A stretch of 52,169 bases of DNA from Alistipes sp. (GTDB lineage Bacteria > Bacteroidota > Bacteroidia > Bacteroidales > Rikenellaceae), in NCBI GenBank assembly GCA_017483225.1, contig JAFULF010000016.1, positions 1 to 52,169 on the forward strand. The letters are read 5' to 3'. The notes beneath the pieces are model-generated. The model searched no databases, was not told the origin of the DNA, and saw only the letters and a program-made list of their open reading frames with translations. Shown in pieces: positions 1 through 52,169 of the stretch (within the stretch, counting starts at the first letter, position 1; each line of letters starts with the position of its first letter). The translations under genes were made by a program, and so were the position numbers.

Positions 1-144
1 ATCCCATAGGTCTTTATGGATGCTCTGCTTGCAACTGAATTGAGCCACAGAACCGTTGATTGTCACTCGTCCCATAATCGGGACAATACCGTTTTTCTCT
101 TTGCTTCCGTTCACGTAGAACAGCACCTTAAATGTACTTCGCAT
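1..144 (-). CDS. Tyrosine recombinase (integrase), N-terminal fragment, cut by window edge
   Basis: Reading the minus strand from the ATG at 144 gives 48 codons that run off the left edge. The peptide begins MRSTFKVLFYVNG, continues with GIVPIMGRVTING and ends CKQSIHKDLWD. This is the arm-type DNA-binding start of Bacteroidota tyrosine recombinases, the integrases of conjugative and mobilizable elements. The catalytic domain lies outside the window. Such integrases usually sit at an element end and act on an att site beside the gene, so the boundary of an integrative element probably falls between this gene and the core gene starting at 458. A TAnnTTTG box lies just upstream at 167-174. The family call rests on motif resemblance, not on a database search. 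Confidence 0.8.
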   Translation of the reverse strand, partial: MRSTFKVLFYVNGSKEKNGIVPIMGRVTINGSVAQFSCKQSIHKDLWD

Positions 145-391
145 AATCTAATCTTTTTTTTGGTTACAAAATTAGTTATCAGCGAGTTATACATTGATAT
201 GCAAACTAACGCAGAACGATGAAACGTGACGACACAAAGAAAAATTTCACTCATTTTCGGGTAACGATTAGGCAACCGTTCTATTTCATTACCTTGCGTT
301 TCTTTGCTAAATTGCTATTTCCCGTATTTCCGAAGTTTTCAGCGTAATGCGTTTATTATCAGTGCAAGATGCACTATTATTCCGATTTCGG
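145..391. other. Intergenic region between integrase and DUF2723 gene; possible element end
   Basis: No coding sequence is supported here. The region is more AT-rich than the core genes. It holds a minus-strand TAATTTTG box (167-174), which suits the integrase, and a short perfect hairpin AGTGCA-AGA-TGCACT at 361-375. If the integrase belongs to an integrated element, the attachment site and core/element junction should lie in this stretch. No direct repeat marking it can be seen because the other end is outside the window. Confidence 0.4.
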
Positions 392-422
392 TTGATTATT
401 CCAGCGTTTTTTCGTAACTTTG
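392..422 (+). promoter_or_regulatory. Bacteroidota promoter for the DUF2723-cysS operon
   Basis: TTG at 392-394 and TAACTTTG at 415-422 are separated by 20 bp, matching the Bacteroidota housekeeping consensus. Transcription should start near 429. This places the open frame's earlier ATG at 347 upstream of the transcript and supports the ATG at 458 as the real start. Confidence 0.7.
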
Positions 423-457
423 TCCGTTATTTACGCAAACAAGAAGCATTCAGTCAT

Positions 458-3400
458 ATGAATATCGAAAAATTTAATCGTTGGGACAGGCTTACGGGCT
501 GGGGTGTATTTGCCATTGCCGCACTCGTCTATCTCCTGACGATGGAGCCATCATCAAGTCTGTGGGACTGCGCCGAGTTTATCGCTACATCATACAAACT
601 CGAAGTGGGTCACCCGCCGGGTGCACCTCTCTTTATGCTCTTGGCCCGCATCGCCACCATCTTTGCGCCATCTACGCACTATGTGCCCCATATGGTCAAT
701 GGTATGAACGGCATAGCGAGCGCCTTCTGCATCTTGTTCCTCTTCTGGACAATCACCCATATAGCACGTCGTCTGATGACTCGTGAGGGCAAGACGCTCA
801 CGACTGCCAACGCCATCGCCGTACTCGGCGCAGGTGCGGTGGGTGCTCTGGCATACACCTTTACCGATACGTTCTGGTTCTCGGCCGTCGAGGGCGAGGT
901 ATATGCGCTCTCCTCGATGTTCACGGCGCTGGTCGTATGGCTGATGCTCAAATGGGAGGAGCAGGCCGACGAGCCACACTCGCTGCGCTGGATAGTGCTT
1001 ATCGCCTACCTGATGGGCCTCTCCATCGGCGTACATATTCTGAACCTGCTGACAATACCTGCGCTGGTCTTCATATACTACTTCCGCAAGTATAAGAGCA
1101 TCTCGCTCAAAGGCATATTCGTCGTGTCGTGCATCGCAGGAGCGATTCTGCTCGTCATCAACGGAATAATCATCCCCTACACGGTGTATATCGGTGCGCT
1201 GGTCGATGTCTTCTTCGTGAATACGTTGTCGCTGCCGGTAAACTCGGGCATCGTCACCTTCTCGCTGGCGATGTTTGCCCTTCTGGGTGGAGCGATATAC
1301 TTCACGCACAAGCGGGGCTACCGCATCTGGAACCTCATCGCCGTATGCGTGACGATGATTATGCTCGGCTTCTCGTCGTATGCCTCGGTGACCATCCGTG
1401 CCTCGGTAAACCCTCCGATGAACTCCAACAATCCGGACAATCCGAGCGCACTGCTCTCTGTGCTCAACCGTGACCAGTACGGCAACCGACCTCTGCTCTA
1501 TGGCGCCTCGTATGCTGCGCCGGTGGAGGATTATACCGAGAAGAGTTTCTATAACTACGACCCCGAGACGAAGAGCTACAAGAGGCTGACCACGGTCGAT
1601 GATTATGTCTATCCGTCGCAGTTTATGCACCTATTCCCCCGTATGTGGAACTATATGAAGAAGGAGCACGACTACAAGCCGTGGGCCGCATATCGTACCA
1701 AGATAGACTTCGTGCGTGACGAGGAGGGCAACATCCTGCGGGATGAGACGGGTCGCCCGCTCAGGGAGGAGGTCACCGACTATGGCCGCAAGGTTATGTA
1801 CGACGACGGCACGGAGAGTTATACTATCGTGGAGCCTACCTTTGGCGAGAATCTCCACTACTTCCTCTCCTATCAGCTCAACTATATGTATTGGCGATAC
1901 TTCCTCTGGAACTTCGTGGGTCGTCAGGACGATATACAGGCTACCGACGTGACAATCACAAACGGCAACTGGCTCTCGGGTATCAATTTTATCGACGAGC
2001 TGTACCTCGGCCCGCAGAGTATGCTGCCACGTGAGATGGAGGAGAATCGGGCCCGCAACACCTACTTCTTCCTGCCCTTCCTGCTGGGAATCATCGGCCT
2101 TATATACCAGCTCAATCGTGACCCTCGCAACTTTACCGTCGTGATGTGGCTCTTTATTATGATGGGTGTTGCGCTGGTGGTCTATTTCAACTCCTCGCCG
2201 GGCGAGGTGCGAGAGCGTGACTACGTATATGCCGGCTCATTCTACGCCTTCTGTATGTGGATAGGCCTCGGTGTGCTTGCCGTGTTTGATGCTCTGAGTG
2301 CCCTGCTGCGTCGCCACCCGAAGGCGGCCGCTGCGACGGCTACGGTGCTCTGCCTCTCCGTGCCGGGCATCCTCTGCGCAGAGAATTGGGACGACCACGA
2401 CCGCTCGCACCGCACGATGGCCCGTGATGTGGGCTACAACTACCTCTCCTCGATAATCGAGAAGGAGGGTGTCAGCCCGATAATCATCAACTATGGCGAT
2501 AACGACACCTTCCCGCTCTGGTTCAATCAGGAGGTGGATGGCGTGCGTACCGACGTGCGCATTATGAACTCCTCGTACCTCGACGGAGAGTGGTATGTCG
2601 ATGAGATGAAGTGCAAGGCGAATGATGCCGAGGGCATCCCGTTCTCGATGCCTCGCCATAAATATACCTTCGTGAACGATTGGGTGCCGGTGGATAACCG
2701 CCTCGACCGTGCGGTGGATATCAAGGAGGTTATGGACTTCGTGCGTAGCGACGACCCTCGCACCAAGACGGACTACGGTCTGGGCGAGTTGTCCGACTAC
2801 ATCCCGACCAAGCGCATCGCCCTGCCTGTGAATAAGGATAACGCCATCGCCGCAGGTATCGTCAAGGAGAGCGACCGTGACCTGATGGTCGATACCGTAT
2901 ATATCGAGTTGCGCAAGAGCTCCATCTCCCGCTCCGAGTTGATGATGCTCGATATGTTTGCGCACTTCGACTGGAAGCGACCTATCTACTTCACGCAGGT
3001 CTATATCTTGCAGAACTTCGGACTGCTCGACTACCTGCAATTCGACGGATACAGCTACCGCTTCGTGCCGATTCTTACGCCATACGAGACCTCGTGGGAG
3101 ATTGGCCGTATAGATGCCGACTACGCCTACGACGTGCTGATGAACAGGGCACGCTACGGAAACCTGAGCGACCCACGTGTATATGTGGACTCCTTCACGC
3201 AGTACAACCTTATGGTGTCACGTGCTCGTGAGGCGTTTGCCCGTGTGGCGAAAGAGTATATCCGTGAGGGCAACTACACCCGTGCCGAGGAGTTGCTCGA
3301 CAGGGGCTTGCAGGTGTTGCCGCCTACGCAGATACGCTTCACGGAGGCCAATACATATCCGTTCCTCGAATCGTACTACGCCATCGGCGCAAACGATAAG

Positions 3401-3694
3401 GCGGATGCGCTGCTGCTTGCCTATGGCGATACGCTGATAGATTATATCGAGTACTACCTCCAATTCGAGGGTATATATGGCGACTTGGTGACAAATATCA
3501 TCGACGAGAGGCTCGACGAGCTGTCGCAGCTGTACTACCTCTCGGCCTATGCCGACCGTCAGGATGTGGTGCGCAGCTTCAACGAGTACTACCGCTCGCT
3601 GGGTGTTGAGGATACCGACCTGATTCTCACGCCGGAGGAGCAGGCGGAGATAGAGGCCAAGAGGGCCGAAACCAACAAAGGACAAAACGAATAA
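458..3694 (+). CDS. DUF2723 integral membrane protein (glycosyltransferase-like)
   Basis: About 1078 residues beginning [15 protein letters not shown]. The N-terminal half is a polytopic membrane domain with the early conserved stretch [24 protein letters not shown], a DUF2723 hallmark. The family is related to protein O-mannosyltransferases and eukaryotic TMEM260. The C-terminal part is soluble, with a likely periplasmic region (GDNDTFPLW) and a TPR-like helical tail rich in paired Tyr/Glu helices. In Bacteroidota these proteins are thought to transfer sugars at the inner membrane, but the substrate is unknown. The frame is open back to 347; I chose 458 because the promoter at 392-422 lies between the two starts and the protein then starts at the conserved region. 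cysS follows after 10 bp, so they are probably co-transcribed. Confidence 0.88.
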
Positions 3695-3704
3695 CACAAA
3701 CGAT

Positions 3705-5180
3705 ATGGAAAAGAGTAAACTTGTACTGTACAACACGCTCACTCGTCGCAAGGAGGAGTTCGAGCCTATAAACCCGCAACACGTGGGTATGTACGTCTGC
3801 GGCCCTACCGTGTATGGTGACCCGCACTTGGGACATACACGTCCCGCCATCACCTTCGACCTTCTGTTCCGCTACTTGAAGGCGGAGGGGTATAAGGTGC
3901 GCTACGTGAGAAATATCACCGACGTAGGCCACTTGGAGCACGATGCCGACGAGGGCGAGGATAAGATTGCAAAGAAGGCTCGCTTGGAGCAGTTGGAGCC
4001 TATGGAGGTGGCGCACTACTACACGGAGCGTTATCACAAATATATGGATATGCTCGGAGTCCTCTCGCCGTCAATCGAGCCACACGCCTCGGGCCATATT
4101 ATGGAGCAGATTGACTTCGTCAAGAAGATTATGGATGCCGGGCTGGCCTACGAGAGCAACGGCTCGATATACTTCGATGTGGAGAAGTATAATGAGCAGT
4201 ACCACTACGGCTGCCTCTCGGGTCGTAACCTCGACGATATCGTTGCCAACACACGTGACCTCGACGGACAGAACGACAAGCGACACTCCTACGACTTTGC
4301 CCTTTGGAAGAAGGCGTCGCCGGAGCATATTATGCGCTGGGCATCGCCGTGGTGCGACGGCTTCCCGGGCTGGCATATGGAGTGCTCGGCTATGAGCACG
4401 AAGTATCTGGGCGAGCGATTCGACATCCACGGTGGAGGTATGGACCTGATGTTCCCTCACCACGAGTGTGAGATTGCGCAATCTACCGCCGCCTTGGGTC
4501 ACGACTCGGCCCGCTACTGGGTGCATAACAATATGATTACCATCAACGGCAAGAAGATGGGTAAGTCGTACAATAACTTCATCACCTTGGAGCAGATGTT
4601 CGATGGCTCACACTCGGCATTGGAGCAGGCATACACCCCTATGACCGTGCGCTTCTTTATCCTCCAAGCACACTACCGCTCGACGCTCGACTTCTCGAAT
4701 GAGGCGTTGCAGGCGGCCGAGAAGGGCCTTGACCGCCTGATGAAGGGCATCGAGGCGCTGAATAAGGCGAAGGCCTCGGCTACCTCGACCGTCAATGCTG
4801 CGGAGTTGGAGGAGCGTTGTGCTGCGGCTATGGCCGACGACCTGAACTCGCCGATGGTCATCTCGGCACTGTTCGACTATGTGCGCATCTTCAACGGCCT
4901 TGCCGACGGCTCGCAGAGCGCCACGGAGGCCGATTTGCAGACGTTGCGTGCTACCGTGCAGCGTTGGGTCTTCGATATCCTCGGCTTGAAGGACGAGAAG
5001 GCGCAGAGTGCCGGTGGCAAGGATATGGTCTCGCCACTTGTTGAGATGCTGCTCGATATGCGCCTCAAAGCCAAGGCGGAGAAGAATTGGGCACTCTCCG
5101 ACGAGATTCGCAACCGCCTGACCGAGATTGGCATCCGTGTCAAGGACCGCAAGGATGGCTACGACTGGGAGATAGAGTAG
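3705..5180 (+). CDS. cysS: Cysteinyl-tRNA synthetase
   Basis: 491 residues, the usual length. It charges tRNA-Cys with cysteine in the cytoplasm. The class I signature is present as HLGH at residues 41-44 within [13 protein letters not shown]. The second signature is KMGKS near residue 284, followed by YNNFITLEQ. The zinc-site context is also visible: an early Cys32, a Cys in the ECSAMS stretch and HHECEIAQS. The C-terminal anticodon-binding helical domain ends DGYDWEIE. It lies 10 bp after the DUF2723 gene in the same orientation. Confidence 0.97.
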
Positions 5181-5194
5181 TGCTGCTTTGTCTT

Positions 5195-5415
5195 TGCGCA
5201 CTTTTGCGCAGACTTAAAGTCGAGTAATGTCAAGTAAAGTCAAGTGAGGTCGCTCCTTTGGAGCTGCGCAACAGACTTGGCGAAACATTAGGGAAGTTAA
5301 GGAGATTAGGGAATTTAGAGAGCGTAAGGTTATTCTCGCTAAACTCCTTAAATTCCTTGAACTCATTAAACTCTCTTTTGCGCTCTCCTTACCTGACCTT
5401 TATCGTTGCGCAACG
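5195..5415. repeat. Dispersed 10-bp-phased palindromic element, B-type copy
   Basis: The stretch from about 5210 contains GTC at exact 10-bp intervals (AAGTCGAGTA, ATGTCAAGTA, AAGTCAAGTG, AGGTCGCTCC). A small hairpin GCTCC-TTT-GGAGC follows, then GCGCAACAGACTTGGCG, then a purine-rich arm (GTTAAGGAGATTAGGGAATTT) and a pyrimidine-rich arm (CTAAACTCCTTAAATTCC) that are roughly complementary. It is nearly the same as the first half of the element at 17731-18080, and its first part is reverse-complemented at 41695-41755. It is bounded by GCGC-containing words. No ORF fits. Confidence 0.75.
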
Positions 5416-5432
5416 ACGCTTCCGGTAAAAGC

Positions 5433-5467
5433 AAGAGTGTGACCAACACTGCGTTGGTCACACTCTT
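5433..5467. terminator. Bidirectional hairpin terminator
   Basis: A perfect 15-bp stem (AAGAGTGTGACCAAC at 5433-5447 and its complement at 5453-5467) has a 5-nt loop ACTGC. T-runs follow on both strands (ACTTTTG on plus, GCTTTTAC on minus). It lies between the converging cysS and lumazine synthase-like genes, just before the latter's stop on the minus strand. Confidence 0.85.
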
Positions 5468-5486
5468 ACTTTTGCTCGCTACCGAT

Positions 5487-5909
5487 TTAGTTGATGCTCT
5501 CCTTGCGAATCTGCGGTGGCGTAGGGGCACATCCCTGCTCCTCGGTAATCTCTCCCGCCATCTCGCTTTGGAGCTGTACCATATATGTTATATTGTCGCC
5601 GCCCTGCAAACGCTCGGCGTGCACATACTCGATGGGCATATTCCACTGAATCTGCAATTCGAGCAGCTCCTTCGCCACGACGGCATCATACTCGTCGCTG
5701 ACGGCGACCACACAGTCCACATCGGTATATTCGGCGAAGAAGAGCGTGCCCAGCGGCAGGTCGAATGCATCGGGAACGTATTTGAGCGTTATGTTGCCCT
5801 CGGCGCACCCTCTTTTGAGCAGGTCCTTATATACCTGCGCAGCATACTCCCTCCCCGACATATTGTCGGTGACAGCCAGACCTATGCGTATCTCCGGTAC
5901 CGAAATCAT
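5487..5909 (-). CDS. Degenerate lumazine synthase-like protein
   Basis: 140 residues. The N-terminal two thirds follow 6,7-dimethyl-8-ribityllumazine synthase (RibH): RIGLAVTDN near the start, then NITLKYVPDAFDLPLG matching the family's VPGSFELP region, then EYTDVDCVVAVS matching the strand before the active site. The next block in true RibH, with RG-x-T-x-HF and the catalytic histidine, is missing; the chain goes straight to DEYDAVVAKELLELQIQWNMP. A normal enzyme is about 155-165 residues. It sits directly downstream of a TPR membrane protein gene, as ribH does in Bacteroides as I recall, which supports orthology. Catalysis seems unlikely. It may have a structural role or be decaying, but the frame is intact. 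Start ATG at 5909. Confidence 0.7.
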   Translation of the reverse strand: MISVPEIRIGLAVTDNMSGREYAAQVYKDLLKRGCAEGNITLKYVPDAFDLPLGTLFFAEYTDVDCVVAVSDEYDAVVAKELLELQIQWNMPIEYVHAERLQGGDNITYMVQLQSEMAGEITEEQGCAPTPPQIRKESIN

Positions 5910-5940
5910 CAGTGCGAAACGTGTGAGTTAAACCTTCTGC

Positions 5941-6624
5941 TTAGAGAGTGCCGAGAACCTTCTCTGCCTCACGGCTCTCCGAAGCGTTAGGGTACTGTGC
6001 TTTGAGGCTCTTGTAGCACTCCTCAGCACCGGCCTTGTCGCCGAGTGCCGCCAGTGCCAACACCTTCTTGTAGAGGTAGAGCGGAGCGGTGTAGTTGTTG
6101 TCGGATGCCTTTGCAGCCTTTGTGAAGAGAGCCACAGCGCCCTTCAAGTCACCCTTCTCTACTGCTACGTCACCACGCAGGCCGAGGTTCTGTGCATTGA
6201 GCACCTCGCCCGGCAGACCCTCTACTGCGCTGTACTGCGCCAGATACTTCTCTGCGTTCTCCAAGTCGCCAAGACGGAGGTAGCATATGCCGGCATAGTG
6301 CTTTGCAAGGTTGCCCGATGGGGTAGAGCCGTACTGCTCGACAACATCGAGGAAGCCTGCGCCGCTCTCGTCACCGTTGAGGGCGAGTGCGAAGTCGGGA
6401 TTCTCGACCGAGAAGCGGTTCTGTGCCTCGACGATAAGCTCTGCGGCACGCTCGGCGTTGCGGTCAACAACCAGCGTCTTGTAGGTGTAGCCTCCGGCTA
6501 CCAGCAGCACCAACGCTACCAATGCAATGACAACCTTCTTGCCATTGTTCTCGAAAAAAGTTTCAGTTTTGCTCACAGCCTCGGCAACAACTGCCTCCTG
6601 TGGGTTTTGAACATTCTTTGCCAT
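5941..6624 (-). CDS. TPR-containing single-pass membrane protein
   Basis: 227 residues. A short cytoplasmic N-terminus is followed by one membrane helix at about residues 29-46 (KKVVIALVALVLLVAGGY). A helical tetratricopeptide region comes next, with units such as AGICYLRLGDLENAEKYLAQYSAV and RGDVAVEKGDLKGAVALFTKAAKAS. The architecture resembles the YfgM-like family, in which a TPR domain faces the periplasm as a scaffold. The specific role is unknown. The lumazine synthase-like gene follows 31 bp downstream, so the two probably form one transcript. Confidence 0.85.
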   Translation of the reverse strand: MAKNVQNPQEAVVAEAVSKTETFFENNGKKVVIALVALVLLVAGGYTYKTLVVDRNAERAAELIVEAQNRFSVENPDFALALNGDESGAGFLDVVEQYGSTPSGNLAKHYAGICYLRLGDLENAEKYLAQYSAVEGLPGEVLNAQNLGLRGDVAVEKGDLKGAVALFTKAAKASDNNYTAPLYLYKKVLALAALGDKAGAEECYKSLKAQYPNASESREAEKVLGTL

Positions 6625-6663
6625 AGTTTTTCTTTATTTAATTGTTTTTATTTTCTCAATCTG

Positions 6664-6671
6664 CAAAAGTA
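6664..6671 (-). promoter_or_regulatory. -7 box (TACTTTTG) for the TPR gene
   Basis: A minus-strand TACTTTTG fits TAnnTTTG, about 40 bp upstream of the TPR gene start. I see no convincing TTTG at the right distance upstream, so confidence is moderate. Confidence 0.45.
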
Positions 6672-6794
6672 GGCTTTTTTATTCAATATTCCGAGAACTC
6701 GAAGAGTTTTTTTTGCCGAAAGCGCAAATCTGTGCAAAAAGAGTGGCTTTGCCGGCACAAGAAGCGGTGTAACGAAAGACCGAGCACAGAGGCG

Positions 6795-6990
6795 GACGCA
6801 AAGGGTTAAGGTCGGGTAAGGATAGCGCAAAAGGGGGCGCACGAGTTTAAGGGTTATTAAGGGAGTTAGGGGGTATTAAGGGTTGTTAATGGTGCGCAAG
6901 AGGTTGCGGGCTTGTACAGCCTCACCATAAACCACCTGCGCTCCCCTTAATCGCCTTTAATAACCTTTAACAACCTTTATCGTTGCGCAA
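6795..6990. repeat. Dispersed 10-bp-phased palindromic element, A-type copy
   Basis: A purine-rich arm from about 6847 (TTTAAGGGTTATTAAGGGAG.., TTAAGGG recurring about every 10 bp) ends in GTTAATGGTGCGCAA. A core with CTTGTACAGCCTCACC follows, then the pyrimidine-rich arm CTCCCCTTAATCGCCTTTAA.. to 6980, ending at TCGTTGCGCAA. The arms are largely complementary, so the element is one long imperfect palindrome. The core at 6911-6933 is an exact 23-nt inverted match to 12470-12492, so the copies lie in opposite orientations. Flanks 6672-6794 show nothing recognisable. Confidence 0.8.
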
Positions 6991-7106
6991 GCCTGATGCT
7001 ATCCGAAAATTTATTTTCAAGTATAGCCATCAGACAGATACAGAAGTTTGCGAGAGCAAACGACAGCCGCAGCGAAGATGAGTCAGCCACACCGCCACCG
7101 ACTGAC

Positions 7107-7170
7107 GAGTCCTATTCGGGCACAAAAAAAGGAGCTTCGTCAGAAACTCCTTGTGCCCAGAATAGGACTC
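7107..7170. repeat. Inverted repeat copying the tRNA-Leu 3' end
   Basis: Bases 7107-7123 (GAGTCCTATTCGGGCAC) are the reverse complement of 7153-7170, the T-arm and acceptor 3' strand of tRNA-Leu, with one base missing. The arms enclose the tRNA terminator. On the minus strand the mature 3' end could pair with sequence just after the terminator. Confidence 0.7.
7124..7152 (-). terminator. Terminator of tRNA-Leu
   Basis: On the minus strand AAGGAG, a 12-nt loop and CTCCTT are followed by a run of seven T in total. It starts immediately after the tRNA 3' end. Confidence 0.8.
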
Positions 7171-7234
7171 GAACCTACACGTCTCTCAACACTCGCACCT
7201 GAAACGAGCGCGTCTACCATTTCGCCATCTGGGC
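7154..7234 (-). tRNA. tRNA-Leu (anticodon CAG)
   Basis: The minus strand folds as a cloverleaf. The acceptor is GCCCAGA pairing with TCTGGGC, plus discriminator A. The D-arm contains GGCGAAATGGTAGAC. The anticodon stem CTCGT/GCGAG has loop TTCAGGT (anticodon CAG). A long variable arm (class II tRNA, TGTTGAGAGACG) and a T-arm with GGTTCGAGTCC follow. The 81-nt length fits tRNA-Leu. CCA is not encoded. Confidence 0.93.
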
Positions 7235-7246
7235 TTTTGCGTGGTG

Positions 7247-7276
7247 CAAAGGTAGTAAATTTTTTAATAAAACAAA
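7247..7276 (-). promoter_or_regulatory. Promoter of tRNA-Leu
   Basis: Minus strand: TTTG at 7273-7276 and TACCTTTG at 7247-7254, 18 bp apart, a little shorter than the usual 19-21. The predicted start lies just before the tRNA 5' end. Confidence 0.6.
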
Positions 7277-7306
7277 CGCCTCGGGCAAAAAATCTCAAAA
7301 ATATCG

Positions 7307-8605
7307 CTAACGAGCCTCCGGTTTGCACTGCGCAAGGCAGTAGGTACGCAGGTCGTTCCACTTGTAGAATGGGTAGCACTCCGTCTTTACGGGGATGCGG
7401 ATATCCCGCTCGCTGTGGAGCACCCTCACGAGCACGTCGCCCTGCTTGTTGCGGTAGAATATAAACTGCACGTTCACCGACATAGATGTTATGCGGCTGT
7501 CGCACCACACCTCCGGCAGTCGCTCAATCTCGGCGAAGGAGATGCGACCGTCGCAGCCCTCGGCGTGGAGAACGGCGAGTAGCGGAATCACGGCGGAGTC
7601 GTGGCCGAAGCGGAGCGTTGCCACCTCGTCCGTACTACGGTCGGATATGATGTTGTCGGCACGCTCGATGATGTCACGCAGCAGCAGCTTGCCATCCAGA
7701 GCACGTATATCTCCGAAGTCGAGCGACGGGCCATAGGTGAGGTAGCGGCGGATGTTGAACAGGTGCCACATTTGGTATCGCTCCGGCTCTGTGAATACGT
7801 GGTGCAACTCCGGCAGGTTGTCGAAGTTCTGCACAATCATCGCCAAGTCGTGCATATTGCCCATAAAGGCGTAGGTACTGTCACTCTCGTATGCCTTGCA
7901 AATCAACTTTACGGCGTAGTCGTAGTCGTTGAATATGCGGCAGATGAACTCCTTGTCACGGGTCTGCTCACGCTGATAATCCTTCGCCATCTTGCGGGCC
8001 GTCTTGTAGAAGGTGTTCATATTCTGCTCGGGGCGGGTGAAGTGGATGTCGTGTGCGCTCGCATAGCGTGTGATGGAGAGCTTCGGGTATATCTCTTTGA
8101 GTCGCTCGGTGAAGGCCGCCATACTGACCACGCTGCGCACCGATGGGGAGGCGAAGGTGGTTATGTGGTTGCCGTTTCGGCCCGAGAATACCTGCGGGTA
8201 GAGCTTCGCCATACGCTCGGCAATGCCTCGCTGCTCACGCTCGCCACGTGGCGAGAGGTCGCCGGCTCGCAGGTGCGCATCGTCGGCAATGACTCGTACT
8301 CGGCGCATAAGGTCGCAGCCGAGCTCGGTCAGGCGGCCATCCTTGTATGCCTGCTCCAACATCTGAGCCGGCAGGTCGTACTTCTCCTGTGCCGTTTGGT
8401 AGCGAGAGCCGTGACGACCGTAGTGGGAGATGTAGAATGGCTTGTATCCGCTTGGTGCTTTGACTACGGGCTGCTCCGTCACCATATATGCAGTGTAGAT
8501 TCCTCCGGCGAGGTTAGGGTTGGCGGCGATATCCTCACGCATAGTCTGTCCGTTGCAAACGAGTACGGCGCTGATGGCGCAGATTAGGGTTAAAACTCTT
8601 CTCAT
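7307..8605 (-). CDS. Secreted histidine acid phosphatase (MINPP/phytase-like)
   Basis: 432 residues with a signal peptide (MRRVLTLICAISAVLVCNGQ). The histidine phosphatase catalytic motif RHGSR is at residues 64-68 (FYISHYGRHGSRYQ). The distal proton-donor motif appears as GHDS near residue 328 (TLRFGHDSAVIPLLA). Length and HD-type donor fit clade 2 histidine phosphatases, which include bacterial multiple inositol polyphosphate phosphatases. It probably removes phosphate from inositol phosphates or other phosphoesters in the periplasm or outside the cell. A dedicated phytase role is inferred from resemblance only. It is a single gene, with a GT2 gene upstream on the same strand 67 bp away. 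Confidence 0.85.
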   Translation of the reverse strand: MRRVLTLICAISAVLVCNGQTMREDIAANPNLAGGIYTAYMVTEQPVVKAPSGYKPFYISHYGRHGSRYQTAQEKYDLPAQMLEQAYKDGRLTELGCDLMRRVRVIADDAHLRAGDLSPRGEREQRGIAERMAKLYPQVFSGRNGNHITTFASPSVRSVVSMAAFTERLKEIYPKLSITRYASAHDIHFTRPEQNMNTFYKTARKMAKDYQREQTRDKEFICRIFNDYDYAVKLICKAYESDSTYAFMGNMHDLAMIVQNFDNLPELHHVFTEPERYQMWHLFNIRRYLTYGPSLDFGDIRALDGKLLLRDIIERADNIISDRSTDEVATLRFGHDSAVIPLLAVLHAEGCDGRISFAEIERLPEVWCDSRITSMSVNVQFIFYRNKQGDVLVRVLHSERDIRIPVKTECYPFYKWNDLRTYCLAQCKPEAR

Positions 8606-8671
8606 AGTGTTAGTGGTTTAGGTTCGGTTTTTTATGTTTGTAAAGTGTTCTTATATCCATTCTGTCGGGCG

Positions 8672-9586
8672 CTACTTGCTTGTTACGCTTTCGATGCCTC
8701 GGCTGATGCCTCGGCGCATACGCACCACGTAGCGTGCTTTGAGGGGTTGGAGGGTGAGCGTATATAGCAGTGCCAATACCCACGTAACCAGCCACTTGAT
8801 GCGCTCGCCACGGATGAGTGTGCTGACGGCATCCTTGCCCTGCAACTCCGTGCGCAGTCGCTTGCTGCGCCCTACGTTGAAGCTCAGGCGGTCGAAGTAT
8901 TCGTCGGTGAGCTTGCTGTCTGGGATATGGTGGTAGATGGCCGCATTGGGGACAAAGTAGAGCCTGTAACCCTTGCTGCGCAGACGTGCGAAGAGGTCAT
9001 TCTCCTCGCCACCGCAGAGGCTCTCGCCATTGCGCCCAAGCAGTGGGTTGAAGGTGCCGACCTCGTCGAACACCTCTCGGCGGAAGGCCATATTTCCTCC
9101 GGCAGGAACTCGTGAGGCGGGGAACTCGCACACCACAACATCCAAATCGACGGGGTTGGCAATCATACGTTCCGTGTAGTGGGACATCCAGCGAGGGGGT
9201 GCGCTCTCGTACCGAGCCTTCACGGCACCACCTGCCGCCACAGCCATAGGGAAGGCATCGAAGAAGTCGATGTACGACTCTGCGAAGCTCTCTTCGAGTG
9301 TCTGGTCATCATCCACGAAGGCGATGTAGTCGCCCTGCGCCTCGGCAATGCCTCGGTTGCGGGCATTCGACAGCCCCTGCTTCGGCTCCACAACCATTCG
9401 CAGGTTATGGTGTGGGTACGCTGCCACAAAGTCGGCAAACGCCTCGCAGGTGTTGTCCGAGGAGTTGTTATTGACCACGACACACTCCCACACCGCCGAC
9501 TCGGCACTCTGCCTCACGACCGACTCCAACAGGCGTATCAGCCACGAGGCTCGGTTGTAGGTTGTTATGATGAGCGACAATTTCAT
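8672..9586 (-). CDS. Glycosyltransferase family 2
   Basis: 304 residues starting MKLSLIITTYNRASWL, the standard GT-A beginning. Further motifs are NNNSSDNT (about 38-45), the metal-binding DDD of AFVDDDQTLEE (near residue 93) and the acceptor region GGEENDLFARLRSKGY. A hydrophobic patch near the C-terminus (WLVTWVLALLYTLTL) suggests membrane association. It likely transfers a sugar to a surface glycan; donor and acceptor are unknown. The only TAnnTTTG box lies about 6 bp before the ATG, so the mRNA may be leaderless. It is divergent from the CE7 esterase. Confidence 0.9.
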   Translation of the reverse strand: MKLSLIITTYNRASWLIRLLESVVRQSAESAVWECVVVNNNSSDNTCEAFADFVAAYPHHNLRMVVEPKQGLSNARNRGIAEAQGDYIAFVDDDQTLEESFAESYIDFFDAFPMAVAAGGAVKARYESAPPRWMSHYTERMIANPVDLDVVVCEFPASRVPAGGNMAFRREVFDEVGTFNPLLGRNGESLCGGEENDLFARLRSKGYRLYFVPNAAIYHHIPDSKLTDEYFDRLSFNVGRSKRLRTELQGKDAVSTLIRGERIKWLVTWVLALLYTLTLQPLKARYVVRMRRGISRGIESVTSK

Positions 9587-9591
9587 AAGAA

Positions 9592-9628
9592 CAAAGGTAG
9601 TGTTTTTCGCCGAAAATTACTACCTTTG
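9592..9628. promoter_or_regulatory. Symmetric divergent promoter palindrome
   Basis: CAAAGGTAGTGTTTTTCG at 9592-9609 and the facing CGAAAATTACTACCTTTG ending at 9628 are complementary at 16 of 18 positions. The outer ends are the two -7 boxes: TACCTTTG on minus at 9592-9599 for the GT2 gene and TACCTTTG on plus at 9621-9628 for the esterase at 9660. Each box lies in the other promoter's -33 zone, so the two promoters should compete. Confidence 0.65.
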
Positions 9629-9659
9629 AGTAATTTTAATCCCCAAAAAGAACTTTTCT

Positions 9660-10952
9660 ATGAAGAGATTGACCCTTATTCTTGTCGCTACAATGCTGTG
9701 CATCACGGCTTTGGTGGCGCAGCCAAGACAGTCGTACATCAAGGTTACGGTTACGCCCGACCACGCCGACTGGCTCTATGAGTGTGGCGAGAAGCCACGT
9801 TTCGATGTCAGCGTGACAAATTGTAGCAACGCTCCGATTGAGGATGCCAAGATACGCTACGAGATTTCCGAGGACTTTCTCGCTCCGCTGAAAAAGGGGG
9901 AGATGACCCTCAAAGATGGTACAACCACCTTTACCGGTTATACGATGCGCAAGCCGGGCTTCCTGCGCTGCCGTGTGTGGGTGACGGTCGATGGCCGCAA
10001 ATATGAGGAGTGCGCCACGGCAGGTTTCGATGTCGAGAAGATTGAGCCTAAGACCGTGATGCCCGACGACTTCGTCGCCTTCTGGCAGAGGGCTCTCGAC
10101 GAGAATGCGAAGCTGCCGATGCTGCCACAGCTGACGCTTGTGCCGGAGAAGTGTACGCCGACCGTGAATGTCTATTCGGCGAGCTTCCAGAGCTACAAGA
10201 AGGGCTCACGCATCTATGGCACTATGTGCGTGCCGGTGCATCACGAGGGCAAGTGCCCCGCACTGCTGATTGTGCCGGGTGCCGGCTGTCGCTCCCGCAA
10301 GGGCTACTTCGAGGAGGCGGAGAAGGGCTTTGTGACCTTCGAGGTGGGCATCCATGGAATCCCTACCGTTATGGAGCCTGAGTCGATATACACGTCGCTC
10401 AAAGAGGGCTCGTTGCTCAACTACCAGTTCTCGGGCATAGACGACAAGGACAACTATATATATAAGCGTATCTTTCTCGGTTGTGCCCGTGCCGTGGACT
10501 TTCTGGCGGGGCTCGACTTCGTGGATGGCGACCATATCGGCGTTATGGGAGGCAGTCAGGGCGGTGCGCTCTCGATTACCACCGCATATCTCAATCCGAA
10601 GGTTAAGTGTGCCGGTGCCTTCTATCCTGCTATGTGCGACCTTACGGGCTACCTCTACGACCAAGGCAACGCTTGGCCTTACGTCTTCAAGAACAAGAAG
10701 CTGGCGACACCCGAGCGTTTGGAGACGGTGAAGTACTACGACGTGGTGAACTTCGCACGCCTGCTCACGGCACCTATATTCATCTCCTTCGGATATAACG
10801 ACTTGGTTGTCTGCCCGACCTCCATACAGGGTGCCTGCAACGTAATCTCTGCGCCGAAGCACCTGCTCGTCGTGCCTCAATCCCGCCACTACACCTATCC
10901 GGAGCAGATGAAGGCACGCTCGAAGTGGATGATGGAGAATGTCGTTAAATAG
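9660..10952 (+). CDS. Secreted acetyl-xylan esterase/cephalosporin-C deacetylase family (CE7-like)
   Basis: 430 residues with a signal peptide (MKRLTLILVATMLCITALVAQ). An N-terminal beta-sandwich region (about 22-130) is followed by an alpha/beta hydrolase. The nucleophile elbow is GGSQGG near residue 300. The conserved RGxxG of CE7 is not obvious; GAGCRSRKGYF fills the equivalent loop. The catalytic Asp is probably in FGYNDLVVCPTS and the His in SRHYTYP. It likely removes acetyl groups from hemicellulose-type sugars outside the cytoplasm. Another esterase gene starts 9 bp later, so they work as a pair. Confidence 0.85.
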   Translation: MKRLTLILVATMLCITALVAQPRQSYIKVTVTPDHADWLYECGEKPRFDVSVTNCSNAPIEDAKIRYEISEDFLAPLKKGEMTLKDGTTTFTGYTMRKPGFLRCRVWVTVDGRKYEECATAGFDVEKIEPKTVMPDDFVAFWQRALDENAKLPMLPQLTLVPEKCTPTVNVYSASFQSYKKGSRIYGTMCVPVHHEGKCPALLIVPGAGCRSRKGYFEEAEKGFVTFEVGIHGIPTVMEPESIYTSLKEGSLLNYQFSGIDDKDNYIYKRIFLGCARAVDFLAGLDFVDGDHIGVMGGSQGGALSITTAYLNPKVKCAGAFYPAMCDLTGYLYDQGNAWPYVFKNKKLATPERLETVKYYDVVNFARLLTAPIFISFGYNDLVVCPTSIQGACNVISAPKHLLVVPQSRHYTYPEQMKARSKWMMENVVK

Positions 10953-10961
10953 AGGGGGCCT

Positions 10962-11837
10962 ATGAAGCGTATATTGTTGCTGCTCGTGGCTCTCTGCGCC
11001 TCGTCGGGCGTGCTCTCGGCCGCCGACTACGTGCGTGGGTGGAGCGAGCATAAGATGAAGCACGGGGGCGTGGAGCGTGACTACACCCTCTACCTGCCCG
11101 AAAAGCTCTCGGAGGATGCCCCGCTGGTGGTTATGCTGCACGGATACGGCAGCCGTAGCAAGCCTACACGATATGGGCTGCACGAGGCGGCCGAGCGACA
11201 CGGCTTCGCTGTCTGCTACCCGCGTGGTGCGAAGGACCACCGAGATAAGGCGTGCTGGAATGTGGGCTACGCCTTCCACCTCGATAAGGAGCATAGGTAC
11301 AAGGTCGATGATGTGGCCTTCATCACACGTCTGGTGCGCCACCTGCAACGTGAGTATGGGCTCAATCGCCACAACACCTTCCTTACCGGTATGTCCAACG
11401 GTGGCGAGATGTGCTACCTTATGGCATACCTGCGACCGGAGCTCTTCGCTGCCGTGGCACCCGTCTCGGGACTTACTATGGAGTGGATGTACCGTGAGCT
11501 GAGGGCGAAGCGTCCGGTGCCCGTTTTTGAGATTCACGGCACGCTGGATAAGACCTCGGCGTGGAATGGCGACCTTGCCAACAAAGGGGGCTGGGGCGCA
11601 TATATAGGCGTTCCGCAGGCGGTAGGCTACTGGGCGGCGCAGTGCGGATGTACGCACGAGGAGTGCGAGGAGCTGCCACTGCTGCGCAATAAGGTTATCG
11701 CCCACCGATACGTGAACGGCACCGAGGGCCGTCAGGTGTGGCTCTACGAGGTCGTGGGCGGAAAACACTCGTGGGCAGAGAAGGATATGAATACGGCCGA
11801 GGAGCTGTGGAAATTTTTCAGCCTCTACTTGAAATAG
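10962..11837 (+). CDS. Secreted CE1/LpqC-type esterase (PHB depolymerase/feruloyl esterase family)
   Basis: 291 residues with a signal peptide (MKRILLLLVALCASSGVLSAA). The hydrolase core shows VVMLHGYGSR (oxyanion loop), CWNVGYAFHLDKEHRYKVDD and the serine elbow GMSNGG near residue 144 (LTGMSNGGEMCYLMA). FEIHGTLDKTSAW supplies the Asp and GGKHSW the His. The fold is that of polyhydroxybutyrate depolymerase and feruloyl esterase relatives. With the CE7-like neighbour, decorated plant polysaccharide is the more likely target than PHB. It is the second gene of a two-gene operon. Confidence 0.87.
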   Translation: MKRILLLLVALCASSGVLSAADYVRGWSEHKMKHGGVERDYTLYLPEKLSEDAPLVVMLHGYGSRSKPTRYGLHEAAERHGFAVCYPRGAKDHRDKACWNVGYAFHLDKEHRYKVDDVAFITRLVRHLQREYGLNRHNTFLTGMSNGGEMCYLMAYLRPELFAAVAPVSGLTMEWMYRELRAKRPVPVFEIHGTLDKTSAWNGDLANKGGWGAYIGVPQAVGYWAAQCGCTHEECEELPLLRNKVIAHRYVNGTEGRQVWLYEVVGGKHSWAEKDMNTAEELWKFFSLYLK

Positions 11838-11908
11838 TCTAATCGACTGATTGTTATCGGGTTGCGGAGTGTTCCTGTAACCCGGTTTCGATTTATTTGC
11901 AGAAAAGA

Positions 11909-11940
11909 TTTGCGAGAGTCATTTTTTTGCACTATCTTTG
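11909..11940 (+). promoter_or_regulatory. Promoter of initiator tRNA
   Basis: TTTG at 11909-11912 and TATCTTTG at 11933-11940 are separated by exactly 20 bp, a full consensus. Transcription should begin near 11947, leaving a 5' leader of about 40 nt before the tRNA. Confidence 0.85.
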
Positions 11941-11988
11941 CACCAGCAAAATAAGGGAACTTCGCCCGACAGGGCAGTTACGATACAT

Positions 11989-12065
<77 letters not shown>

Positions 12066-12066
12066 T

Positions 12067-12099
12067 AGAGGGCAAGTTTAGACTTGCTCTCTTTTTTTT
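12067..12099 (+). terminator. Terminator after tRNA-fMet
   Basis: AGAGGGCAAG, loop TTTAGA and CTTGCTCTCT (one G:T pair) are followed by a run of T. It lies inside the 285-bp segment flanked by the tRNA 3'-end repeat. Confidence 0.85.
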
Positions 12100-12133
12100 G
12101 TTGTCGGCGATGGCTTGCTACTGCGTAGCCAAC

Positions 12134-12187
12134 GGCTATGATGCAGAGTGTATTGTGAGCACGCTCCCCACACTCTGCATCATAGCC
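12134..12187. other. Long hairpin with conserved-type loop (fMet locus)
   Basis: A perfect 18-bp stem (GGCTATGATGCAGAGTGT at 12134-12151, complement at 12170-12187) has an 18-nt loop ATTGTGAGCACGCTCCCC. CAAC just before and GTTG just after can extend it past a 2-nt bulge. The loop resembles those of the hairpins at 27995-28054 and 37395-37450. It is too far from a T-run to be a simple terminator. Confidence 0.7.
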
Positions 12188-12350
12188 TTGTTGCTCTGCA
12201 ACATAGCCCTCACCTCGGCATAGCGTGTATGGCCCTGCTTACTTAATACAGAGGTTGCGTGGATAAAAGAGTGTTTATTGCTCGGCTTTCAGCCTGCGCT
12301 TGTTGTATCCCCGCTTCGGCTTCGCCGTTCGAGTCCCACTCCCGCTACTA

Positions 12351-12387
12351 AACAAGAACGGAACATTTTAGGTGTTCCGTTCTTGTT
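12351..12387 (+). terminator. Second terminator downstream of the tRNA-fMet 3'-end copy
   Basis: AACAAGAACGGAACA (12351-12365) pairs perfectly with 12373-12387 over 15 bp, loop TTTTAGG, followed by TTGTTTG. It begins three bases after the distal tRNA 3'-end copy. Confidence 0.8.
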
Positions 12388-12412
12388 TTGTTTGTGGGGT
12401 GGGGCGAGAAGC

Positions 12413-12608
12413 AGAGCGCAACGTAAAGGTTGTTAAGGGTTATTAAAGGTGATTAAGGGAAGCGCAGGCGGTTTATGGTGAGGCTGTACAAGTTCGCCAG
12501 CATATTGCGCACCATTAACAACCCTTAATATCCCTTAACTCCCTTAATAACCCTTAACCTCGTGCGCCACCCTTTGCGCTCTCCTTACCCTCCCTTATCG
12601 TTGCGCTT
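12413..12608. repeat. Dispersed 10-bp-phased palindromic element, A-type copy (inverted)
   Basis: The same element as 6795-6990 in the opposite orientation. GAGCGCAACGTAAAGG opens it. A purine arm with GTTAAGGGTT, ATTAAAGGTG and ATTAAGGG follows in 10-bp steps. The core around CTGTACAAG (12470-12492) matches 6911-6933 exactly in reverse complement. Then come CATTAACAACCCTTAATATCC and further CCCTTAA steps, ending near TTATCGTTGCGC. No ORF is supported in 12388-12661. Confidence 0.8.
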
Positions 12609-12661
12609 GCGGTTTGTTTCGGCGTGATATTTGGAACATAGGTCGATGAATCAAAATCATT

Positions 12662-13249
12662 ATGCCTATGAAACGAAAATTACTCATTATCTCCACACTG
12701 CTGCTCTTTGGTGCTATGTGCGCCGTGGGCTATACGCAGTCGGTCAAGGGTGCAGGTGCCGACAGCGGCACGGCAGAGAGCCGTCAGGCACAGCGTGAGC
12801 AGCGACACAAGATGCGTGAGGAGCGCCGTGCGCAACGTCTGGCCGAGTATGAACGCTACCTCGACTCGCTCGTGCTGTCGCACCAGTTCCAGTTTATTCC
12901 GCAGGATATACAGCAGCAGCCCGCAGGGCCTACACGCCAACTCAACAACCCCAACTTCCAGCTTGCGATATGGGGCAGTGAGGTGGATGTATGCCTGCCC
13001 TACATCAAGGGTGTTACGCCGCCGTACTACTACGTGGTGCTGAACTACACGCTCCCCTCGGTGTCGAACTACCTGACGGAGCAGACGCACGACGGCTGGG
13101 TGGTGTCGTTCGATACCTCGCTATACTCGGTGACGGACTACCACTTCTCGCTCAGCATCTACACCTCGTCGGGCAGTGCCACGCTGACGATATCCACCTC
13201 GTGGTATCCCGATGTGGAGTATGACGGAACAATCATAAGCATCAACTGA
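12662..13249 (+). CDS. Secreted DUF4251 protein
   Basis: 195 residues with a signal peptide (MKRKLLIISTLLLFGAMCAVG; the codon at 12668 is an equally good start). A charged coiled stretch (REQRHKMREERRAQRLAEYERYLDS as separate short helices) is followed by the DUF4251 beta-rich domain: SHQFQFIPQDI, DVCLPYIKGV, WVVSFDTSLY and STSWYPDVEYDGTI. The function is unknown; the domain is common in periplasmic proteins of Bacteroidales. Its stop overlaps the start of a second, shorter relative (TGATG), so the two are translationally coupled. Confidence 0.8.
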   Translation: MPMKRKLLIISTLLLFGAMCAVGYTQSVKGAGADSGTAESRQAQREQRHKMREERRAQRLAEYERYLDSLVLSHQFQFIPQDIQQQPAGPTRQLNNPNFQLAIWGSEVDVCLPYIKGVTPPYYYVVLNYTLPSVSNYLTEQTHDGWVVSFDTSLYSVTDYHFSLSIYTSSGSATLTISTSWYPDVEYDGTIISIN

Positions 13250-13794
13250 TGATGTGCCGTTTGCTCACCGTCGCCTTGTTGAGTGTTGTGGCGGTGGTCG
13301 CAACACCACACTGCGTCTCGGCTCGCAGAGGCTCTCGTGGCGGAGATGCCTACGTGTCACGTCACGAAGCCCGTGCCGAGGCCTCGATGCGCACCATCGA
13401 CTCGCTCGTGCTGTCGCAACGCTACCTCTTCCGTCCGATAGTGATGCAGAATCCCGAATTGGGCTCTACGAGAGATATTTACGAGTACGACTACTACGTA
13501 GATGTCGCCTCGGACTACCTCTATCTCTGTCTGCCCGTGGAGTTTGTCAGTATGAACATCTTCACGGAGCAGTTCGATACCTCCTTGTCGCACTACTCGC
13601 TGCGTGAGGAGGGGGAGTTTCGCCACGTACTCTTCACGCTCGACCACGGCACCGAGGAGTGGGCGGTGGAGATGGTTGTCGATGTGACAAATGCTCGTAC
13701 ACAGCTCGCTATCTCCACGCCGCAGGGGGTGATGCGCTACCTCGGAACGCTCTCTGCGCCGGAAAAGTCGGCAGGAAGAGCAGATTCTCAATAG
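13249..13794 (+). CDS. Secreted DUF4251-like protein, diverged tandem copy
   Basis: 181 residues with a signal peptide ([25 protein letters not shown]). After an Arg-rich start the sequence [19 protein letters not shown] parallels the upstream protein's SLVLSHQFQFIPQDI, and LYLCLPVEF parallels VDVCLPYI. It therefore looks like an old tandem duplicate that has diverged. The function is unknown. Start codon ATG at 13249 overlaps the preceding stop. Confidence 0.75.
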
Positions 13795-13801
13795 TTTTTA
13801 C

Positions 13802-13809
13802 TATCTTTG
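13802..13809 (+). promoter_or_regulatory. -7 box (TATCTTTG) for ispF
   Basis: TATCTTTG lies 22 bp before the ispF ATG, just after the stop of the DUF4251-like gene. No good TTTG is seen at the -33 distance. Confidence 0.55.
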
Positions 13810-13831
13810 TCCCTATATAAAGGATAAAGGT

Positions 13832-14314
13832 ATGAATTTCAGAATTGGTCACGGTTATGATGTCCACGCACTGGGTGAGGGGCTGCGCCTCGTACTCGGT
13901 GGCGTGGATATTCCGCATACGAAGGGGTGCATTGCCCACTCTGACGGCGATGTGCTGCTGCACGCCATCTGCGACGCTCTGCTGGGGGCGTTGGCGCTGG
14001 GCGATATAGGCAAGCACTTCCCCGACACCTCGGCGGAGTTCAAGGGTATAGACTCCCGACGGCTCCTCGAAAGGGTTGTCGGGATGCTCCACGAGCGAGG
14101 CTACCGCATCGGGAACATAGACTCCACGATTGCGATGCAGCGTCCGAAGTTGCGCCCGCATATCGAGCAGATGCGTGCCAACATTGCGGAGTCGGCGGGT
14201 GTCGATGCGGAGTGCGTGTCGGTCAAGGCGACCACCACCGAGCACCTAGGCTTCGAGGGCGAAGAGAGGGGCGTATCGGCAACGGCCGTGGTGTTGATAT
14301 ACAGAGAATCATAA
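13832..14314 (+). CDS. ispF: 2-C-methyl-D-erythritol 2,4-cyclodiphosphate synthase
   Basis: 160 residues, the normal length. It forms the cyclic diphosphate intermediate of the MEP isoprenoid pathway in the cytoplasm. Zinc-binding and family motifs are present: [12 protein letters not shown] at the start, [22 protein letters not shown] (His and Asp ligands), [10 protein letters not shown], and the C-terminal [13 protein letters not shown]. pepD follows 12 bp later. Confidence 0.97.
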
Positions 14315-14326
14315 AAACAGATAGAT

Positions 14327-15778
14327 ATGGCTACAATTAGAGATTTGCAACCACAGCTTGTGTGGGAACTTTTTGATGATATTACACGTGTGCCCCGCCC
14401 GTCGAAGCACGAGGAGCAGATGACGGCATTCTTGGAGGCGTTTGCTGCCAAGCACGGCATCGAGTGCCACAAGGACCGGATAGGCAATGTGGTTATGCGC
14501 AAGCCCGCTACCAAGGGCTATGAGGGTCGCCCGACGGTGATTTTGCAGGCGCATACCGATATGGTCTGCGAGAAGAACTCCGACGTGAAGCACGACTTCT
14601 TCACCGACCCTATCCGCACCCGCATCGTGGATGGCTGGGTTATGGCCGAGGGTACGACGCTCGGTGCCGACTGCGGCATAGGCGTTGCTGCGGCATTGGC
14701 GGTGATGGTTGACCCTGCGGTTGAGCACGGCCCCGTGGAGGCACTCTTCACCGTGGATGAGGAGACGGGTCTTACCGGAGCATTCAACCTCGGCGAGGGG
14801 ATGATTTCGGGCAAGTACCTCATCAACCTCGACTCGGAGGATGATGGCGAGCTCTTTATCGGCTGTGCGGGTGGCGTGGATACCCTCGCTACGTTCAAGT
14901 ATAAGCGTGAGGCTGCACCTGCCGACTACCTCTTCTATCGTGTTGATGTGTCGGGACTTACGGGCGGTCACTCGGGCGACGATATAGATAAGGGACGTGC
15001 CAACTCCAACAAGCTGCTTGCCCGTCTGCTCGTGCAGGCGCAGGAGCTGTGCGGGGTGCGCCTCTCGACCTTCGACGGCGGCAACCTGCGCAACGCCATA
15101 CCACGAGAGGCCTATGCCGTGGTGGCTGTGCCGCCGCAGCACAACGAGGCGTTCGAGAACCTCGTATCAGCCTTCGCTGCGGATGTGAAGGAGGAGTTCC
15201 GCTTTACGGAGCCCTCTCTGCGCCTGACGCTTGCGCCGAGCGAGCCTGCCGCACTGGTGGATGACGCATCGCAGAGGGCGCTGCTTGCCGCTCTGGTGGG
15301 CCTTCCGAATGGCGTGCTGGCGATGTCGTTTGCCCTGCCAGGTTTGGTCGAGACCTCGACAAACCTCGCCTCGGTGAAGTTCTCGGGCGAGGATACTGTC
15401 GTGGTGACAACCTCGCAGCGCTCCTCGTTGGAGAGTGCAAAGCTATATGCCAAGGAGTCTGTGGCATCGGTGTTCAGGTTGGCAGGTGCCGAGGTGGAGC
15501 ACTCCGACGGCTACCCGGGCTGGACCCCAAATCCGCAGTCCAACCTCTTGGAGTGGTGCAAGAGCAGCTACTTGACCCTCTTTGGCGTGGAGCCGAAGGT
15601 GAGAGCCATACACGCAGGCTTGGAGTGCGGACTCTTCCTCGAAAAGTACCCGCACTTGGAGATGGTGTCGTTTGGCCCTACGCTGCGTGGCGTGCACTCG
15701 CCCGACGAGCGTATAGAGATAGCGACCGTGGATAAGTTCTGGCGACTGCTTCTCGATGTGTTGAGAAGGGTAGAGTAA
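14327..15778 (+). CDS. pepD: Xaa-His dipeptidase (aminoacyl-histidine dipeptidase, M20C)
   Basis: 483 residues, the usual length. It is a zinc-dependent cytosolic dipeptidase of the PepD/M20C family that hydrolyses dipeptides such as carnosine. Metal-site motifs are LQAHTDMVCEKN (His/Asp), TLGADCGIG, and VDEETGLTGAFNL with the catalytic glutamate. INLDSEDDGELFIGCAGG and GGHSGDDIDKGRANS are also typical. It lies in a run of co-oriented genes from ispF to dus. Confidence 0.95.
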   Translation: MATIRDLQPQLVWELFDDITRVPRPSKHEEQMTAFLEAFAAKHGIECHKDRIGNVVMRKPATKGYEGRPTVILQAHTDMVCEKNSDVKHDFFTDPIRTRIVDGWVMAEGTTLGADCGIGVAAALAVMVDPAVEHGPVEALFTVDEETGLTGAFNLGEGMISGKYLINLDSEDDGELFIGCAGGVDTLATFKYKREAAPADYLFYRVDVSGLTGGHSGDDIDKGRANSNKLLARLLVQAQELCGVRLSTFDGGNLRNAIPREAYAVVAVPPQHNEAFENLVSAFAADVKEEFRFTEPSLRLTLAPSEPAALVDDASQRALLAALVGLPNGVLAMSFALPGLVETSTNLASVKFSGEDTVVVTTSQRSSLESAKLYAKESVASVFRLAGAEVEHSDGYPGWTPNPQSNLLEWCKSSYLTLFGVEPKVRAIHAGLECGLFLEKYPHLEMVSFGPTLRGVHSPDERIEIATVDKFWRLLLDVLRRVE

Positions 15779-15799
15779 TAAGTTGGGATAGAGGCTGTT

Positions 15800-16696
15800 A
15801 TGCATATCTCGTCACACTCCATACGCACAGCGTCGATGCCCTTGGGTATGATTGTCGGAGCACTGCTCTGCCGACAGATTGTTGCGCTGGATACGTGGTG
15901 CGAGGGGATGCTTACCCCCGTGCTGATATTTACGCTGCTCTTCTTTACCTTCTGCCGTGTCGATGTGCGCAAGATGCGCCCGACGATGATGCATCTGTGG
16001 CTGCTCGTGGCGCAGGTGACGTGCAGCATAGCCATATACCTGCTGCTGCAACCCCTCGGGGAGACCATTGCTCAGGGAGGAATGATTTGCGCCCTGGCTC
16101 CCGTGGCAATGGCTGCGGTGGTCATCGGCGGAATGCTCGGGGCTAAGGTGGAGACGATGGCGACATACAGCCTTATATGCAACATCGCCACGGCCTTTGT
16201 CGCCCCCGTGATTCTCTCCTATGTGGGGAGCGGGGAGTGCTCCCTGTGGCAGATTCTGGCCAAGGTTGCGCCGCTGCTCGTAGCACCCTTTGTGGCTGGG
16301 CAGCTCTGCCGATATGCCGTGCCGAGGGTGGCGGGGTGGTTTGCCTCCCACTCACGCCTCTCGTTCTACGTCTGGCTGGCATCGCTGGCGGTGGTTATGG
16401 GGCGCACGACAGCCTTCATCATCGACCACGGCACCGAGCATAGCACGTTGGAGCTGGCTCTGGCTGCGGTGGCGGGTGTTATATGCATCGTGCAGTTCAC
16501 GCTCGGCCGCTACATAGGCCGCCGATATGGCGACGTGGTGGCGGGGGGTCAGTCGCTCGGTCAGAAGAATACGGTGCTGGCGGTGTGGATGGCGCAGTCG
16601 TTCCTCGACCCGCTCTCGTGTATCGCCCCGACGGCATACATCGTGTGGCAAAATATTGTTAATTCCTATCAACTTCACAAACAGAAAGATATATGA
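15800..16696 (+). CDS. BASS-type (bile acid:sodium symporter family) transporter
   Basis: 298 residues, almost wholly hydrophobic, with about nine to ten predicted membrane helices. The C-terminal signature GGQSLGQKNTVLAVWMAQSFLDPLSCIAP contains the polar crossover region typical of the bile acid:sodium symporter superfamily. The bacterial members move organic anions or other solutes with sodium. The actual substrate is unknown; bile acids are possible in a gut organism but are not shown. Its stop overlaps the start of dus by 4 bp (ATGA). Confidence 0.82.
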   Translation: MHISSHSIRTASMPLGMIVGALLCRQIVALDTWCEGMLTPVLIFTLLFFTFCRVDVRKMRPTMMHLWLLVAQVTCSIAIYLLLQPLGETIAQGGMICALAPVAMAAVVIGGMLGAKVETMATYSLICNIATAFVAPVILSYVGSGECSLWQILAKVAPLLVAPFVAGQLCRYAVPRVAGWFASHSRLSFYVWLASLAVVMGRTTAFIIDHGTEHSTLELALAAVAGVICIVQFTLGRYIGRRYGDVVAGGQSLGQKNTVLAVWMAQSFLDPLSCIAPTAYIVWQNIVNSYQLHKQKDI

Positions 16697-17715
16697 AGAT
16701 AGCCGACATCGAGCTGCGTGAGCGTGCACTGTTTCTGGCACCTATGGAGGATGTCACCGACCCCTCGTTCCGCTATATGTGTAAGCGCTTTGGTGCCGAT
16801 ATGGTCACTACCGAGTTTATCTCCTCGGATGGCCTCATACGTGATGCGTGGAAGTCCCGTGCGAAGCTCAATATCTCCGACTATGAACGCCCCGTGGGCA
16901 TACAGATATACGGCAACCAGATAGAGCCTATGGTCGAGGCAGCACGTATCGCCGAGACGGCAAACCCCGATGTTATAGATATCAACTTCGGCTGCCCGAT
17001 GAAGAAGATTGCCGGCCGAGGTGCAGGCTCGGGTATGATGCGTGATGTGCCGCTTATGGTGGAGATGACACGCCGCATTGTGCAGGCGGTCAAGAAGCCC
17101 GTGACGGTCAAGACACGCCTCGGCTGGGACGACGAGACGAAGAATATCGAGGAGATTGCCCTCCGCCTGCAAGATGTGGGCATCGCTGCGCTGACCATCC
17201 ACGGCCGCACCCGCTGCCAGCTCTATCGTGGCGAGGCGGACTGGACCCTCATCGGGAAGATTAAGAATAACCCCGCCGTGCATATCCCCATTATCGGTAA
17301 CGGCGACATCGACTCGGCCGAGAAGGCGAAGCAGATGTTTGACCGCTATGGCGTTGATGCTGTGATGATTGGCCGTGCGACATACGGCCGCCCGTGGATA
17401 TTTCGGGAGGTGCGCCACTATCTCGATACGGGGGAGCTGCTGCCGCAGCCGTCGGTCGTGGAGCGTGTGGCTATCGCCAAGGAGCACCTCGCCAAGTCGG
17501 TGGAGGTCAAGGGCGAGAGGGTAGGAGTCTTCGAGATGCGCCGCCATCTCTCCAACTACTTCAAGGGTCTGCCGAACTTCAAGGATACACGAATGAAGCT
17601 CGTGACGCTTACCGACGTTGCCGAGTTGCAGGATACCATCTCCTCCATCGCCGACCGCTGGGGCGACTTCGACGTGAGCGAGTGCGTGCCACCATCCCTC
17701 TCGCACGATATCTAA
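16693..17715 (+). CDS. dus: tRNA-dihydrouridine synthase
   Basis: 340 residues. It reduces specific uridines in the tRNA D-loop using FMN and NADPH. It shows the TIM-barrel family markers APMEDVTDPSFR (start), VGIQIYGNQ, DINFGCPMKKIAGRGAGSG with the catalytic cysteine, VKTRLGWDD, TIHGRTRCQLYRGEADW and GNGDI. DusB-type by overall pattern. It is translationally coupled to the transporter gene. Confidence 0.95.
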   Translation: MKIADIELRERALFLAPMEDVTDPSFRYMCKRFGADMVTTEFISSDGLIRDAWKSRAKLNISDYERPVGIQIYGNQIEPMVEAARIAETANPDVIDINFGCPMKKIAGRGAGSGMMRDVPLMVEMTRRIVQAVKKPVTVKTRLGWDDETKNIEEIALRLQDVGIAALTIHGRTRCQLYRGEADWTLIGKIKNNPAVHIPIIGNGDIDSAEKAKQMFDRYGVDAVMIGRATYGRPWIFREVRHYLDTGELLPQPSVVERVAIAKEHLAKSVEVKGERVGVFEMRRHLSNYFKGLPNFKDTRMKLVTLTDVAELQDTISSIADRWGDFDVSECVPPSLSHDI

Positions 17716-17730
17716 ACAAGGTGCAGGAGG

Positions 17731-18080
17731 GCTTAACGGAGCGCAGGCTTAAAGTCAATTAAGGTCAAGTAAAGTCGAGTAAGGTCGCTCCTTCGGAGCT
17801 GCGCAACAGACTTGGCGCAACATTAGGGAAATTAAGGATATTAGGGAATTTAGAGAGCGCAAGGTTATTCTCACTAAACTCCTTAAACTCATTAAATTCC
17901 CTTTTGCGCAGACTTAAAGGTTATTAAAGGTTATTAAAGGTTATTAAGGGGAACGCAGGCGGTTGGTGTAAGTCCGTACAAGTCCGCAACCTCTTGCGCA
18001 CCATTAACAACCCTTAATAGCCCTTAATATCCCTTAACCTCGTGCGCCATCTTTTGCGCCCACCTGCCCTCCCCCTCCTC
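17731..18080. repeat. Compound 10-bp-phased palindromic element (B-type plus A-type)
   Basis: The first half (about 17740-17910) matches the element at 5195-5415. GTC recurs at 10-bp steps, then GCTCC-TTC-GGAGC, GCGCAACAGACTTGGCG, and complementary purine and pyrimidine arms. The second half (about 17905-18075) matches the A-type copies. It has three tandem AAAGGTTATT units of exactly 10 bp, core GTCCGTACAAGTCCG, then CACCATTAACAACCC and more CCCTTAA steps, ending in GTGCGCCA. It fills the gap before parA. No ORF fits. Confidence 0.8.
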
Positions 18081-18156
18081 GTGCGTTTTTTTTGCATCAT
18101 CAGCCAAGAAAGTTGATGTTTTGTGCTGTGGATTTTCTCGTTTCGGTTTATTTTAC

Positions 18157-18164
18157 TAATTTTG
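18157..18164 (+). promoter_or_regulatory. -7 box (TAATTTTG) for the parAB operon
   Basis: TAATTTTG lies 84 bp before the parA start. The -33 position has a T-rich TTTTC rather than TTTG, so this may be a moderate promoter. Confidence 0.55.
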
Positions 18165-18247
18165 TCCGAGTATTTGCGTGGACGAGGGGTGATGATGCGA
18201 ACTCGCCGCCACGACAAAACCGAAAAACAAAAGGAAGGGAGCAAGTT

Positions 18248-19018
18248 ATGGCAAAAGTAGTTGCTTTGGCAAACCAAAAAGGAGGTGTCGGCAAGACCAC
18301 CACGGCAATAAACCTCTCGGCATCCATCGCCCTGCTGGGCAAGAAGGTGCTGCTGCTGGATGCGGACCCGCAGGCAAATGCCACGTCGGGGTTGGGATTC
18401 GACATCAACCTTGACGGCATATATGAGTGTATAACAGGCGAGCGCAAGGCGGAGGAGGTGATACTCAAAAGCAAGGATGTGAAGAACTTATGGGTGTTGC
18501 CGTCGAGCATTCAGCTGGTGGCGGCAGATACCGAGTTGCCGTCGATGGAGGATGCCCACCACGTCATCAAGCGCATCATCGACAGCGTGCGTGACCGCTT
18601 CGACTACATATTCATCGACTGCTCGCCATCGCTCGGCTTCACGACGGTAAACATCCTCACGGCGGCCGACTCGGTGCTTATTCCCGTGCAGTGTGAGTAC
18701 CTCGCATTGGAGGGGCTGAGCAAGCTGCTCAACACCATCAAGATTATCAAGGGCGGGCTCAACCCTGCGCTCGAAATCGAGGGCTTCGTGATGACGATGT
18801 ATATGCGCAACCGCCTGAACAATCAGGTTGCTGGTGAGGTGCGAGAGCACTTCGGCCCTCTGGCCTACGACACAATAATTCAGCGCAATATCCGTTTAGG
18901 AGAGGCACCCTCACACGGCAAGCCGATAATGCTCTACGATGCCTCGGCGACGGGGGCGACCAACTACCTGCTGCTGGCGAAGGAGTTTTTGAAGAGAAAC
19001 AGAAAAAAGAGAGTATAA
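18248..19018 (+). CDS. parA: Chromosome-partitioning ATPase ParA/Soj
   Basis: 256 residues from MAKVVALANQKGG. It is an ATPase that drives origin segregation with ParB. The deviant Walker A KGGVGKTT is at residues 11-18, the second Walker motif is LLDADPQANATSG, and FIDCSPSLGFTT follows. The frame is open upstream to 18092, but that region contains the promoter and the ATG at 18248 gives the canonical N-terminus. parB starts 3 bp after its stop. Confidence 0.95.
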   Translation: MAKVVALANQKGGVGKTTTAINLSASIALLGKKVLLLDADPQANATSGLGFDINLDGIYECITGERKAEEVILKSKDVKNLWVLPSSIQLVAADTELPSMEDAHHVIKRIIDSVRDRFDYIFIDCSPSLGFTTVNILTAADSVLIPVQCEYLALEGLSKLLNTIKIIKGGLNPALEIEGFVMTMYMRNRLNNQVAGEVREHFGPLAYDTIIQRNIRLGEAPSHGKPIMLYDASATGATNYLLLAKEFLKRNRKKRV

Positions 19019-19021
19019 GAT

Positions 19022-19891
19022 ATGAAACAGGAAAAAGGACTCGGGCGAGGTTTGAGTGCCCTATTTGGGGACTCGGTGGCCGACCTCAAAGCGAAGCCTA
19101 TGGCGGAGATGGTCGAGATAAAGGTCACCGATATAATCCCCAACCCGACACAGCCACGCCGTGATTTCGACGAGGAGGCGTTGGCAGAACTTGCCGACTC
19201 GATACGCACGCTCGGCCTCATTCAGCCGATAACGGTGAAGCGTGAGGGCGAGAAGTATCTGCTCATCAGCGGCGAGCGTCGTTGGCGTGCCTCGCAGGCT
19301 GCCGGCATAGAGAGCCTGCCGGCCTATATTCGTGACGTGGACGACGAGAACCTGCACGCAATGGCTCTGGTGGAGAACATCCAGCGTGAGGATTTGAATG
19401 CGATAGAGATAGCTCTCGGGCTCAAACGTCTAATTGAGGAGTGCGGCCTTACGCAGGATGCGCTGGCGGAGAAGGTGGGCAAGAAACGATCTACCGTGGC
19501 CAACTACCTGCGCCTGCTCAACCTCCCCAACGAGGTGCAGCTGGCACTCAAAGAGGGGGTAATATCTGCTGGCCACGCAAAGGCAATCGCAGCCCTTGCG
19601 GAGCATAAGCAGCAGCTGGCGGCACTCAAAAAGTGCATCAAGAGCAACCTCTCGGTGCGTCAGGCCGAGGATTATGTTCGTGCCATACTCAATGCCGAGG
19701 GTCGCCCGAAGGTGGCGATTGTCGAGGAGGAGTATCCTGAGTCGTACACACGTCTGGTGGAGCACTTGGAGCGCTTCTTCTCGCAGAATATAAGCATAAA
19801 GCGAGGTCGAAATGGTGGTGGCAAGATTACCATCGACTTCGACAACGATAACGACATAGAGCGCTTCATAGAGCGTTTCTCCAAGCGATAA
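19022..19891 (+). CDS. parB: Chromosome-partitioning protein ParB
   Basis: 289 residues. It binds parS and spreads as a CTP-dependent clamp, stimulating ParA. The N-terminal MKQEKGLGRGLSALFGD is the ParA-contacting peptide. IIPNPTQPRRDFDEEALAELADSI and ISGERRWRASQAAG are the ParB/CTPase motifs. ALAEKVGKKRSTVANYLRLL is the helix-turn-helix. No parS-like palindrome was recognised in the window. It is second in the operon. Confidence 0.95.
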   Translation: MKQEKGLGRGLSALFGDSVADLKAKPMAEMVEIKVTDIIPNPTQPRRDFDEEALAELADSIRTLGLIQPITVKREGEKYLLISGERRWRASQAAGIESLPAYIRDVDDENLHAMALVENIQREDLNAIEIALGLKRLIEECGLTQDALAEKVGKKRSTVANYLRLLNLPNEVQLALKEGVISAGHAKAIAALAEHKQQLAALKKCIKSNLSVRQAEDYVRAILNAEGRPKVAIVEEEYPESYTRLVEHLERFFSQNISIKRGRNGGGKITIDFDNDNDIERFIERFSKR

Positions 19892-19912
19892 GTGACACAA
19901 GACGAGGTGACT

Positions 19913-21145
19913 ATGCAGAGCAGAGGGAGCATATTGCAGAGGGTGTTTTCGGGCGCAGTGGTGCGTGCCGTGGTGCTGCTTATTGCCTCGGTATGCTTCT
20001 CCACAACCCTGTCGGCGCAGGTGGTGAATCCGTTTGGCCGCCAGCTGCGCAGCAACCGACAGATAATCCGTGCCGGACAGATTCATAAGCCCGACTCCGC
20101 CGTTGTGGCACGAGAGGACTCTATGCGTGTGGCACGCCTGACCGACTCGTTGCGCAGGATGCCTGCCGACTCGCTGCATCTGGTCTCCGACTCGTTGCGG
20201 ATGACTCTGCCTGACTCGCTCCGCCGGCAGATATTCCCCGACTCGATATTTGCCAAGCCCGACTCCGTACAGCTCACCGAGAAGCAGCTGCGCCGTATCG
20301 AGAGGCGGGAGAACCGCAAGCCTCTGCTGAGCGACTCGATGGCCCTGAACCGTATGTGCTGGGCATCGTTGGCACTGCCCGGATTCGGCCAGATTTACAA
20401 CAAGCAGTACTGGAAGCTGCCTATCCTCTACGGAACGGTCGGAGCATCGCTCGGCCTGTGCCTCTACGAGCATAGCAAGTATAAGCCGTTGAAGGCTCAA
20501 TTTGACCAGATTACCGACCAGAGCCTGCTGCGCACCGAGGAGCTGAACACCTTGCAGCGGTCGATGATTAAGCACAACTCGCTCAAACAGCTCTTTATGT
20601 TTACCACCATCGCCTCCTACCTCTACTTTATCGGCGATGCGGCGGTGAACTACTCGACCAACGAGGTGTCGCAGGTGAAGAAGGCGACCACCCTTGCGAT
20701 GATTTGCCCGGGAGCGGGACAGATATACAACAAGAGCTATTGGCGTGTGCCGATTGTCGTGGGAGGTTTCGCCTCGACGATATACTGTATCGACTGGAAC
20801 AACCGTGGCTATCAGCGATTTAAGAAGGCGTATCGACTGCGATACGACTACGACCAGAATCCCGACCTGTACCCCAACGGCTCGCCCGACGAGTTTAAGG
20901 GCAGGTACGCCTCCTCCTTCCTCAAAAACCTGCGAAACAGCTATCGCCGAAATCGAGACCTCTGTATAATCCTCACCGCAGGCCTCTATGTTCTGCAAAT
21001 TGTCGATGCACACGTGGATGCCCACCTGCGGGATTACGACGTGTCGGACGATTTGAGCGTGGATGTGACACCTATGGTGTCGTACAACCCTTCGGTCGGC
21101 GACCGCTCTGCCGCCGTCGGTATGAATGTTTCACTGACCTTCTAA
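19913..21145 (+). CDS. DUF5683 membrane protein
   Basis: About 410 residues. A signal peptide or anchor (VRAVVLLIASVCFSTTLSAQ) is followed by a low-complexity region where DS-containing segments repeat (DSLRR, DSLHL, DSLRM, DSIFA, DSVQL). Two related hydrophobic DUF5683 units come next: ASLALPGFGQIYNKQYWKLP and ATTLAMICPGAGQIYNKSYWR. The function is unknown. The frame is open from a GTG at 19892 directly after parB, but the ATG at 19913 gives a cleaner signal sequence. The parAB-DUF5683-mltD order suggests one operon. Confidence 0.83.
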   Translation: MQSRGSILQRVFSGAVVRAVVLLIASVCFSTTLSAQVVNPFGRQLRSNRQIIRAGQIHKPDSAVVAREDSMRVARLTDSLRRMPADSLHLVSDSLRMTLPDSLRRQIFPDSIFAKPDSVQLTEKQLRRIERRENRKPLLSDSMALNRMCWASLALPGFGQIYNKQYWKLPILYGTVGASLGLCLYEHSKYKPLKAQFDQITDQSLLRTEELNTLQRSMIKHNSLKQLFMFTTIASYLYFIGDAAVNYSTNEVSQVKKATTLAMICPGAGQIYNKSYWRVPIVVGGFASTIYCIDWNNRGYQRFKKAYRLRYDYDQNPDLYPNGSPDEFKGRYASSFLKNLRNSYRRNRDLCIILTAGLYVLQIVDAHVDAHLRDYDVSDDLSVDVTPMVSYNPSVGDRSAAVGMNVSLTF

Positions 21146-21155
21146 CCTTCATCCT

Positions 21156-22511
21156 ATGTTCAAAATGAAGAGATTGCTGCTTGTGACGTTGCTGCTGCCC
21201 ATATTCGTAGCCGGCGTGGGAGCACCTCGTGACAAGCGGACAAAGTATGTCACAATACCCGTATATGATACCGTGCGTGTGGTGGTCACCGATACGGTTC
21301 GTGTGGAGCCGAAGCCTGCACCACGCATCGACACGCTACGCACCGGCATCTCGCCGGCCGAGATAGACTCTCTGGTGGATGTGTGGCACACGATGCAGCT
21401 CGCCCAGAGCAACAAGGCCTACTTCGAGCCATACACCGAGGCGACCGATGCCGAGGCAGCGATGTCGGTGGATTCGCTCTACCGCTCCCGCCTGCAAGAC
21501 CTCGTCTCGCCCGTGCACCTGCCCTACAACTACATCGTGCGCCGATACATCGAGCAGTACTTCAATGGGCGTTGGAGCCCTCTGAAACGGGTGCTCTCGC
21601 TCTCGAAATACTACTTCCCGATAATCGAGCAGGAACTGCTCTCGGCGGGTCTGCCCGTGGAGCTGCGCATACTGCCGATAATAGAGTCCAACCTCTCCTC
21701 GTCGGCAACCTCCCGTGCGGGTGCTGTCGGGCTCTGGCAGTTTATGCCATCGACGGGCAAGGCTCTCGGCTTGGAGATAAACTCGCTGGTGGATGAGCGT
21801 TGCGATGTGGCCCTCTCGACACGTGCGGCGTGCCGATTCCTGCGTGACCTGTACCGCATATACGACGACTGGACCCTCGCCTTGGCGGCGTATAACTGCG
21901 GCCCGGGCAATGTCAATAAGGCGATAGCACGTGCCGGTGCCGACTGCAAGACCTTCTGGGATATCTACGACTTTCTGCCGAGCGAAACACGTGGCTACGT
22001 GCCTAAATTTATCGCAGCGGCATACGCCTACACCTACCACAACCTGCACAACATCGTGGCGGAGCCTACGCCCGACTGCATAGCGACCGACACGATAACC
22101 ATCAACCGCACGATGCATCTGGGTCAGGTGGCCTCGACGCTCAACATCCCGCTCGAAACGCTGCGCCACCTCAACCCGCAGTATAAGATAGACATCGTGC
22201 CTGCGGCCCGCAAGCCCTATGCCCTGCGACTGCCTACGAGGTACCTGTCGGAATTTATTGAGAATCAGGATTCTATATATGCCAAAGATTCGCTCTGCCT
22301 GAAAGAGTATATGAACCCCGCCAACCTCGAAAAGAAGCGTGCCGAGGGGGTGGGATATACATACACGGTGCGCAGTGGCGACAACCTCGGTCTGATAGCC
22401 AAGCGTAACCGTACCACCGTGAAGGAGCTGATGCGCTGGAACCACCTGCGCTCAACGGTCATCCGTCCGGGCCAGAAGCTGCGTATCAACAAACCTAAAC
22501 CAAAAGCATAG
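21156..22511 (+). CDS. mltD: Lytic murein transglycosylase D with LysM domains
   Basis: 451 residues with a signal peptide. It cleaves peptidoglycan glycan strands in the periplasm, giving anhydromuramoyl ends. The SLT domain has the catalytic Glu in LPIIESNLSSSATSRAGAVG, then GLWQFMPSTGK and LALAAYNCGPGNVNKAI. Two C-terminal LysM-type repeats follow: one degenerate (INRTMHLGQVASTLNIPLETL) and one clear (YTVRSGDNLGLIAKRNRTT). mnmE begins 5 bp after the stop. Confidence 0.93.
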   Translation: MFKMKRLLLVTLLLPIFVAGVGAPRDKRTKYVTIPVYDTVRVVVTDTVRVEPKPAPRIDTLRTGISPAEIDSLVDVWHTMQLAQSNKAYFEPYTEATDAEAAMSVDSLYRSRLQDLVSPVHLPYNYIVRRYIEQYFNGRWSPLKRVLSLSKYYFPIIEQELLSAGLPVELRILPIIESNLSSSATSRAGAVGLWQFMPSTGKALGLEINSLVDERCDVALSTRAACRFLRDLYRIYDDWTLALAAYNCGPGNVNKAIARAGADCKTFWDIYDFLPSETRGYVPKFIAAAYAYTYHNLHNIVAEPTPDCIATDTITINRTMHLGQVASTLNIPLETLRHLNPQYKIDIVPAARKPYALRLPTRYLSEFIENQDSIYAKDSLCLKEYMNPANLEKKRAEGVGYTYTVRSGDNLGLIAKRNRTTVKELMRWNHLRSTVIRPGQKLRINKPKPKA

Positions 22512-22516
22512 TCAAA

Positions 22517-23839
22517 GTGTTTGAGCCGGGAATCATAGTAGCACCTGCCACCGCTACGGGTGGGGCCATCGCCATAATCAGAGTGAGCGGTGAGGGCTCC
22601 GTTGCCTGCTGCGACAGGGTGTTCAGGGGGAGCAGAAGCCTCACGGAGGCGAAGACGCACACGCTGCACTACGGCACTATCGTAGATGGGGAGCGTGTGG
22701 TTGATGATGTGCTGGTGAGCATCTTCCGAGCCCCTCACTCATATACGGGCGAGGAGTCGGTCGAAATCTCGGTGCACGGCTCACGATATATCGTCACGGA
22801 GGTACTCTCGTTGCTGTGCCGCCACGGGGCACGTATGGCAGAGCAGGGCGAGTTCTCCGCCCGAGCCTTTGCCGCCGGGCGTATAGATCTCTCGCAGGCG
22901 GAGGCCGTGGCCGATATCATCGCCGCAGACTCACGTGCCGCCCACGCTATGGCCTCGACGCAGATGCGAGGAGGGTACTCCGACACGCTGAAATCGCTGC
23001 GCAGCAGCCTCGTGGAGCTGACCTCGCTGTTGGAGTTGGAGCTCGACTTCTCGGAGGAGGATGTCGAGTTTGCCGACCGCACACGCCTGCTGACGATGCT
23101 CCGCCATACGAGCGGCGTGGTGCGCTCGCTGATGCAGTCGTTCCGCACGGGAAACGCCATTCGTGAGGGTGTCGGCGTGGCAATCACGGGAGCACCAAAT
23201 GTGGGTAAGAGCACCCTGCTGAATCGCCTGATAGGGGATGACCGAGCTATGGTGTCGGATATCGCCGGCACGACACGTGATACCATCGAGGAGAGCATCG
23301 TCATCGACGACGTGCGCTTCCGCTTCATCGACACGGCGGGCATCCGTAAGACCGACGACCTGCTGGAACAGATGGGCATAGACCGCACGCTGAGGGCCAT
23401 AGAGCGTGCCGATATCGTTGTCAATATGAAGGAGCCTGACGGCGACTTTGAGCCCCTTGCGCTCCAAGAGGGTCAGACCGAGATTCGTGTGGTGAATAAG
23501 GCCGATACCACAACACAGCGCCGAGAGGGGGCTATATACATCTCGGCACGAGATGGTGAGGGTGTGGAGCAGCTGTGCGATGCCCTGCGTGATACGGTCG
23601 ATACGGAGGCGCTGTACCGTGGCGATGCCGTGGTGTCAAACCTCCGCCACTACGAGGCTCTCTCCGCCGCAAACGAGGCCCTTGACTCCGCCGTGCAGGC
23701 ACTCTCTGCCGGTATCTCCTCGGAGCTTCTCGCCGAGCATATCCGCACAGCCATCTCCGCCCTCGGCGAAATCACCGGCGAAATCACCTCCGACACCATC
23801 CTGCAATCCATCTTCTCATCCTTCTGCATTGGTAAGTAA
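22517..23839 (+). CDS. mnmE: tRNA modification GTPase MnmE
   Basis: 440 residues. With MnmG it makes the cmnm5 modification of wobble uridines. It starts at a GTG, giving MFEPGIIVAPATATGGAIAIIRVSG, the usual N-terminus; no suitable ATG exists nearby. The embedded G domain has GAPNVGKSTLLNRL (G1), DIAGTTRDTIEE (G2), DTAGI (G3) and NKAD (G4). The C-terminus ends FCIGK, containing the conserved catalytic cysteine. It is the last gene of the parAB-led run; beyond it base composition changes sharply. Confidence 0.96.
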   Translation: MFEPGIIVAPATATGGAIAIIRVSGEGSVACCDRVFRGSRSLTEAKTHTLHYGTIVDGERVVDDVLVSIFRAPHSYTGEESVEISVHGSRYIVTEVLSLLCRHGARMAEQGEFSARAFAAGRIDLSQAEAVADIIAADSRAAHAMASTQMRGGYSDTLKSLRSSLVELTSLLELELDFSEEDVEFADRTRLLTMLRHTSGVVRSLMQSFRTGNAIREGVGVAITGAPNVGKSTLLNRLIGDDRAMVSDIAGTTRDTIEESIVIDDVRFRFIDTAGIRKTDDLLEQMGIDRTLRAIERADIVVNMKEPDGDFEPLALQEGQTEIRVVNKADTTTQRREGAIYISARDGEGVEQLCDALRDTVDTEALYRGDAVVSNLRHYEALSAANEALDSAVQALSAGISSELLAEHIRTAISALGEITGEITSDTILQSIFSSFCIGK

Positions 23840-23915
23840 ACGCAGTATATCATTGGTTGTCATCATATCGCTTGGTTTGCACTGAACCGAAATGGGGTGC
23901 GCTGAACAACACTGA

Positions 23916-24098
23916 GCGATAATTGGCTACAATGAGGTAAAAAGGAGTGCATATCTCGAATTATCATCATTTACCGGCAATCGGAAACACAATTTTGGTA
24001 TATTCAGTAGCAGTTCGGAAGCAATCAAAGAGGCAAAGAAATACTACAACAATGTAGATGGATGCTTCCATTGCTGCCCGGAGTGTCATAGGAGGTAA
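23916..24098 (+). pseudogene. Fragment of an unidentified small Cys-rich protein gene
   Basis: An open stretch without a start codon encodes about 60 residues, including YNEVKRSAYLELSSF, TGNRKHNFGIFSSSSEAI and KEAKKYYNNVDG, ending CFHCCPECHRR and a stop. The cluster of Cys and His looks like half of a zinc ribbon. Codon use is AT-rich, like the island. No ATG, GTG or TTG lies suitably upstream in frame, so it is probably the remains of a gene left by the rearrangement that brought in the island. I do not recognise the family. Bases 23840-23915 show nothing else. Confidence 0.4.
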
Positions 24099-24132
24099 CA
24101 ACTAAAAGATTTTTCATTCATTAACTTTTGTC

Positions 24133-24156
24133 AAGACGGCTCCGGCTGTCTTTTTT
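24133..24156 (+). terminator. Terminator upstream of the restriction-modification operon
   Basis: AAGACGGC, loop TCCG and GCTGTCTT (one G:T pair) are followed by TTTT. It separates mnmE and the fragment from the island promoter. Confidence 0.8.
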
Positions 24157-24198
24157 GCTTGTAAATTTATGATTATAGCAAAATTTTCGCCGAAACGC

Positions 24199-24243
24199 TT
24201 GTTTATTAACTATCAATGATATATCTTTGTATTATCAATGATA
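24199..24243 (+). promoter_or_regulatory. Promoter with two flanking operators, restriction-modification operon
   Basis: TTG at 24199-24201 and TATCTTTG at 24222-24229 are 20 bp apart. The near-palindrome TATCA-A-TGATA occurs at 24211-24221, touching the -7 box, and again at 24233-24243, over the expected start of transcription. The copies are exactly 22 bp apart, about two helical turns, so a dimer at each would sit on the same face and block polymerase. This resembles control regions of restriction-modification C proteins. Confidence 0.7.
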
Positions 24244-24249
24244 ATTTGT

Positions 24250-24471
24250 ATGAGTATTGAAGTATCACAAATAAAGCGAGTTAAAAGCTATGTTGATACC
24301 TTGCGTGAGTTTGCGTTAGGTGAGACTAGGTATTACAAACTTGTTAATACGGACTATACGGGATTTCATAATGCCCGTAAGCGATTGCAAGACAAAAAAG
24401 CTGGTCAATTCTCTTTCAAGCAGTACGAAGAGAATGGCAAAAAGTATTTTATGATAACAAGAAATGAATAA
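24250..24471 (+). CDS. Small protein preceding the restriction-modification enzyme (possible regulator)
   Basis: 73 residues from MSIEVSQIKRVKSYVDTL. An in-frame ATG at 24238 lies within the second operator at the predicted transcription start, so 24250 is preferred. It is rich in Lys, Arg and aromatic residues (TRYYKLVNTDY, FHNARKRLQDKK, FSFKQYEENGKKYFMITR), consistent with a small nucleic-acid-binding fold. No known family is recognised and no clear helix-turn-helix can be assigned by eye. It overlaps the next gene by 8 bp. A C-protein-like or autoregulatory role is inferred only from its position behind the paired operators. Confidence 0.6.
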   Translation: MSIEVSQIKRVKSYVDTLREFALGETRYYKLVNTDYTGFHNARKRLQDKKAGQFSFKQYEENGKKYFMITRNE

Positions 24472-26833
24472 GGATATGAGAAACGAGATTATTACAGACA
24501 ATATTGTTCGGGATTTCTTCAAACAATATTCAGATGATATTATTATCGAACAGCAATCTTCCTCTAATCCAAGTATTGACAAGCTATTACGTACGGCCTC
24601 TAAAAAAGGAGATGGAAAAGGGTATCCAGATTTTATAATTCAATATCAAAAAGACAAGAACTTTATAATCGTCATAGAAGATAAGGCTGACAAGCGTTAT
24701 CACGAAAGCGAAACACATAAACAATACGATAAATACGCAGTTGACGGTGTTTTATTATATGCTTCATTCCTTTCTAAATCATACGATGTACTTGCTATTG
24801 CGATAAGTGGCACAAACAAAGACGACCTTAAAATATCTCATTATTTGCACTTGAAAGACGAGCCAAAGGCTTTCTCTTATTTTGGCGGCACTTTACTTTC
24901 TCCAACGAATTACTATAATGGGCTAAACTCCTCCGAAGAAAAAAAACGACAAGACTACGATAAACTATTAGATTACACTCGCATACTTAATACGCGTTTA
25001 CATTCTATGAAAATAGACGAAGCAGAGCGTTGTATTTTGGCAAGTTGTATATTACTTGCATTGCGTTTACCCCATTTCAAATCTTACTATTCAAATGAGG
25101 ACAACCAAACGATTCTTGCAAACAGAATGATAAACGATGTTATGGATTGGTTGGAAAAAGAAAAGGTTGGTACAAAGAAAATAGAGATAATAAAGTCTAA
25201 ATATGCAACAATACGAGGTATGTTCGCGCAAGAAAGCAAGCAGAACAGTCTTCGAGATTTAATTGCAGATATGGCTATAAATATAGATGAATTTGAAGAA
25301 ACTAATAGGTATTACGATGTTTTAGGACAATTATATGTTGCTTTTTTAAGATATGCCAACACAAGCAATGATTTGGGTGTCGTATTAACACCAACACACA
25401 TAACCGATTTTTTTGCAGAAATAGCAGAGGTAAACAAAGATTCAGTTGTATTTGATAATTGTACGGGGACTTGTGGCTTCCTTATCGCAGCTATGAGCAA
25501 AATGGTCAAGGATGCAAACGGAAATCCAGATGCAGAGGATTCTATTAGAAAGAACCAACTTATAGGAATAGAAAAAGGAGATAAGATGTTTTGTCTTGCA
25601 GCATCGAATATGGCTATTCACGGTGATGGCAAGACTAATATTTATCACGAAAGTGGTTTGGATGCAAAAATTATCGCAGAGATAAAGAACGGCATAAAGG
25701 ATGTAAAAACAGGCAAGGTTTATAAACCAACCGTAGGTTTTCTGAATCCACCTTATAAAGCTGATAAAAAGAACGATGTTGAAGAATTAGAGTTTGTAAA
25801 GTGGAATTTAGAGGCTCTGGTAGAAGGTGGTACTTGTGTAGCTATCGTTCCGATGCAATGTGCCATAGCAGGAACTAAATCGAAAAAGATATATGAACTT
25901 AAAAAAGAGTTGCTTTCAAAACACACGCTTGAAGCTGTCTTTTCAATGCCTGATGAACTATTCTACAATTCAGATAAAAGCGTTGTTACTTGTATTATGG
26001 TATTTAAAGCTCACAAACCCCATCCTGAAAACAGAGAAACTTTTTTTGGTTATTTCAAAGATGATGGATTTGAAAAGCGTAAAAAACTTGGACGCATTGA
26101 TGTTCATAGCAAATGGAGTAGCATAAAAAGGGAGTGGTTGTATTTGTATCAGAAGCGAAAAGAAGTCGTAGGTAAGAGTGTTGTGCAGTCTGTTACAGCA
26201 AAAGACGAATGGTGTGCGGAGGCGTATATGGAAACAGATTATAGAAATTTATCTAATATAGACTTTATAAATGATTTGTGTGCAACATCCACATTTTTAT
26301 TACGGAATAGCGACTATTTTATTCCTAAAACTTATACAAACATTCCATTATTAGAAATAGATACAAGTTTCGACATATCCAAATGGAAAAGTTTTGCGTT
26401 AATACCGCAACTTTTTGATTTTAGTCGAGGTAAGAGATTGACAAAAGCAGATAGTATTGAAGGTAATACATTTCTTGTAACCGCAGGCGAAGAGAATCAA
26501 GGTGTAAAAAGGTCTGTTGATAATGATATGGATATTTACAGTAATTGTATAACTATTGATATGTTTGGGTACTGTGTATATAGAGGGTATGAGTTCTGTT
26601 GCGATGATAATATTTTGGTATTAACACCTAATCAAGTTATATCCAAATATGCGTTAATGTTTATAGTAACAATAATAAATCAAGATAAGTATAAATTTGC
26701 ATACGGACGACAATATAGGCAAAAAACGCTACTTAAACATAAAATAAAATTACCTGCTGATTCTTCTGGTAATCCAGATTGGGAATTTATGGAAAATTAT
26801 ATTAAGAGTTTGCCTTATAGTGCGAATATATAA
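24464..26833 (+). CDS. Single-chain restriction-modification enzyme (nuclease, N6-adenine methylase and specificity domain)
   Basis: 789 residues. The N-terminal part has a PD-(D/E)xK nuclease pattern: P55-D56 in [10 protein letters not shown] and E72-D-K74 in [13 protein letters not shown] helical linker is followed by an HsdM-type methylase with motif [10 protein letters not shown] (331-339) and catalytic NPPY (428-431), then [14 protein letters not shown]. From about residue 600 the C-terminal region resembles a type I specificity subunit target-recognition domain ([26 protein letters not shown]). This order is that of type IIG or type I-like fused enzymes that cut and methylate with one polypeptide. 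It is strongly AT-rich compared with its flanks, indicating transfer. The target sequence cannot be read from the protein. Confidence 0.82.
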
Positions 26834-26835
26834 TT

Positions 26836-27711
26836 ATGACCAAAATATCCATTCGATTCTATAACGACCGTGAGGTGCGAGCTATTTGGGATGAGGTAAA
26901 TTCCAAGTGGTGGTTCTCGGTGCTTGATATTATCGGGGTGCTGAACGACCAAGACGACTATCAGAAAAACCGCAACTATTGGAAATACCTCAAAACAAAG
27001 CTTCGTAAAGAGCAGAGCCAGTTGGTTAGTGCCACTAACCAACTCAAACTTTTGGCAGCCGATGGTAAGCGATATGCGACTGACACCCTCGACTACGATG
27101 GCGTTTTGCTACTCGCCAAGAGTTTTCCGAATGCCAAGGCGATGCGTTTTGTCGAGTGGTTTACCAATAGCGATGAGACTGTTGACGGCAGAAGTAAGTC
27201 GAAGGCATACGCTCTGTTCGATAGTAGTTTAATCGACAATATCGAGGTTGGCTCGGTAAAAGGTTTGCAGCAGATACACGCCTACTTGTTTGGTGGTTTG
27301 TACGACTTTGCCGGGCAGATTCGCACGATGAATATCGCCAAGGGCGGTTTCCAGTTTGCAATGGCGCAATTCCTTCCGCAGACGCTTGCGACAATCGAGC
27401 AGATGCCCGAGAGTACATTCGAGGAGATTGCCGACAAATATGTTGAAATGAACATCGCCCACCCATTCCGTGAGGGCAACGGTCGTGCGACTCGTATTTG
27501 GCTCGATTTGATTCTCAAAAAGCAGTTGCAGAAATGCGTTGATTGGAGCAAGATTGACAAGAACGACTACTTAAATGCGATGCAAAAGAGCGTTGCAGAC
27601 CCGTCGGATATCAAGCGACTTTTGCAGTCTGCCTTGACCGACAAAATCAACGACCGTGAAACCTTTATGAAGGGTATCGACTACTCGTACTACTACGAGC
27701 AAGAAGAGTAG
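26836..27711 (+). CDS. BRO-N domain fused to a Fic domain
   Basis: 291 residues, starting 2 bp after the restriction-modification stop. Residues 1-125 resemble the BRO-N domain of phage antirepressors ([61 protein letters not shown]). Residues 140-270 are a Fic domain with the full catalytic motif [12 protein letters not shown] at 209-220. The flap region is near [20 protein letters not shown]. An intact motif predicts transfer of AMP or another nucleotide moiety to a target protein. I find no clear inhibitory S/TxxxE(G/N) helix, so control may come from the BRO-N part or another protein. Composition is nearer the host genes than the enzyme upstream. Confidence 0.83.
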
Positions 27712-27814
27712 TAAAATTTCAAAGTGCCATTTTGGCTCTTTGAAATACAATCTGCACTTTCCCAAATAGAAAGTAAACACTTACTCCAATGAGCAATAGT
27801 ACTTAGTTTTGTTT

Positions 27815-27830
27815 GGGTGGAAGATGGATT
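27815..27830. repeat. Stray copy of a tRNA-His 3' end
   Basis: GGGTGGAAGATGGATT matches 37480-37496 (the tRNA-His acceptor and T-arm end) with one G missing. It lies between the Fic gene and tRNA-Arg, ending the non-coding segment that follows tRNA-Arg on the minus strand. The same sequence ends the equivalent segment at the tRNA-His locus (37282-37298). Confidence 0.6.
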
Positions 27831-27994
27831 GACTTCGCTGCGCTCGTCTTTCTCGCACGAGACCTCGGATATAAAAGCGAACAAAGCCGTATGGTGTGCG
27901 GGATTGCCGCAGTCGCTGCGCTTATTCTGCGGCTTTCCCTTGGGCTCCTCGGATATAAACAAACATTGATGGTAAGTTCTGCAAAGCAGAATAT
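27831..27994. other. Non-coding segment with short internal repeats
   Basis: CTCGGATATAAA occurs at 27874-27885 and again at 27948-27959. Words of the type TCGCTGCGCT occur at 27834-27843 and 27913-27922. GCCGCAG and CTGCGGC enclose the second word. Similar CGCTCCGCT words occur in the segment after tRNA-His. An open frame crosses the region but runs into tRNA-Arg, so I do not call a gene. Confidence 0.5.
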
Positions 27995-28054
27995 CTTTTG
28001 CAATATAAGCAGTTGTAAGTGTGCAAGCACCCGCAACTGCTTATATCACAAAAG
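27995..28054. other. Long hairpin with conserved-type loop (Arg locus)
   Basis: The inner stem ATATAAGCAGTTG (28003-28015) pairs perfectly with 28034-28046. After a 2x2 internal loop (CA/CA), CTTTTG (27995-28000) pairs with CAAAAG (28049-28054). The 18-nt loop is TAAGTGTGCAAGCACCCG. The loop resembles those at 12152-12169 and 37415-37430, while the stems are unrelated. The outer arm overlaps the T-run of the tRNA-Arg terminator. Confidence 0.75.
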
Positions 28055-28075
28055 CCACCCCATACGGAGTGGCTT
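28050..28075 (-). terminator. Terminator of tRNA-Arg
   Basis: On the minus strand AAGCCACTCC, loop GTAT and GGGGTGGCTT (G:T pairs tolerated) are followed by TTTT. It is 27 bp beyond the tRNA. Confidence 0.75.
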
Positions 28076-28102
28076 GCCTATGATGTTTGTTTGCGTCGCT
28101 CG

Positions 28103-28176
28103 TGATCTCGGCGGGATTCGAACCCACGACCCACAGCTTAGAAGGCTGTTGCTCTATCCAACTGAGCTACGAGACC
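28103..28176 (-). tRNA. tRNA-Arg (anticodon TCT)
   Basis: The minus strand gives acceptor GGTCTCG/CGAGATC, D-arm TAGCTCAGTTGGATAGAGCA, anticodon loop CTTCTAA between ACAGC and GCTGT, and T-arm GTGGGTTCGAATCCCGC. It is 74 nt with discriminator A, and CCA is not encoded. Anticodon TCT reads AGA and AGG. Confidence 0.94.
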
Positions 28177-28213
28177 GGACCTTGCAACCTCCACGCAGGG
28201 AGTAATGCGGCGA

Positions 28214-28244
28214 CAAAAGTAATACAAAATTATCAAATCGCAAA
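28214..28244 (-). promoter_or_regulatory. Promoter of tRNA-Arg
   Basis: Minus strand: TTTG at 28241-28244 and TACTTTTG at 28214-28221, 19 bp apart. Confidence 0.7.
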
Positions 28245-28480
28245 ATTTCCGGCGTATAGTTATCGCTGATGGTTATTATGGTTGCAGCAGAGCGGAGATA
28301 TAACACTTTTAGAACGGCAAATGTGCAACGAGAAAGTGCATAAATGTGCAATGATAAAGCACAGAAACGTTCAACGACTAAGTACAAAAGCGTGCAGTAG
28401 AAGTGTACATCGGAAGCGGGCAAAAGCGAGGGAGAAGATGCACAAAAGCGTGCGGTGTCGTCGTAAAGAAGGTGCTATTT
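28245..28480. other. Intergenic stretch with short GTGCA-type repeats
   Basis: No supported gene. AAATGTGCAA occurs at 28319-28328 and 28342-28351. ACAAAAGCGTGC occurs at 28384-28395 and 28442-28453. Several other GTGC and GCAC words are scattered between. An open frame at 28282-28485 has unusual composition (Lys, Arg, His, Cys-rich) and no family resemblance. I treat it as non-coding. Confidence 0.4.
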
Positions 28481-28511
28481 TTTGACTATTAAAACCTTTT
28501 TATTACCTTTG
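28481..28511 (+). promoter_or_regulatory. Promoter of the FAD-dependent dehydrogenase
   Basis: TTTG at 28481-28484 and TACCTTTG at 28504-28511 are 19 bp apart. The predicted start is near 28518, about 20 nt before the ATG. Confidence 0.8.
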
Positions 28512-28538
28512 TGTTTTATATAGTACCCACGTAACGAT

Positions 28539-30095
28539 ATGTCACAGATTATCACACTATCGCTCTCGCCACGTGATGCTGCCAATGTGGCGGCATATAC
28601 CGCTTGTGCTGCACGTGAGTTGCGGGTGCGTGAGGATAATATTGCCCTGCTGCGTATCGTGAAGCGGTCGGTAGATGCTCGTAGAGGGGCCTTGAAGGTA
28701 AACCTTACCTTGGAGGCATTTATCGACAATGAGCCTATGCCGGCACCGCTCCACTTCGACTACCCCTCGGTTGCGGCGGCCTCGTCGGTGATTATCGTGG
28801 GTGCAGGCCCTGCCGGGCTCTTTGCCGCCCTGCGTCTGATAGAGATGGGCATCAAGCCTATAATCTTCGAGCGAGGCAAGGATGTCGTGGAGCGAGGCAA
28901 GGATATAGCACAGATACAGCGTAATAACGGCATAGACCCCGACTCGAACTACGCCTTTGGCGAGGGTGGTGCGGGCACATTCTCGGACGGCAAGCTCTTC
29001 ACACGCAGCAAGAAGCGAGGCGACTACAACCGTGCGTTGCAGCGTCTGGTCTATCACGGTGCGGCGGAGGAGATTCTCTACGAGGCGCATCCGCACATCG
29101 GCTCCGACCGTCTGCCACGCATCATTGCCGATATGCGTCGCAGGATTATAGAGTGTGGGGGCGAGATTCACTTTTCGAGTCGAGTGAGCGGCTTCATCGT
29201 GAAGCAGGGGCGTGTCAAGGGTGTGCGCCTCGGCGATGTCACGGTGGAGGCGCAGGCGGTCATCGTGGCGACGGGTCACTCCGCACGTGATATATACGAG
29301 GTTCTCCACTCCGACGGCATTCGCTTGGAGGCGAAGCCGTATGCTATGGGGGTGCGTATCGAGCACCCGCAGGCGCTTATCAACAGGATACAGTACCACG
29401 GCTCGGAGCAGATGGAGTACCTTCCGGCAGCATCCTACTCTCTGGTGGAGCAGGTTGGCGGCAGGGGTGTTTACTCCTTCTGTATGTGCCCCGGGGGATT
29501 TATCGTGCCGGCGATGACGGATGCGGCGGAGTCGGTCGTGAATGGTATGTCGCCATCACGTCGCAACTCTCCGTATGCCAACTCCGGCTTTGTCACGGAG
29601 ATACGCTTGGAGGACTTCGAGCATCTGCGACCTAAGTATGGGGAGTTGGCGGGCTTGGCCTTCCAGCGTGAGTTGGAGCAGGTGGCACGGGCCCACTCCG
29701 AGGGCCGTCAGACCGCTCCGGCGCAGAGGGTCGCCGACTTTGTGTCGGGCAGAGCCTCTGCCTCGTTGCCTTCGTGTTCGTATGTGCCCGGCATTGTGCC
29801 GTCACGTCTGGATGAGTGGATGCCACGCTTTATGTCGTCACGTCTGCGTGAGGCGATACGTATTTTTGACCGCAGGATGCACGGCTACCTCACCTCCGAG
29901 GCGGTGGTCGTGGGTGTGGAGTCACGCACCTCGACACCTGTGCGCATCCCAAGGGATAAGATGACGCTGATGCATCCCGAGGTTGAGGGTTTGTTCCCTT
30001 CGGGCGAGGGTGCGGGCTATGCCGGCGGAATCATCTCGGCGGCACTCGACGGCGAGCGGGTGGCTGAGGCTGTTGCTACATTTATAAGAGGGTAG
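28539..30095 (+). CDS. Uncharacterised FAD-dependent dehydrogenase (COG2509 type)
   Basis: 518 residues. An N-terminal extension of about 80 residues (ACAARELRVREDNIALLRIVKRSVDARRG) is followed by the dinucleotide fold VIIVGAGPAGLFAALRLIEMG. FERGKDVVERGKDI, the glycine-rich YAFGEGGAGTFSDGKLFTRS and the closing VEGLFPSGEGAGYAGGIISAALDG are the signatures of this family. The reaction is unknown; it is soluble and cytoplasmic by lack of a signal sequence. Codon use is host-like. Confidence 0.88.
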   Translation: MSQIITLSLSPRDAANVAAYTACAARELRVREDNIALLRIVKRSVDARRGALKVNLTLEAFIDNEPMPAPLHFDYPSVAAASSVIIVGAGPAGLFAALRLIEMGIKPIIFERGKDVVERGKDIAQIQRNNGIDPDSNYAFGEGGAGTFSDGKLFTRSKKRGDYNRALQRLVYHGAAEEILYEAHPHIGSDRLPRIIADMRRRIIECGGEIHFSSRVSGFIVKQGRVKGVRLGDVTVEAQAVIVATGHSARDIYEVLHSDGIRLEAKPYAMGVRIEHPQALINRIQYHGSEQMEYLPAASYSLVEQVGGRGVYSFCMCPGGFIVPAMTDAAESVVNGMSPSRRNSPYANSGFVTEIRLEDFEHLRPKYGELAGLAFQRELEQVARAHSEGRQTAPAQRVADFVSGRASASLPSCSYVPGIVPSRLDEWMPRFMSSRLREAIRIFDRRMHGYLTSEAVVVGVESRTSTPVRIPRDKMTLMHPEVEGLFPSGEGAGYAGGIISAALDGERVAEAVATFIRG

Positions 30096-30121
30096 ATAAC
30101 GATTAACCGAAACTATAAACG

Positions 30122-30982
30122 ATGTTTTCAATTATTGTGTGCTCCATCCGACCGGAGCAGGCTGCGGCGCTTGAACAGAATATCGCCTCGACAATCGGGG
30201 TGTCGTATGAGTTTATAGTTTATGACAATAGGGCTGCGGGCAAGGGTATCTGCGCCGTCTATAACGAGTGTGCCCGCCGTGCCAAGTATGACTATCTCTG
30301 CTTTATTCACGAGGATATAGCTTTTCATACGCAGGATTGGGGTCGGGAGATTGCGCAAAAGCTCTCCGAGCAGGATTGTGGCGCAATAGGCTTTGCGGGA
30401 GGTACGTCGAAATACCCGTACCCGTATGGTTGGCAGAGCATACGTACATTCACCTGCAAGAACTACATCAGAGGTTCGCTCGGCGGAGGCTCCTCGTTGC
30501 GTAAGTCGAGAGAGGAGGGTGCCTACTCGCAGGTGGTTACTCTGGATGGTATGGCGCTGATGGTGAGGCGTGATGTGTGGGCGGAGTGCAACTTCGATGA
30601 GGTGACCTTCACGGGCTTCCACTCCTACGACACGGATTTTACCACGGCACTCTTTTGTGGCGGCCGACGTAACTACGTATGCAACAGCGTGCTTATCGAG
30701 CACTTCTCGACCGGCTCCTTCTCGACGAAGTGGTACGAGAGCGTGAAGCGCTATCTTGCCAAGTGGGGTGAGCGTCTGCCTCTGTTTGTCGAGCCGAAAC
30801 ATACGGTGCGACAGATAGCCCGTCTGGCTCCTCGTGTTGAGGCGTTTGCCTTGAAGTATCTGCTTCGACACGGACTTGTGGAGCGGGCCGAGGCGGTGGC
30901 TATGGTTGATGACTTCTGCGCTCGTCATCCGTTTGCCATACAGGGATTGTTGATGAGATTGAGGTTATGCAAAACAGAGTAG
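30122..30982 (+). CDS. Glycosyltransferase-like GT-A protein (StrF/Glyco_tranf_2_5 type)
   Basis: 286 residues beginning MFSIIVCSIRPEQAAALEQN. The pattern IHEDIAF places an Asp where the nucleotide-sugar metal site normally is. GAIGFAGGTSKYPYPYGW, LDGMALMVRRDVWAECNFDE and SYDTDFTTALFCGGR fit the family. It probably adds a sugar to a cell-surface glycan. It starts 26 bp after the dehydrogenase and 10 bp before a DUF5672 gene, so the latter two are probably co-transcribed. Confidence 0.83.
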   Translation: MFSIIVCSIRPEQAAALEQNIASTIGVSYEFIVYDNRAAGKGICAVYNECARRAKYDYLCFIHEDIAFHTQDWGREIAQKLSEQDCGAIGFAGGTSKYPYPYGWQSIRTFTCKNYIRGSLGGGSSLRKSREEGAYSQVVTLDGMALMVRRDVWAECNFDEVTFTGFHSYDTDFTTALFCGGRRNYVCNSVLIEHFSTGSFSTKWYESVKRYLAKWGERLPLFVEPKHTVRQIARLAPRVEAFALKYLLRHGLVERAEAVAMVDDFCARHPFAIQGLLMRLRLCKTE

Positions 30983-30992
30983 ATACAATTAT

Positions 30993-31781
30993 ATGTCACA
31001 CATCAAAGTTAAAGTAGTTGTTCCGATATATACCGAGCGCCTTGAAGGTAGAGAGTTGCTCTCGTTCCGCCATAACGCCGAGGTGCTGCATCGCTATCCT
31101 ATGGCGATTGTTGCGCCCGAGGGGTTGAATGTGGATGCTGTGGTGGCGGAGGCTCCACAGTGTGAGGTGGTGCGTGTTACGAGGGATTGGCTCGGTGGTA
31201 ATGGCATTGCCGGGTATAATAGAATGATGCTCTCGAAGGAGTTCTATGAGCTCTTCTCTGACTGTACCTATATCCTTATCTGTCAGCCTGATGCTTGGAT
31301 TTTTAGGGATGAGTTGGAGCAGTGGTGCGATAGGGGATTCGACTATGTTGGTGCGCCGTGGCCGAAGCGTAAGCGATACGATATGCCGATTGTGAAGCAG
31401 TACCTGTGGCTGCGCAAAAAGCTCTTCTCACGCCCCGGCAGACTTATGCGTCAGGACTACTTCAACAAGGTGGGTAACGGAGGCTTGTCGCTCCGCCGTA
31501 TCGGGGCCTTTGCTGAGGCGTGCGACCGCTACCGTGATGTGATAGAGGAGTTCAAGGTTCATCGTGGCACGCTTTGGAATGAGGATTGGTTCTGGGCACT
31601 CATCCCCAAAGAGTTCTCTTATCCGACATTTGATAAGGCGCTCGGATTCTCGTTTGATGTCTATCCGAGGCGTTGCCATACGCTCGCCGAGGGGCATCTG
31701 CCGATGGGGTGCCACGGCTGGTTCAAGCGACGCAACCTTCCGTTCTGGCAACCGATAATCGAGGGTGGCAATGAAAAATAA
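30993..31781 (+). CDS. DUF5672 protein (glycosyltransferase-like)
   Basis: 262 residues starting MSHIKVKVVVPIYTERL. Family patterns include YNRMMLSKEFYELFSDCTYI, CQPDAWIFRDELEQW, GFDYVGAPWP, KVGNGGLSLRRI and NEDWFWALIPKEF. DUF5672 members are fold relatives of glycosyltransferases and sit in surface polysaccharide loci. The specific role is unknown. It follows the GT-A gene by 10 bp. Confidence 0.85.
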   Translation: MSHIKVKVVVPIYTERLEGRELLSFRHNAEVLHRYPMAIVAPEGLNVDAVVAEAPQCEVVRVTRDWLGGNGIAGYNRMMLSKEFYELFSDCTYILICQPDAWIFRDELEQWCDRGFDYVGAPWPKRKRYDMPIVKQYLWLRKKLFSRPGRLMRQDYFNKVGNGGLSLRRIGAFAEACDRYRDVIEEFKVHRGTLWNEDWFWALIPKEFSYPTFDKALGFSFDVYPRRCHTLAEGHLPMGCHGWFKRRNLPFWQPIIEGGNEK

Positions 31782-31790
31782 TTCGCTCTT

Positions 31791-31822
31791 TTTGCGAATT
31801 GTGAATAAAATTGCTATATTTG
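31791..31822 (+). promoter_or_regulatory. Promoter of the secreted protein pair
   Basis: TTTG at 31791-31794 and TATATTTG at 31815-31822 are 20 bp apart, a full consensus. It lies just after the DUF5672 stop. Confidence 0.85.
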
Positions 31823-31866
31823 TATGGGATAAAGTATGATTTTATTCGAATAAAAGACCTATAACA

Positions 31867-33024
31867 ATGAAAATGACAACACTCTTTAAGGGTTTGACCG
31901 CTTTTGCCCTGGCGATGATGCTCTGCTGTTCGGCAGACGCTTTCGCTGCAAAGAAGCCGAAGAAGGAGAAGATTACCGACCCTCGCCTGCTTACCGTTAT
32001 GAAGATGGGTAAGGTTGCGAAGGAGTCGCAGTTTGTAACCAGAGGCACAGCCCTCAAAACCGCTCACAGCTCTGTGCAGGGCTTCGATGTGGTCAATGGA
32101 GGTGCCGAGATTTGGTACTCGCAGCCGGGTCAGACAGCCAAGTTGCAGCAGGGCCTTACCAAAATTCACGAGAACTACGTGGTGCGCCACGTGGGCAATC
32201 GTCGTGAGCTGATGACCCTGCGCTACTTCGGTAATGCACACAGCCTCTGTGTCGAGCGTACCAACGCCGGCGACTATGTTTGGGTGGCAGGTAACGCTAC
32301 CCGTCACGCCAAGAAGGGGCACTATATGCGCACTCGCACGCTCTCCCGCATCCCGTTTGAGGTGGGTGCCGAGTACGATAAGGGCTATGCCGGCGAAACC
32401 TACTATATGGGAGGCGAGTATATCTACCCTGCATTGCAGACCGAGCAGGATATGATTGGTATGGCTACCCACTTGAAGGGCGACTGGACATTCAGCATCT
32501 ACTCTCTGTCGGAGGCACGTGCGATGCCTGATACCGAGTTGAAGGTAAAGGTTGCCTACAAGGGCGAGAATATCGGCGAGGAGACCGAGACTGCCATCCG
32601 CACCTTCAAGGGTAAGGATTTGAGCGAACTCGAACCTATCACCAGCTTCACGGTGAAGAAGCCGGAGGAGGGTAGCAACCCTGCCAAGGATGTTCTGCAC
32701 TATGCGTTCCGTGCTTGGGACTTCGACAAGGACTATGTATATTTCTTGGAGGGCGCACACAACAAGAGCAACTATAACGCCAATGGCCCGTCTGTCGGCT
32801 ATATCACGGTCTTTGACCACGCAGGTCGTGTCGTGCTGCCACGTCGCCGTATCGGCGTTGTGGGCGACCAGGTCATCCTCGAAGTGCTCGGCATCACCCC
32901 TACGGGATGTGCCCACATTGCAGGCTTCAAGATGAAGGGTAACACGGCGTACCTCTGCCTTGCAACTCACGCCAAGAGCGGCGAGAAGAAGGGCTGGCGC
33001 TCGGTTGTCGTTAAGTACGAATAG
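31867..33024 (+). CDS. Secreted protein of unknown function, probable beta-propeller
   Basis: 385 residues with a signal peptide (MKMTTLFKGLTAFALAMMLCCSADAFAA). The rest is rich in short beta strands with repeating aromatic/glycine patterns (EIWYSQPGQTAKLQQGL, LMTLRYFGNAHSLCVERT, DYVWVAGNATRHAKKG, YFLEGAHNKSNYNANG). This recalls propeller folds and, weakly, the helveticin J-like family. No catalytic motif stands out. It is followed 24 bp later by a secreted FAD-dependent oxidoreductase and likely shares its promoter. The function is not assigned. Confidence 0.6.
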   Translation: MKMTTLFKGLTAFALAMMLCCSADAFAAKKPKKEKITDPRLLTVMKMGKVAKESQFVTRGTALKTAHSSVQGFDVVNGGAEIWYSQPGQTAKLQQGLTKIHENYVVRHVGNRRELMTLRYFGNAHSLCVERTNAGDYVWVAGNATRHAKKGHYMRTRTLSRIPFEVGAEYDKGYAGETYYMGGEYIYPALQTEQDMIGMATHLKGDWTFSIYSLSEARAMPDTELKVKVAYKGENIGEETETAIRTFKGKDLSELEPITSFTVKKPEEGSNPAKDVLHYAFRAWDFDKDYVYFLEGAHNKSNYNANGPSVGYITVFDHAGRVVLPRRRIGVVGDQVILEVLGITPTGCAHIAGFKMKGNTAYLCLATHAKSGEKKGWRSVVVKYE

Positions 33025-33048
33025 ACTAACTGATAAAACTGACAGAAT

Positions 33049-34932
33049 ATGAAATCTATCTTAAAAGTGGTGGCTGCGCTCCTTGCGGGAGTTATGCCCC
33101 TTACGGCCTCTGCGCAGCTGCTCGTTGAGCAGACTCCGCCTGTGAAGCCTATGCTTACCGAGCAGAACTCGACGGTTAAGAAGTCGGTGGAACTTACGGC
33201 CGATGTCGTAGTCTGCGGTGGTGGCCTTGCGGGTGTCTGCGCCGCAGTCTCTGCGGCACGTCACGGTGCGAAGGTTGTGCTGGTGCAGGACCGTCCGGTG
33301 CTTGGCGGTAACGCATCGAGCGAGATGCGTATGGGTATCGTCGGCGCAAAGACCGACGAGACGCAGGAGACGGGTATCTTGGAGGAGATGCAGTTGCGCA
33401 ACTTCTACTACAATCCTCTGCAACGCTACACGATGTGGGATGATACCATCTACTCGACGGTTATTATGGAGCCGAATATCAAACTTCTGCTCAACACCTC
33501 GGTTAATGATGTGGTTATGAATGGTGAACGTATCGCTGCGGTAAAGGCTTGGAATACAAACGCCTACACCGAATATACCATCCACGGAACAATCTTTGCG
33601 GATTGTACGGGTGACGGTATCCTCCGCCTCTCGGGAGCGAAGTTCCGCAAGGGCCGTGAGCTGCCGGATGAGTTCAACGAGAACTATTTGCAGGAGGGTG
33701 GCGACAGCAAGACGATGGGTAACTCTATCCTCATCCAGCTCCGCAAGACCGATGTCGATGTTCCGTTCAAGGCTCCGGAGTGGGCATACCACTTCACCGA
33801 TGCCGACTTCGACTACACGGTTCCTAAATCGACAATTCCGGGCTTGAAGTTCAACTATAAGCGCATCTATAATCCGCACGACAACAACTTCTGGTGGTGC
33901 GAGTTTGGCGGTAACTTCGACACTATCGCCGATGCAAACGACATCCAGTTCGAGCTTAAACGTATCGTCTATGGTATCTGGGAGTATATGAAGAACCACC
34001 CCGACGGTCGTGGTAAGGGCTACGAGTTGGATTGGATTGGCTCACTGCCGGGCAAGCGTGAGAATACCCGCTTTGTCGGCCCGCATATCCTCACACAGCA
34101 CGACGTGACAAGTGGTGGCCACTTCCCTGACGTTGTGGCTTATGGAGGCTGGACCCTCGACGACCACCATCCGGATGCGTTCCACAAGAAGGGCCGTATC
34201 TCGGTAGAGTACGATGTGCCACAGGGCTTCGGTATTCCTTTCGGCGTTCTCTACTCTGTGAATGTTCCAAACCTGATGTTTGCGGGTCGTGATATCTCGG
34301 CGACACATATGGGCCTCTCGGCAACACGTGTTATGGCAACTTGCGCCCTGCTTGGTCAGGCGGCAGGTACCGGTGCTGCGGTGGCTATCGAGAAGGGTAT
34401 CGACCCTGCCGAGGTGCACAAGGAGCACATCGCACAGGTGCAGGCTATGCTCGAAGATGACGACGTTATGCTGCCATATCGCTGGCGTAAGGTTTCGGAC
34501 CTGACCGCCTCGGCGAAGGTGGATGAGGGTCTCGAAATCCTCCGCAACGGTATCGACCGTAATTGGGAGGGCAAGGACAACGGCGTGTGGGTTGCTCCCG
34601 AGCAGACCACTATCCTCTATACGTGGAAGAAGCCTGTGACGGTGAGCGGTGCACGTATGATTTTCGACTCGGAGTTGAAGGTGCGCAGCAAGCGTATGCG
34701 TAAGTTGGAGGCTACCACCGAGCGTGTGAAGATGCCGTCGGTGCTCACCAAGGGCTTCCGTGTTGAGGCTCTGGTAGGCAAGGAGTGGAAGACCGTGTAT
34801 GAGGATAAGGATAACTACCAGCGTCTGCGCAAGGTGGCTTTCGAGCCTGTCGAGACCAAGCAGCTCCGCCTCGTCGTGACCGAGACTTGGGGCGCAGAGA
34901 AGGCGCACGTGTTTGCCTTTGATGCCCTGTAA
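33049..34932 (+). CDS. Secreted FAD-dependent oxidoreductase (FAD_oxidored family)
   Basis: 627 residues with a signal peptide (MKSILKVVAALLAGVMPLTASAQ). The FAD-binding start is DVVVCGGGLAGVCAAVSAARHGAKVVLVQDR, then GGNASSEMRMG, and FADCTGDGILRLSGAKFRKGRE. The fold closes with NLMFAGRDISATHMGLSATRVM and CALLGQAAGTGAA. The C-terminal 130 residues look like a beta-sandwich accessory domain. Relatives occur in polysaccharide-use loci and act on sugars or uronic acids, but the substrate here is unknown. Export of a flavoprotein is notable. It is coupled to the unknown secreted protein before it. Confidence 0.85.
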   Translation: MKSILKVVAALLAGVMPLTASAQLLVEQTPPVKPMLTEQNSTVKKSVELTADVVVCGGGLAGVCAAVSAARHGAKVVLVQDRPVLGGNASSEMRMGIVGAKTDETQETGILEEMQLRNFYYNPLQRYTMWDDTIYSTVIMEPNIKLLLNTSVNDVVMNGERIAAVKAWNTNAYTEYTIHGTIFADCTGDGILRLSGAKFRKGRELPDEFNENYLQEGGDSKTMGNSILIQLRKTDVDVPFKAPEWAYHFTDADFDYTVPKSTIPGLKFNYKRIYNPHDNNFWWCEFGGNFDTIADANDIQFELKRIVYGIWEYMKNHPDGRGKGYELDWIGSLPGKRENTRFVGPHILTQHDVTSGGHFPDVVAYGGWTLDDHHPDAFHKKGRISVEYDVPQGFGIPFGVLYSVNVPNLMFAGRDISATHMGLSATRVMATCALLGQAAGTGAAVAIEKGIDPAEVHKEHIAQVQAMLEDDDVMLPYRWRKVSDLTASAKVDEGLEILRNGIDRNWEGKDNGVWVAPEQTTILYTWKKPVTVSGARMIFDSELKVRSKRMRKLEATTERVKMPSVLTKGFRVEALVGKEWKTVYEDKDNYQRLRKVAFEPVETKQLRLVVTETWGAEKAHVFAFDAL

Positions 34933-34962
34933 TAGGGGAGTCGTTATACGACCTCAATAGAG

Positions 34963-35174
34963 ATGAAGCTGTCTAACAAGGCTACTTTGTCGTTATACTC
35001 GCCCTCAAAATGCTCATTTACGCCGAGTAAACTGCGCTTTTTCGGGCTTCGTAAGGTTGCGATTAAGGCGAATGAAAACAAATGTATATTTTTTTCTGAG
35101 CCGGAGCAACCAAAAGCCATCGTAGATGGATTAAGCCTAAAATTAGCACTTGTTATACAACTTCTGAAAAGAAA
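34963..35174. repeat. Probable dispersed intergenic repeat with open frames on both strands
   Basis: On the minus strand the peptide SPKKRSLLGVNEHFEGEYN can be read, and the plus strand is also open (from MKLSNKATLSLYSP). Similar peptides are, from memory, common between genes in Bacteroidales, which suggests a repeated DNA element rather than a gene. It lies against the conserved-loop hairpin at 35175. I could not verify copy number. Confidence 0.4.
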
Positions 35175-35205
35175 GAGCGTGTCCGAAAACTTGTTGGACA
35201 CGCTC
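35175..35205. terminator. Hairpin terminator with GAAAACTTGTT loop
   Basis: A 10-bp stem GAGCGTGTCC (35175-35184) pairs with 35196-35205. The loop is GAAAACTTGTT, and ATCTTTTTG follows on the plus strand. The loop resembles the one at 41794-41803. It serves converging genes (FAD oxidoreductase and S1/P1 nuclease). Confidence 0.75.
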
Positions 35206-35229
35206 ATCTTTTTGGTGTGGGTGTATCTG

Positions 35230-36048
35230 CTATTTGAATACCTCGTTGAGCACCTTTGCCAGACGATAGCCGGCTTTGCGCACCAACTCCTCTGCCAGAG
35301 GCTGATACTCGTTAAGATATAGACGCTTGTCGAGCTTCGCTCCCTCCTTTATAGCGTGTACGTGGCGTGAGGAGCGTGCAATATCCTCGCCCCAGTCGTA
35401 GAGGTCGCCCGTGGTCACCTCGGCAATCTGCCTCTTGCTGAACGTGTCGAGGAAGTAGGAGAAGTCGCTGTATCCCCACGGGTTGCGTGTGGCAACAATC
35501 TGCGTGTCCCACAGCGAGTGGTAGCGCACGGAGTCCTTGCCGAACTTGACCTTGTAGTAGCCGATGGTCTGGTCCTCCGGATAACGAATGTGCTCCGGGC
35601 AGTGCATATCGCCCACGAAGTGTACGATGAGGGCTATGGCGGTCATACGTGCCGAGTCGGTCATCTCACGATGGTTTGCCTTCAAAGTGGCAGCAAGCTG
35701 CTCGGTCTGGTAGATGCAGTTCTTGACGAACTTGTCGCCCTTGCGGGTGCCACGAAATACGGTGCAGTCGTCGTTTGCTTCGAAGGTGTGAGGGTAGGTG
35801 GTCAGACGCTTGGTGTTCGACGGCTCGAAGCCTACGTCGAGCAACAACTCCGGCTTGTAGTCGTCGGCATACGAGGCGTAATAGACGATGGACTTGCCAT
35901 CGAGATACTCTGTAATCTGCTTCTTGGCCCTCTTGGTCAAGTGGTTCTCGGCAATCTTTGCCACGGTGGCGTGAGCCAAACGCCCCCACGCAAAGGAGGT
36001 GTTGCAGGCAAGCATCGTAGCCACACAGATAAGGATAAACTTTTTCAT
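35230..36048 (-). CDS. Secreted S1/P1-type zinc nuclease
   Basis: 272 residues with a signal peptide (MKKFILICVATMLACNTSFA). The mature chain starts with W21 (WGRLAHATVAKIAENHL), which in this family supplies a zinc ligand. Further ligands are expected in YYASYADDYKPE, ALIVHFVGDMHCPEH (HxxxDxH) and YHSLWDTQIV. It degrades single-stranded DNA or RNA and 3'-nucleotides outside the cytoplasm, probably for nucleoside and phosphate uptake. It has its own consensus promoter (36077-36108). Confidence 0.92.
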   Translation of the reverse strand: MKKFILICVATMLACNTSFAWGRLAHATVAKIAENHLTKRAKKQITEYLDGKSIVYYASYADDYKPELLLDVGFEPSNTKRLTTYPHTFEANDDCTVFRGTRKGDKFVKNCIYQTEQLAATLKANHREMTDSARMTAIALIVHFVGDMHCPEHIRYPEDQTIGYYKVKFGKDSVRYHSLWDTQIVATRNPWGYSDFSYFLDTFSKRQIAEVTTGDLYDWGEDIARSSRHVHAIKEGAKLDKRLYLNEYQPLAEELVRKAGYRLAKVLNEVFK

Positions 36049-36076
36049 TGGTTAAAATTTGTAGGTTATTTGAGCG

Positions 36077-36108
36077 CAAAGATAGTCAAATTCGACAGTT
36101 CTGTCAAA
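36077..36108 (-). promoter_or_regulatory. Promoter of the S1/P1 nuclease
   Basis: Minus strand: TTTG at 36105-36108 and TATCTTTG at 36077-36084, 20 bp apart. The -33 element overlaps the region just before the stop of the upstream gene. Confidence 0.8.
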
Positions 36109-36118
36109 TTGTCGTGGA

Positions 36119-37168
36119 TTATATGAAATCAAAAGTCAGATGTATCTCCCTAATTATGTTGTCGCTATCGTATTGGAAATATATTTCGCAGAAATAACTC
36201 GAATCATCACTGCTTTGCCAATATTTAGCACCTACATATTCGTAGTCGCCACTATACTTGTGGTCGCTGAGCCGTCCTCCTATATTTGCCAATTTAGAAA
36301 TATTATCTCCCACTCTTACGCCAAAGCAATTTGGCACTTTGTATCTCGGGCTCTTTATGGTGATATATGGGACAAATCCATCTAACCACGTGACGTGGTC
36401 CTCACCGAAGTATAATTCATAGGCGAGGAATTCGTCCCCCTTCTGCGGCTCTTCTACTCGGGTCAGCGGCGCATCCATAATACGGGATATAGCCTCTATG
36501 GATGGATAATCTTGACCGAGCAGCAGTATTCTGTTCCCACTGCAAACGCCTACCTCCGAGGATGCCATCGAAGCAACGACATTCGCCGAAACAACAATTT
36601 TGGTTATCCGCCCTTTGGCGTTATAGAAGAATTTGACGGCGTAGTCTTTCAACTCTTTATGGTCCGGTTGCCAATATCGGAAGCCGATATTGTTGCCTGC
36701 TTGTTGCTTAACGTCAATGGACTCTCCCTCTAAATATCTGTCCAGCAGCTTGATGTCTGCCCCGACACGTATGCGAGGATTGCCAAACCATAGCCGCTTC
36801 GACTTTATATGGGCATATCTGAAAATATAATCCTCCAACAACACGACATCCTCCCCTGCGTATAAGAGGTGGGTGCCGGGTCGGGAGGCATTGCTGCTTT
36901 TTGGCCCGCTCACCTTGATATCGGGGAGGTCGAGTATCTCTTTGGCTCTGGAAACACTATATTTCTCGCCCCATATCAACCCGTTTACGGAGATTTGGTT
37001 GATTCTCTGATTCGTGGCCTCGCCACCTTGCGATAGGGATGCCCTCTGCTCTGCGCTTGTTGCAACATCCGCCCCGCACGGGATGTAGCCTCCACATAAT
37101 AATATTGTCGCCGAGCATATCGCACACACCGCAACAACAATCGTGACAATGATTAACCCTCTCTTCAT
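36119..37168 (-). CDS. Membrane-anchored protein of unknown function with a duplicated domain
   Basis: 349 residues. The N-terminus is a membrane helix (GLIIVTIVVAVCAICSATILLC). Two related halves follow. One runs about 65-200: DLPDIKVSGP, LLEDYIFRYAHIKSKRLWFGNPRIRVGADIKLLDRYLEG, IGFRYWQPD, VKFFYNAKGRITKIVVS. The other runs about 218-349: MDAPLTRVEEP, WLDGFVPYITIKSPRYKVPNCFGVRVGDNISKLANIGG, VGAKYWQSS, EIYFQYDSDNIIREIHLTF. The matching order points to an internal duplication. I do not recognise the family. Codon use is somewhat more mixed than in neighbouring core genes. Confidence 0.72.
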   Translation of the reverse strand: MKRGLIIVTIVVAVCAICSATILLCGGYIPCGADVATSAEQRASLSQGGEATNQRINQISVNGLIWGEKYSVSRAKEILDLPDIKVSGPKSSNASRPGTHLLYAGEDVVLLEDYIFRYAHIKSKRLWFGNPRIRVGADIKLLDRYLEGESIDVKQQAGNNIGFRYWQPDHKELKDYAVKFFYNAKGRITKIVVSANVVASMASSEVGVCSGNRILLLGQDYPSIEAISRIMDAPLTRVEEPQKGDEFLAYELYFGEDHVTWLDGFVPYITIKSPRYKVPNCFGVRVGDNISKLANIGGRLSDHKYSGDYEYVGAKYWQSSDDSSYFCEIYFQYDSDNIIREIHLTFDFI

Positions 37169-37281
37169 AACCTATCACCCATTAAGAAACATATTGTAGC
37201 GCCATAAAGTTAATAATAATTCTCGGCATAAGCAAAAAAGTATCGCCAATAGGCTTTTGTTGGGAGGCTCTGTTGCTGGGG

Positions 37282-37298
37282 GGGTGGAAGATGGGATT
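37282..37298. repeat. Direct copy of the tRNA-His 3' end
   Basis: A 17-nt exact match to 37480-37496, lying 198 bp beyond the tRNA 3' end on the minus strand. Between the copies lie the tRNA terminator, a hairpin and inverted-repeat-rich DNA (GCAGACT/AGTCTGC near 37309-37324; CTTTCAA/TTGAAAG near 37364-37380). This is the same layout as at tRNA-fMet. No gene is supported between 37169 and 37480. Confidence 0.65.
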
Positions 37299-37394
37299 GG
37301 CTACTACGCAGACTTGTAGTCTGCTCCGCTTAACGCCTTTCCCGACTGCTCGCCGCAGGGGCGCTTTCAAAGATTGAAAGTCGCTCCGCTACTA

Positions 37395-37450
37395 TTTTTT
37401 GTTCTATATAGTCCTTGTGTGCAAGCCCACGGACTCTATACAACAAAAAA
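37395..37450. other. Long hairpin with conserved-type loop (His locus)
   Basis: The inner stem TATATAGTCC (37405-37414) pairs with 37431-37440 with one mismatch. Outside a 1x1 mismatch, TTTTTTGTT (37395-37403) pairs with AACAAAAAA (37442-37450). The loop is TTGTGTGCAAGCCCAC. The outer arm overlaps the T-run of the tRNA-His terminator. Confidence 0.75.
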
Positions 37451-37471
37451 GCCTTGCTATTGCAAGGCTTT
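37445..37471 (-). terminator. Terminator of tRNA-His
   Basis: On the minus strand AAAGCCTTGC, loop AATA and GCAAGGCTTT are followed by TTT. It is 9 bp beyond the tRNA. Confidence 0.85.
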
Positions 37472-37480
37472 CAATCTTTG

Positions 37481-37555
37481 GGTGGAAGATGGGATTCGAA
37501 CCCACGACCTTCGGAACCACAATCCGTCACTCTAACCAGCTGAGCTACATCCACC
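37481..37555 (-). tRNA. tRNA-His (anticodon GTG)
   Basis: The minus strand gives acceptor GTGGATG/CTTCCAC with an extra G at -1 facing C73, the tRNA-His hallmark, and one T:T mismatch. The anticodon loop TTGTGGT lies between CGGA and TCCG, and the T-arm contains GGGTTCGAATCCC. It is 75 nt; CCA is not encoded. Confidence 0.92.
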
Positions 37556-37597
37556 ATTTAGACCCGTTCACGTCATATACGTTCCCGAATCGGTGTG

Positions 37598-37629
37598 CAA
37601 ATGTAATACAGATTTTTGTTTCAGCCAAA
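37598..37629 (-). promoter_or_regulatory. Promoter of tRNA-His
   Basis: Minus strand: TTTG at 37626-37629 and TACATTTG at 37598-37605, 20 bp apart. The rest of the gap to 37830 is AT-rich and shows nothing I can name. Confidence 0.75.
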
Positions 37630-37830
37630 CATTTCGGCACTTTTTTTTGCTCGTGCCACTTTTCTTGCACAAGGGAGTGGGGTGTAAACGCCGTTTTTTA
37701 TCTCTATATCACATTATTATCCCTGCAAGGGGGGCTTCTTTAATTCTATTATCTTTCCGCATCCAACTTGCCTACTCGTTGGAGCACCGTATAAAAAGTG
37801 TTGTAATTTGCTCTTTACGGGGGTGATAGG

Positions 37831-37861
37831 TTGCGCAGGTGTGAAATAATTTCTATATTTG
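37831..37861 (+). promoter_or_regulatory. Promoter of the large lipoprotein
   Basis: TTG at 37831-37833 and TATATTTG at 37854-37861 are 20 bp apart. The predicted start near 37868 gives a leader of about 33 nt. Confidence 0.75.
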
Positions 37862-37900
37862 TAGGTTGGAAAAAATGGTGACTAACAAAATAACCTTACT

Positions 37901-40900
37901 ATGAGACTGAGATACTTTTCGATGCTGGCAGCCGTGGCTCTGTTGTGGGCCGTGGGCTGTAACGATGATGTGCCGGGCGATGACTCCGGAACGCCGACAC
38001 CTCCCTCTTCCGAGGTGACGGATGGGGTGACACGCTTCTCGGCGGTCATAGCTTCGCCACAGACCTCCCGTGTGGCACTCAACGGGAAGAGTGTGCCGGC
38101 GTGGGCTTCGGGCGACAATTTGCTGGTGCTGACCTACAAGGGGAGTGCGGTGACGCAGTTCAGGGCGGCGATTGATGCCTCGACGATAGAGGGCCCGACC
38201 GCCTGCTTCGACGCTGCAACCAACCGCTCCGTGGCCAAGCAGAGCGAGTCATACGCCCTATATCCACACTTTCAGGCGAAGGCTTCCGATGTGTCGGGCG
38301 GAAGTGCCGATGCCCGCATTATAAAGGTGGGTGTGTCGGCGCAGAAGCCGAGCTTCGACGGCAAGTTGCACCTGCCACTGCTTGTGGGCAGGTGGGATGA
38401 TGCCTCGGAGAGCTTCGAGATGAACAACCCTCTGCTCTGCGTCAAGCTGGACCTCTCCCTGCCTGCCGACAGCGAGAACCTGACGTTGCAGAAGATTGTC
38501 GTTGAGGGTGGCAATGGCGAGAAGTTGTGGGGTGGCACGGCGACGGTCGATACCTCCGATATGGGTCTGCTCTTCAAGTCGAGCGATGCCATCTCGGCGG
38601 TGACGCTCGACTGCTCGGGCCAGAGTGTCGGTGCGGCCGGCAAGGCAGTGTGGTTCTGTATCCCTGCACAGAGCTACTCCAAGGGTCTGAATATCAAGGT
38701 TTACACTGCGGAGGGCTTCTTCGAGACGAGTGTTAAGGGTGGCGGCTTCGACCTGCCTTGCGACACCATCTTGGAGGTACCTCTTACGGTTGAGTTGCAG
38801 CGGAGTGACATTCTGGTCGATTGTGTGCGTGCGACCGATACCACCGTGGCTGTCGCTTGGACCCACTCGGAGGAGAATGTGAAGTACCTCTCCGAGATAT
38901 ACCCTAATCGCAGTGCAAAATATAGTGACGACATTACCAAAGAGTATAGGGTTGCAATCTATGGCGACGAGGCCTGCTCGCAGCTGGTGTATAGCACCGA
39001 GCCACTTCGTGGCGAGAAGCTCTTTACGGAGACCAACTGCCCGCCACGCTTTCTCTTTGCCGGTCTGAAACCCGCTACCGACTACTACGTGATGGTCTAT
39101 AACCTGACCGACTCCAAGCAGACCCTTGTGCCGTTCAAGGTCACTACGGCGGCTCCAGCGGTGTCGAAGGTGGTCACGACGAGTGCGGCAGTGGGGGATG
39201 TGGTGCTCTTCCATAACTTCGGCAACCTCCTCTATGGTGGCGACTTGGCGGCTCGTGCTGCGGGCGTGTCACGTGACGACAGAGCATCGCTCACCTCCTA
39301 TGCGGATGCGGGCTTGTCGGGGGCAATCACGCTCGACTACGAAGCGGCAGACGTTACAGGCGAGGCGGCTGCATATATTCCGGCCACGGCGAGCACAGAG
39401 ATAGGACTCTTCAACACCCTCGACGGCCTGCTCGACGAGATGGAGCTCGACGATTGGGGCTGGATTGGCGGCAAGGAGGATGCCAATGGCGGCTCTCTGT
39501 GCGCACGTCCGGGCTATGTGAAGATGGGTACGACAAGTAATCGGGCCTTCATCGTTACGCCGGCACTCTCGGCTATCCCTGATGGCAAGCGTGCGAAGGT
39601 GACCGTGAAGTTCAAGGCGGCACCTTATGGCAGCGTAAATAGCGAGATTAATGCTGCGGAGAAGGCTGTGGCTGTCAAGGTGCTGGATGGAGCCACCTTG
39701 TCGAGCACGTGGAAGGTGTCCTACCAGAGCATCGGCGATAGCGAGCTCTTCACGCTTGACGGAGAGCAGAGCTGCGACTGGAAGGAGTACAGCGTGACCC
39801 TCGAAGGTGTCAAGTGTACAAGCCGTATCGCTATCGGTGGCGGCTGCGACTCCGCCACGGCAACCAACCGCTTCTTCCTCGACGATGTCTCGGTGAGTAT
39901 CGCCGCCCTCGAAGATGTCCTTGTAAAGGGTACGGTTACGTATAGCGACGGAACGCCGGCCGAGGGTGTTGTCATCAGCGACGGATACTCGGCTGTCAAG
40001 ACCGACTCTACGGGTAAGTACTCGCTCAGCCCGAGTGTCGATGCGTGGTATATCTACTACTCCGTGCCGGCAGATTGCCAGGTGCCTATCAATAGTTATG
40101 GTCAGCCGGCCTTCTTCACGAAGTACGATGCCAAGGTCGATACCTACAACTTCACGCTGACCAAGGCTGCGAAGGAGAACAAGTTCAATCTCTTCTGTCT
40201 GGCCGACCCGCAGTGTAAGGATGATAGCACTTCGAGCCGAGATAGTTTCGGGCGAAAGAATGGAGATCGCTTCCAGAATGAATCCGTACCTGCCATCAAG
40301 GCCCACGTGCAGACCAAGAGTGACCCTTGCTATGGCGTCACTCTGGGCGATATTGTCTATTCGGAGGGTAGCCGCAATACACAGTCGTTTATGACCAAGA
40401 TGCGAGATTATATGGCGGAGGGCAAGATTGGTATGCCTGTATTCCAAACTATGGGTAACCACGACTACACCTACTTCTACAAGACGAAGCCTATCTCGGC
40501 GGATGCTACCAGCTCTACCTATAATATTAAGGCGCAGCGAGCCTTCGAGAATGTCTTTGGCCCGATTAACTACTCGTGGAATCGTGGCGATGTGCATATC
40601 GTATGTATGCGTAATATACAGTGGGACAGCAACACCGATGCCGGGGACTATACTTCGCCGATATTTACGGACGAGCAGTATGAGTGGCTCAAACAGGATT
40701 TGTCGCACGTTTCGACCGATAAGATGGTCATCTTCTGCGTTCACGTGCCTATGCTCAATTCGGGCAACAAGAATGTGAGAAACATCATCTCCCTGCTTGC
40801 CAAGTACCCTAACTCGCACATTATGTCGGGCCATACCCACTATATGCGTAACGAACCTACACGTTCAAGCAACGTCTATGAGCACGTACACGCTGCGGTA

Positions 40901-41509
40901 TCGGGACAGTGGTGGTGGTCCAATATGAATGGTGACGGCTGCCCTAATGGCTATGGCGTCTATGAGATTGAGGGCAACAAGATTACCAATTGGTACTATA
41001 TGGGTATCAACGAGGGTATGAATGACCGTGATTACCAGATTCGCCTCTATCGTGGTGACCTTGTCTGTGGAAATATTGCCAAGAGCAAGACCTTCAACTT
41101 GCAGCACGGCAACAATGTGATACTTGCCAATGTATTCAATGCCGATTCGAGCTGGAAGGTCGAGATTTTCGAGGATGGCGTATCTGCGGGCGAGATGCAG
41201 GCTATGGGGTCACGTAAGTACTCACCGACGAGCACATCGTACCCTATCGGCACATCGTATCCGGTGTTGGTGCCTACCGATTCGGGACAGGATTGGTGGT
41301 CTATCGCCTACCATATCAGCATAATTGGCCGCAGTGGAACAAGTGGCTCGTACCACACCAACTGCTTCCATATGTACAAGCATACCCTTAAAAATCCAGA
41401 TGCGAAGAGTATTCGTGTAGAGGCGACCGACCGCTTTGGCAGAAAATACACCTGCTCGGAGATTGTCGAGAACAGCGACAGCGATTTATATCCTTTGGAG
41501 TACAAGTAG
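37901..41509 (+). CDS. Large surface lipoprotein with fimbrillin-like, Fn3-like and calcineurin-type phosphoesterase domains
   Basis: 1202 residues. The lipobox LLWAVGC places the lipidated cysteine at residue 20. An N-terminal domain (about 45-300) has fimbrillin-like features (ARVAL-type start as SRVALNGKSVPAWASGDNL). A fibronectin III-like unit (about 305-420) and a beta-sandwich with GGKEDANGGSLCARPGYV follow. Next is a carboxypeptidase-regulatory/metallophosphatase N-domain (VKGTVTYSDGTPAEGVVISD). The metallophosphoesterase core has LADPQ, TLGDIVYSEG, MGNHDYTYF (near residue 852), FCVHVPML and SGHTHYMRN; the C-terminal domain follows. All metal-binding motifs are present, so it should be active, probably on phosphoesters at the cell surface. 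The substrate is unknown. Confidence 0.85.
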   Translation: MRLRYFSMLAAVALLWAVGCNDDVPGDDSGTPTPPSSEVTDGVTRFSAVIASPQTSRVALNGKSVPAWASGDNLLVLTYKGSAVTQFRAAIDASTIEGPTACFDAATNRSVAKQSESYALYPHFQAKASDVSGGSADARIIKVGVSAQKPSFDGKLHLPLLVGRWDDASESFEMNNPLLCVKLDLSLPADSENLTLQKIVVEGGNGEKLWGGTATVDTSDMGLLFKSSDAISAVTLDCSGQSVGAAGKAVWFCIPAQSYSKGLNIKVYTAEGFFETSVKGGGFDLPCDTILEVPLTVELQRSDILVDCVRATDTTVAVAWTHSEENVKYLSEIYPNRSAKYSDDITKEYRVAIYGDEACSQLVYSTEPLRGEKLFTETNCPPRFLFAGLKPATDYYVMVYNLTDSKQTLVPFKVTTAAPAVSKVVTTSAAVGDVVLFHNFGNLLYGGDLAARAAGVSRDDRASLTSYADAGLSGAITLDYEAADVTGEAAAYIPATASTEIGLFNTLDGLLDEMELDDWGWIGGKEDANGGSLCARPGYVKMGTTSNRAFIVTPALSAIPDGKRAKVTVKFKAAPYGSVNSEINAAEKAVAVKVLDGATLSSTWKVSYQSIGDSELFTLDGEQSCDWKEYSVTLEGVKCTSRIAIGGGCDSATATNRFFLDDVSVSIAALEDVLVKGTVTYSDGTPAEGVVISDGYSAVKTDSTGKYSLSPSVDAWYIYYSVPADCQVPINSYGQPAFFTKYDAKVDTYNFTLTKAAKENKFNLFCLADPQCKDDSTSSRDSFGRKNGDRFQNESVPAIKAHVQTKSDPCYGVTLGDIVYSEGSRNTQSFMTKMRDYMAEGKIGMPVFQTMGNHDYTYFYKTKPISADATSSTYNIKAQRAFENVFGPINYSWNRGDVHIVCMRNIQWDSNTDAGDYTSPIFTDEQYEWLKQDLSHVSTDKMVIFCVHVPMLNSGNKNVRNIISLLAKYPNSHIMSGHTHYMRNEPTRSSNVYEHVHAAVSGQWWWSNMNGDGCPNGYGVYEIEGNKITNWYYMGINEGMNDRDYQIRLYRGDLVCGNIAKSKTFNLQHGNNVILANVFNADSSWKVEIFEDGVSAGEMQAMGSRKYSPTSTSYPIGTSYPVLVPTDSGQDWWSIAYHISIIGRSGTSGSYHTNCFHMYKHTLKNPDAKSIRVEATDRFGRKYTCSEIVENSDSDLYPLEYK

Positions 41510-41530
41510 TGGGGTAGGTGTTACTTCGAC

Positions 41531-41565
41531 AAGGTGGCGGGCAGTGGTGTCCGCCACCTTTTTTT
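41531..41565 (+). terminator. Terminator of the large lipoprotein gene
   Basis: A perfect 10-bp stem AAGGTGGCGG/CCGCCACCTT with a 10-nt loop is followed by a T-run, 21 bp after the stop. Confidence 0.9.
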
Positions 41566-41566
41566 A

Positions 41567-41765
41567 GAGAGTTTAAGGATTTTAGAGAGTTTAGGGATGT
41601 TAAGGGTTGTTAATGTTTGTGGGTTTGTACGGCCTTTCCAAACCGTCTGCGTTCCCCTTAATCACCTTTAATAACCTTTAACAGCCTTTATTGTTGCGCA
41701 GCTCCGAAGGAGCGACCTTACTCGACTTTACTTGACCTTACCCGACTTTAAGCCTGCGCTTTGCC
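41567..41765. repeat. 10-bp-phased palindromic element, A-type joined to reversed B-type
   Basis: GTTTAAGGATTTTAGAGAGT, then GTTAAGGGTTGTTAATG, core TTTGTACGGCC, then CCCCTTAATCACCTTTAATA and TTATTGTTGCGCAG form an A-type copy. GCTCC-GAA-GGAGC and GAC at exact 10-bp intervals (GACCTTACTC, GACTTTACTT, GACCTTACCC, GACTTT) form the reverse complement of the B-type start. It lies in the gap between the lipoprotein gene and secG. No ORF is supported here. Confidence 0.78.
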
Positions 41766-41780
41766 ACAGCACATAACACA

Positions 41781-41816
41781 GATGGGGCTGTCCGACAACT
41801 TGTGGACAGCCCCATC
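41781..41816. terminator. Hairpin terminator with GACAACTTGT loop
   Basis: A perfect 13-bp stem GATGGGGCTGTCC (41781-41793) pairs with 41804-41816. The loop is GACAACTTGT. It shares the loop and the adjoining GTCC/GGAC pairs with the hairpin at 35175-35205. It probably ends the minus-strand secG operon and any readthrough from the left. Confidence 0.7.
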
Positions 41817-41893
41817 TGATTTACTGTTCTTTATTATTCGGCAGGAGAATCACCCCCACCCCTCTTTATCTCTCGGCAGCCCCCCCCCTTGAA

Positions 41894-42250
41894 TTACTCG
41901 GCAGGGGTCTCTGCGGGAGCCTCGGCAGGGAGCTCTACCTGTGGCATCTCTGCCTCGGCAGGTGTAGCAATCTGCTCGATGAGTGCATTTGCCTCGTTAG
42001 CAGAAGCGTTGCTCTGCGATACGAGGTGGCTGTCCATTGCGAGGGTAGCCAGAAGGCTCAATACGAAGATGGCTACTGCCAAGCCCCAAGTGAGTTTTTC
42101 GAGGAAGTCGGATGTCTGACGAACACCCAGAACCTGATTCGATGCACCGAAGTTAGCGGCCATACCGCTCTTTGGGCTCTGTACCAACACTGCAAGTACC
42201 ATCAGGACACTTGCGATAAGGATTAATACAATACAAAGTGTGTACAACAT
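41894..42250 (-). CDS. secG: Preprotein translocase subunit SecG
   Basis: 118 residues. It is the small membrane subunit of the SecYEG channel. Two membrane helices are seen (TLCIVLILIASVLMVLAVLVQ and LTWGLAVAIFVLSLLATLAM). Between them is the conserved loop QSPKSGMAANFGASNQVLGVRQTSDFLEK, here within the family norm. The tail is rich in Ala/Glu/Pro. It is the last gene of a minus-strand operon, 12 bp after the preceding stop. Confidence 0.93.
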   Translation of the reverse strand: MLYTLCIVLILIASVLMVLAVLVQSPKSGMAANFGASNQVLGVRQTSDFLEKLTWGLAVAIFVLSLLATLAMDSHLVSQSNASANEANALIEQIATPAEAEMPQVELPAEAPAETPAE

Positions 42251-42262
42251 ATTCTTAATTTT

Positions 42263-42751
42263 TTATTTGTTTTTCGTTATTTGTCCGATTTTCTCGGCAA
42301 AGTAAATACTTTTTTCCGGATTTAGCAAACTTAATTTGCGATATATTTCAATGGCCTGCATATTAAGCCCCTGCATAAGGTAAACTTCCGCCAACTCTTC
42401 GCTCACCAAATCGTCCTCCTCGTCGAGCATCGCCTCGGTCTGTACGCTCTGCTCCTCCTCCCCCTCGTCGGCGACGATGCGCAGGTCGCTCAGGCGCAGG
42501 AAGCGGTCGATAATCTCCCCCTCGGTCTCCGTAGCCAGCCGTGCCACGTCTATCGGGCGGCGTGATAGCGAGGTTGCACGGCGACCCTCGGCAAAGAGCT
42601 CGGCCAGAGGCTCCGCTGTGCCGCTCGTGTGGCTGTATATCAGGCGCAGGGAGGAGCACCACGGGTATCGTGCCACCAGCCCGCTCAACTCGTCGGCGGA
42701 GGGTGGGGTGGTGGTGCCTGCGGAGGCTATATATCTGTTTATGTTACTCAT
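42263..42751 (-). CDS. TPR-like protein of unknown function
   Basis: 162 residues, cytoplasmic by lack of a signal. The start MSNINRYIASAGTTTPPSADELSGLVARYPWCSSLRL is followed by an acidic linker (DEGEEEQ, DEEDDLVSEE). A C-terminal TPR-like unit (ELAEVYLMQGLNMQAIEIYRKLSLLNPEKS) ends the chain. It sits between lptE and secG; its ATG at 42751 overlaps the lptE stop. The role is unknown. The context suggests envelope biogenesis, but only by association. Confidence 0.75.
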   Translation of the reverse strand: MSNINRYIASAGTTTPPSADELSGLVARYPWCSSLRLIYSHTSGTAEPLAELFAEGRRATSLSRRPIDVARLATETEGEIIDRFLRLSDLRIVADEGEEEQSVQTEAMLDEEDDLVSEELAEVYLMQGLNMQAIEIYRKLSLLNPEKSIYFAEKIGQITKNK

Positions 42752-43260
42752 TACCAGTTAGATGCTGCGGCCATAAAGATATCGGTTACCAACTGCTCGA
42801 CAATCTCGGTGATGAGCTCTCCCTCGACCTCTGTCAGCAGACGTGTGGAGTCGTAGTCGGCGTATGCCGAGAAGTTCTTGTTGAACGACATTTTCTCGTC
42901 TATGGCGTTGGTGAACTTCACCTTGACGGTTATTGTCAGACGGTTTTGCAGGGCGTAGTCGCCACTCGCCACCGAAGATGTTGCCGAGGTGTAGCCTATA
43001 ATCTCACCCTCGAAGGCGAAGTCGCCACCCTCGGGAACCTGTACCAGACGTGTTCGTGTGGCGAAACGCTGTGTCAGCTCGTCGGTGAGCGTCGAGCTCA
43101 GGATAGGAGCCACGAGCGGAGCGTTGTTGGGGAAGTACGCCACGCTGAAAGTCTTGGCATCAGGCGGAATGGATGCTCCCGAGAGGGAGTACTTGACGGT
43201 ACATCCTGCCAGCAGGCACAATGCTGCGGCACTGAATATTGCGAATAGCTTCTTTATCAT
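42751..43260 (-). CDS. lptE: LptE-family LPS-assembly lipoprotein
   Basis: 169 residues with a lipobox (CLLAGC, cysteine at 20). The pattern TVKYSLSGASIPPDAKTFSVAYFPNNAPLVAP, then LTDELTQRFATRTRLVQVPEGGDFAFEGEI, fits the Bacteroidota LptE family. LptE plugs the outer membrane LptD barrel and helps insert LPS or lipooligosaccharide. It follows the sigma-54 activator gene by 9 bp. Confidence 0.87.
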   Translation of the reverse strand: MIKKLFAIFSAAALCLLAGCTVKYSLSGASIPPDAKTFSVAYFPNNAPLVAPILSSTLTDELTQRFATRTRLVQVPEGGDFAFEGEIIGYTSATSSVASGDYALQNRLTITVKVKFTNAIDEKMSFNKNFSAYADYDSTRLLTEVEGELITEIVEQLVTDIFMAAASNW

Positions 43261-43269
43261 ACTCTTGTT

Positions 43270-44466
43270 TTACTCTTCGATTCCCAACTCTTTGATTTTG
43301 CGGTATAGCGTGCGCTCCGACATAAACAGCTCGGCTGCGGCGGCACGGCGGCTGCCACTGTTGCGTCGCAGGGCTCTGACTATCTGCTCACGCTGCATAT
43401 CCGCCTTGGTGAGTATCGGTGTCGGTTCATCGACCACCTCCTCGCTCTCGGCATACTCCTCCACGGGGGCGGGTGCCGAAGGGAGCAGCCCGACAATATC
43501 CTTGTGGTGGTGCTCCGGGTGTATGTTGTGCGGTACGGCATAGCCGCCACGCATCTCCATAATCATACGCTTCAAGTCGTTGATGTCGCTACGCATATCG
43601 AACAGAATCTTGTATAGGAGCTCCCGCTCGGAGTTCAGCTCCTCGAACTGCGATGCCCCCATCACGCTCGGCGACGACGCAGGTCGCTCGGCGAGGTAGC
43701 GGGCGAGAATCTCCGGCGAAATCTCACGTGTCTGCTCTATGGCGGAGATTTGCTCGGCGACATTCTTCAACTGGCGGATGTTGCCTCGCCAATAGTACTC
43801 TTCGAGCATCTTGCGGGCCTCGTCGTTGAGGCGTATGGCGGGCATATTGTACTGCACGGCAACGTCTGAGGCAAACTTGCGGAACAGCAGGTGTATATCC
43901 TCGGGTCGCTCACGCAGTGCCGGCACGGCGATAGGCACGGTGTTCAGACGATAGTAGAGGTCCTCACGGAAACGCCCCTCGGCAATAGCCTTCACGAGGT
44001 CGTTGTTGGTCGCCGCCACCACACGCACGTTGGTCTTCTGCACCTTTGCCGAGCCTACACGGATAAACTCGCCGGTCTGCAATACACGCAATAGTCGTAC
44101 CTGCGTCGAGAGCGGCAACTCTCCAACCTCGTCAAGGAATATGGTGCCTCCGTCGGCCTCCTCGAAGTAGCCCTTGCGGGAGTCTATGGCTCCCGTGAAG
44201 GCACCCTTCTCGTGTCCGAAGAGCTCGGAGTCGATGGTGCCGTCGGGTATTGCGCCGCAGTTTACGGCTATGTACTTGTTGTGCTTGCGGGCCGAGAAGG
44301 CGTGTATTATCTGCGGAAAGAACTCTTTACCCACGCCGCTCTCTCCCGTCACAAGTACCGAGAGGTCGGTCGGAGCAACACGCACGGCGACTTCCAGAGC
44401 ACGGTTCAGGAGCTCCGAGTTGCCTATGATGCCGAATCGTTGTTTTACGGATAAAATATCGTTCAT
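43270..44466 (-). CDS. Sigma-54-dependent transcriptional activator, no receiver domain
   Basis: 398 residues. It opens directly with the AAA+ domain: Walker A GESGVGKE (41-48), the sigma-54 contacting loop GAFTGA (88-93) and Walker B GTIFLDEV (107-114). The C-terminal Fis-type helix-turn-helix is [33 protein letters not shown]. There is no N-terminal phospho-receiver, so activity must be set another way. It is embedded in an envelope operon, as in other Bacteroidales. Its target promoters are unknown; no GG-N10-GC sigma-54 promoter was searched systematically. Confidence 0.93.
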
Positions 44467-44478
44467 TGTTCTGCTTGT

Positions 44479-45255
44479 TTAGTTGTTGCTTGGTCGCTCC
44501 ACGGTCACTCGCAGAGCATCCATCTGTGCGTCGTCGGCCTCGGGAGCCAACTGCGACACGTAGTAGCCGTAGCCTATGGCGGCAAGGGCGAGTATGAGCA
44601 CCGTCACGGCCAGCAGGATAAAGCGGTCTGCACCACGCCTCTGCGGAGCCTTGGCCTGACGGCGTGTCGGCGTGCTCTTTGCCTCACGCTTTATTTCCGC
44701 TGCGACGGCCTCCTCCGCTTGCTGTGGAGGGTTTTCGGGAGCCTTCGTTGCAACCGATGCCGGCTCGGTGGTCACCTGCGGTCTTGGGGCTGTAACCTCC
44801 TCCTTGACAGGATGTTGTAAGGTTTGTTCCAAAGCCTGCCCGGCCTCCTTCTCCGCTGCGGGCTCCAAAGCCTGCTCGGCCTCTCTCTCCTCTGCGGGTT
44901 GCTCAATCTTCGACACGGGCTTCTGCTCGGCTCTAATCTGCTCGGCAAGACGACTCTCGAAGGAGAGTGTGCCGTCTGCCCCCTTGACCAAAGCACCCCA
45001 GTCACCGAGGATGTAGCACCCCTGCTCGCCGATGGCGTGGCGCACCTCGAAGAGGAAGCGGTCGGCTACGGCTGCAACCTCGAACTCGCTCAACCCCTCG
45101 GCGGTGAGCAACGAGCGGAAAACGCCGTCGTCGCCTTTGAGCAACTCCGAGAAGAGTATCTCGCCCGACTCCTTCACCATAAAGGCTCCGAGGTTGGGGA
45201 TGACGAGCCTGCGTTGCTGTTGCAGGTGCTTGTGTATCACGTTACTTATGGTCAT
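44479..45255 (-). CDS. HU-CCDC81-type domain membrane protein
   Basis: 258 residues. The N-terminal 90 or so residues match the bacterial CCDC81-like HU domains (SNVIHKHLQQQRRLVIPNLGAFMVKESGEILFSELLKGDDG). A Glu/Ala/Pro-rich linker follows, then one membrane helix near 217-236 (FILLAVTVLILALAAIGYGYYV) and a short tail. HU-CCDC81 proteins with SPOR partners are thought to act at the envelope or nucleoid; no SPOR domain is visible here. It lies 12 bp upstream of the sigma-54 activator. Confidence 0.8.
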   Translation of the reverse strand: MTISNVIHKHLQQQRRLVIPNLGAFMVKESGEILFSELLKGDDGVFRSLLTAEGLSEFEVAAVADRFLFEVRHAIGEQGCYILGDWGALVKGADGTLSFESRLAEQIRAEQKPVSKIEQPAEEREAEQALEPAAEKEAGQALEQTLQHPVKEEVTAPRPQVTTEPASVATKAPENPPQQAEEAVAAEIKREAKSTPTRRQAKAPQRRGADRFILLAVTVLILALAAIGYGYYVSQLAPEADDAQMDALRVTVERPSNN

Positions 45256-45302
45256 AATCCTTGGTGCATTTATGCGCCCGACAGGTGGTTGCCGTCGTGG
45301 CT

Positions 45303-45704
45303 CTACTTCTTGCTCTTTGCCTCGATGACGGAGTCGATGTACGCCTTGATTTTCGGCGCAGGGTCCTCCCAGCCCTCCGGCTTGATAACTTTGTTATCCT
45401 TCGGGTTGTAGTGGGGCTTGCCGTCAGGCCACAACTTCGCCATATTTGCCTTCTGTACGATGTCGAAGAGTTCGTCGGCTTCGAGTCCCATCTCGACCAT
45501 CGTGCCGAGGGCAAAGTACATAAGGTCTATCATAGCATCCGCCTGCTCGTAGATGTTGTCGGCGATGAGGAACTCTGCAACCTCCTCATTCATCCACTTG
45601 GCACGGCTCAGAGCACGTTTTTTGGAAATCATCACAGGGCTTTCGGCAGCCGGATGTCCGAACTTCTCGTGAAATTCACGCACGTCGTTCCACTCTTTCT
45701 TCAT
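45303..45704 (-). CDS. MazG-like all-alpha nucleotide pyrophosphohydrolase
   Basis: 133 residues. The helical family motifs are KRALSRAKWMNEEVAEFLIADN (EExxE metal site) and EQADAMIDLMYFALGTMVEMG (ExxD). The C-terminal KLWPDGKPHYNPKDNKVIKPEGW is typical of the phosphoribosyl-ATP pyrophosphatase-like subgroup. It probably removes non-canonical or excess nucleoside triphosphates. It is first in the minus-strand operon, 47 bp before the HU-CCDC81 gene. Confidence 0.82.
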   Translation of the reverse strand: MKKEWNDVREFHEKFGHPAAESPVMISKKRALSRAKWMNEEVAEFLIADNIYEQADAMIDLMYFALGTMVEMGLEADELFDIVQKANMAKLWPDGKPHYNPKDNKVIKPEGWEDPAPKIKAYIDSVIEAKSKK

Positions 45705-45728
45705 AGTAAAATTGTTGTTTCTTGGTCA

Positions 45729-45736
45729 CAAAGATA
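45729..45736 (-). promoter_or_regulatory. -7 box (TATCTTTG) for the MazG-to-secG operon
   Basis: A minus-strand TATCTTTG lies 25 bp before the MazG-like ATG. No TTTG is seen at the normal -33 distance. It is divergent from the glmS box at 45780-45787. Confidence 0.6.
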
Positions 45737-45779
45737 CTACTTTTTACCGTGATTTGTTCTTTTATTGACAACAAAGTTG

Positions 45780-45787
45780 TATATTTG
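45780..45787 (+). promoter_or_regulatory. -7 box (TATATTTG) for glmS
   Basis: TATATTTG lies 77 bp before the glmS ATG. TTTG occurs at 45753-45756, 23 bp upstream, slightly too far. The leader of about 70 nt is AT-rich with no ribozyme-like structure. Confidence 0.6.
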
Positions 45788-45863
45788 CGTGTTTTATTCG
45801 GCAACGGGTAGAACTTTTAGGAGAGAAATAGAGCAAATATTGAGAAAAAATTAACGAAATATT

Positions 45864-47711
45864 ATGTGCGGAATAGTCGGATATATCGGCAAACGTAATG
45901 CTTATCAGATTTTGATTCAGGGACTTCATCGTCTGGAATATCGTGGTTACGACTCATCGGGCGTGGCTATGATTGCCGAGAACGGAGAGATGAACATCTA
46001 TAAGGCGAAGGGTAAGGTTGATGCCTTGGAGCACTACGCCTCGAATAAGGATTTGAGCGGAAATATCGGTATCGCTCATACCCGCTGGGCTACCCACGGC
46101 GAGCCTAACGATGTGAATGCCCATCCTCACTTCTCGCAGAGCCGCAACCTCGCCCTTGTGCACAACGGCACCATCGAGAATTACAGCGTGCTGAAAGAGG
46201 CTCTCTCGCAGCAGGGCTATGAGTTTGTCAGCGAGACAGATACCGAGGTGGTTGTGCAACTGATAGAGTACATTATGCAGACCAATGCCTGCTCTCTGTT
46301 TGAGGCTGTTCGAGAGGCTGCCAAGCAGGTTGTCGGCGCATACGCTATCGCCGTCATCGAGAAGAGCAACCCAGACCGAATCATCGCTGCCCGTCAGTCG
46401 TCGCCGCTGGTAATCGGTGTCGGGGAGGATGACTTCTTCCTCGCCTCGGATGCTACGCCTATCATCGAATATACCAATAAGGTGGTCTATCTGAACGATG
46501 GCGAGATTGCCGTTATCGACCGCACCGAGGGCCTTAACGTCTATGACATCAACAGCAATGACGAGTCGCAGATATGTATCACGGAGCTCAAAATGAGTAT
46601 CGAGGAGTTGGAGAAGGGTGGCTACCCTCACTTTATGCTCAAAGAGATTTTCGAGCAGCCAAAGACGCTGACCGACTGCATCAGCGGCCGTATCTCGGCG
46701 GATGGCAGCCAGATAGTGCTCTCGGGCGTTATCGAGCATAAGGAGAAGTTCCTCAATGCCAACCGTGTAATCATCGTGGCGTGTGGCACCTCGTGGCACG
46801 CAGCCCTTATCGGCAAGCACCTTATCGAGGACTTCTGCCGCATCCCTGTCGAGGTGGCGTATGCCAGCGAGTTCCGCTACTGCAACCCCGTTGTGCGTGA
46901 GGGTGACGTGCTCATAGCGCTGTCGCAGTCGGGCGAGACGGCAGATACGTTGGCGGCTTTGGAACTTGCCAAGTCACGTGGAGCCTTCGTATTCGGCATC
47001 TGCAACGTCATCGGCTCGTCGATTCCTCGTGCAACACACTCGGGTTGCTACATCCACGTAGGCCCAGAGATTGGTGTCGCCTCGACCAAGGCATTCACGG
47101 GTCAGGTTACCGTGCTGGCGATGATGGCGCTGCTCGTGGGGCAGATGAAGGGTCTGGTGTCGGACGAGAAACTGCAAAAGGTGGCCTCGGATATCCGTCG
47201 TGTGCCGGCTCTGATTCAGAAGATTTTCGAGATGAACGACAAGATTGAGAATCTTGCCAAGATATTTACCTATGCGCATAACTTCCTCTATCTGGGCCGT
47301 GGATACAACTTCCCGTCGGCATTGGAGGGTGCGCTCAAACTTAAAGAGATATCCTATATCCACGCCGAGGGTTATCCTGCTGCCGAGATGAAACACGGAA
47401 CTATCGCACTCATCGACAACGATATGCCGTCGGTAGTCATCGCCATCAAGGATAACGTCTATGAGAAGACCGTGAGCAACATCCAGCAGGTGAAGGCTCG
47501 TGGCGGAAAGGTTGTGGCTATCGTCACCGAGGGCGACGAGATTGTTGCCTCGCTGGCGGACTATGTTTTGGAGGTGCCGGAAATTTCCGAGTGTCTGACT
47601 CCGCTCCTTACGGCTATACCTATGCAGCTGCTTGCGTACTATATTGCTGTAAATAAGGGACGTAACGTGGACCAGCCTCGAAATCTTGCCAAGTCGGTGA
47701 CGGTTGAGTAA
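45864..47711 (+). CDS. glmS: Glutamine-fructose-6-phosphate aminotransferase
   Basis: 615 residues, the normal length. It makes glucosamine-6-phosphate for peptidoglycan and lipid A. It starts MCGIVGYIGKRNA, with the N-terminal nucleophile Cys2 after Met removal. The glutaminase domain has HRLEYRGYDSSGVA and HTRWATHGEPNDVNAHPH. Two SIS domains follow: CGTSWHAALIGKHLIED and ALSQSGETADTLAALELAK, then GRGYNFPSALEGALKLKEISY and HAEGYPAAEMKHG. The end NLAKSVTVE is canonical. Confidence 0.97.
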   Translation: MCGIVGYIGKRNAYQILIQGLHRLEYRGYDSSGVAMIAENGEMNIYKAKGKVDALEHYASNKDLSGNIGIAHTRWATHGEPNDVNAHPHFSQSRNLALVHNGTIENYSVLKEALSQQGYEFVSETDTEVVVQLIEYIMQTNACSLFEAVREAAKQVVGAYAIAVIEKSNPDRIIAARQSSPLVIGVGEDDFFLASDATPIIEYTNKVVYLNDGEIAVIDRTEGLNVYDINSNDESQICITELKMSIEELEKGGYPHFMLKEIFEQPKTLTDCISGRISADGSQIVLSGVIEHKEKFLNANRVIIVACGTSWHAALIGKHLIEDFCRIPVEVAYASEFRYCNPVVREGDVLIALSQSGETADTLAALELAKSRGAFVFGICNVIGSSIPRATHSGCYIHVGPEIGVASTKAFTGQVTVLAMMALLVGQMKGLVSDEKLQKVASDIRRVPALIQKIFEMNDKIENLAKIFTYAHNFLYLGRGYNFPSALEGALKLKEISYIHAEGYPAAEMKHGTIALIDNDMPSVVIAIKDNVYEKTVSNIQQVKARGGKVVAIVTEGDEIVASLADYVLEVPEISECLTPLLTAIPMQLLAYYIAVNKGRNVDQPRNLAKSVTVE

Positions 47712-47722
47712 GCGTTGATTTG

Positions 47723-47765
47723 ATTTGTGCGACAGTCTATCCGTAAGGATTATTGTCGCACAAAT
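47723..47765. terminator. Hairpin downstream of glmS
   Basis: A perfect 12-bp stem ATTTGTGCGACA (47723-47734) pairs with 47754-47765, with a 19-nt loop. There is no strong T-run, so it may act as a terminator or an mRNA-stabilising structure before the GH36 gene. Confidence 0.6.
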
Positions 47766-47800
47766 TGTATTAAAGTAGAAAACCAAAACTTATTTAAGAT

Positions 47801-50032
47801 ATGAAAAGAATCTCTTTACTTGTTGCGATGATGTTTGTGGTAGTGGCTACTGCCTCCGCAAAGGATTATCTGCTCTCAACACCAAACACCTCGCTCGTGC
47901 TTACGGCGGAGGAGGGCAAGCCTCTCTACTTCCGCTATTACGGAACGAAGGCGACATTGGAAGATGTCTTCTCGTCGCACCGAGCGATGAAGTATCCGGC
48001 ATTCCGTGCCTTCGGTACCCACTGCTCGCAGCCACACGCCTGCCTTATTAAGCACGCCGACGGCGACAATGCCACAAACCTGCTTATCGAGAAGGTTAAG
48101 TTGCAGAAGTCGGGCTCGATGCAGCGCCTCACGGTGAGCCTGCGTGATACGGCCCACCCATTTGTTCTGCACCTGCACTACGACGCATATACCGACTGCG
48201 ACGTTATGAAGATGTGGGCGGAGTATGAGAATGAGGGCCGCAAGCCAATCTCGTTGCAGAAGTATATGTCGGCGGCACTTCCGGTATGCTCGCAGGATTG
48301 CGTGCTGCTCCACCTCGACGGTGACCACGGCAACGAGAATAACGAGAACTTCGAGCCGCTCGGCGAAGGTATCAAGATTATCTCCACGCAGGATGGCGGT
48401 CGCCCTTCGGTGCATAACAACGCATCGTTTATGCTCGGCACCGACGGTAAGGTAAGCGAGACCGAGGGTAATGTTATCGCCGGCACACTCGCTTGGACGG
48501 GAAACCACCATATCGAGTTCATAAACAACCGCATCAGCGGTCGCCCTGTGCTGATTATGGCGGGTATCAATCCTGTCGGCTCGGACTATACGCTCGGCGG
48601 CAAGAAGACGCTCACCACGCCGGAACTTATCCTCACCTACTCGACCAAGGGTAAGGGTCAGGCTACACGTAACATCCACACTTGGGCTCGTAAGCACCAT
48701 ATCCTCCACGGAGAGAAGGAGCGTGAGATTCTGCTCAACTCGTGGGAGGGTGTACGTCAGGATATTACGCAGGATGGTATGAACGATATGATGACCGACT
48801 TCGCACGTCTGGGTGGCGAGATGTTCGTTATGGATGACGGCTGGTTCGGCAACAAGTATGTTCGTGACAATACCGACAAGGGTGGCTTGGGCGACTGGCA
48901 GGTATGCCGTCAGAAACTGCCTCTGGGAATCGGTAACTTGGTAAGTTTTGCGAACAGCAAGGGCTTAAAGTTCGGTATCTGGATTGAGCCTGAGATGGTC
49001 AATACACATAGTGAGCTCTATGAGAAGCACCCTGATTGGGTTCTTCGCCACGAGAGCTTCGAGCCTACCTACGGGCGTGGCAAGACACAGCTCCTGCTCG
49101 ATATGACCAATCCGCAGGTGCAGGACTTCGTCTTTGGTGTTGTGGATAACCTGATGAAGGAGAATCCGGGCATCGAGTATATCAAGTGGGACCACAATAT
49201 GTGTATGTTCAACGCCTCGTCGCTCTACCTGAACAAGAGCCACCAGTCGAACCTCTACGTTGACCACCAGCTCGCCTTGCAGGATGTCTTGAAGCGCATC
49301 CGCCGTGCATATCCGAACTTGGTAATTCAGCTCTGCGCATCGGGTGGCTACCGTATGAACTACGGCTACCTGCCTTACTTCCAGGAGTTGTGGACCAGCG
49401 ACCAGACTGACGCTCTGCACCGCATCTACATCCAGTGGGGTGCGCTCAACTTCTTCCCTGCGAATGTTTTGGCGGCACACGTATGCTCGACCCAGAACAA
49501 ATATACGCAGCGCCGTGTGCCTGTCAAGTTCCGCTTCGATGTGGCTTCGATGTGCCGTCTGGGTATGGAGATGGTGCCGTCGCAACTCACGGCTGCCGAG
49601 CAGGCGTATGCACAGCGTGCCATCGCAGCATACAAGAGCCTGCGTCCTGTAATCCAGCAGGGCGACCTCTATAAGCTTATCTCGCCGTATGAGGGCAACC
49701 GTGACTTCTGCTCGCTGATGTATGTCAATGAGAAGCAGACACGTGCCGTGGTCTTCGTATATCGTATGCTCTACACCCGCCATATGCCGAATAAGATTAT
49801 CAAGTTCCAGGGCCTTGACCCGCAGCGCAAGTACCTCATCAAGGAGGCTGCTCCGGAGGTCGAGGGTAAGCCTTGCTCGCTGGATGGCAAGATTGTGAGC
49901 GGACGTTATCTGATGGAGGAGGGTGTTGTAATCCCGGAGCTCACGAAGGGTTCGAGCCGCCGCACTCCGTATAACGATGTTCGAGATATGAACGACTATC
50001 GCAGCCATATCTTCGAACTGATTGCTCAGTAG
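47801..50032 (+). CDS. Secreted alpha-galactosidase, GH36
   Basis: 743 residues with a signal peptide (MKRISLLVAMMFVVVATASA). It releases alpha-linked galactose, as in raffinose-type sugars and galactomannan. The N-terminal beta-sandwich is followed by the TIM barrel: MFVMDDGWFGNKY, GLKFGIWIEPEMVN, and IKWDHNMCM with the nucleophile Asp near residue 465. CASGGYRMNYG and ELWTSDQTDALHR follow, the latter with the acid/base Asp near 537. Length and motif order fit the long GH36 form that can act as a tetramer. It stands alone between glmS and engB, not in an obvious polysaccharide-use locus. Confidence 0.95.
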   Translation: MKRISLLVAMMFVVVATASAKDYLLSTPNTSLVLTAEEGKPLYFRYYGTKATLEDVFSSHRAMKYPAFRAFGTHCSQPHACLIKHADGDNATNLLIEKVKLQKSGSMQRLTVSLRDTAHPFVLHLHYDAYTDCDVMKMWAEYENEGRKPISLQKYMSAALPVCSQDCVLLHLDGDHGNENNENFEPLGEGIKIISTQDGGRPSVHNNASFMLGTDGKVSETEGNVIAGTLAWTGNHHIEFINNRISGRPVLIMAGINPVGSDYTLGGKKTLTTPELILTYSTKGKGQATRNIHTWARKHHILHGEKEREILLNSWEGVRQDITQDGMNDMMTDFARLGGEMFVMDDGWFGNKYVRDNTDKGGLGDWQVCRQKLPLGIGNLVSFANSKGLKFGIWIEPEMVNTHSELYEKHPDWVLRHESFEPTYGRGKTQLLLDMTNPQVQDFVFGVVDNLMKENPGIEYIKWDHNMCMFNASSLYLNKSHQSNLYVDHQLALQDVLKRIRRAYPNLVIQLCASGGYRMNYGYLPYFQELWTSDQTDALHRIYIQWGALNFFPANVLAAHVCSTQNKYTQRRVPVKFRFDVASMCRLGMEMVPSQLTAAEQAYAQRAIAAYKSLRPVIQQGDLYKLISPYEGNRDFCSLMYVNEKQTRAVVFVYRMLYTRHMPNKIIKFQGLDPQRKYLIKEAAPEVEGKPCSLDGKIVSGRYLMEEGVVIPELTKGSSRRTPYNDVRDMNDYRSHIFELIAQ

Positions 50033-50099
50033 TGGCAATATACAGGTGTGGGCGGCGGGTGTCAGTGCCTCTGCCCACACCTATTTATAATATAACGAT

Positions 50100-50687
50100 A
50101 TGATTACCTCTGCCGAATTCAAATGTAGTTCCGAGAAACTTGGTCAGGTGCCGAAGGACTCTCTGCGTGATATCGCCTTTATCGGGCGAAGCAACGTGGG
50201 GAAGTCTTCGCTTATAAATATGCTGACACGCCATAAGGGGTTGGCGAAGGTGTCGGCTACGCCCGGCAAGACCCGCCTGATAAACCACTTCCTGATAAAT
50301 AAGGAGTGGTATCTGGTCGATTTGCCCGGGTATGGCTACGCTCGCACCTCGAAGAGTGTGCGAGGGGGCTTTGCCAAGATTATCACGGACTACGTGTTCA
50401 AGTGCGAGAGGATGCACTTCCTCTTCGTGTTGGTCGATTCCCGTTTGGAACCGCAACGCATTGATTTGGAGTTTATTGAGCAGTTGGGCGTGAATGGCGT
50501 ACCCTTTGGTATCATCTTCACCAAGTGCGACAAGCTCTCGAAGACGCAGGTCGAGCGCAGCGTTGCAGCCTACCGCAAGAGGCTGGCGGAGCAGTGGGAG
50601 GAGATGCCTCCGATGTTCACCTCTTCGAGCGAGAAGGGGGCGGGTAGAGATGAAATTCTCGAATTTGTTGATAAAATATTGAAGTAA
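50100..50687 (+). CDS. engB: Ribosome-biogenesis GTPase EngB (YsxC/YihA)
   Basis: 195 residues. It acts in late assembly of the large ribosomal subunit. G motifs are GRSNVGKSSLIN (29-40), ATPGKTRLINHF, DLPGYGYAR and FTKCDKLS; FTSSSEKGAGRDEIL is the G5 region. It starts 67 bp after the GH36 stop and ends 77 bp before prs, which has its own -7 box. Confidence 0.95.
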   Translation: MITSAEFKCSSEKLGQVPKDSLRDIAFIGRSNVGKSSLINMLTRHKGLAKVSATPGKTRLINHFLINKEWYLVDLPGYGYARTSKSVRGGFAKIITDYVFKCERMHFLFVLVDSRLEPQRIDLEFIEQLGVNGVPFGIIFTKCDKLSKTQVERSVAAYRKRLAEQWEEMPPMFTSSSEKGAGRDEILEFVDKILK

Positions 50688-50724
50688 AATCGAAAAAAAG
50701 AGTAGAGAATTAAACCATAATCGT

Positions 50725-50732
50725 TATCTTTG
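50725..50732 (+). promoter_or_regulatory. -7 box (TATCTTTG) for prs
   Basis: TATCTTTG lies 32 bp before the prs ATG. No TTTG is seen at the expected -33 distance. Confidence 0.55.
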
Positions 50733-50764
50733 ATGCCGAAAAGAATAATTTCATAATTTATATT

Positions 50765-51706
50765 ATGCCTATCCACAAAATTAAATTCTTTACAGGTCGC
50801 AATTCTCGCTACCTTGCCGAGAAGATTGTTGCCGCTTATGGTACTACGCTCGGAGAGTGCGAGTGCCTTGAATTTAGCGATGGCGAGTTTCAGCCACGCT
50901 ATGCCGAATCCATCCGAGGATGTACGGTATTTATCATTCAATCTACTTTCCCAAAGTCGGATAACCTGATGGAGTTGCTGATGATGATTGATGCAGCACG
51001 CCGTGCTTCGGCCTATAAGGTTATTGCCGTAATCCCTTACTTCGGTTGGGCTCGTCAGGACCGCAAGGACCGCCCACGTGTGCCTATCACCTCCAAGTTG
51101 GTGGCAAATATGCTCGCCGCTGCCGGTGTGGACCGTGTGATGACTATGGACCTGCACGCCGACCAGATTCAGGGATTCTTTGAGGTGCCGGTTGATGCTC
51201 TCTACGCCAGCGGTATGTTCGTGCCGTATATCGAGAGCCTGAATATCAAGAACCTCTCTATCGCTGCTCCGGATATGGGAGGTGCGAAGCGTGCCGGAAC
51301 CTATGCCAAGTTGCTCGGTGCGCCTATCATCATCTCGCATAAGGTGCGTGCCAAGGCCAATGTCGTAGGCTCGATGACCGCCATCGGAGATGTTGAGGGT
51401 CGCAATGTCCTTATCGTGGATGATATGATTGATACCGCAGGTACTATCTGTATGGCTGCCAATATGCTTATGGAGCGTGGTGCCAAGAGTGTGCGTGCCG
51501 CAATTACCCACCCTGTATTGTCGGGTGCTGCGTATGAGCGCATCAACGAGAGCGCACTCGAAGAGGTTATCGTGTCGGATACCATTCCGCTCAATCAGGA
51601 GAAGGATTTGCGTAAGTTTACCGTTCTTTCGTGCGCCGATATCTTTGCGGAGGTTATCGAGCGAGTACATAACTACAAGGAGATTTCATCAATCTTCTTC
51701 CACTAA
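50765..51706 (+). CDS. prs: Ribose-phosphate pyrophosphokinase
   Basis: 313 residues, normal length. It makes PRPP from ribose-5-phosphate and ATP for purine, pyrimidine, histidine and NAD synthesis. Motifs are FTGRNSRYLAEKI, FSDGEFQPRYAESIRG, PYFGWARQDRKDRPRVPITSK, DLHADQIQGFFEVPVD and the PRPP loop VLIVDDMIDTAGT. The family start motif is slightly diverged (HKIKFFTGRNS). Confidence 0.97.
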   Translation: MPIHKIKFFTGRNSRYLAEKIVAAYGTTLGECECLEFSDGEFQPRYAESIRGCTVFIIQSTFPKSDNLMELLMMIDAARRASAYKVIAVIPYFGWARQDRKDRPRVPITSKLVANMLAAAGVDRVMTMDLHADQIQGFFEVPVDALYASGMFVPYIESLNIKNLSIAAPDMGGAKRAGTYAKLLGAPIIISHKVRAKANVVGSMTAIGDVEGRNVLIVDDMIDTAGTICMAANMLMERGAKSVRAAITHPVLSGAAYERINESALEEVIVSDTIPLNQEKDLRKFTVLSCADIFAEVIERVHNYKEISSIFFH

Positions 51707-51835
51707 ACAAACAAGCGGGTGGTGTTTGCATCCTTGCCCTTGTTGCCGTGCGATGATGTTGCGGCGGATGGGGCAGTGGCGTAAATACCACTCGTTTTTC
51801 TACCTACACTACACCTATACCTACCTAAAACCACA

Positions 51836-51964
51836 ATGAGAAGAGTTCTTACCTATCAGTGCCCCCTTGTGCGCATCGTCGAGGTTTCATTTGAGCGAGG
51901 CTTTTCGGAGTCTTCGCCGGAGGGATTTGAGCAGCCGGAGTATGGCGGCGAGGATAATGTTTAA
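51836..51964 (+). CDS. Small 42-residue protein upstream of a fimbrillin-like gene
   Basis: The peptide starts MRRVLTYQCPLVRIVEVSF and ends PEYGGEDNV. Short ORFs of this style (a VEVSFERGF-like stretch and an acidic GGEDNV-like tail) are, from memory, frequent just before fimbrillin-type lipoprotein genes in Bacteroidales. It starts 20 bp before the next gene's start and has no known function. It may be a leader peptide coupled to the next gene. Bases 51707-51835 hold only an unusual ACCTA-rich stretch. Confidence 0.6.
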   Translation: MRRVLTYQCPLVRIVEVSFERGFSESSPEGFEQPEYGGEDNV

Positions 51965-51968
51965 CATC

Positions 51969-51976
51969 AAAGGAGG
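51969..51976 (+). promoter_or_regulatory. Strong Shine-Dalgarno for the final lipoprotein gene
   Basis: AAAGGAGG lies 7 bp before the ATG at 51984. Strong SD sites are uncommon in this phylum, and most genes in the window lack one, so it fixes the start and suggests high translation. Confidence 0.7.
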
Positions 51977-51983
51977 GCAGACT

Positions 51984-52169
51984 ATGAAGAAGATTTATAC
52001 CCTTATTTATGCAGTGCTGTCGCTCATTTTGGCAGGCTGTACCACCCCATTGGAGGATGTTGAGGCGTTGCCACAGGGCGGCCGACTCGATTTTTATGTT
52101 GCTTTTGACGGGCAGAGCCGTATCACGCTCGGCGACGATATGTGCTATGCGTGGGAGGGCGACGAGCGC
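51984..52169 (+). CDS. Fimbrillin-like lipoprotein, N-terminal part, cut by window edge
   Basis: 62 codons before the edge. MKKIYTLIYAVLSLILAGC carries a lipobox with the lipidated Cys at 19. GGRLDFYVAFDGQSRITLGDDMCYAWEGDE then resembles the start of Bacteroidales fimbrillins and FimB/Mfa-like proteins, where an R-x-T-L motif and a W-x-x-GD motif are conserved. It is exported to the outer surface and is probably a fimbrial subunit or accessory. The rest is outside the window. Confidence 0.75.
   Translation, partial: MKKIYTLIYAVLSLILAGCTTPLEDVEALPQGGRLDFYVAFDGQSRITLGDDMCYAWEGDER

Follow-up and report, generated by a model that had tools for sequence, protein, structure and literature searches.

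Hairpins behind tRNA genes in Alistipes as parts of small cassettes that may dock at T-arms

We asked why three tRNA genes in one stretch of Alistipes DNA (the window, 52,169 nucleotides in all) are each followed by a long hairpin, and whether the likeness of the three loops has a meaning. In this 52-kb window ARAGORN placed tRNA-fMet (+), tRNA-Arg (-), tRNA-His (-) and one tRNA-Leu; the tRNA-Leu had been left unused by the preliminary description. The three hairpins that it reported behind the other tRNAs are all present (Table 1), with stems of 18 bp (0 mismatches) at fMet, 21 bp (2 mismatches) at Arg and 20-23 bp (3 mismatches) at His, and they are among nine hairpins of equal score in the window. 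The reported distance of about 45 to 75 bases from tRNA to hairpin holds for fMet (69) and Arg (47), but at His the gap is only 29 bases.

Loop conservation across the genus

In the genome the loop pattern GTGNGCANGCNC occurs 26 times, and its reversed control 13 times. Of the 26 sites, the three in the window alone carry a long stem; one further match lies behind tRNA-Cys, with a decayed stem. For a genus-wide test we took 81 regions behind tRNAs and picked hairpins with a score of at least 9 by their stem alone, which gave 43. GC[AG]AGC was present in the loop, in either orientation, in 30 of the 43, against 0.76 expected from shuffled loops, while the stem sequence next to the loop comprised 40 different 8-mers. 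Thus the proposal of conserved loops on variable stems was borne out, and many more copies were found behind tRNA genes. The fMet loop of the window itself reads GCACGC and is one of the 13 hairpins that miss the motif. Along the tRNA, 26 of the 30 motifs are forward, three reversed and one both; the window Arg and His loops are among the three reversed, so that the shared plus-strand direction of the three window loops, on which the preliminary description had remarked, is a coincidence. A pairing between loop and linker (GTGAGCAA with TTGCTCAC) was dropped, as by eye it does not track the loop variants.

Cassette anatomy and the fold of the end domain

The hairpin is one piece of a cassette of 100-300 bp that lies between the tRNA and a second copy of its 3' end. 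The order is tRNA, terminator, loop hairpin (variable stem, GCAAGC-type loop), further hairpins (often within an enclosing stem), end domain and the tail copy of the same tRNA; such units can be stacked, forming tandem arrays behind tRNAs. Of the window's sites, fMet and His alone have a complete tail copy. At Arg, the tail after the class A end is only 8 bases (AATCCCGC), and a second class A end at this site is followed by a His-type tail, AATCCATCTTCCACCC, which by eye agrees with 16 of 17 His-tail bases. The fMet class B end scored 74.9 bits (E 1e-17) against covariance model R1, the sequence itself being among the model's 47, and its P1 has one T-C mismatch. We regard the terminator after the second fMet tail as the original one because a homologous terminator directly follows tRNA-fMet in a relative (G015).

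Table 1. Positions of tRNAs and cassette parts at the fMet, Arg and His sites of the window
Feature	Position	Strand	Basis
tRNA-fMet, putative docking site of first cassette	11988..12064	+	ARAGORN
tRNA-fMet 3' tail, T-loop to discriminator	12042-12063	+	
Terminator hairpin with T-run, first element of fMet cassette	12068..12099	+	DNA fold
Small hairpins flanking fMet loop hairpin	12112-12130, 12188-12203	+	
fMet loop hairpin, 18-bp perfect stem, loop ATTGTGAGCACGCTCCCC	12134..12187	+	including DNA fold
Class B end domain (P0, P1, P2, P3), fMet cassette	12250..12339	+	covariance model R1
fMet tail, second copy, 22 identical bases	12327..12348	+	
Original terminator, after second fMet tail	12351..12389	+	DNA fold and relative G015
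tRNA-Arg (TCT)	28102..28176	-	ARAGORN
Outer stem arms, Arg cassette	28080-28092 and 27957-27966	-	
Terminator hairpin, Arg cassette	28049..28075	-	including DNA fold
Arg loop hairpin; loop along tRNA CGGGTGCTTGCACACTTA (reversed motif)	27995..28054	-	
Class A end hairpin GGGAAAG...CAATCCCGC, Arg cassette	27898..27939	-	including DNA fold
Second class A end at Arg site	27815..27854	-	by eye
tRNA-His	37480..37554	-	ARAGORN
tRNA-His tail	37480-37496	-	
Outer stem arms, His cassette	37468-37479 and 37369-37380	-	
Terminator hairpin, His cassette	37444..37470	-	including DNA fold
His loop hairpin; stem extends into terminator's T-run	37395..37450	-	including DNA fold
Class A end domain GGGAAAGGCGTTAAGCGG...GTAGTAGCCAATCCC, His cassette	37293..37343	-	including DNA fold
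His tail, second copy, 17 identical bases	37282..37298	-	

Class B, found at the fMet site, is the commonest end domain and has helices P0-P3, of which P0 pairs with the T-stem strand of the tail copy itself. The fit of P0 to its own tRNA was assessed in the 53 units, out of 65, in which TT precedes a P1 run of 8 bp. We counted 210 Watson-Crick pairs of 265, compared to a mean of 155.5 in permutations (0 of 20000); with one unit per T-stem the count was 64 of 85 versus 47.3 (0 of 20000), and the outermost P0 pair was near chance (20/53). Alignment A1 comprises the window and 46 of the 53 units; the other seven, which have no recognisable T-loop, were left out. Without guidance, RNAalifold recovered P0, P1, P2 and the base of P3. 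In the end-domain alignment, changes on both sides were counted in 188 cells, compared to 57.8 when shuffled (0 of 500 shuffles), and 93.6% of the cells were paired, against 36.5-45.6% when the alignment was slid; the measure 'further pair types' was not above shuffling (310/500).

As the 8-bp P1 run was the entry rule, P1 in the 53-unit set is selected. We therefore recounted it without that rule in 63 of the 65 units (L219 among the 63 is misanchored) and, with no selection on pairing, obtained 553 Watson-Crick, 3 G-T and 11 other pairs. P2 had 182, 0 and 5, P3 had 149, 0 and 9 in the 33 short-form rows (199, 5 and 24 in all 47 rows), and P0 in alignment A1 had 178, 16 and 38, while tRNA stems at the same loci had 28 G-T of 420. 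P1-P3 are thus nearly without G-U pairs, which favours folded DNA over RNA. Searched against Rfam, the window and ten loci gave tRNA as the only family at gathering score.

Distribution, turnover and recombinases

Of the pattern matches listed, 70 were in Rikenellaceae, and 63 of these lay behind a tRNA, with the other seven at contig ends; elsewhere the count was 0 of 67 (0/55 other genomes, 0/12 viral contigs). In this group of gut bacteria the tRNAs concerned serve 14 amino acids. A per-genome scoring considered at most 33 candidates per genome under strict filters, so that its own counts are lower bounds. A covariance-model search of four genomes gave 35 matches, of which 30 lie 139-828 nt behind a same-strand tRNA, three within 276 nt of a contig start and two further down one array. 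A direct tail copy scoring at least 30 follows 7 of the 36 tRNAs of the window's own genome (best shuffles 24), and 45 of 59 tRNAs with the class B motif have a tail copy within 450 nt. Viral contigs were rejected as carriers: the 16 listed stretches with the pattern came down to 12 distinct places, none with a long P1 or a tRNA.

The occupancy of a site can differ between relatives. In G015 the fMet site is empty, and in G030 the upstream gene is common (65% amino acid identity), yet a different unit stands at fMet. One cassette is found behind tRNA-Leu in one genome and behind tRNA-Thr in another (190 of 209 bases, 91% identical), and at the Leu sites of this pair the tail copy is shortened to 12-13 bases. 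Switching between tRNAs is uncommon, because similarity is higher among cassettes of one isotype (median score 101.5, 136 pairs) than across isotypes (56, 1944 pairs).

Most units are too short for a gene, and we read one clear gene-bearing unit, of ~1.5 kb with DUF4932 in L332, which stands in a tandem array and has both ends the same as its gene-less neighbour; as a basis this single gene cassette is small. L183 (CAT-family ORF), L230 (WG repeats) and L126 were set aside as gene units: second tails flank them, but neither class A nor class B can be clearly recognised at their ends. Searches for tyrosine (12 genomes), Y1 (16) and serine (11) enzymes turned up no recombinase specific to the cassettes. 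Tyrosine-recombinase matches numbered 3-9 per genome; the two strong ones are probably XerC and XerD, and arrays also exist in G004, whose three matches include one under the cut-off. The Y1 (HUH) transposase PF01797 was detected in none of the 16 genomes, against 5 of 14 controls, and a serine recombinase was absent in 6 of 11, so that neither is a general driver. Integrase-bearing insertions do occur in the genus, at tRNA-Gly, Phe and Thr; as parents of the cassettes they were rejected, since by eye the five read (L288, L292, L314-L316) have neither the loop hairpin nor a class B or A end.

A possible docking mechanism and its alternatives

We judge the chances about even that small, mobile cassettes dock at tRNA genes and that the hairpins are part of them. 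The best reading is that the cassettes dock at tRNA T-arms by folded single strands, in the manner of integron cassettes without the integron parts. A site-specific recombinase, most simply a host Xer-type tyrosine recombinase, would act on a single-stranded, folded end domain in which cassette sequence pairs with the tail's T-stem strand (P0), and the tRNA gene's T-loop would be the point of strand exchange. As the cassette would supply its own tail and terminator, the tRNA stays whole, and the old tail and terminator would come to lie behind the cassette, whose other end would be marked by the loop hairpin. Both the movement and the identity of the recombinase we infer from sequence. For a change of isotype, this mechanism leaves the change in the acceptor part of the tail unaccounted for. 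The fuller proposal, with T-arms as recombinase docking sites, folded ends with a T-stem-matched P0, gene units stored behind tRNAs, and host Xer in place of a dedicated integrase, is tentative and less likely than not. Recognition of a folded or single-stranded form, as first suggested, stands as the best explanation in view of the covariation and the few G-U pairs; the suggested recombination site used as a folded strand comes close to this reading, except that the hairpin is only one part of the cassette.

Integron cassettes as a rule carry one promoterless gene, with intI, attI and Pc beside the array. The tRNA cassettes resemble them in their tandem order behind a fixed docking site, in an end site with conserved structure, weakly conserved stems and conserved unpaired bases, and in at least one unit with a gene. 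The covariation and near lack of G-U suggest a folded DNA strand here too, and the attC site recombines as its folded bottom strand (PMC8946536). Unlike integron cassettes, they appear to dock at the T-arms of many tRNA genes, bring a tRNA tail, a terminator and a P0 matched to the tRNA, and are mostly gene-less; no integrase platform (intI, attI, Pc) was seen beside the arrays read, where tRNA genes are the docking sites, and the units read are too short to hold an integrase gene. REP/RAYT and IS200/IS605 are hairpin elements whose hairpins are likewise kept at the DNA level, but the tail duplication and the missing Y1 transposase set the cassettes apart. A search of titles and abstract openings found no element of this design.

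ICEs, prophages, CIMEs and tycheposons also duplicate the tRNA 3' end, from T-loop to discriminator, and accrete in tandem; the cassettes differ in their 100-300 bp, in being mostly gene-less, in the lack of an integrase and in one family of end domains shared by tRNAs of 14 amino acids. The cassettes could be leftovers of tRNA-integrating elements such as ICEs and prophages, attL and attR with little DNA between, kept as the tRNA needs its terminator. A tyrosine integrase leaves just such a tail copy, running from the T-loop to the 3' end, and the integrase-bearing insertions of the genus fit as well. We consider this unlikely, and for class B already hard to hold: by eye the five insertions read lack the cassette hallmarks, and an end domain that covaries across 14 amino acids, a tRNA-fitted P0 and the tandem arrangement are not expected of leftovers.

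A structured RNA, that is, a tRNA-like 3' domain in the tRNA transcript with a role in tRNA processing or regulation, would agree with the likeness of end domain and tail to an acceptor and T stem, and with the match of upstream sequence to the acceptor strand (258 against 231 permuted, 0/1000). It is rather improbable, as is the processed RNA of the preliminary description, because G-U is scarce in P1-P3 and each first cassette opens with the tRNA's terminator, ahead of the domain; moreover, G-T (11) does not exceed A-C (15) or C-T (18) in the loop-hairpin stems, the loop hairpin is reversed in a few units, and Rfam gave only tRNA. Local DNA processes alone, with tandem duplication of the tail and quasi-palindrome correction by template switching that keeps hairpins perfect during drift, would cover the variable yet complementary stems, the G-U scarcity and the reversed loops. 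They leave unexplained why a loop motif and an end domain are conserved at different tRNAs, and why one locus is empty in one relative and filled by a different unit in another, which makes them quite improbable. Mere chance, conceivable for three sites with short loops, is negligible given the motif count in the stem-picked hairpins.

If docking by folded single strands is true, tRNA genes would act in general as ports where very small DNA cassettes dock, and recombination of folded single strands, for which integrons are the best-known case, would have arisen, or been co-opted, in a second setting. It would also account for the crowding of short repeats at the tRNA ends of these genomes and their frequent overlap with assembly breaks.

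Loop hairpins and tail copies behind the tRNA genes

The three loop hairpins were confirmed behind the genes for tRNA-fMet, tRNA-Arg and tRNA-His, and the preliminary description's distance of about 45 to 75 bp from the tRNA holds for fMet (69) and Arg (47) but not for His (29 bases). In the window's own genome (GCA_017483225.1), the loop pattern was twice as frequent as its reversed control (26 matches versus 13), and a long stem accompanied it at the three window sites only; at a fourth site, behind tRNA-Cys, the stem has decayed. We also chose hairpins without regard to their loops (81 regions behind tRNAs, 43 kept at a hairpin score of at least 9, loops examined afterwards). GC[AG]AGC, in either orientation, occurred in 30 of the 43 loops (expected 0.76), and the 8-mers adjoining the 43 loops were of 40 different sequences. 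The window's fMet loop (GCACGC) is one of the 13 misses. Thus the proposal that loops are kept while stems change is true well outside the window. The common plus-strand direction of the three loops turned out to be a coincidence: along the tRNA, 26 loops read forward, 3 reversed and 1 both. Behind several Leu tRNAs (in the window, tRNA-Leu CAG; also L057 and L062) the terminator is followed by the tRNA 3' end repeated in inverted orientation.

Features in the window (JAFULF010000016.1)
Feature	Position	Second part or copy
Loop hairpin, fMet	12134-12187	
Loop hairpin, Arg	27995-28054	
Loop hairpin, His	37395-37450	
fMet tail	12042-12063	12327-12348
His tail	37480-37496	37282-37298
Inverted tRNA 3' end, Leu (CAG)	7106-7120	7157-7171
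Dispersed repeat	6880-7000	

The tRNA 3' end (the tail) occurs a second time downstream and closes a short unit, or cassette. At the Arg site just 8 bases of the tail recur, and there is a further end with a His-type tail. Direct tail copies scoring at least 30 follow 7 of the 36 tRNAs of the own genome. The spacing between tRNA and copy in this genome is 99 to 262 bases, too short for a normal gene. In DNA folding, the His and Arg units form an outer stem around a terminator, the loop hairpin and a third hairpin, followed by an end hairpin. The fMet site of one relative (G015) is empty, with the terminator directly after the tRNA and homologous to the one behind the window's fMet cassette; another (G030), whose upstream gene is common with the window (65% amino-acid identity), carries a different unit there.

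Other repeats also lie behind tRNAs of the own genome. By eye, insertion-sequence ends (GGCTTAATGGTCAAAAAGAGACC or GGCTTATTGGTCAAAAT) were seen behind at least 9 of the 36 (L032, L036, L038, L050, L052, L053, L060, L062, L063), no further away than about 420 bases and often at a contig end; the surroundings of tRNAs seem to be preferred by these elements. In the window, L042 and L045 the repeat is another dispersed one (TTTATGG, AAGGCTGTACAAG, CCGCAACCTCTTGCGCACCATTAAC).

Distribution and fold of the end domain

The segment preceding the second fMet tail, the end domain of class B, recurs in the genus. In the genome collection, at least 120 stretches matched a pattern taken from it (TTTATTGCTCG, gap, CTGCGCT); viral contigs gave 16. 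Among the matches listed, 63 of 70 distinct Alistipes/Rikenellaceae places followed a tRNA on the same strand and the remaining 7 were at contig ends, whereas 0 of 55 places in other genomes and 0 of 12 viral places followed one; a P1 run of at least 8 was present in 64, 4 and 0 of these, respectively. The tRNAs concerned serve at least 14 amino acids among the matches listed. An end-domain covariance model matched at least 23 of 120 family genomes in at least 3 of 22 genera (at least 17 in the own genus, at least 2 and at least 4 in two further genera). Of the 35 matches in four of the matched genomes, 30 followed a tRNA at a distance of 139-828 nt, 3 sat at the start of a contig and 2 further down one array. 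Across 90 fetched loci, all 73 matches fell within the 65 from Rikenellaceae, which include most model sequences, and none within the 25 controls.

RNAalifold found helices P0, P1, P2 and the base of P3 unaided in 47 sequences. The named structure pairs 93.6% of cells (75.1% shuffled, 36.5 to 45.6% slid), with 188 cells changed on both sides (57.8 shuffled) and a covariation of 0.458 (0.133 shuffled). Four of five measures exceeded all 500 shuffles; 'further pair types' did not beat shuffling (310/500). Because related sequences inflate shuffle tests, the slid control and the permutation of P0, which pairs the cassette's 5' strand with the T-stem strand of the tail copy, weigh more. Against its own tRNA's T-stem the 5' strand formed 210 Watson-Crick pairs of 265 (permuted 155.5), and 64 of 85 (47.3) with one unit per T-stem, neither reached in 20000 permutations; the outermost pair was near chance (20/53). 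The acceptor-strand fit was weaker (258 versus 231, 0/1000) and had no fixed place. The class B domain of L157 lies inside a longer inverted repeat formed with the T-arm. At L306 (His) and L111 (Ser), the class A domain looks like a separate ∼60-bp insert that interrupts the second T-loop copy and is flanked on each side by AATCCC.

Possible selection on DNA, and units that carry genes

G-U pairs are common under selection for RNA folds. We counted 28 in 420 for tRNA stems at the same loci, 0 in 187 cells of P2, 0 in 158 of short-form P3 and 3 in 567 of P1 (counted without a pairing rule); in loop-hairpin stems, G-T (11) was not above A-C (15) or C-T (18). The explanation is at the DNA level in either case: selection for a folded strand or a cruciform, or perfect stems maintained by template switching.

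Cassettes also stack. In a genome of another genus (G166), a tRNA-Leu array of three units (L332) has a second unit of ∼1.5 kb with a DUF4932 gene (E 3.8e-50); this unit shares with its gene-less neighbour both the start, a GCAAGC hairpin adjoining the T-arm, and the end. One cassette lies behind tRNA-Leu in one genome (L157) and tRNA-Thr in another (L209), with 190 of 209 bases identical; overall, units are more alike within an isotype (median similarity score 101.5) than between isotypes (56). Segments of 0.8 to 3.6 kb behind tRNA-Lys (L183, 237-1056) and tRNA-Ser (L230, L126) bear genes (a CAT-family ORF, a WG-repeat protein, lipoproteins), close with tail copies of 17-18 bases, and are possibly further gene-bearing units.

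Driver and comparison with known elements

Tyrosine-recombinase matches numbered 3-9 in 12 genomes, two of them strong in each, which we infer to be XerC and XerD. Y1 transposases were absent from 16 of 16 genomes and serine recombinases from 6 of 11, the own genome included. The simplest driver is therefore of the Xer type, or else a passing element that works in trans. We give the proposed mechanism an even chance.

The cassettes resemble those of integrons in their predicted folded end site, stacking and occasional gene, and tRNA-integrating elements in their docking mode. No integrase platform was seen beside the arrays examined, the units examined have no integrase gene and are mostly gene-less, and the tRNAs used for docking serve at least 14 amino acids. 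Since defining features of both groups are lacking here, we call the tRNA-docked cassettes a new kind.
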